Positions 1 to 22,610 of a DNA stretch of 22,610 nt are shown piece by piece. The number at the start of each line of letters is the position of its first letter. Within the stretch, counting starts at the first letter, position 1. The DNA is from Candidatus Desantisbacteria bacterium CG1_02_49_89. Its GTDB lineage: Bacteria; Desantisbacteria; UBA1551. The notes under the pieces are model-generated. The model was not told the DNA's origin, searched no databases, and saw only the letters and a program-made list of their open reading frames with translations. The stretch covers positions 1 to 22,610 of the forward strand of contig MNUP01000112.1 of assembly GCA_001871075.1 (NCBI GenBank), in the 5' to 3' direction. The position numbers were made by a program, and so were the translations under genes.

Positions 1-2
1 CT

Positions 3-800
3 GTTGCAATGGGCGAAGCCTTTGTCGCAGCAGCAGACGATATCAATGCCCTGTACTGGAACCCATCCGGCCTGTCCCTATCAGAAGGGAAGCAGGTGAT
101 TTTTACCCACACAGAGTGGTTTCAGGCTATCAGATACGAATATCTTGCTTACTGCCAACCAGCTCTTGGTGGAACCATAGGCACAGGCATAACCTACCTG
201 TATATTACAGATATTGAAAGAAGGGACCTTGCAGGGGTTCTGCTTGGGACTACAGTGCCTGCAAATGACCTTGCAATAGCCGTATCTTACGCTAAAACGC
301 TCTCAGAGCGCCTGAACCTTGGCGGTACAGTCAAGATCATCAACCAGCAGTTGGATGACAAGTCCGCACTTGGCATAGCCGTAGACCTTGGCCTGCAATA
401 CAAGCTGAACAAGGAAGGTCTGATTTTAGGTTTTGCCCTGCAGAACATGGGCTACGAAGCCCCGTTCGTTTTGGAAGCAAGCAGTCTGCCTATGAACCTG
501 AAAGCAGGCATTGCCAATAAGACTGCTGACAACAAGCTTACTCTATCAGCTGACCTGAATTACTCCATCCTTGATTCTATCTGGGCTGTGGGAGCAGGTA
601 TTGAATACTGGGTCCATCCTGTGTTTGCCATAAGGGTAGGATACAAGTATAACAGCGCGATAAACAACACTCTGGGGGCGCTTGCCGGTCTGACCTGCGG
701 AGCCGGGTTCAAGATCGGTATATTGGGTATAGATTACGCGCTCGTTCCTTATGGCGACCTTGGATATAGCCATCGCATATCTTTGCTTGCAAAGTTCTAA
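3..800 (+). CDS. PorV/UPF0164-like outer-membrane protein, 5' partial
   Basis: C-terminal part of a predicted beta-barrel protein of the PorV/PorQ/UPF0164 type. The frame is open to the left edge: two codons (V, A) precede the first ATG at 9, and the sequence VAMGEAFVAAADDINALYWN is the conserved N-terminal barrel motif of this family, which normally follows a signal peptide and a short GARxxAMG segment. The true start therefore lies outside the window and the ATG at 9 is internal. The visible 265 residues alternate hydrophobic and polar beta-strands and glycine/aromatic turns, ending in a strand with terminal phenylalanine (SLLAKF), the usual signal for outer-membrane barrel insertion. It stands alone, closed by a terminator about 95 nt downstream. 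The family is known from type IX secretion (PorV) and from many uncultivated phyla with unknown roles; no secretion partner is visible here, so I do not assign a specific function. Confidence 0.8.
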   Translation, partial: VAMGEAFVAAADDINALYWNPSGLSLSEGKQVIFTHTEWFQAIRYEYLAYCQPALGGTIGTGITYLYITDIERRDLAGVLLGTTVPANDLAIAVSYAKTLSERLNLGGTVKIINQQLDDKSALGIAVDLGLQYKLNKEGLILGFALQNMGYEAPFVLEASSLPMNLKAGIANKTADNKLTLSADLNYSILDSIWAVGAGIEYWVHPVFAIRVGYKYNSAINNTLGALAGLTCGAGFKIGILGIDYALVPYGDLGYSHRISLLAKF

Positions 801-801
801 T

Positions 802-818
802 CAGTGTCCAGTGTCCAG
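802..818 (+). repeat. Heptamer tandem repeat CAGTGTC
   Basis: Two and a half copies of a 7-bp word directly after the stop codon of the barrel protein gene. It is the smallest member of the heptamer arrays that occupy most spacers in the window. Confidence 0.6.
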
Positions 819-820
819 AA

Positions 821-856
821 CGAGGTTGCTTCGCTTGCGGCTTCGTCTCGCAAAGA
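821..856 (+). repeat. Degenerate half of the GTCATTGCGAG palindromic element
   Basis: GAGGTTGCTTCG followed by TCTCGCAAAGAC resembles the right half of the MITE core at 22471-22507 (GAGATTGCTTCG ... CTCGCAATGAC). I read it as a decayed relic of the same repeat family. Confidence 0.5.
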
Positions 857-894
857 CATTTGTAAATCTATTTTGCGAAACTCAATAGAGTGTT

Positions 895-925
895 AACCCG
901 TTTCAATGGCGGGTTTTTTTCTTTT
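895..925 (+). terminator. Rho-independent terminator after the barrel protein gene
   Basis: Stem AACCCG (895-900) pairs with CGGGTT (910-915) across a 9-nt loop and runs into a T-rich tract up to 925. It separates the barrel protein gene from the promoter at 927-954. Confidence 0.8.
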
Positions 926-926
926 C

Positions 927-954
927 TTGACTTTTTATCAGGAAAGTGTATAAT
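927..954 (+). promoter_or_regulatory. Sigma70-type promoter for the receiver-histidine kinase gene
   Basis: TTGACT at 927-932 and a perfect TATAAT at 949-954 are separated by 16 bp. The expected transcription start is about 961, giving a leader of roughly 100 nt before the ATG at 1059. It lies immediately behind the terminator. The leader also contains the repeat relic at 973-1002. Confidence 0.75.
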
Positions 955-972
955 AGTAGAAGATCAGTTCTG

Positions 973-1002
973 GATTGCCACGCCCTTCGGGCTCGCAATG
1001 AC
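973..1002 (+). repeat. Degenerate half of the GTCATTGCGAG palindromic element in a 5' leader
   Basis: GATTGCCACG, a CCCTTCGGG hairpin, then CTCGCAATGAC. This is the reverse complement of the left half of the MITE core at 22425-22458 with a shortened middle. It would be transcribed in the leader of the kinase gene. Confidence 0.6.
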
Positions 1003-1058
1003 CTACAAACGGTCATCTTGTGAAAATCTAGTGTAATCTTGTGGTTTTAAGGGATAAA

Positions 1059-2225
1059 ATGGAAAGGGAACACATAAAAGTCCTGCTTGTAGAGGATAAT
1101 CCGGGCGATGCCAGGCTGATACAGGAAATGCTCAAAGAGGTGAAGGACGCGGATTTTGAGCTTGAGCAGGCAAGCAGGATATCCGAAGCCGTAAAGCGCG
1201 TTACAGGGAAAGGCATAGACGTGATCCTGCTGGACCTTTCGCTTCCTGACAGCGACGGCCTTGATACCTTTATAAGGGTCAGCGCGAAAGCAGGCGAAAT
1301 ACCCATCGTGGTCATGACCGGCCTTACCGACAGAACGCTTGCCATAAAAGCAGTGCAGGGCGGAGCCCAGGACTATCTTGTCAAGGGCACGGTGGACAGT
1401 AACCTGATTATCCATTCCCTGCGCTACGCCATAGAGCGCAAGAAAGCCGAGCTCAAGCTGAAGGAATTGCAGGAGCAGCTCGCGCAGGCTAACAAAATGG
1501 CCGCGGTCGGCACTCTTACCGGAGGCGTGGCGCACAGGATCAAGGACCCCCTCACTGTTATAATCACCAACATACGCATGATACGGGACCTGATCGAGAA
1601 AGAGAAGGAATCCATCAGTATTGAGGAGCTGCGCGTCATGGCGGAAAAAATTGATTCCGCCTCGGAGTTCGCTCAGAAAACAGTTTCCGACCTGTTCCTT
1701 TTCACGAGGGAATTCATGCTGGAAATGAAGCCGCTGGATGCCGTGGAAGTGATAGAGGGATCTGTTTCTTCTTTGAAAGGGACAGCCTTTGAAAAGATAA
1801 AAATAACCAGGAATTTTGAAAGCGGCCTGCCTGCGGTTTCCGGAAGCAGGGAAAAACTGGCACTGGCTTTTTCGCACATTATACAGAACGCGGTTGAGGC
1901 TATGCCCAGGGGCGGAACACTCGGGATCAAGGCGGTAAAAACGAAGGACGGTAACTGGGTCGAGATAAGCTTCCTGGACAGCGGATGCGGCATACCCGAG
2001 AAAAAACTCCAGAGCATATTCGAACCCTTCTTCACCACGAAAGAGCTTGGCACAGGCCTGGGGTTATCAATAACCCACGAAATAATCGCAAGGCACAAAG
2101 GCGCGATAGAAATCAAAAGCAGAAGTATGCGCAAGGCATCCGAAGATACCGACTGGTATAAAACCGAAGACCCGGAGCGAGGCACCACGGTTACGATCAG
2201 ATTACCAGTAACAAGTAACAAGTAA
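1059..2225 (+). CDS. Cytoplasmic hybrid: receiver domain plus histidine kinase
   Basis: Soluble two-component protein of 388 residues. Residues 6-125 form a receiver domain: acidic E12-D13, phosphoacceptor D59 in LLDLSLPDSDG, switch threonine T87 and K109 in YLVKG. A short helix (126-146) leads to the HisKA dimerisation box with H159 in GGVAHRIKDPLTV; the usual E after this H is R. The HATPase domain follows with N box HIIQNAVEAM, G1 DSGCGIP, F box FEPFFTTK and G2 GTGLGLS. No membrane segment or signal peptide is seen, so the input is probably phosphotransfer or a protein partner. I chose ATG 1059 over GTG 1041 because AAGGGA at 1049-1054 is a well-spaced SD. The last residues (VTSNK) are encoded by the TAACAAG heptamer array, which also supplies the stop. 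The membrane sensor kinase next door is a plausible phosphodonor (inference). Confidence 0.88.
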   Translation: MEREHIKVLLVEDNPGDARLIQEMLKEVKDADFELEQASRISEAVKRVTGKGIDVILLDLSLPDSDGLDTFIRVSAKAGEIPIVVMTGLTDRTLAIKAVQGGAQDYLVKGTVDSNLIIHSLRYAIERKKAELKLKELQEQLAQANKMAAVGTLTGGVAHRIKDPLTVIITNIRMIRDLIEKEKESISIEELRVMAEKIDSASEFAQKTVSDLFLFTREFMLEMKPLDAVEVIEGSVSSLKGTAFEKIKITRNFESGLPAVSGSREKLALAFSHIIQNAVEAMPRGGTLGIKAVKTKDGNWVEISFLDSGCGIPEKKLQSIFEPFFTTKELGTGLGLSITHEIIARHKGAIEIKSRSMRKASEDTDWYKTEDPERGTTVTIRLPVTSNK

Positions 2226-2237
2226 CAAGTAACAAGT
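2208..2237 (+). repeat. Heptamer array GTAACAA x4 overlapping the kinase 3' end
   Basis: Four perfect 7-bp units. The first two lie inside the coding sequence and the stop TAA is part of the third unit. Confidence 0.85.
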
Positions 2238-2246
2238 TTAATTTCA

Positions 2247-2328
2247 ATTATGAATTATGAGTTATGCCCCAAGGGGCATTATGAATCAACAGCATGAATT
2301 TTATTGTAACTCAGGGCTTCAGCCCTGA
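2247..2328 (+). repeat. Composite palindromic repeat, copy 1
   Basis: Order of parts: ATTATGA heptamers (2247-2263), palindrome ATGCCCC-AA-GGGGCAT (2264-2279), a linker containing AATTTTATTGTAACTC, then palindrome TCAGGGCT-TC-AGCCCTGA (2311-2328). An almost identical copy in inverse orientation lies at 6118-6196; related parts recur at 21050-21118 and 22204-22340. Confidence 0.85.
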
Positions 2329-2403
2329 TGTATCTAAACAGTGTTCACCTGTGGTTTCAAAGGCAGTTGTCAGTTATCAGTTGTCAACAAAAGCCAATAA
2401 TTT

Positions 2404-2427
2404 CTCTGTGTCTCCGTGCCTCTGTGG
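2404..2427 (+). repeat. Octamer array CTCTGTGN just upstream of a start codon
   Basis: Three 8-bp units (CTCTGTGT, CTCCGTGC, CTCTGTGG) followed by TAAAGAAT and the ATG of the membrane kinase. The same word occurs at 7060-7083 and inverted at 21020-21043. Confidence 0.8.
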
Positions 2428-2435
2428 TAAAGAAT

Positions 2436-4184
2436 ATGAAAAAGTATATAATTGTAATCCTGCTGTTAACGCTCTCAGGCGTTTTCCTTCCGTGTTTTGC
2501 CTCTGCGAAAACCATAAAAGTCGGGTTGTACCAGAACAAACCGCTTATATTCACCGAAAAGAACGGTGATGAAAGCGGTTTTTATATTGATATCCTTAAA
2601 TACATCGCCAAAAAAGAAGGATGGGAACTGCAATACGTGCGGGGTTCCTGGCAGGAATGCGCGCAGAGGCTACAGGGCGGCGAGATAGACGTACTTGCCG
2701 GCGTTCCATATTCCAAGGAAACCGCGGGAAAATATCTTTTCGCGAATGTCCCGATACTTTCGAACTGGGCGCAGGTTTACACGCTCAAGAATTCCAGGAT
2801 CCAGACGATAATTGACCTGGATAAAAAAACAGTGGCTGGAGTCAAGAACGACATTTATTTCGAAGACCTGAAATCGCAGATCGAGATGCTTTGCCCTACC
2901 TGCAATATAATAGAAATGGAAGATAACGACGCGGTGTTCAATTTCCTGAGCCAGCAGTTTTCCGACGCCGGGATCACGGATGTCCTTTACGGGATGAAGC
3001 ACGAAAGGGAATACGGGCTGGCAGGCGTTTCCATAGTGTCTTCGCCCAAAGAGCTTTATTTCGCCATCCCCTTGAACGGGGACGTGAGGATAATAACCGT
3101 CCTGGACAAGCACCTTTTTGATTTGAAGAATAACGATAATTCCGTGTATCACAGGTCGCTGGACAGGTGGCTCGGAGGCGTGGGCAGGTGGACATTCCCC
3201 GTGTGGCTGGTAGCTATCCTTGTTCTCGCGGGAACGATGCTGGCAATGTTCCTGTTCATGAACAACATACTGAGGCAGCAGGTTCTTGGAAAAACAAACG
3301 AGCTCCTTAAGGTGAACAAGGCGCTGGAGGAGGAAATAAAGGAGCGCAAGTGGGCGCACGACAAGCTGTCCGAGACCCTTATGGACATGGAAAAAAGGAT
3401 AAGGGAAAGAACTTCCGAGCTTTCGCAGTCAAACGAGCTTCTGAAAAAAGAGGTGGCTGAGCGCAGGTTGGCAGAGGAGAAGCTGCAGCAGGCAATGAAT
3501 GACCTTTCACGCTCCAACAGGGAACTCGAACAGTTCGCTTATGTTGTTTCCCACGACCTGAAAGAGCCCCTGAGGATGGTCACAAGCTACCTCCAGCTCC
3601 TTGAGCGCAGGTACAAGGGAAAGCTTGATAAGGACGCGAAGGAATTCATAGATTTTGCCAAAGACGGCGGGAAAAGGATGGAGACGCTTATAGAAGACCT
3701 GCTTTCATATTCGCGGCTCGACACTTTCAGTAAAAGGTTTGAGCAGGTTGACTGCAACGCCATCGTGGACGGCATACTTGATGTCCTCGGGATCGCAATA
3801 GAAAAAAACAGGGCGGAGGTTACGCGCGATCCCCTGCCGGGTGTTATCGCGGACAAGACCCAGCTTGGCCAGGTCTTTCAGAACCTTATCAGCAACGCGC
3901 TTAAATTCCGCAGCAAAAAACCTCCCGCCATTCATGTGGGCGCGCAGCGCGTGGAAGGGGAGTGGCTTTTTAGGATTTCGGACAACGGCATCGGCATAGA
4001 TCCCAAAGACGCGGAACGCGTTTTCGTGATATTCCAGCGCCTTCACTCAAGGGATGAATACCCGGGCACGGGTGTGGGGCTTGCCATATGCAAGAAAATA
4101 GTTGAATATCACGGGGGGAAGATATGGATTGAGTCAGAACCGGGCAAGGGCTCAACGTTTTGCTTTACAATACCGGACAGGTGA
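2436..4184 (+). CDS. Membrane sensor histidine kinase with periplasmic SBP_bac_3 domain
   Basis: A 582-residue BvgS-like sensor without receiver or Hpt domains. A signal peptide (about 1-24, hydrophobic IIVILLLTL, ending ASA) precedes a periplasmic solute-binding domain of the SBP_bac_3 type (about 26-245: IKVGLYQNKPL, GFYIDILKYIAKK, VAGVKNDIYF). One membrane helix spans about 254-278 (FPVWLVAILVLAGTMLAMFL). A long charged coiled coil (about 280-365) leads to HisKA with H373 in VVSHDLKEPLR and HATPase motifs QNLISNALKF, DNGIGI and GTGVGLAI. ATG 2436 is chosen because the signal peptide starts there; the frame is open upstream to 2328 only through repeat DNA. No strong SD is visible. The ligand is probably a small polar solute such as an amino acid (family knowledge); the output partner is unknown, and the receiver-kinase upstream is a candidate. 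Confidence 0.9.
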   Translation: MKKYIIVILLLTLSGVFLPCFASAKTIKVGLYQNKPLIFTEKNGDESGFYIDILKYIAKKEGWELQYVRGSWQECAQRLQGGEIDVLAGVPYSKETAGKYLFANVPILSNWAQVYTLKNSRIQTIIDLDKKTVAGVKNDIYFEDLKSQIEMLCPTCNIIEMEDNDAVFNFLSQQFSDAGITDVLYGMKHEREYGLAGVSIVSSPKELYFAIPLNGDVRIITVLDKHLFDLKNNDNSVYHRSLDRWLGGVGRWTFPVWLVAILVLAGTMLAMFLFMNNILRQQVLGKTNELLKVNKALEEEIKERKWAHDKLSETLMDMEKRIRERTSELSQSNELLKKEVAERRLAEEKLQQAMNDLSRSNRELEQFAYVVSHDLKEPLRMVTSYLQLLERRYKGKLDKDAKEFIDFAKDGGKRMETLIEDLLSYSRLDTFSKRFEQVDCNAIVDGILDVLGIAIEKNRAEVTRDPLPGVIADKTQLGQVFQNLISNALKFRSKKPPAIHVGAQRVEGEWLFRISDNGIGIDPKDAERVFVIFQRLHSRDEYPGTGVGLAICKKIVEYHGGKIWIESEPGKGSTFCFTIPDR

Positions 4185-4192
4185 CGTGTAGC

Positions 4193-4281
4193 CGCAAGCT
4201 TCAGCTTGCGTCCACAAGTTAAAAGTCAAATTGTCCCTAAGGGATTCCTGCGTTTAGATTTAATAAGAAATCTGCAGGAAT
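4193..4281 (+). repeat. Cluster of three palindromes after the sensor kinase
   Basis: CGCAAGCT-TC-AGCTTGCG at 4193-4210, TCCCTAAGGGA at 4234-4244, and a larger hairpin 4244-4281 in which ATTCCTGC pairs with GCAGGAAT and AGATTT pairs with AAATCT. None is followed by a T-tract, so they look like repeat elements rather than terminators. Confidence 0.65.
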
Positions 4282-4319
4282 AAATTGCAAAATGTAAATT
4301 TTAAATACAAAAAGAAACA

Positions 4320-4350
4320 GGGCGGGATTTCCCCGCCCTTTTTATTTTTT
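4320..4350 (+). terminator. Strong terminator between convergent genes
   Basis: Perfect stem GGGCGGG (4320-4326) / CCCGCCC (4332-4338), 5-nt loop, then TTTTTATTTTTT. It ends the sensor kinase transcript. On the minus strand the same stem is followed by a weaker T-rich run, so it may also act on the permease transcript. Confidence 0.88.
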
Positions 4351-4351
4351 A

Positions 4352-4378
4352 ACCGGCTGACCGGCTGACCGGCAGACC
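4352..4378 (+). repeat. Octamer array ACCGGCTG
   Basis: Three 8-bp units (ACCGGCTG twice, then ACCGGCAG) between the terminator and the 3' end of the minus-strand permease gene. Confidence 0.75.
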
Positions 4379-4382
4379 AACG

Positions 4383-6041
4383 CTATTTCCATTCATACTG
4401 TTCGAGGAATTTAAGCCCGTTTTTGAGGGGATTGAAGGTGACATAAAAGGTGAGGAGCAGGGTGCCTGCCACCGAGATCCAGGCTTCAAGGTTATAAGTC
4501 TGTTTGAAGCCGGCGATGAACAGAAGGAACTGCACTGCCTGCCTGTCAAGAAGGAATATCATCAGGCCCACGTAACCGAGAGCAAAGACCATATACATTA
4601 TCCCGCCGTATGAACCGCCTACCTCAGCAGGATTCTTAGCCTTAAATTTGGGATAGCTCGCTCCCATGCCGACAGCCAGGCCCGTAAGCCCGAGCGTTAT
4701 CAGGAAGACCGCGAACATGCCGGTAAAAAATATTTCCCGGTTTACTTTTAATAATATGCCGGATGTGATCACAAGCACTTCCCCGAGTGCAAGTAAAGGG
4801 ATATAACTCGTCCAGAACTTTTCAGCAAGAAGGGTTTTCATCGGGTACGGCGCGGCTTTCAGGAGCCAGAATCCCTTTCCTTCAAGTGAGATCGCGGGAA
4901 ACGAGAAACGCACGCCTGTCGCGGCTATCACGAAACCGGCGAAACCAAGGTTTATAAAGGATATCAGCACGGTGGAAGATGTCTGAAGCCTGAAAGATTT
5001 AAGGTTGAACATGTAGATCACGCCTATTGCAAGGAAGAGGAATATCTGCGACCACTGGGACACATCCCGCCAGAAAAGTCGCAGATCCCTAAGGAGCAGG
5101 ACGTTGAACATTGATCTCGTGCCCAGCAGTTTTTCAAGCATAAGGAACCTTACAGGCCGTCCGCTTACCTTGTTAAGGGATTTAGTCCAGCTTTCGTAAT
5201 ATATTTTTTCCGCGACCCACTTGCAGAAAACGTATGACGCGCCGGCAGAGCTTAGGAGCATTAGGAAATAAAAGAGCATGTCGGTCGGTTTGCCCCTTAT
5301 CGTGTTGAGGAAAAGGGTGGAAACCCAGTAACTCGGAAGATATGTGGAACTGGGCCCTTTCAGGAAGGTCAGGTAATCCGCAAGCGCGGAAAACCCTTCG
5401 GGGTTGGCCAGCCTTTCCGGCTGCAGGAACCTGAAATAGATCACCAGCACGGCTGCCAGGGCAATACTTATGAAAAGCGTTATTTCCTTTATCCTTTTCA
5501 CGGGATAAACCCTGATCAGCAGCATTGTGAGCATCACGCCGGCACCCGCGGGTATTACCAGGAAGGGAAGCAGGAACACGGGGATAAGCGGGTAAAAAAA
5601 CCAGCTGCTTTTAAGGATTATCCCGTAGGCGAGGAACACGGGTATGCCGAAGAAAAGCACGGCCCACGAGCTCTGCAGGACAGTTTCGAAAAACTTTGAG
5701 GCGAAAATGGATTCCACCCGCAGGGGGCTTGAAAAAAGGAAATGCAGGTCGTTTGATAGGTAATACGTGGAAATAGCCGTAATGACGTTTGAAAAAACAA
5801 GCATCATCAGGAACGTGAGGAATATTATGAAAAGCAGTTTTTCGATAAGGATAGGGCCTATGATTTCAAAGGAATAGAGCCTTGTGAGCAGCCAGTGGAA
5901 CATGAAATAGACGCCCGCAACGAAGGCTAATCCCAGCACCGAGAAAGCGTAAGTCCGCAGCCTGCTTTCCTTCGAAATGCGCGCCGCGGTATTTCTGATG
6001 CCGGCCCAGTAGTTGCGTATAAGCTCGATTGTTTCGTGCAT
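4383..6041 (-). CDS. ABC-2-type exporter permease
   Basis: Integral membrane protein of 552 residues with about twelve hydrophobic segments, for example YAFSVLGLAFVAGVYFMF near residue 30, a pair around 60-95, and a C-terminal group ending EAWISVAGTLLLTFYVTF. The cytoplasmic stretch SSPLRVESIFASKFFET matches the coupling region seen in large ABC-2 permeases paired with a separate ATPase. It is the last gene of the minus-strand cluster, 146 nt after the ATPase gene, and should form the transporter with it. The start ATG lies inside a heptamer array (ATGCACG units), with no clear SD; no better methionine follows nearby, so the N-terminus is uncertain by a few residues. The exported substrate cannot be told from sequence; lipid, peptide or surface polymer are all possible. 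Confidence 0.8.
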   Translation of the reverse strand: MHETIELIRNYWAGIRNTAARISKESRLRTYAFSVLGLAFVAGVYFMFHWLLTRLYSFEIIGPILIEKLLFIIFLTFLMMLVFSNVITAISTYYLSNDLHFLFSSPLRVESIFASKFFETVLQSSWAVLFFGIPVFLAYGIILKSSWFFYPLIPVFLLPFLVIPAGAGVMLTMLLIRVYPVKRIKEITLFISIALAAVLVIYFRFLQPERLANPEGFSALADYLTFLKGPSSTYLPSYWVSTLFLNTIRGKPTDMLFYFLMLLSSAGASYVFCKWVAEKIYYESWTKSLNKVSGRPVRFLMLEKLLGTRSMFNVLLLRDLRLFWRDVSQWSQIFLFLAIGVIYMFNLKSFRLQTSSTVLISFINLGFAGFVIAATGVRFSFPAISLEGKGFWLLKAAPYPMKTLLAEKFWTSYIPLLALGEVLVITSGILLKVNREIFFTGMFAVFLITLGLTGLAVGMGASYPKFKAKNPAEVGGSYGGIMYMVFALGYVGLMIFLLDRQAVQFLLFIAGFKQTYNLEAWISVAGTLLLTFYVTFNPLKNGLKFLEQYEWK

Positions 6042-6066
6042 CGTGCATCGCCCGTCTTGCGTCGTT
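6035..6066 (-). repeat. Heptamer array over the permease start codon
   Basis: On the plus strand the units read CGTGCAT, CGTGCAT, CGCCCGT, CTTGCGT. The first unit contains the permease start codon (CAT at 6039-6041 on the plus strand). Confidence 0.65.
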
Positions 6067-6080
6067 AAATCCCTTTCTTT

Positions 6081-6099
6081 CCCCCTTTGATAAAGGGGG
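6081..6099 (+). repeat. Palindrome CCCCCTTT-GAT-AAAGGGGG
   Basis: Perfect 8-bp stem with a 3-nt loop, followed by ATTAGAGGGGGATTTTTTT. It is a dispersed-repeat style palindrome inside the ATPase-permease spacer. Confidence 0.7.
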
Positions 6100-6117
6100 A
6101 TTAGAGGGGGATTTTTT

Positions 6118-6196
6118 TCAGGGCTGAAGCCCTGAGTTACAATAAAATTCCTTCATTCATAATGCCCCTTGGGGCATAACTCATAATTTATAATTG
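6118..6196 (-). repeat. Composite palindromic repeat, copy 2 (inverted)
   Basis: Reverse-complement copy of 2247-2328: palindrome TCAGGGCT-GA-AGCCCTGA (6118-6135), linker GAGTTACAATAAAATTC, palindrome ATGCCCC-TT-GGGGCAT (6162-6177) and the heptamer arm. It overlaps the 3' end of the ABC ATPase gene and encodes its last residues. Confidence 0.85.
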
Positions 6197-6910
6197 AGAG
6201 TTTGGTTTTGTTAGTTGTAAGAACACGTCTTCAAGTTCGCCGGTCCTGCCCATCGAGACTATTTCCTTCGTGGTACCGAGGGCTATAAGGTTTCCATTGT
6301 TTATTATGCCTATCCTGGTGCAGATGTCCTGCGCGAGGTCCAGCGTGTGGGTGGACATGAATATCGTAAGCCCACCTGAAGCGCTGTCCCTGAACAATTC
6401 CTTCACGAGCCTTATGCTCTTGGGGTCAAGCCCCACCATTGGCTCGTCAACCAGGATGACTTTGGGGTCGTGCAGGAAACAGGCGCCCATAACGAGTTTC
6501 TGGCACATCCCGTGCGAGTAGCTTTCTATCAAGTCATCCCTGTACTGTATAAGTTCGAACATCCGCAGGTATCTATCGATTTTCGGGCCGGGATCCTCCA
6601 CGCGGTAAAGGTTCGCGGCAAACTGAAGGAATTCCATGCCTGTGAGTTTGGGGTAGAGGAAGGGCTGGTCAGGGATGTAACCGATCAGTTTTTTGGCTTC
6701 GATCGGATCCTCCTGGATATCGAACCCGGAAACAATAGCCTTTCCTTCGGTGGGCTTGAGCAGGCCTGTAAGCATTTTGATCGTGGTTGTCTTGCCGGCG
6801 CCGTTCGGGCCAAGGAACCCGAATATCTCGCCTTTTCCTATTTCCAGGTTCAGATTATTGACCGCGGTGATCCTGTCAAATTTTTTTACCAGATTGATTG
6901 TTTTTATCAT
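6188..6910 (-). CDS. ABC transporter ATP-binding protein
   Basis: Cytoplasmic ATPase of 240 residues that would drive the permease encoded next. It shows Walker A GPNGAGKTT, Q-loop region IGYIPDQPFLYPKLTG, signature YSHGMCQKL (a variant of LSGGQ common in ABC-2 exporters of this type), Walker B VILVDEPMVGLDP and the switch histidine in STHTLD. I chose the ATG at 6908-6910 because AGGAG (minus strand, 6916-6920) lies 5 nt upstream; an in-frame ATG 30 nt earlier falls in AT-rich repeat DNA. The C-terminus (NSQL) runs into the composite repeat. It sits between the transglutaminase-like gene (179 nt upstream) and the permease, in the same orientation, so one transcript is likely. Confidence 0.9.
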   Translation of the reverse strand: MIKTINLVKKFDRITAVNNLNLEIGKGEIFGFLGPNGAGKTTTIKMLTGLLKPTEGKAIVSGFDIQEDPIEAKKLIGYIPDQPFLYPKLTGMEFLQFAANLYRVEDPGPKIDRYLRMFELIQYRDDLIESYSHGMCQKLVMGACFLHDPKVILVDEPMVGLDPKSIRLVKELFRDSASGGLTIFMSTHTLDLAQDICTRIGIINNGNLIALGTTKEIVSMGRTGELEDVFLQLTKPNSQL

Positions 6911-6925
6911 CAGTGCTCCTATTAA

Positions 6926-6963
6926 ATTAACAATTAACAATTTAAAATTTACAATTTAAAATG
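6926..6963 (-). repeat. Heptamer array ATTAACA/ATTTAAA x5
   Basis: Five 7-bp units (ATTAACA twice, then ATTTAAA, ATTTACA, ATTTAAA) directly upstream of the ATPase SD. Confidence 0.7.
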
Positions 6964-7001
6964 AAGGAATTTATTTGTATCTTGAATTTAGTAAAAAATC
7001 T

Positions 7002-7083
7002 GTGGTAATCCGTGTAAATCCGTGGTTAAAAGGCAGTCATTTGTAAAACCCGATAAATTCTCTGTGCCTCTGTGCCTCCGTGG
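7002..7083 (+). repeat. 10-mer and 8-mer arrays (GTGGTAATCC; CTCTGTGC)
   Basis: Three 10-bp units at 7002-7030 (GTGGTAATCC, GTGTAAATCC, GTGGTTAAA) and three 8-bp units at 7060-7083 (CTCTGTGC twice, CTCCGTGG). The second array is a copy of the word at 2404-2427 and abuts the stop codon of the transglutaminase-like gene. Confidence 0.75.
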
Positions 7084-7089
7084 TGAATC

Positions 7090-8586
7090 CTATTTATATT
7101 CTTCAACGGATATCACCAGATTTCCTATCAGCCTTACTAATTCAGCCTGTTTTTCTATGTCCCCGTCCAGAAGCTTGATGTGCGCGGCGTCAACTTCGTT
7201 CTGCCCGAACGTAGGGTCCAGCATTTTCCACCCGCCCGATATATTAACTTCAACCCAGGCATGGTAGAAGAACGAGCCATTGTCTCCTTTGCCCACGGTC
7301 AGCCCGCTGGGGGGCATGTAGACCACGCCTGCCACAGCCCGGGCAGGGATCCTGCAGGCGCGGCACAGCGCGACCAGCAGCACCGCGTGTTCGTTGCAGT
7401 CCCCCCGTTTTTCTTTCATGACGTTTATGGCCGAAGGCAGGGAGAAAGTCGGGACTTTCTTAATGTTATTAAATGCCCACCGGTTCAGGTGTTTTGCTTT
7501 TTCCCATGGCAGGGTGTCGTCTTCGGTGATATCAATGGCGGTATTTACTATTTCGGGTTCATTGGACTGCACGAGCATTGACGGCATCGTGTATTCCCTG
7601 AACTTTTCGCCTGCAAGGTTTTCTTCCTCTTCAAGCCGGCTGTTTATCTCCAGGATTATTTCACCCCCGCTGCCGGAAACCGCCTGCCTTTTACTCGGGG
7701 GCATTATGAAACCTTTTAAGCCCCTCATCCTGACCTTAAGATAAGAGATGCTCCTTGCCGCTTTTATGAAAACATTGGAAGATATGGAAGCCTTTGAAAC
7801 AAGTTCGCCGGCTTCAAATTTTCCGCCTGAAAGAGCCATTTCCTTTGATTCGGTTATCATCTTCATGCCAAGGGCATTTTCTTCCTTTATTACTTCTCCC
7901 TTCATGTTCATCCAGGATGTTGATACCAGTCCCTTGTAATCTTTTTCGACCACGAGTATTTCCTCGTTGTTGAGTTTTTCCTTCCTTTTGAGGGTCACGG
8001 TCATGTATTCGCCCGAGAGGATCTGGGGGTCAAAAAGGTCTATGCGGTACGGCTTCCCGATCTCAAGGTCCTGTTTCACGAGCAGCATGTCCACGGATGA
8101 AGGGAGGTATGTGGCTGCGGTAATAGGGAATTCCTTTTTCGTTTTAGACCCGCCCGAATCCATAACCACTTCCATTTTATCGCCTTTTGCCTTTCCTTCA
8201 ATGACAGCCCTGTAAACATCGGTGAATATGGATATTGAAAAGGAAAGAGGCCTCATGTTTGTCCGGACATAGACCTTTGCGTTGACGTTGGCGTCGTATG
8301 ACTGGTAATCGTATTTGAATTTCATGAAAGTTTCGTCCGTGACGCAGTAGGCATCTTTGCCTTCATAGGTTGTTTTTGTTATATTGAGGTGGGAGTAGCC
8401 GATCTTCTTTTCACCCATGTATATGCCCATCCAGTTGTCGCGTTCCAGTTTTTCATCGGCAATATTTATTTTCCCGAGTTTTACCTGGTCTTTTTCAGCC
8501 CTGGGCAGGTTCCTGGACACCAGCAGCGCTGCCATCACGCAGAAAAACACGATCACCGAAGTCTCGATCCATTTTCGCAGTTTCAT
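7090..8586 (-). CDS. Membrane-anchored transglutaminase-like protein
   Basis: 498 residues with an N-terminal membrane helix (about 8-24, SVIVFFCVMAALLVS) that anchors or exports the rest. Residues about 40-330 are beta-rich with no family I can name. The C-terminal Transglut_core domain carries the complete Cys-His-Asp triad: C397 in RGDCNEHAVLL, H442 in FFYHAWVEV and D457 in MLDPTFG. Such bacterial proteins act as peptidases, cross-linkers or amide-bond enzymes outside the cytoplasm; the reaction here is not known. The start is supported by AAGGA about 7 nt upstream of the ATG. It is the first gene of the minus-strand cluster with an ABC exporter, which suggests a role in processing or handling an exported cell-surface product (inference). 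Confidence 0.85.
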   Translation of the reverse strand: MKLRKWIETSVIVFFCVMAALLVSRNLPRAEKDQVKLGKINIADEKLERDNWMGIYMGEKKIGYSHLNITKTTYEGKDAYCVTDETFMKFKYDYQSYDANVNAKVYVRTNMRPLSFSISIFTDVYRAVIEGKAKGDKMEVVMDSGGSKTKKEFPITAATYLPSSVDMLLVKQDLEIGKPYRIDLFDPQILSGEYMTVTLKRKEKLNNEEILVVEKDYKGLVSTSWMNMKGEVIKEENALGMKMITESKEMALSGGKFEAGELVSKASISSNVFIKAARSISYLKVRMRGLKGFIMPPSKRQAVSGSGGEIILEINSRLEEEENLAGEKFREYTMPSMLVQSNEPEIVNTAIDITEDDTLPWEKAKHLNRWAFNNIKKVPTFSLPSAINVMKEKRGDCNEHAVLLVALCRACRIPARAVAGVVYMPPSGLTVGKGDNGSFFYHAWVEVNISGGWKMLDPTFGQNEVDAAHIKLLDGDIEKQAELVRLIGNLVISVEEYK

Positions 8587-8626
8587 TTTTAATCCTTGAT
8601 TTTGTGTTTTTGCGGAAAGTTTTACT

Positions 8627-8654
8627 TTTGACCTTTGAGCTTTGACCTTTGAGC
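8627..8654 (-). repeat. Heptamer array TTTGACC/TTTGAGC in the transglutaminase leader
   Basis: Four 7-bp units alternating TTTGACC and TTTGAGC, forming a perfect 14-bp tandem duplication. It lies in the predicted 5' leader of the minus-strand transcript. Confidence 0.85.
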
Positions 8655-8674
8655 TGATTTCAAATATAGATATT

Positions 8675-8703
8675 ATTATAAAGGTTTTTAGGAAAAAGTC
8701 AAA
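8675..8703 (-). promoter_or_regulatory. Sigma70-type promoter for the minus-strand cluster
   Basis: On the minus strand TTTGAC (8698-8703) and TATAAT (8675-8680) are 17 bp apart. Transcription would start about 80 nt before the transglutaminase-like ATG. It lies back-to-back with the dgt promoter, their -35 boxes separated by 6 bp. Confidence 0.7.
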
Positions 8704-8709
8704 GAAAAC

Positions 8710-8737
8710 TTGCTTTTTAGCAAATTTGTATTATAAT
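8710..8737 (+). promoter_or_regulatory. Sigma70-type promoter for dgt
   Basis: TTGCTT (8710-8715) and TATAAT (8732-8737) with a 16-bp spacer, about 60 nt upstream of the dgt ATG. It is divergent from the promoter at 8675-8703. Confidence 0.65.
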
Positions 8738-8796
8738 ATAAATGTTCAGAAGTCTGGCCAGGCTTTCTATATAATAAATATAATAAAAGGCAGAAA

Positions 8797-9954
8797 ATGA
8801 TCACCAGAGAAGAAATTGAAGAGCAGGAGGAGAAAAATCTTGCCTCCTACGCGATGAAATCCAGGGACAGCAGGGGCAGGATGCACTCCGAAAAAGAGCA
8901 TCCTTACCGTACCTGTTTCCAGCGCGACAGGGACAGGATAGTGCACTGCGGCGCTTTCAGGAAACTCGAATACAAAACCCAGGTTTTTGTCAACCATGAA
9001 GGCGATTATTACAGGACAAGGCTGACCCACACGCTTGAAGTGTCTCAGATCTCGCGTTCCATATCAAGGACATTGCGGCTGAACGAGGACCTTACGGAGG
9101 CAGTCGCGCTTGCGCATGACCTCGGGCACACGCCGTTCGGCCACTCCGGTGAAACGGTCCTGCATGACCTTATGAAAAAGTACGGCGGTTCGTTCGAGCA
9201 CAACAGCCAGAGCCTTAAGATAGTGGATAAGCTTGAGCGCAGGTACCAGGATTTCCCGGGCTTGAACCTTACTTACGAAGTAAGGGAAGGCATAATAAAG
9301 CACAAAACATCATTTGACCAGCCTGAAGTGAAGGGGTTTGACCCGGATAAGTCCCCCACGCTTGAGGCGCAGGTGGTCAATGTTGCCGACGAGATCGCTT
9401 ATACCGCGCACGACGTGGATGACGGGCTTACTTCAGGTTATCTTTCGGAGGATGACCTTAAGAAACTGAAAATATGGAAGCAGGTAAGCGCGGGGCTGAA
9501 GAACAAGTTTGACAGGGAAACATTCAAGTACCAGCTCGTGCGGATGCTCATTAACAGGCAGGCGTCTGACCTTATTGAGAATACGGCCGCAAATATTAAA
9601 AAGAAGAAAATAACTTCTGTCCGGGACGTGCGCGACGCGCACACGGCCGCGGCATTCAGCCCGGGAATGCAGAAGATGAACTCGGAGCTGAAGGAATTCC
9701 TTTTCGCGAAACTGTATAACCATTACATGGTGAAAAGGATGGTAGACAAGGCGGGAAGGTTCATAAGCGAGCTTTTCGACGCGTATTTAAAACGCCCGGG
9801 AATACTGCCGCCGGAAGAACAGTCGAAAATATCCGCGTGCGGGAAGAACGAGCTGGAAAAAGCCCGCGCGATATGCGACTACATCGCCGGAATGACGGAC
9901 CGTTCGGTCCAGGACGAATATATAAAACTTTTTATGCCTTACGAGAAAGTATAA
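8797..9954 (+). CDS. dgt: dNTP triphosphohydrolase (dGTPase-like, HD domain)
   Basis: Cytoplasmic enzyme of 385 residues that hydrolyses dNTPs to deoxynucleoside and triphosphate, controlling dNTP pools. The HD metal site is complete: H78 in RLTHTLEV, H107-D108 in ALAHDLGHTPFGH and D198 in VADEIAYTAHD. The N-terminal block (YRTCFQRDRDRIVHCGAFRK) and FEHNSQSLKIVDKLE are also characteristic of the shorter dGTPase-like subfamily. Length fits the family. The start is supported by AAAGG 8-10 nt upstream and by its own promoter. Substrate preference (dGTP only or all dNTPs) cannot be read from sequence. Dgt/SAMHD1-type enzymes can also limit phages, but nothing nearby points to a defence island. 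Confidence 0.93.
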   Translation: MITREEIEEQEEKNLASYAMKSRDSRGRMHSEKEHPYRTCFQRDRDRIVHCGAFRKLEYKTQVFVNHEGDYYRTRLTHTLEVSQISRSISRTLRLNEDLTEAVALAHDLGHTPFGHSGETVLHDLMKKYGGSFEHNSQSLKIVDKLERRYQDFPGLNLTYEVREGIIKHKTSFDQPEVKGFDPDKSPTLEAQVVNVADEIAYTAHDVDDGLTSGYLSEDDLKKLKIWKQVSAGLKNKFDRETFKYQLVRMLINRQASDLIENTAANIKKKKITSVRDVRDAHTAAAFSPGMQKMNSELKEFLFAKLYNHYMVKRMVDKAGRFISELFDAYLKRPGILPPEEQSKISACGKNELEKARAICDYIAGMTDRSVQDEYIKLFMPYEKV

Positions 9955-9961
9955 AAAGGCA

Positions 9962-10069
9962 GTCGAGCGTCGTAAGTCGTGCGCAAAAGCTTAAAATTTA
10001 TTACGTACGACGTAAGACGCACGACATTCGACGTGGGACGTACGACGTAAGACGTCCGACGTATGACGG
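9962..10069 (+). repeat. GTNNGAC heptamer hairpin element, copy 1
   Basis: Left arm: three units GTCGAGC, GTCGTAA, GTCGTGC then GC (9962-9984). AT-rich loop to about 10004. Right arm: nine consecutive 7-bp units (10005-10067), every one ending in GAC, for example GTACGAC, GTAAGAC, GTCCGAC, GTATGAC, then GG. Right units are reverse complements of the left type, so the spacer can form an imperfect hairpin. A second copy with the same plan is at 12448-12525. Confidence 0.85.
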
Positions 10070-10088
10070 TAGTTATCATGGAGAGAAG

Positions 10089-10250
10089 ATGAAAAAGGAA
10101 AAGATATTTGAATATCTTTTTATCGGAGCGGTAGTTGCTTTCATAATTATCGCCATAATAATGGCGATCAAGCCGGACCTTGGAAGGCCGCCCATAAAGG
10201 TCGATGAGCCGCCTGTTGCCGCGCCCGTCCAGCCCGTAACCACGGACTAA
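10089..10250 (+). CDS. Small single-pass membrane protein (53 residues), function unknown
   Basis: Short gene between dgt and the ComF-like gene. The product starts MKKEKIFEYLF, has one hydrophobic helix (about 10-27, IGAVVAFIIIAIIMAI) and a proline/valine-rich tail (PPIKVDEPPVAAPVQP), so it is probably an inner-membrane protein with a short extracytoplasmic or cytoplasmic tail. GGAGAG at 10080-10085 is a good SD 3-8 nt before the ATG. The same frame is open back to 9837, but that part overlaps dgt and the repeat and lacks an SD. It ends 4 nt before the annotated ComF GTG, which suggests co-translation. I do not recognise the family. Confidence 0.6.
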   Translation: MKKEKIFEYLFIGAVVAFIIIAIIMAIKPDLGRPPIKVDEPPVAAPVQPVTTD

Positions 10251-10253
10251 TAC

Positions 10254-10288
10254 AGTGGCCAGTGGCGAGTGGTCAGTGGATAGCGGGC
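10254..10288 (+). repeat. Heptamer array AGTGGNN coding the ComF N-terminus
   Basis: Units AGTGGCC, AGTGGCG, AGTGGTC, AGTGGAT and a decayed AGCGGGC. The array contains all candidate GTG starts of the ComF-like gene. Confidence 0.8.
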
Positions 10289-11025
10289 AGAATTCCTTAA
10301 GATACTTTGCGGAAGGACTGCTCAATTTCATATACCCCCCGAGATGCCTTGCGTGCAGTAAGCTTCTTGAAGACAACGCGGGCCTTTGCGGACAGTGTTT
10401 CGAAGAGATCAGGATCATCGTAGACCCGTATTGCCAAAGGTGCGGGATGCCGCTTGACCCGCCGGAAGCTTTCAAGGGGATCGAAACGCCGCTTTGCGCA
10501 GACTGCAGGAACCACAGAAGGCCTTTCGCGCTGGCAAGGTCGATAGGAAGGTATGAAGGCGTCCTGAAAAAATGTATCCATCTTTTTAAGTATAAGGGCA
10601 GAAAGGTAATACTTAAACCGATCGACAAACTAATTTCGCTCTATTTCCCGGGATTGTTCCCGGTTGAAAAAATATCTTTTATAGTGCCGGTGCCTTTGCA
10701 CAGAAAGCGGCTGCGCGAAAGGGAGTTCAACCAGTCTGAGCTTGTCGCGGATATGATCGGCTCAAAATACGGGATCCCGGTTCTGGCGGACATTCTCAGC
10801 AGGACAGTATATACTTCCCCGCAGGTTGCGCTGACCAGGGATGAAAGGGCGGAGAACGTAAAGGGAGCTTTTAAGGCGGGGGAAAGCAGCTGGCTTCCGA
10901 AGAGCAATATTTTACTGGTTGATGATGTCTACACGACAGGGGCCACTGCCTGCGAGTGCGCGAGGGTCCTGAAGCAGGCAGGCGCGGAATCGGTGTATAT
11001 TTTCACGCTTGCGCATGACGTATAG
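10255..11025 (+). CDS. comFC: ComF family phosphoribosyltransferase-like protein
   Basis: About 256 residues. The N-terminal zinc-binding region has four Cys pairs (C31-C34, C45-C48, C60-C63, C81-C84), and the C-terminal half is a type I phosphoribosyltransferase fold with PRPP-loop LLVDDVYTTGATA (D223-D224). ComFC proteins act in natural transformation, after DNA uptake, in Gram-positive and Gram-negative species. No other competence gene is in view. The start is unclear: GTG 10255 gives an N-terminus encoded by the AGTGGNN array (MASGEWSVDSG), GTG 10276 would remove seven residues, and neither has a convincing SD; translation may depend on the small gene ending at 10250. The domain proper begins near FAEGLLNFIYPPRC. 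Confidence 0.88.
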   Translation: MASGEWSVDSGQNSLRYFAEGLLNFIYPPRCLACSKLLEDNAGLCGQCFEEIRIIVDPYCQRCGMPLDPPEAFKGIETPLCADCRNHRRPFALARSIGRYEGVLKKCIHLFKYKGRKVILKPIDKLISLYFPGLFPVEKISFIVPVPLHRKRLREREFNQSELVADMIGSKYGIPVLADILSRTVYTSPQVALTRDERAENVKGAFKAGESSWLPKSNILLVDDVYTTGATACECARVLKQAGAESVYIFTLAHDV

Positions 11026-11035
11026 TTTTGTAATA

Positions 11036-11092
11036 GTTTAAAGGATTAAAGGTTCTATGGCTAAAAACCATTAAACCGTTAATCCGTTAATC
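11036..11092 (+). repeat. Octamer hairpin array GATTAAAG / CGTTAATC
   Basis: Left units GTTTAAAG and GATTAAAG (11036-11051), a loop, then right units CATTAAAC, CGTTAATC, CGTTAATC (11069-11092), which are near reverse complements of the left ones. It fills the comF-lysC spacer up to the lysC SD. Confidence 0.75.
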
Positions 11093-11111
11093 AAATAAAA
11101 AGGAAGTTTTA

Positions 11112-12365
11112 ATGAAGATATTGGTTCAGAAATTCGGCGGGACTTCTGTGGCTGATCCCGAAAAGGTCAGGAAAGTTGCCAGGATAGCGGTCAGCGCCAG
11201 GAAGCAGGGCTACGCTGTCGCGGTGGTTGTTTCAGCCCCGGGGGACATGACAGACGACCTTATTGACTACGCGTCCGCTGTTTCGAAAAAAATTCCCGAC
11301 AGGGAAATGGACATGCTGATGGCCATAGGGGAGCAGAAATCGATTGCTTCGCTGGCAATGGCGCTTGCGGAGATGGGGCAGAAAGCGGTTTCTTTTACAG
11401 GCGAACAGGCCGGCATACTTACGGACGGCATTTTTGGCAAGGCGAGGATACTCAGGATAGATCCTTCGAAGGTGCTTAAGGCGCTGAAAGAAGGCAGCAT
11501 CGCGGTCGTGGCGGGTTTCCAGGGCGTTGACAGAAAAGGTGAAATAACCACGCTGGGCAGGGGAGGCTCTGACACAACCGCCGTAGCGCTTGCGGTCGCG
11601 ATTAAAGCGGATATGTGCGATATCTATACGGATGTCAAGGGGGTTTTTACCTCTGACCCCAGGGTTGTGCAGGGCGCGAAAAGGATCAGAACTATCTCCT
11701 ATGACGAGGCGCTTGAAATGACCAGCCTGGGCGCGAAGGTCCTGCATCCGAGGTCCGCCGAAATAGCGAAGGTATACGGGCTGAAAGTCAGGGTTAGGTC
11801 AAGCTTCAACCCCGGCGACGCGGGAACGCTTGTGTTCGACACTGGATCCGGGAAGAAACTGAAGATCAAAACAAGAGGTGAGGATATGGAAAGAACTTAT
11901 GTCGTAAGCGCTACCGCTGATAAGAACCAGGCCAAGGTGACGGTCGTGGGCGTGCCTGACAGGCCCGGGATCGTTTCAAAGATCTTCAGCCCGATCGCTA
12001 AAGGCCGCATAAGCGTTGATGTTATCGTTCAGAACGTCAGCCACAAGGGGCACACGGACGTTTCGTTCACGATCTCCCGCGTGGACCTTTCCAGGACCAT
12101 GGCGATAGTCAAAAAGGTCGCGAAGGAACTGAGGGCGCAAACCGTGATGCACGCGTCCGGCGTCGCAAAGGTGTCGATCGTGGGCGCGGGCATGTACAGC
12201 TATCCGGGGGTGGCAGCGAAGATGTTCACGGCCCTTGCAAAGAAAGGCATCAATATTGAGATGATAAGCACTTCTGAGATAAAGATCTCATGTGTTGTTG
12301 AGGAAAAGGATGCGGATAACGCGGTGCGCGCGCTGAACAGGGAATTCCGGCTAGGCAAAAAATAA
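11112..12365 (+). CDS. lysC: Aspartate kinase
   Basis: Catalyses ATP-dependent phosphorylation of L-aspartate, the first step to lysine, threonine, methionine and diaminopimelate. 417 residues: kinase domain about 1-245 with KFGGTSV (7-13) and TLGRGGSDTTAVALA, then two ACT domains starting near 265 (VTVVGVPDRPGIVSKIF and VSIVGAGMYSYPGVAAKMF), the usual site of feedback inhibition by lysine and/or threonine. AGGA about 8 nt before ATG 11112 supports the start. The length fits the monofunctional alpha-beta class. An internal SD and in-frame ATG at 11886 suggest a separately made beta subunit. The 86-nt spacer upstream is too short for a lysine riboswitch. It is probably co-transcribed with the genes upstream. 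Confidence 0.96.
   Translation: MKILVQKFGGTSVADPEKVRKVARIAVSARKQGYAVAVVVSAPGDMTDDLIDYASAVSKKIPDREMDMLMAIGEQKSIASLAMALAEMGQKAVSFTGEQAGILTDGIFGKARILRIDPSKVLKALKEGSIAVVAGFQGVDRKGEITTLGRGGSDTTAVALAVAIKADMCDIYTDVKGVFTSDPRVVQGAKRIRTISYDEALEMTSLGAKVLHPRSAEIAKVYGLKVRVRSSFNPGDAGTLVFDTGSGKKLKIKTRGEDMERTYVVSATADKNQAKVTVVGVPDRPGIVSKIFSPIAKGRISVDVIVQNVSHKGHTDVSFTISRVDLSRTMAIVKKVAKELRAQTVMHASGVAKVSIVGAGMYSYPGVAAKMFTALAKKGINIEMISTSEIKISCVVEEKDADNAVRALNREFRLGKK
11875..12365 (+). CDS. lysC: Internal start in lysC: probable beta (ACT-only) subunit
   Basis: GAGGTG at 11875-11880 lies 5 nt before an in-frame ATG at 11886 (M259), a better ribosome site than that of the full gene. Translation from it would give a 159-residue protein made of the two ACT domains. 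Bacillus subtilis aspartokinase II and Corynebacterium LysC are known to make a beta subunit of about this size from an in-frame internal start, at the equivalent position after the kinase domain. The feature starts at the SD; the coding part is 11886-12365. Confidence 0.7.
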
Positions 12366-12373
12366 GTGATTTC

Positions 12374-12408
12374 CACGAAAACACGAAAGTGTCACGAAAG
12401 CACGAAAA
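12374..12408 (+). repeat. Octamer array CACGAAAA/CACGAAAG
   Basis: Four 8-bp CACGAAAR units with a 3-nt interruption, 9 nt after the lysC stop codon. Confidence 0.75.
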
Positions 12409-12447
12409 AAGTCTTTTTTCACAGTGATTTAAAGAGATTTAGATTCC

Positions 12448-12525
12448 GTCTTACGTCGTAAGTCGTACGTCGTTCGCAAATGATTTTAATAATACGTAAG
12501 ACGTTCGACGCATGACGCATGACGG
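12448..12525 (+). repeat. GTNNGAC heptamer hairpin element, copy 2
   Basis: Left arm: GTCTTAC, GTCGTAA, GTCGTAC, GTCGTTC then GC (12448-12477). AT-rich loop AAATGATTTTAATAATAC. Right arm: GTAAGAC, GTTCGAC, GCATGAC, GCATGAC then GG (12496-12525). The plan (GTC-first arm, GC, AT-rich loop, GAC-last arm, GG) is the same as at 9962-10069, though unit number and variable bases differ. Confidence 0.85.
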
Positions 12526-12557
12526 CATTATGAATCCCGCTGAATCCCTGTTAAATT

Positions 12558-12623
12558 TCTCAGTGAACTCAGTGCCTTCAATGGCAAAAGTTTTTTGTGC
12601 CTTCGTGGTAAAGAATCGGTGGT
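12558..12623 (+). repeat. Leader words CTCAGTGAA and GTGCCTTCGTGGTAAAGAAT before apgM
   Basis: CTCAGTGAACTCAGTG near 12558 resembles 22341-22360. GTGCCTTCGTGGTAAAGAAT just before the apgM ATG matches the sequence before the sensor kinase ATG (2417-2435), which suggests the repeat word can carry the translation start region. Confidence 0.6.
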
Positions 12624-13865
12624 ATGAAATATATCGTGCTTGTAGGCGACGGGATGGCGGATTATCCCCTGAAAGAGCTGAAGCGCAGGACACCGCTTGA
12701 AGCCGCCGGGATAAAAAATCTGAATTATTTCGCGCGGGCCGGGACCCTGGGCCTTATAAGAACGACGCCGCGCGGGATGACGCCGGGAACGGATGTCGCG
12801 AACCTCGCGATACTCGGTTACGACCCGCAAAGATATTATAGCGGCAGGGGCCCGCTTGAAGCCCTGAACCAGGGAATAAGGTACGGCAGGCAAGATATAA
12901 TATTCAGATGCAACCTTGTGACGGCGGCAAACGGGAAGCTTATTGACTACAGCGCCGGGCATGTCACAAGCGAAGAGGGAAAAGAGCTGTTCAGGGCACT
13001 TAACAGGGAGATAGGAACAGGTTCTTTGAAATTCTTTCCGGGTGTCAGCTACCGCAACCTGGCGCTCCTAAAAAAGCCCGCCGGCCTTGCGTCCCTGCTT
13101 TCCCTGAGGACGCATCCTCCGCACGACGTGATGGGAAAAAAGTTTTCCGTGATCTTCCCGAAAGGAAAAGGCGCGGGGATGCTGATCGGCCTGATGGAGA
13201 GGTCAAGGGAAATACTTGAAACGCATCCGGTCAATGCCAGGAGAAAAAGGCATGGGAAAGGTCCCGCCAACATGATCTGGCTGTGGGGCCAGGGCACAAG
13301 ACCGGAGATGCCGTCCTTTTACAGGAAATACGGCCTGAAGGGTGCGGTAATATCGGCGGTCGACATAGTCAAGGGCATAGGCAGGGCAACCGGGATGGAG
13401 ATAATAGACGTGCCGGGTGCGACAGGATACTTCGACACGGACTACGAAGGGAAGGCAAGATACGCGCTTAAAGCTCTGAAGAAAAACGATCTTGTTTTTG
13501 TGCACGTTGAGGCGCCTGATGAGGCGGGGCACAACGGTGACATTAAAGCAAAGATAAAGGCGATAGAGGATTTTGACCGAAAGGTCGCGGGCACAGTGTT
13601 AAAAGGGATAGGTGCATACGGCAACTATAAGATACTGGCGCTTACAGACCATCCCACACCCATTTCGTTAAGAACTCATGCTCCGGACCCGGTTCCTTTC
13701 GCAATATTCAAAAATGGGGATAATAAAAGAGGGAAGGCGGGTTTTAACGAGCGGGACGCGAAAAAAAGCAGGCTGTTCTTTAATAAGGGTCATAAGCTGA
13801 TGGAGTTTTTCCTTAAAAACACCCTCACCCCGGCCCTCTCCCCTCGAGGGAGAGGAATAAGGTGA
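12624..13865 (+). CDS. apgM: Cofactor-independent phosphoglycerate mutase, archaeal type
   Basis: Interconverts 3- and 2-phosphoglycerate in glycolysis/gluconeogenesis. 413 residues of the alkaline-phosphatase superfamily: metal-binding VGDGMAD (8-13), PLEAA, the nucleophile region TPGTDVANLAILGYDP (T56), and the C-terminal metal site HVEAPDEAGHNGD plus LTDHPTPISLRTHAPDPVPF. This ApgM class is typical of archaea and scattered bacterial phyla. ATG 12624 is fixed by the conserved N-terminus; the region before it is repeat DNA with only a weak GGTGG. The last residues (LTPALSPRGRGIR) are encoded by a palindromic repeat, so the native protein probably once ended near MEFFLK. It precedes gap-pgk-tpiA in the same direction. 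Confidence 0.94.
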   Translation: MKYIVLVGDGMADYPLKELKRRTPLEAAGIKNLNYFARAGTLGLIRTTPRGMTPGTDVANLAILGYDPQRYYSGRGPLEALNQGIRYGRQDIIFRCNLVTAANGKLIDYSAGHVTSEEGKELFRALNREIGTGSLKFFPGVSYRNLALLKKPAGLASLLSLRTHPPHDVMGKKFSVIFPKGKGAGMLIGLMERSREILETHPVNARRKRHGKGPANMIWLWGQGTRPEMPSFYRKYGLKGAVISAVDIVKGIGRATGMEIIDVPGATGYFDTDYEGKARYALKALKKNDLVFVHVEAPDEAGHNGDIKAKIKAIEDFDRKVAGTVLKGIGAYGNYKILALTDHPTPISLRTHAPDPVPFAIFKNGDNKRGKAGFNERDAKKSRLFFNKGHKLMEFFLKNTLTPALSPRGRGIR

Positions 13866-13868
13866 GGG
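13822..13868 (+). repeat. Palindromic repeat CCCTCACC...GGTGAGGG inside the apgM 3' end
   Basis: Outer arms CCCTCACC (13822-13829) and GGTGAGGG (13861-13868) enclose an inner CCTCTC / GAGAGG stem centred on CTCGAG. It has entered the reading frame of apgM and supplies its stop codon (TGA 13863-13865). Confidence 0.8.
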
Positions 13869-13884
13869 GGAATCCCGAGATTAG

Positions 13885-14916
<1,032 letters not shown>

Positions 14917-14919
<3 letters not shown>

Positions 14920-14936
14920 CTCTTTTACAAGAGCTA
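14917..14936 (+). other. Hairpin overlapping the gap stop codon
   Basis: TAGCTCTT (14917-14924) pairs perfectly with AAGAGCTA (14929-14936) over a 4-nt loop; the stop codon TAG is the first base triplet of the stem. No T-tract follows, so it is more likely an mRNA 3'-end or processing structure than a terminator. Confidence 0.6.
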
Positions 14937-14937
14937 A

Positions 14938-15031
14938 ATTATGAATTATGAATGATGAATTATGAATCAACGGCAAGGTTTTTATTTAAAATAAAACTCC
15001 TTCACTCATAACTCATAATTCATAACTCATA
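14938..15031 (+). repeat. Inverted-arm heptamer array between gap and pgk
   Basis: Left arm: four 7-bp units ATTATGA (one ATGATGA) at 14938-14965. Right arm: ACTCATA, ACTCATA, ATTCATA, ACTCATA at 15004-15031, reverse complements in a shifted phase. The 38-nt loop contains a smaller AT palindrome (GTTTTTATTT / AAAATAAAAC). It forms one long potential hairpin in the intercistronic mRNA. Confidence 0.8.
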
Positions 15032-15061
15032 ACTAATCCTTTATTGATTTTGGGGGTTTTT

Positions 15062-16243
15062 ATGGCAAAGTTAGGCGTGGAAGACCTTGACATGGCGGGT
15101 AAAAATGTTTTGATCCGCGTTGATTTCAACGTCACGCAGGACAAGGAAGGCAAGATAACGGACGATACGAGGATCAAGGCAAGTGTTCAGACCATTAAAT
15201 ACTGCGTTGACAAGGGCGCGAAGGTTATTTTGATGTCACACCTCGGCAGGCCTGAGGGCAAGGTCGTTGAGTCCATGCGGCTTACGCCGGTGGCAAAAAG
15301 GCTGGGTGAACTACTCGGTAAGAAGATCGCCAAAACGGAAGATTGCGTGGGCCCGGACGCGGAAAAGGCAGTGTCCGCGATGAAGAACGGGGACGTTCTT
15401 CTGCTGGAGAACCTGCGCTTCCATCCCGAGGAGGAAAACAACGCCGAGGATTTCAGCAAGAAGCTCGCGAAACTGGGTGACCTGTATGTTAACGACGCTT
15501 TCGGGACAGCGCACAGGGCGCACTCTTCCACTGTTGGCGTGGCAAGGCTCCTTCCGTCAGCCGCGGGGTTCCTCATGAAAAAGGAAATTGAGGTGCTGGG
15601 CAAAATACTTGAGGAGCCTGACAAGCCCTTTGCCGCGGTCCTGGGCGGGGCAAAAGTTTCCACAAAAATAGGGGTTATCAAAAATCTGCTTCCCAGGGTT
15701 TCCTTCCTTCTCATAGGCGGTGCGATGGCATACACGTTCCTTAAGGCGATCGGGGAAGAAGTCGGCAACTCTAAGATAGAGGAAGACAAATTAGGTCTGG
15801 CAAGGGACCTGATACTGGGTGATTCTGAGTCGAAAATACACCTTCCCATCGACCACGTTGTCGCAAAGGAGATCAGAGAGGGCGCTCAGATGGAGGAGAC
15901 CGGGGGCAGGGCGATACAGAACGGCTGGATAGGCGTTGACATAGGCCCGAAGACCGTTGCGGAATACAGGCAGGTAATATCGAAATCAAAAACAGTGTTT
16001 TGGAACGGTCCGATGGGGATATTCGAGGTAGACGCTTTCGCTAAGGGGACCGTGGAAATAGCGAAGGCAATGGCGGAAAGCGGCGCCGTGACCGTAATAG
16101 GGGGCGGGGATTCTGTTTCAGCGGCCGCGAAAGCTGGAGTGAGCGACAAAATAACTCACATTTCGACTGGCGGAGGCGCAAGCCTCGAGCTGCTGGAAGG
16201 GATAACGCTTCCGGGCATCGCCGCGCTTTCAGAAAAAAAGTGA
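15062..16243 (+). CDS. pgk: Phosphoglycerate kinase
   Basis: Transfers phosphate from 1,3-bisphosphoglycerate to ADP, making ATP. 393 residues: N-terminal substrate domain with LIRVDFNVTQD, SHLGRPEG and LLLENLRFHPEE; hinge and nucleotide domain with LGGAKVSTKIGVI, FWNGPMGIFE and VIGGGDSVSAA. ATG 15062 fits the family N-terminus (MAKLGVEDLDMAGKNVLIRVDFN) better than the in-frame ATG at 15044; GGGGG at 15052-15056 is a weak SD at a suitable distance. Second gene of the glycolytic cluster, 142 nt after gap; the spacer is filled by the inverted heptamer array. Confidence 0.97.
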   Translation: MAKLGVEDLDMAGKNVLIRVDFNVTQDKEGKITDDTRIKASVQTIKYCVDKGAKVILMSHLGRPEGKVVESMRLTPVAKRLGELLGKKIAKTEDCVGPDAEKAVSAMKNGDVLLLENLRFHPEEENNAEDFSKKLAKLGDLYVNDAFGTAHRAHSSTVGVARLLPSAAGFLMKKEIEVLGKILEEPDKPFAAVLGGAKVSTKIGVIKNLLPRVSFLLIGGAMAYTFLKAIGEEVGNSKIEEDKLGLARDLILGDSESKIHLPIDHVVAKEIREGAQMEETGGRAIQNGWIGVDIGPKTVAEYRQVISKSKTVFWNGPMGIFEVDAFAKGTVEIAKAMAESGAVTVIGGGDSVSAAAKAGVSDKITHISTGGGASLELLEGITLPGIAALSEKK

Positions 16244-16310
16244 TTACAGTGATTATAAATTAGATTACAGTGATTATTTCTAAATTATCATGATTAACTT
16301 TATATAATCA
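16242..16310 (+). repeat. GATTACAGTGATTAT direct repeat with inverted TAATCA partner
   Basis: GATTACAGTGATTAT occurs at 16242-16256 (starting in the pgk stop codon) and 16263-16277. TATATAATCACCGG at 16301-16314 is inverted relative to GTGATTATA. The rest of the spacer, 16315-16390, shows no clear signal except another ATCACCGTAATCA near 16377-16389. Confidence 0.6.
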
Positions 16311-16400
16311 CCGGAATTCGTCGTTTGTCGACATAGCCCACAAAGAATGTTGCGAAGCAAAGATCATCAGTTAAAATCACCGTAATCAATGGAGGAATAA

Positions 16401-17165
16401 GTGAGGAAGCCGATAATAGCTGCAAACTGGAAGATGAACAAAACCGTCTCGGAGGCGGCTGAATTTGCCAGGGAGCTTAAAGACCTTGCAAAGGACATAT
16501 TCAGCGTTGAGATCGTAGTGTGCCCTCCTTTCATAGCGCTGGGCGCGGTGGGCGAGGTTCTGAGGAACACGAATATCAGGATGGGAGCGCAGAACATGCA
16601 CTGGGAGAAGAGCGGGGCGTTTACCGGCGAGATCTCGCCTGTTATGCTGCGCGACCTGGGATGCAGGTTCGTGATCATAGGGCATTCGGAAAGGCGCGGG
16701 TATTTTCAAGAAACAAACAAGGATATAAATAAAAAGATGAAATCCGCTTTTTCTTTCAACCTTACGCCGATAATGTGCGTGGGAGAGAAACTTGAGGAAA
16801 GGGAATCGAAGAGCACGCTTAAGGTCGTGGAAAAACAGATAAAGGAAGGCCTGGCAGAGATCGGGAAAGAGGAGATCAAGAGCCTTGTTGTCGCGTATGA
16901 ACCCATATGGGCCATAGGCACAGGCAAGACCGCGACCCCTGCGGATGCGTCCGAGGTCCACGCGCACATACGCTCAGTGCTTTCATCGATGCATGACAGC
17001 GAGACCGCGCAGCAGGTAAGGATCCAGTACGGCGGAAGCGTAACTCCGGAAAGCGTGGGCGGGCTGATGAAGGAAGAGGGAATAGACGGCGCGCTGGTGG
17101 GTGGAGCAAGCCTGAATGTTAATTCTTTTTTAAAAATTATACAGTTTAATAATAGCAGAGTTTAG
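16401..17165 (+). CDS. tpiA: Triosephosphate isomerase
   Basis: Interconverts dihydroxyacetone phosphate and glyceraldehyde-3-phosphate. 254 residues of a TIM barrel with all catalytic residues: N9 and K11 in AANWKMN, H95 in VIIGHSERR and E167 in AYEPIWAIGTGKTA, then the phosphate-binding YGGSV and GALVGGASL. It starts with GTG: GGAGG at 16391-16395 is 5 nt upstream and no ATG fits. Third gene of gap-pgk-tpiA. In many bacteria secG follows tpiA; here the next 131 nt hold a GTCAAAA heptamer array and then rpsU. Confidence 0.97.
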   Translation: MRKPIIAANWKMNKTVSEAAEFARELKDLAKDIFSVEIVVCPPFIALGAVGEVLRNTNIRMGAQNMHWEKSGAFTGEISPVMLRDLGCRFVIIGHSERRGYFQETNKDINKKMKSAFSFNLTPIMCVGEKLEERESKSTLKVVEKQIKEGLAEIGKEEIKSLVVAYEPIWAIGTGKTATPADASEVHAHIRSVLSSMHDSETAQQVRIQYGGSVTPESVGGLMKEEGIDGALVGGASLNVNSFLKIIQFNNSRV

Positions 17166-17190
17166 GCGCTGGTGGGAATAATATAAGCAG

Positions 17191-17214
17191 GTCAAAAGTC
17201 AAAGGTCAAAAGTG
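17191..17214 (+). repeat. Heptamer array GTCAAAA x3
   Basis: Units GTCAAAA, GTCAAAG, GTCAAAA, then GTG, in the tpiA-rpsU spacer. Confidence 0.8.
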
Positions 17215-17296
17215 AATGCTGTAATTTGATTTTAATCAGTACTGGATCAGCGAAAATCAGCGTCAAATTCATTTTTTAGAGAAGGGGGCGATTAGT

Positions 17297-17521
17297 TTGC
17301 TCGAAGTAAGATTAGGGAAAGGTGAATCTCTGGAAAGCGCTCTGCGGAGGTTCAAAAGGGTTTGCGAACGCGATGGGATCCTCACCGAGATCAAGAAAAG
17401 AGAGCATTATGAGAAACCCAGCGAGAAGCGTAAACGCCTTGCGCAGATGAGAGAAAAGCGCATCCGCAGGTTAAAGGCAAAGATGGCAAGGTACGCTGCC
17501 AGAAGGCCGGTGCGAAAATGA
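17297..17521 (+). CDS. rpsU: 30S ribosomal protein S21
   Basis: Small ribosomal subunit protein of 74 residues. The N-terminal [20 protein letters not shown] is the conserved S21 signature, followed by a very basic tail ([27 protein letters not shown]). It begins with TTG: GGGGG at 17284-17288 lies 8 nt upstream and the family N-terminus begins here; the next ATG would delete most of the protein. The gene ends in an ATGA overlap with yqeY, so the two are translationally coupled, an arrangement common in bacteria. Slightly longer than the usual 57-71 residues because of the basic tail. Confidence 0.93.
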
Positions 17522-17973
17522 GCCTTTCAGAAAAACTTATAAATGACCTTAAGGAAGCTCTGAAGAACAAGCAGGAACGCAGGCTTTCCGCGATAAGATT
17601 CCTGCGCAGCCTGGTGCAAAGGCGCGAGATAGATAAGCGCGTTCCGCTCACGGATGAGGAGATACTGGATATAATCCAGAAGAATATCAAACAGAGGAAG
17701 GAAGTATTTCCGAACTATGAGCGTATGAACAGGCAGGACCTGCTTGAAAAAGAAAAGGAAGAAGTTGCTGTCCTGGAGAAGTATCTCCCGCAGCAGCTTT
17801 CCAAAGAGGAGCTTCAGGTAATCGTTGATGAGGCGATCAAGGAAACCGGAGCCGCGACACCCAGGGACATAGGCAAGGTTATGGGTGTTCTGATGCCCAA
17901 GGTAAAGGGCAAGGCAGACGGAAAGCTTGTGGGTGAGCTTGTAAAAGCGCGCCTGCAGCCGCCTGCCGCGTAG
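17518..17973 (+). CDS. yqeY: GatB/YqeY domain protein
   Basis: 151-residue member of the YqeY family, related to the C-terminal tRNA-binding domain of GatB of the Asp/Glu-tRNA amidotransferase; its cellular role is not settled. Recognised by [29 protein letters not shown], the central [24 protein letters not shown] and the C-terminal [28 protein letters not shown]. The start overlaps the rpsU stop (ATGA, 17518-17521). Length is typical. Confidence 0.95.
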
Positions 17974-17987
17974 CTGCAATAAAAACC

Positions 17988-18053
17988 GTTGAACGTTAAA
18001 AGTTGAAGGTTGAAGGTTGAAGGTTAAAGGTTAAACTCTCAACCTTAATTTTC
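17988..18053 (+). repeat. Heptamer array GTTGAAG x7 with inverted arm
   Basis: Units GTTGAAC, GTTAAAA, GTTGAAG (three times), GTTAAAG, GTTAAAC at 17988-18036, then TCTCAACCTTAATTTTC, the reverse complement of the unit type. It fills most of the yqeY to Nif3-like spacer. Confidence 0.85.
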
Positions 18054-18098
18054 ATTTTATATTTATTTTGTCGATGCACGAGCAGGCGGAGGTTTAAA

Positions 18099-19067
18099 AT
18101 GAAGCTGGGCGAGATCTATAAAAAAGCGATTAGCACAGGCATAGAGAATGACCCGAGGGGAAAGGCAAGGGTCCTGCAGGTCTTAAAAAAAGCAGAGAAG
18201 GATTTTGCTAAGCTTGAAGGCAGGGAAAAAGAAAATTATGACAAAGAAAAACTTACCAATCCCTACGCTGACACAAGGATACTTTACGGCGACCACGGCA
18301 GAGAGATCATATCTTTGCTTGCCGGCATAGATATGGAGGTCGGGGAGGTCCTGGTAGCCCAGATGCTTGCCCTGAAAGGCCGCAAGGTGGATCTGGTTCT
18401 TTCCCATCACCCGCAGGGTTCTGCTTTCGCGGCATTCTACGAGGTCATGGACATGCAGGCCGATATATTCAACAAATATGGCGTTCCCATAAACGTTATG
18501 GAAGGGCTTCTGGGGGAAAGGATGAATGAGGTCAGGCAGAAAATAATGCCGTCAAACCACCAGAGGGGAGTTGACATCGCCAAGCTGTTCGACATACCTA
18601 TAATGTGCATCCATACTCCCGCTGACAACTGCGTTGCCACTTTTCTCCAGAAAATATTCGACAGGGAACGCCCGGAAATTCTTGACGGTATTATGTCAAT
18701 TCTTGAGGGCATACCGGAATACAAACAGGCCGCGGAACAGAAAAATGGGCCCAGCATACTTATCGGCTCTAAGGAAAAAAGATGCGGCAGGATAATGGTG
18801 GACATGACCGGCGGCACAGAGGGTTCGAAGAACGTCTTTGAAAAACTTTCCAACACGGATGTGGGCACCCTTGTGGTCATGCACATGGGTTCCGAGCACA
18901 AGAAGGAAGCTGAGAAGAATCATATAAACGTGGTTATCGCGGGGCACATTGCAAGCGACAACCTCGGCCTGAACATCATGCTCGACTCTGTTACAGGCAA
19001 GGAAAAGCTCAGTATCATACCGGTGTCCGGTTTCCGAAGGATTGAAAGAAACAAGAGAAAATCCTAA
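18099..19067 (+). CDS. Divergent Nif3-like (DUF34) protein
   Basis: 322 residues, probably cytoplasmic, resembling the Nif3/DUF34 metal-binding family. The metal-site motifs appear in order: DLVLSHHP (H103, H104), CIHTPADN (H172, D176) and VVIAGHIASDN (H283, D287). In classical Nif3 proteins the last motif is GHxxxE; here the acid is D. The N-terminal 90 residues (charged helix, YADTRILYGDHG) do not look like a standard Nif3 start, so this is a distinct subfamily. Family members have been linked to metal handling and to a GTP cyclohydrolase-like or nucleotidyl hydrolase role, none settled. GGAGG at 18088-18092 gives a strong start. Only 3 nt separate it from dppB, so it is probably co-translated with the peptide transporter. 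Another metal-dependent fold cannot be excluded. Confidence 0.65.
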   Translation: MKLGEIYKKAISTGIENDPRGKARVLQVLKKAEKDFAKLEGREKENYDKEKLTNPYADTRILYGDHGREIISLLAGIDMEVGEVLVAQMLALKGRKVDLVLSHHPQGSAFAAFYEVMDMQADIFNKYGVPINVMEGLLGERMNEVRQKIMPSNHQRGVDIAKLFDIPIMCIHTPADNCVATFLQKIFDRERPEILDGIMSILEGIPEYKQAAEQKNGPSILIGSKEKRCGRIMVDMTGGTEGSKNVFEKLSNTDVGTLVVMHMGSEHKKEAEKNHINVVIAGHIASDNLGLNIMLDSVTGKEKLSIIPVSGFRRIERNKRKS

Positions 19068-19070
19068 AAG

Positions 19071-20042
19071 ATGTGGAAATATATCGCAAGGCGGCTCCTC
19101 CTGATGATACCCGTTTTCCTGGGTATCACCCTGGTCACATTTTTCATAATACACCTCGCTCCGGGAAGCCCGTCTGACCTTCTGGCGGAGGCCGGGCCGA
19201 GGGTCAGTTATGAAGCGAGGGCAAGGCTTGAGAAGCTTTACGGCCTTGACCAGCCCATACATATTCAATATCTGCGATGGCTTAAAAGATTTGTGGTCCT
19301 TGATTTCGGCCGTTCTTTCAGGGATGAAAGGCCGGTGATCGATAAGATCCTTGAACGGCTTCCCGCGACAATACTTCTTGAAGGCCTTTCCCTCCTTTTT
19401 ATCTTCCTGATAGCGATCCCGATAGGCGTTCTTTCCGCGGCAAAACAGTATTCCGCGTTCGACAAGTCCACAACCCTTCTTGTTTTTATCGGTTTTTCAG
19501 TTCCGTCTTTCTGGCTTGCGCTTATGCTGATGGATGTTTTCGGCGTAAGATTCAATATCCTGCCCATTTCCGGGATAAGGGACATAGGCAGCGAATACCT
19601 GCCTTTCTGGGGCAGGATGCTGGATACTTTGAAACACCTTGTGCTTCCGGTTTTTGTATCCGCTTTCACCGGGCTTGCCTCGGTTTCCAGGTATACGCGT
19701 GCCGCGATGCTGGAGGCGATACGCCAGGATTACATAAGGACCGCCAGGGCAAAGGGGCTGGATGAGAACACGGTGATTTACAGGCACGCGCTGCGCAACG
19801 CGATGCTTCCGGTCGTAACGCTCATAGGATTTTCTATCCCCGGGTTGATAGGGGGGAGCTTTATAATTGAGACTATTTTTGCCTGGCCCGGAATGGGAAG
19901 GCTGGGTTTTAACGCGATAATGGCAAGGGACTATCCGGTCATAATGGGGGTCGGGGTAATAAGCGCGTTCCTGACGCTTGCCGGGAACCTGGTAGCGGAT
20001 ATATTATATGCGGTAGTGGACCCCCGCATCCGCTACAGGTGA
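19071..20042 (+). CDS. dppB: Peptide/nickel ABC transporter permease (DppB type)
   Basis: Inner-membrane permease of 323 residues with six predicted membrane helices, the first at residues 9-31 (LLLMIPVFLGITLVTFFIIHLAPG). The N-terminal motif LAPGSPSD and LEKLYGLDQPIHIQYLRWL are typical of DppB/OppB. The EAA loop YIRTARAKGLDENTVIYRHALRNAMLP contacts the ATPases. It starts 3 nt after the Nif3-like stop with no strong SD, suggesting translational coupling. With DppC and DppD it forms an importer for peptides or a related solute; no binding-protein gene is in the window. Substrate cannot be told. Confidence 0.92.
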   Translation: MWKYIARRLLLMIPVFLGITLVTFFIIHLAPGSPSDLLAEAGPRVSYEARARLEKLYGLDQPIHIQYLRWLKRFVVLDFGRSFRDERPVIDKILERLPATILLEGLSLLFIFLIAIPIGVLSAAKQYSAFDKSTTLLVFIGFSVPSFWLALMLMDVFGVRFNILPISGIRDIGSEYLPFWGRMLDTLKHLVLPVFVSAFTGLASVSRYTRAAMLEAIRQDYIRTARAKGLDENTVIYRHALRNAMLPVVTLIGFSIPGLIGGSFIIETIFAWPGMGRLGFNAIMARDYPVIMGVGVISAFLTLAGNLVADILYAVVDPRIRYR

Positions 20043-20061
20043 AAACAGTTTACAAAGTTGA

Positions 20062-20107
20062 CAAGTTTATAAAGTTTTAAGTTATATTTCTAAACTTCGT
20101 AAACTTG
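20062..20107 (+). repeat. Hairpin with inverted AAGTTTA arms before dppC
   Basis: CAAGTTTA-ta-AAGTTT (20062-20077) pairs with AAACTT-cg-TAAACTTG (20092-20107), 14 bp with one 2x2 mismatch and a 14-nt AT-rich loop. The upstream GTTTACAAAGTTGAC (20049-20063) continues the same 8-9-bp word. It ends 7 nt before the dppC ATG and takes the place of an SD. Confidence 0.75.
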
Positions 20108-20114
20108 AAAAAAA

Positions 20115-20966
20115 ATGAAAAAAACAAAAGCCGGGAGTTTCTGGGGAAGGTTCAAGAGGAACAAGCTGGGCGTTGCCGGAGCCATCATTGTTGCCTCGCT
20201 CTTTGTTGTCTATTTCCTGGTGCCGTTCATATCTCCTCATGACCCTAACGCCCAGGACCTTTCAAATAGGTTTACGCCCCCGAGCCTTCATTCCGCGAAT
20301 CCACTCGGAACTGATGAGCTGGGCAGGGACTTACTGAGCAGGATCTTATGGGGCCTTAGGATCTCGATAAAAGTCGGGTTCGCGGCGGTCGCGATATCCA
20401 TTCTCATAGGCACCATTCTGGGCGCTATTTCCGGGTATTACGGCGGCTGGGTGGACGGGCTTATAATGCGGCTTGTGGACATAATGATGTGTTTCCCGGA
20501 TTTCTTCCTGATACTGATGGTTATAGCGATGCTTGAGCCGAACATCAACTATGTAATGATCGTGATAGGCCTTGTGAGCTGGCCGGGAGTTACCAGGCTT
20601 GTGCGAGCCGAATTCCTGAAGCTTAAAAAGCAGGATTTCGTCCAGGCGGCGAAGGCGTCCGGTTTAAGCGACGCGAGGATAATATTCAGGCATATACTGC
20701 CTAACGCGCTTTACCCGGTTTTTGTGGCCGCGACGCTTGGGATCGCGTCCGCTATACTGGTTGAATCAGGCTTGAGTTTCCTGGGGTTGGGCGTTCAGCC
20801 GCCCACAGCTTCGTGGGGCAACATACTGACAAGCGGGAAAGATTATCTTCTCCAGCACGTATGGTGGCTGAGCTTCTTCCCGGGATGCGCCATTTTCATC
20901 ACAGTCCTGGCATACATTATGCTGGGGGAAGGGCTGAGGGATGCTTTAGATCCGCGCTTGAAATGA
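20115..20966 (+). CDS. dppC: Peptide/nickel ABC transporter permease (DppC type)
   Basis: 283-residue partner permease of DppB. An N-terminal cytoplasmic stretch (SFWGRFKRNKLGVAGA) precedes the first membrane helix, followed by ISPHDPNAQDLSNRFTPPS and LGTDELGRDLLSRILWGLRIS, the hallmark of DppC/OppC. Five further helices and the EAA loop DFVQAAKASGLSDARIIFRHILPNALYP follow. The ATG is preceded by A-rich DNA and a hairpin, without SD. Length is normal. Same operon as dppB (72 nt spacing). Confidence 0.93.
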   Translation: MKKTKAGSFWGRFKRNKLGVAGAIIVASLFVVYFLVPFISPHDPNAQDLSNRFTPPSLHSANPLGTDELGRDLLSRILWGLRISIKVGFAAVAISILIGTILGAISGYYGGWVDGLIMRLVDIMMCFPDFFLILMVIAMLEPNINYVMIVIGLVSWPGVTRLVRAEFLKLKKQDFVQAAKASGLSDARIIFRHILPNALYPVFVAATLGIASAILVESGLSFLGLGVQPPTASWGNILTSGKDYLLQHVWWLSFFPGCAIFITVLAYIMLGEGLRDALDPRLK

Positions 20967-20975
20967 GCGCAAGTT

Positions 20976-21010
20976 AAAATGCAAAATGTAAAATGTAAAA
21001 GTCAAAATTA
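20976..21010 (+). repeat. Heptamer array AAAATGT x5
   Basis: Units AAAATGC, AAAATGT, AAAATGT, AAAAGTC, AAAATTA, just after the dppC stop. Confidence 0.8.
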
Positions 21011-21019
21011 GAAGCTCAA

Positions 21020-21043
21020 CCACAGAGACACAGAGGCACAGAG
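21020..21043 (-). repeat. Octamer array CTCTGTGN, inverse orientation
   Basis: Plus-strand units CCACAGAG, ACACAGAG, GCACAGAG are the reverse complement of the word at 2404-2427 and 7060-7083. Confidence 0.8.
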
Positions 21044-21049
21044 TTTCTG

Positions 21050-21118
21050 TAACTCAAACCTTCAGGTTTGATATCAGGGCTAAAGCCCTGAGTTACTCCA
21101 AAGGAGTCCCTTTGGGAC
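21050..21118 (+). repeat. Chain of compact palindromes before dppD
   Basis: TCAAACCT-TC-AGGTTTGA (21054-21071), TCAGGGCT-AA-AGCCCTGA (21074-21091), ACTCC-AAA-GGAGT (21095-21107) and GTCCC-TTT-GGGAC (21106-21118). The last two share two bases, so they could pair only alternately. The same parts recur at 22204-22340. Confidence 0.8.
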
Positions 21119-21137
21119 AATAAATTCCTTGTTTTGG

Positions 21138-21168
21138 ATTCATAATTCATAACTCATAATTCATAATT
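21138..21168 (+). repeat. Heptamer array ATTCATA x4 before the dppD start
   Basis: Units ATTCATA, ATTCATA, ACTCATA, ATTCATA, the same word as the right arm at 15004-15031. It ends about 10 nt before the dppD ATG. Confidence 0.8.
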
Positions 21169-21176
21169 GGAAATAT

Positions 21177-22139
21177 ATGGAAAAGTTGCTGGAAATCAAT
21201 AACTTAAAGACTTATTTTAACACTGCCGAGGGAATAGTGAGGGCGGTGGACGGCGTTGATCTTTCCGTGGGAGCCGGCAGAACGCTAGCGCTCGCGGGCG
21301 AATCCGGATGCGGCAAGAGCGTGACCGCCCTATCTGTCCTGAGGCTTGTCCAGCATCCGGGTAAAATAGTTGGCGGAGAAATTATTTATAAGGGCTCTGA
21401 ACTTCTGAAGCTTTCAGAGGACGGGATAAGGAAGATCAGAGGCAAAGAGATATCAATGATATTCCAGGACCCTTTTACCTCGCTCAACCCGGTTTTCACG
21501 GTGGGAAACCAGATAGAGGAGGCTATAAAAGTCCATATCCCCGGAAGCGCGAAAAACCGGGAAGCCGCAAGAAGGGCGGTGGAAATGCTTTCGCTTGTTG
21601 AACTGCCTTCCCCGGAAAACATCTACCATTACTATCCGCACCAGCTTAGCGGTGGCATGCAGCAGCGCGCGATGATAGCGATGGCGCTTGCCACAAACCC
21701 ATCCCTGCTGATAGCTGACGAGCCTACCACAGCCCTGGACATAACCATACAGGCGCAGATACTGGACCTGCTGGAAAGGCTGAGGCAGAAATTCAACATG
21801 AGCGTGATGCTTATAACGCATAACCTGGGCATAATAGACAGGATAGCTGACGATGTTGCCATAATGTACCTGGGCAGGATCATGGAATGCTCGGAGAAGA
21901 ATGAGTTTTTCAAAACCCCCCTTCATCCTTATACGAGGGGATTACTCGACGCGGTCCCGAAGATCAGGGAAAAGAAAAAACTGTACGTAATACCCGGCAG
22001 CCTGCCTTCGCCGCTTGAGATCCCGCAGGGATGCAGGTTCAATCCCAGGTGCGAGAAGAAAATGGAGATATGCGGCAGGGAAGAGCCCGCTCTTAAAGAG
22101 ATATCGCCGGGGCATACGTGCAGGTGCTGGTTGTATTAA
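21177..22139 (+). CDS. dppD: Peptide/nickel ABC transporter ATPase (DppD type)
   Basis: 320-residue ATPase for the DppBC permease: Walker A GESGCGKS, Q-loop FQDPFTSLNP, signature LSGGMQQRAMIA, Walker B LLIADEPTTALD and switch H in LITHNLG. The C-terminal oligopeptide-transporter extension contains PLHPYTRGLLDAVP and a Cys cluster C286, C292, C299, C315 (plus C317), a spacing seen in DppD/OppD proteins; in a mycobacterial DppD this region was reported to bind an iron-sulfur cluster, from memory. Only weak SD-like bases (TTGGA) precede the ATG. The partner ATPase DppF usually follows; here the gene is followed by at least 470 nt of repeats to the window edge. Confidence 0.95.
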   Translation: MEKLLEINNLKTYFNTAEGIVRAVDGVDLSVGAGRTLALAGESGCGKSVTALSVLRLVQHPGKIVGGEIIYKGSELLKLSEDGIRKIRGKEISMIFQDPFTSLNPVFTVGNQIEEAIKVHIPGSAKNREAARRAVEMLSLVELPSPENIYHYYPHQLSGGMQQRAMIAMALATNPSLLIADEPTTALDITIQAQILDLLERLRQKFNMSVMLITHNLGIIDRIADDVAIMYLGRIMECSEKNEFFKTPLHPYTRGLLDAVPKIREKKKLYVIPGSLPSPLEIPQGCRFNPRCEKKMEICGREEPALKEISPGHTCRCWLY

Positions 22140-22161
22140 ATACAGTGGTCAGATTAACTTC

Positions 22162-22201
22162 GTGTCAGCGTGTCAACGTATCAACGTGTCAACGCAACAA
22201 C
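22162..22201 (+). repeat. Octamer array GTGTCAAC x5
   Basis: Units GTGTCAGC, GTGTCAAC, GTATCAAC, GTGTCAAC, GCAACAAC, 22 nt after the dppD stop. First element of the gene-free stretch 22140-22610, in which I see no coding sequence, only repeats. Confidence 0.8.
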
Positions 22202-22203
22202 AA

Positions 22204-22340
22204 GGAATTTTATCGTAACTCAGGGCTTTAGCCCTGATTTCAAACCTCCCTCCTTAAAAATTTCCACCTTAAGAATTGGCGGACAAGGGCGGGTCTTCGA
22301 AAAGGTTTGAGTTACTCCAAAGGAGTCCCTTTGGGATAAG
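22204..22340 (+). repeat. Palindrome chain with one expanded hairpin loop
   Basis: GGAATTTTATCGTAACTC leads to TCAGGGCT-TT-AGCCCTGA (22220-22237), then TCAAACCT (22240-22247) and AGGTTTGA (22303-22310) separated by 55 nt, then ACTCC-AAA-GGAGT and TCCC-TTT-GGGA to about 22337. At 21054-21071 the TCAAACCT/AGGTTTGA loop is only 2 nt, so the 55 nt look like an insertion in the loop. Confidence 0.75.
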
Positions 22341-22375
22341 ATCTCAGTGAATTCAGTGGCGTTATTAAAAGGTTA

Positions 22376-22545
22376 CTAGTGTGGTGTCACATAAATCCCT
22401 TGACATTTGATTCTGCTTTGAGTTGTCATTGCGAGCGACCAAAGGGAGCGTGGCAATCTCGATTTTTAGGTCGAGATTGCTTCGTCGTTAACACTCCTCG
22501 CAATGACAGCCCAAATGTAAAGATCTGTTAGAGACACCACACTAG
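22376..22545. mobile_element. MITE-like palindromic element, complete copy
   Basis: 166-bp element bounded by 13-bp perfect terminal inverted repeats CTAGTGTGGTGTC (22376-22388) and GACACCACACTAG (22533-22545). Inside are nested inverted pairs: ACATTTG/CAAATGT, GTCATTGCGAG (22425-22435)/CTCGCAATGAC (22497-22507) and CAATCTCGA (22454-22462)/TCGAGATTG (22471-22479) with an 8-nt loop. No coding capacity. Ends in CTAG, the preferred target of IS630-type transposases that duplicate TA, so an IS630/Tc1-like parent is possible (inference). Confidence 0.75.
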
Positions 22546-22610
22546 TGTGGTGTTACATAAATCCCTTGACATTTGATTCTGCTTTGAGTTGTCATTGCGA
22601 GCGACCAAAG
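22542..22610. mobile_element. Second, tandem copy of the MITE, cut by the window edge
   Basis: The first 69 nt of the element repeat head-to-tail with a period of 166 bp and one substitution (C22388 versus T22554). The junction shares one CTAG and forms a perfect 20-bp palindrome at 22534-22553. Confidence 0.8.

Follow-up and report, generated by a model that had tools for sequence, protein, structure and literature searches.

Tandem arrays in the spacers of the window

The stretch of DNA analysed here ("the window") comprises 22,610 nucleotides of the genome of Candidatus Desantisbacteria bacterium CG1_02_49_89 (contig MNUP01000112.1). Its genes, gap, pgk and tpi among them, encode proteins; there is no rRNA in the window, and the repeats that are the subject of this analysis lie between protein genes, not in a 23S rRNA helix. 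A preliminary description had noted short degenerate tandem arrays, mostly of period 7, at most gene junctions. Tandem Repeats Finder recovers an array of the described period at essentially every position that had been named (802, 2207, 2364, 4352, 6034, 6925, 6996, 7060, 8627, 10003, 10253, 11065, 12374, 12455/12507, 14937, 15004, 17191, 17988, 20976, 21138 and 22161) and adds an octamer array at 21021 and a nonamer array at 20047. Those at 2208 and 6035 overlap or touch ORF ends.

The arrays had been held not to be chance low complexity, and this is borne out genome-wide by autocorrelation of 908 kb of the same genome (469 spacers, 107 kb, delimited with a simple ORF caller), with dinucleotide-preserving shuffles (n=10) and an equal amount of coding DNA as controls. 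Exact repeat runs of at least 10 bases at lag 7 number 90 in spacers, 1.6 in shuffles and 5.9 in coding DNA; the corresponding figures are 83, 0.8 and 4.6 at lag 14, and 53, 0.4 and 3.0 at lag 21. Lags 8, 9 and 10 are also enriched in spacers (36, 10 and 14 runs), lags 4-6 in this sample are not, and 59% of co-directional spacers contain an array.

Each spacer had been credited with a different word. The variety is genuine, the uniqueness is not: the words group into families scattered over the genome, and each family has a characteristic period. AATTATG, which is the most frequent word in this genome and of which the DNA analysed contains no copy with a gene, is represented in the window by a left arm with the nested palindromes CCCCAAGGGGCATTATG and CAGGGCTTCAGCCCTG (2246-2330), by a composite element in the opposite orientation (6118-6200, minus strand), by a complete gene-less hairpin between gap and pgk (14937-15037) and by an ATTCATA right arm (21138-21168), the last placed by a survey of arm order. 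That survey substantiates the inverted-arm plan proposed earlier: 33 of 34 neighbouring AATTATG-type arrays are ordered word first and reverse complement second, the pairs lying 44-151 bp apart. Stable hairpins are predicted from the window arrays, with a folding z of -7.0 for 14935-15040. In-register heptamers of the AATTATG arms are less alike than those of shuffled arms (0.345 vs 0.510), and selection for perfect pairing of the RNA is therefore unsupported.

Other dispersed word families supply a CTCAGTGAA nonamer array (12557-12580) and a AAGTTTACA nonamer hairpin (20047-20105); a short hairpin, TTTAAAGGATTAAAGG ... AAACCGTTAATCCGTTAATC, occupies 11035-11092, and an AAAATGT heptamer array 20976-21008. 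For several arrays no cognate gene-carrying element was found: the solo heptamer arrays CAGTGTC (802-818; longest shared word 7) and GTAACAA (2207-2237; longest shared word 10), the ACCGGCTG octamer array (4352-4378), and the heptamer arrays CGTGCAT (6034-6050) and TTTGANC (8619-8655).

S23 and GxxExxY genes as the probable core of the arrays

Two small gene families probably account for much of this. The genome has ~10 copies of S23 (the 23S-rRNA-IVS "four-helix-bundle" protein, PF05635) and five of GxxExxY (PF13366), none of them in the window. In unrelated genomes, arrays accompany 21 of 23 S23 loci (with period 7 at 16) and 15 of 23 GxxExxY loci (with periods 8, 9 and 10, never 7), against 4 of 28 GapA control loci. 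Inverted shared 9-mers around the genes average 9.3 for S23 and 11.2 for GxxExxY vs 0.64 for the GapA controls. The association is tight: arrays sit within ~280 bp of the genes and not beyond, and at distances of 600 and 1200 bp the same loci have 0.3-0.9 inverted 9-mers, period 7 being found at only 1/23 and 2/23 S23 loci, respectively. Genomes rich in S23 contain lag 7/14/21 runs. S23 loci have inverted arrays, mostly of heptamers, on both sides, each locus with its own word (the arms of one S23 element of this genome, C55, are direct, not inverted). The GxxExxY words are alike across loci and C-R-C-N-R-A-K-like; for the CACNGAG pattern a reversed control was uninformative, the reversed pattern being nearly identical to the original.

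The window arrays share these words: 13 of 29 have 13-mers or longer in common with the flanks of the genome's own S23 and GxxExxY genes, while sets of foreign flanks yield a mean of 1.7 and a maximum of 3 (60 draws). Words also found at S23 elements include an AAATTGT-type heptamer array (6927-6962; 14-mer in the arms of C6), a hairpin with GTCGTNN / NNACGAC heptamer arms (9963-10068; folding z -4.3; 13- and 18-mers shared with C39) and its second copy (12443-12524; folding, 18-mer shared with C39), and the heptamer arrays AGTGGNN (10253-10279; 13-mer in the arms of C96), GTCAAAN (17191-17216; 11-mer shared with C6) and GGTTRAA with its short inverted tail (17988-18045; 20-mer in the arms of the S23 pseudogene C125). 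A CGTGTCAR octamer array (22161-22201) has a 15-mer in common with the left arm of S23 C25.

Counterparts at GxxExxY elements are a CTCYGTGY octamer right arm (2404-2428), 25 nucleotides of which are identical to the right arm of C114a, a CTCYGTGC octamer right arm (7060-7082; 15-mer shared with C114a), and a CACAGAGACACAGAGGCACAGAG octamer left arm (21021-21043, plus strand; 19-mer shared with C114a). A CAGTTRT array (2364-2386), which reads as the published TAACTGA heptamer (PMC4679880) on the opposite strand, has a 14-mer in common with DNA upstream of C114b; a AATCCGTGNN decamer array (6996-7025) is a right arm of the same word type as C114b, sharing only a 10-mer. The CACGAAA array of period 8-10 (12374-12407) resembles the C56 word CACGAATT and is tentatively assigned here. 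Between pgk and tpi lies a GATTACAGT nonamer element (16239-16390), whose word flanks C45 as well as the accA spacer in the stretch L294.

Because of these shared words, the window arrays are read as gene-less hairpins or solo arms; very probably each array belongs to a small mobile element of the S23 or GxxExxY kind, either as one of its arms or as an entire hairpin that has no gene, about half of the window arrays being without a clear cognate among the genome's own S23 and GxxExxY flanks. The original observation is confirmed and largely explained; the agent that it missed is the S23 and GxxExxY elements and their gene-less derivatives.

The words are widespread. At least 117 stretches, from bacteria of many phyla and from an archaeon, contain the 23-mer of the array at 21021, in most cases as the arms of hairpins whose loops are unrelated, and the octamer pair is associated with PF13366 (OR 11.5, p = 4e-7). 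GxxExxY is a match to Pfam PDDEXK_3, and retains the D and E-x-K residues in at least 85% of proteins; its AlphaFold model (mean pLDDT 47) is too poor for use. We know of no catalytic activity of S23. The elements contain S23 and GxxExxY ORFs only and no recognised transposase, the PD-(D/E)XK motif of GxxExxY not being known to act in transposition; no GxxExxY relatives were found in viral contigs and no S23 in phages.

Gain, loss and decay at gene junctions

The preliminary description suspected an active process that makes or spreads period-7 DNA. The spreading stands, since array sites differ among close relatives; the making of period-7 DNA at random does not: the words are diverse because the element families are many. 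Comparison of orthologous spacers discloses turnover rather than identical, fixed arrays. In the relative with the same gene order (G001), the gap-pgk hairpin is not at this junction, and the pgk-tpi junction holds a TGACAAA heptamer hairpin in place of the GATTACAGT element. At one plasmid junction with flanks ~97-98% identical, records are either empty or contain a full S23 element, with heptamer counts that differ between records (L338 and L371 differ in their arms by whole heptamers); relatives have a remnant or a gene-less hairpin (L372). Further filled/empty pairs exist at other sites, with a gene-less form in L375. The plasmid of the cyanobacterium PCC 7002 is without the element at a site that is occupied in PCC 7003. 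Within one genus, a junction is occupied by a full GxxExxY element, or the element has been deleted or swapped. S23 elements accordingly present an insertion polymorphism and a decay series, GxxExxY elements one swap and one decay. GTAAT on both sides of the element, visible at one site only, is a candidate target duplication. Empty and full states within near-identical flanks, and a remnant and a gene-less copy in relatives, indicate that the elements are mobile. The empty-site cases are mostly from cyanobacterial plasmids, and a precise absence could in principle be a deletion instead of an empty site; between two congeners compared over 180 kb, which are too rearranged, no clean indels were resolvable.

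The following scheme very probably holds. A complete element, ~430-600 bp long, has outer inverted tandem-word arms around a single short ORF. Where this ORF encodes an S23/IVP four-helix bundle, the word mostly has 7 bases and varies by locus; where it encodes a GxxExxY PD-(D/E)XK protein, the period is 8, 9 or 10 and the words are similar. Such elements insert between genes, often within operons; the copy number of their arms changes in whole words, perhaps through slippage within the arms; loss of the ORF leaves hairpins or solo arms, and elements are swapped in and out of junctions. The encoded protein may recognise the arms, whether in DNA or folded as RNA hairpins, and may aid the spread of its own element and of gene-less copies. 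More broadly, it is about an even bet that S23 and GxxExxY stand for two minimal kinds of mobile element, parallel to each other and without a known transposase, that occur across bacteria and in at least one archaeon, with the protein family setting the word length (7 vs 8-10), element-specific words serving as the recognition addresses for mobilising the element itself and its gene-less hairpins, and the 23S rRNA IVS as the rRNA-inserted member.

Who does the moving can be argued differently while the elements are kept. A helper enzyme might move them: a reverse transcriptase, in view of the distant relationship between S23 and the DGR protein Avd, or else a Y1/HUH transposase with hairpins as its substrate. 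S23 gives a weak match to the Avd model (E 5.5e-8; 33 bits, short of the cut-off of 80, so that S23 is not classed as Avd), and over 192 genomes S23 and Y1_Tnp co-occur (OR 6.4, p = 1e-7). That co-occurrence may mirror tolerance of mobile DNA, however; Y1_Tnp is absent from 10 of 70 S23 genomes, including one with 10 S23 genes (G094), and the inverted ends of the genome's own Y1 genes are different and non-tandem. Dependence on a reverse transcriptase is unsupported, the PF00078 enzyme being absent from 46 of the 70. We regard a helper as possible, though unlikely.

A disfavoured and quite improbable alternative dispenses with elements: slippage and template switching at hairpins by the host would make arrays and inverted arms in tolerant spacers, with S23 and GxxExxY genes landing nearby. 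Arms do change by whole heptamers, and heptamers are the top class of simple sequence repeats in many bacteria, for which polymerase slippage has been proposed (PMC4679880, PMC4692102). This leaves unexplained why the period tracks the protein family and why arrays stop ~280 bp from the genes; nor does it explain how a ~430 bp unit was cleanly gained where 98% identical plasmids are empty, or why words are identical across phyla. That the arrays are bound by a global regulator or an RNA-binding protein and selected through expression, as has been proposed for the repeats of Geobacter and Beggiatoaceae, is very improbable: their positions near stops and starts and the opposite-strand paired sites so interpreted in Geobacter metallireducens (PMC2700814) speak for it, but the word varies by locus inside one protein family, close relatives have sites that are empty, swapped or reduced to a remnant, and no tie to gene function is seen. 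Domestication of single copies is possible.

Relation to known repeats

With S23 and GxxExxY elements as the probable source of the arrays, several known repeats fall into place. The nearest relative is the 23S rRNA IVS, which has the S23 ORF, long-stem terminal inverted repeats, a length of ~430 nt, strain-variable tandem heptamers before the ORF and a patchy, horizontal distribution; in Coxiella burnetii the S23 ORF is accompanied by terminal inverted repeats and by heptamers that vary by strain (PMC4990558). The gene-carrying copies of the present genome, outside the window, likewise have the S23 ORF inside the element. In contrast with the IVS, the sites here lie in spacers that separate protein genes, those inside cas and nrd operons included, tandem arrays stand on both sides, gene-less copies abound, and rRNA excision is not involved.

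The kinship to cyanobacterial STRRs suggested in the preliminary description gains support from the degenerate 7-bp tandem units in spacers and from cyanobacterial S23 loci with similar arrays. STRRs and the TAACTGA repeats of Beggiatoaceae, cyanobacteria and Bacteroidetes are, like the window arrays, intergenic tandem heptamers distributed patchily across phyla; they were published without a known origin, 'no mechanism is evident' (PMC4679880), whereas the present analysis links the repeats to a mobile element with an ORF. The heptamers of the Coxiella 23S IVS, together with STRRs and TAACTGA repeats, fit in the same class. GGGAATC-type heptamers of Xanthomonas and Nostoc (PMC4692102) and the multicopy paired repeats of Geobacter metallireducens (PMC2700814), likened here by description, are also heptamer or octamer arrays, some in inverted pairs, and TCTCCGTS, the consensus of class 2 in Geobacter, is similar to the GxxExxY word; they have been read as G-quadruplex or regulator sites, the link to S23 and GxxExxY not being made in those papers.

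MITEs and REP/RAYT systems also combine short palindromic non-autonomous copies with a gene-carrying form. The gene-less copies, those in L372 and L375 included, are MITE-like in being short and non-coding, with inverted ends shared with the gene-carrying element. Unlike MITEs and REP/RAYT, these elements have no DDE or HUH transposase, and they have tandem-word arms and many word families per genome; the Y1 transposase that accompanies REP repeats is not found with these arrays, which bracket S23 or GxxExxY.

We found no published description of free-standing S23 or GxxExxY elements with tandem-word arms, and a literature search returned no match for the CACAGAG words; in the portions of the literature available to us, GxxExxY is mentioned in passing, without a tie to repeats. 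S23 and GxxExxY elements would provide a single explanation for repeats that have been on record for decades in organisms such as cyanobacteria, Beggiatoaceae and Geobacter, and two common families of unknown function, annotated "four helix bundle protein" and "GxxExxY protein", would acquire a setting. The rRNA IVS would widen into a general class of spacer elements, and S23 genes within cas operons are probably passengers, not CRISPR components.

Two small genes between inverted arrays

A PF13366 profile search of 192 genomes found genes for GxxExxY (PDDEXK_3, a PD-(D/E)XK protein) exactly within array pairs already listed by pattern search (genome G087, contig C232; G002, C51; G190, C119), and PF05635 (S23, the 23S rRNA IVS four-helix-bundle protein) was for that reason examined next: S23 genes are flanked by inverted heptamer arrays, the word changing from locus to locus. 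Such an inverted pair around one small ORF is called an "element" here, a pair without a gene a "hairpin", and a single array a "solo arm".

With 250 bp taken on each flank and a fixed array score, arrays are found at 21 of 23 S23 loci (period 7 in 16) and at 15 of 23 GxxExxY loci (period 8, 9 or 10; 7 in none), as against 4 of 28 GapA control loci. Inverted 9-mers common to both flanks average 9.3, 11.2 and 0.64, respectively, and both signals are lost at distances of 600 and 1200 bp from these genes. Repeating the test with loci oriented and the score slightly looser gives period 7 at 21 of 27 S23 loci, and periods 8, 9 and 10 at 9, 7 and 5 of 23 GxxExxY loci. The architecture of the element, and the link between repeat period and protein family, are established. 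The arrays are also asymmetric in strand with respect to the ORF, the left arms of both families being purine-rich (24 of 30 GxxExxY and 34 of 44 S23 arrays; loci L208-L267).

Gene-less arrays in the window and its genome

The window is one entire contig of a 2.48-Mb genome in 150 contigs. Tandem Repeats Finder recovers the arrays that the preliminary description had placed at most of its gene junctions, and a period-7 excess, the check proposed there, holds across 908 kb of the genome: in spacers, exact repeat runs are strongly enriched where the lag is 7 or a multiple of it, less so at 8, 9 and 10, and show no excess at 4-6; coding DNA and dinucleotide shuffles, the controls, lack the enrichment. 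In the same sample the words group into families with one period each: AATTATG (the commonest) and ACGACGT, 7; ACACAGAG/ACACGGAG and AACGTGTC, 8; AAACTTTGT, 9; AATCCGTGNN, 10. The genome holds many further, rarer families, and 59% of its co-directional spacers carry an array.

S23 genes number about ten in this genome, among them a split pseudogene and one truncated at a contig end; GxxExxY genes number five. Window words recur in the arms of both: AGTGGTC, GTCGTNN, AAATTGT, GGTTRAA and CGTGTCAR with S23, and CACRGAGR, CACGGATNNA and GATTACAGT with GxxExxY. Of 29 window arrays, 13 have a 13-mer or longer in common with these flanks (a few matches being to neighbouring spacers rather than arms, e.g., 16239 in stretch L294); 15 elements drawn from other genomes give a mean of 1.7 and a maximum of 3 in 60 draws. 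The window itself contains no S23 or GxxExxY gene, and its arrays are therefore gene-less hairpins or solo arms.

The inverted-arm plan, also proposed beforehand, is nearly invariant for AATTATG: in 33 of 34 arrays the word is followed by its reverse complement at a distance of 44-151 bp, and the pair makes up a dispersed hairpin, about 100 bp long, whose loop holds other, nested palindromes. One complete copy lies at 14935-15040 and folds much more stably than shuffled versions of itself (z -7.0). The arms are imperfect, with A/G at heptamer position 2: in-register heptamer identity is 0.345 in 36 hairpins of this genome versus 0.510 in between-copy shuffled arms, as if perfect palindromes were avoided.

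Other palindromes accompany the arrays. The module CAGGGCTNNAGCCCTG(AGTTAC), at 2312, 6119, 21075 and 22221, is often nested in array hairpins; 86 two-strand matches in the 908 kb amount to about 43 copies, for which no gene partner was identified there. Module GAATTCGTCGTTTGTCGACATAGCCCACAAAGAATGTTGCGAAGCAAA is a nested insertion within the pgk-tpi element (16311-16360), and an inverted copy adjoins a GxxExxY gene of the same genome (contig C17; L017 upstream of 2671). Palindromic inserts CCCTCTCCCCTCGAGGGAGAGG (13830-13870, at an ORF end) and CCCCCTTTGATAAAGGGGGATTAGAGGGGG (6070-6113) are further dispersed repeats. The dispersed direct repeat GTGTGGTG... TTGTCATTGCGAGCGACCAAAG at the contig end (22374-22610) probably broke the assembly.

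Filled, empty and decayed sites

Arrays had been expected to turn over between relatives, and they do. The genomes searched included one of the same order, G001; this nearest relative lacks the gap-pgk hairpin and has a TGACAAA heptamer hairpin in the pgk-tpi spacer versus the GATTACAGT element of the window. The fullest series is a junction of Nostocales conjugative plasmids: empty (AAAGTTAAAAAGTAATTAACAAATAA) in Tolypothrix PCC 7601, Nostoc linckia and Nostoc carneum; filled in Trichormus ATCC 29413 by about 430 bp with GTAAT on either side (...AAAAAGTAAT / AAATCAGAATTCAGAAGTCAG... S23 ...CTGACTCCTGAGTTCTTCTTT / GTAATTAACAAATAA); filled in Scytonema NIES-4073 by the same S23 element minus two heptamers; reduced in Nostoc C052 to the left arm and a 5' portion of the S23 gene; and occupied in Brasilonema by a short same-word hairpin without a gene. 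Insertion polymorphism, gene-less decay and length change by whole words are all evident. A second junction is full in Nostoc C052 and N. edaphicum, a gene-less hairpin in ATCC 53789 and empty in C057; further filled/empty pairs lie at cas10-cmr3 (PCC 7003/7002), cas6-cas4 and nrdB-nrdA. At cas6-cas4, within flanks 99% identical, Anabaena sp. 90 has an S23 element and Dolichospermum UHCC 0315A another hairpin, GTAGGTTGGGTTG ... CAACCCAACCTAC (L339:1020-1270). A GxxExxY junction in a four-species genus is full in G130, internally deleted in G192, and in G193 is occupied by a GxxExxY element whose word differs.

Words also reach across phyla. The exact 23-mer at 21021-21043 occurs in at least 117 stretches from other genomes, by record title Alpha-, Beta- and Gammaproteobacteria, Acidobacteria, Planctomycetes, Gemmatimonadetes, Bacteroidetes, Chlamydiae, Spirochaetes, Nitrospinota, Chloroflexi, Bacillota and the archaeon Methanosaeta (individual assignments may be wrong because the genomes are binned). 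Most copies are left arms of hairpins, ACCACAGAGRCACAGAGGCACAGAG - loop - CTCTGTGYCTCTGTGYCTCTGTGGT, whose loops are unrelated to one another; at four of these loci a GxxExxY gene adjoins the array.

Known repeats and a proposed mechanism

Cyanobacterial STRRs and the TAACTGA repeats are arrays of the same sort; of TAACTGA, recorded across phyla, it was said that "no mechanism is evident" (PMC4679880). The paired TCTCCGTS repeats and the MTYCTGA heptamers of Geobacter metallireducens were read as regulator sites (PMC2700814). In the Coxiella 23S IVS an S23 ORF occurs together with terminal inverted repeats and a strain-variable number of heptamers (PMC4990558); the S23 element looks like such an rRNA IVS, but outside rRNA. 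No parallel to the GxxExxY element, and no paper linking free-standing S23 or GxxExxY genes with such arrays, was found in the mainly open-access journal literature searched; an earlier description may exist. S23 elements do lie within CRISPR operons, at cas6-cas4 and cas10-cmr3 (L337, L335, L363), and the association with CRISPR published for the 23S rRNA IVP (PMC10910872) may reflect their passenger insertion.

How might such elements move? We infer that the encoded protein recognises the arms and would aid the movement of full and gene-less copies alike. GxxExxY proteins conserve the PD-(D/E)XK nuclease residues D and E-x-K, and the movement of their elements could plausibly include a nuclease step. 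S23 is a small four-helix bundle whose solved relatives are 2GSC and 2RLD; it is weakly linked to Avd, a DGR protein, and could plausibly bind the RNA or single-stranded DNA form of the hairpin. A reverse transcriptase or Y1 transposase might be the helper instead, but each is missing from some S23-bearing genomes, and therefore neither can be generally required, with the proviso that drafts may miss genes. The window's genome does carry Y1 (RAYT-like) transposase genes within inverted, non-tandem ends, e.g., GGGGACGGGTTC ... GAACCCGTCCCC (L271:4869-5201, L031 and L013, on contigs C114, C100 and C13): a third type of one-gene, inverted-arm element.
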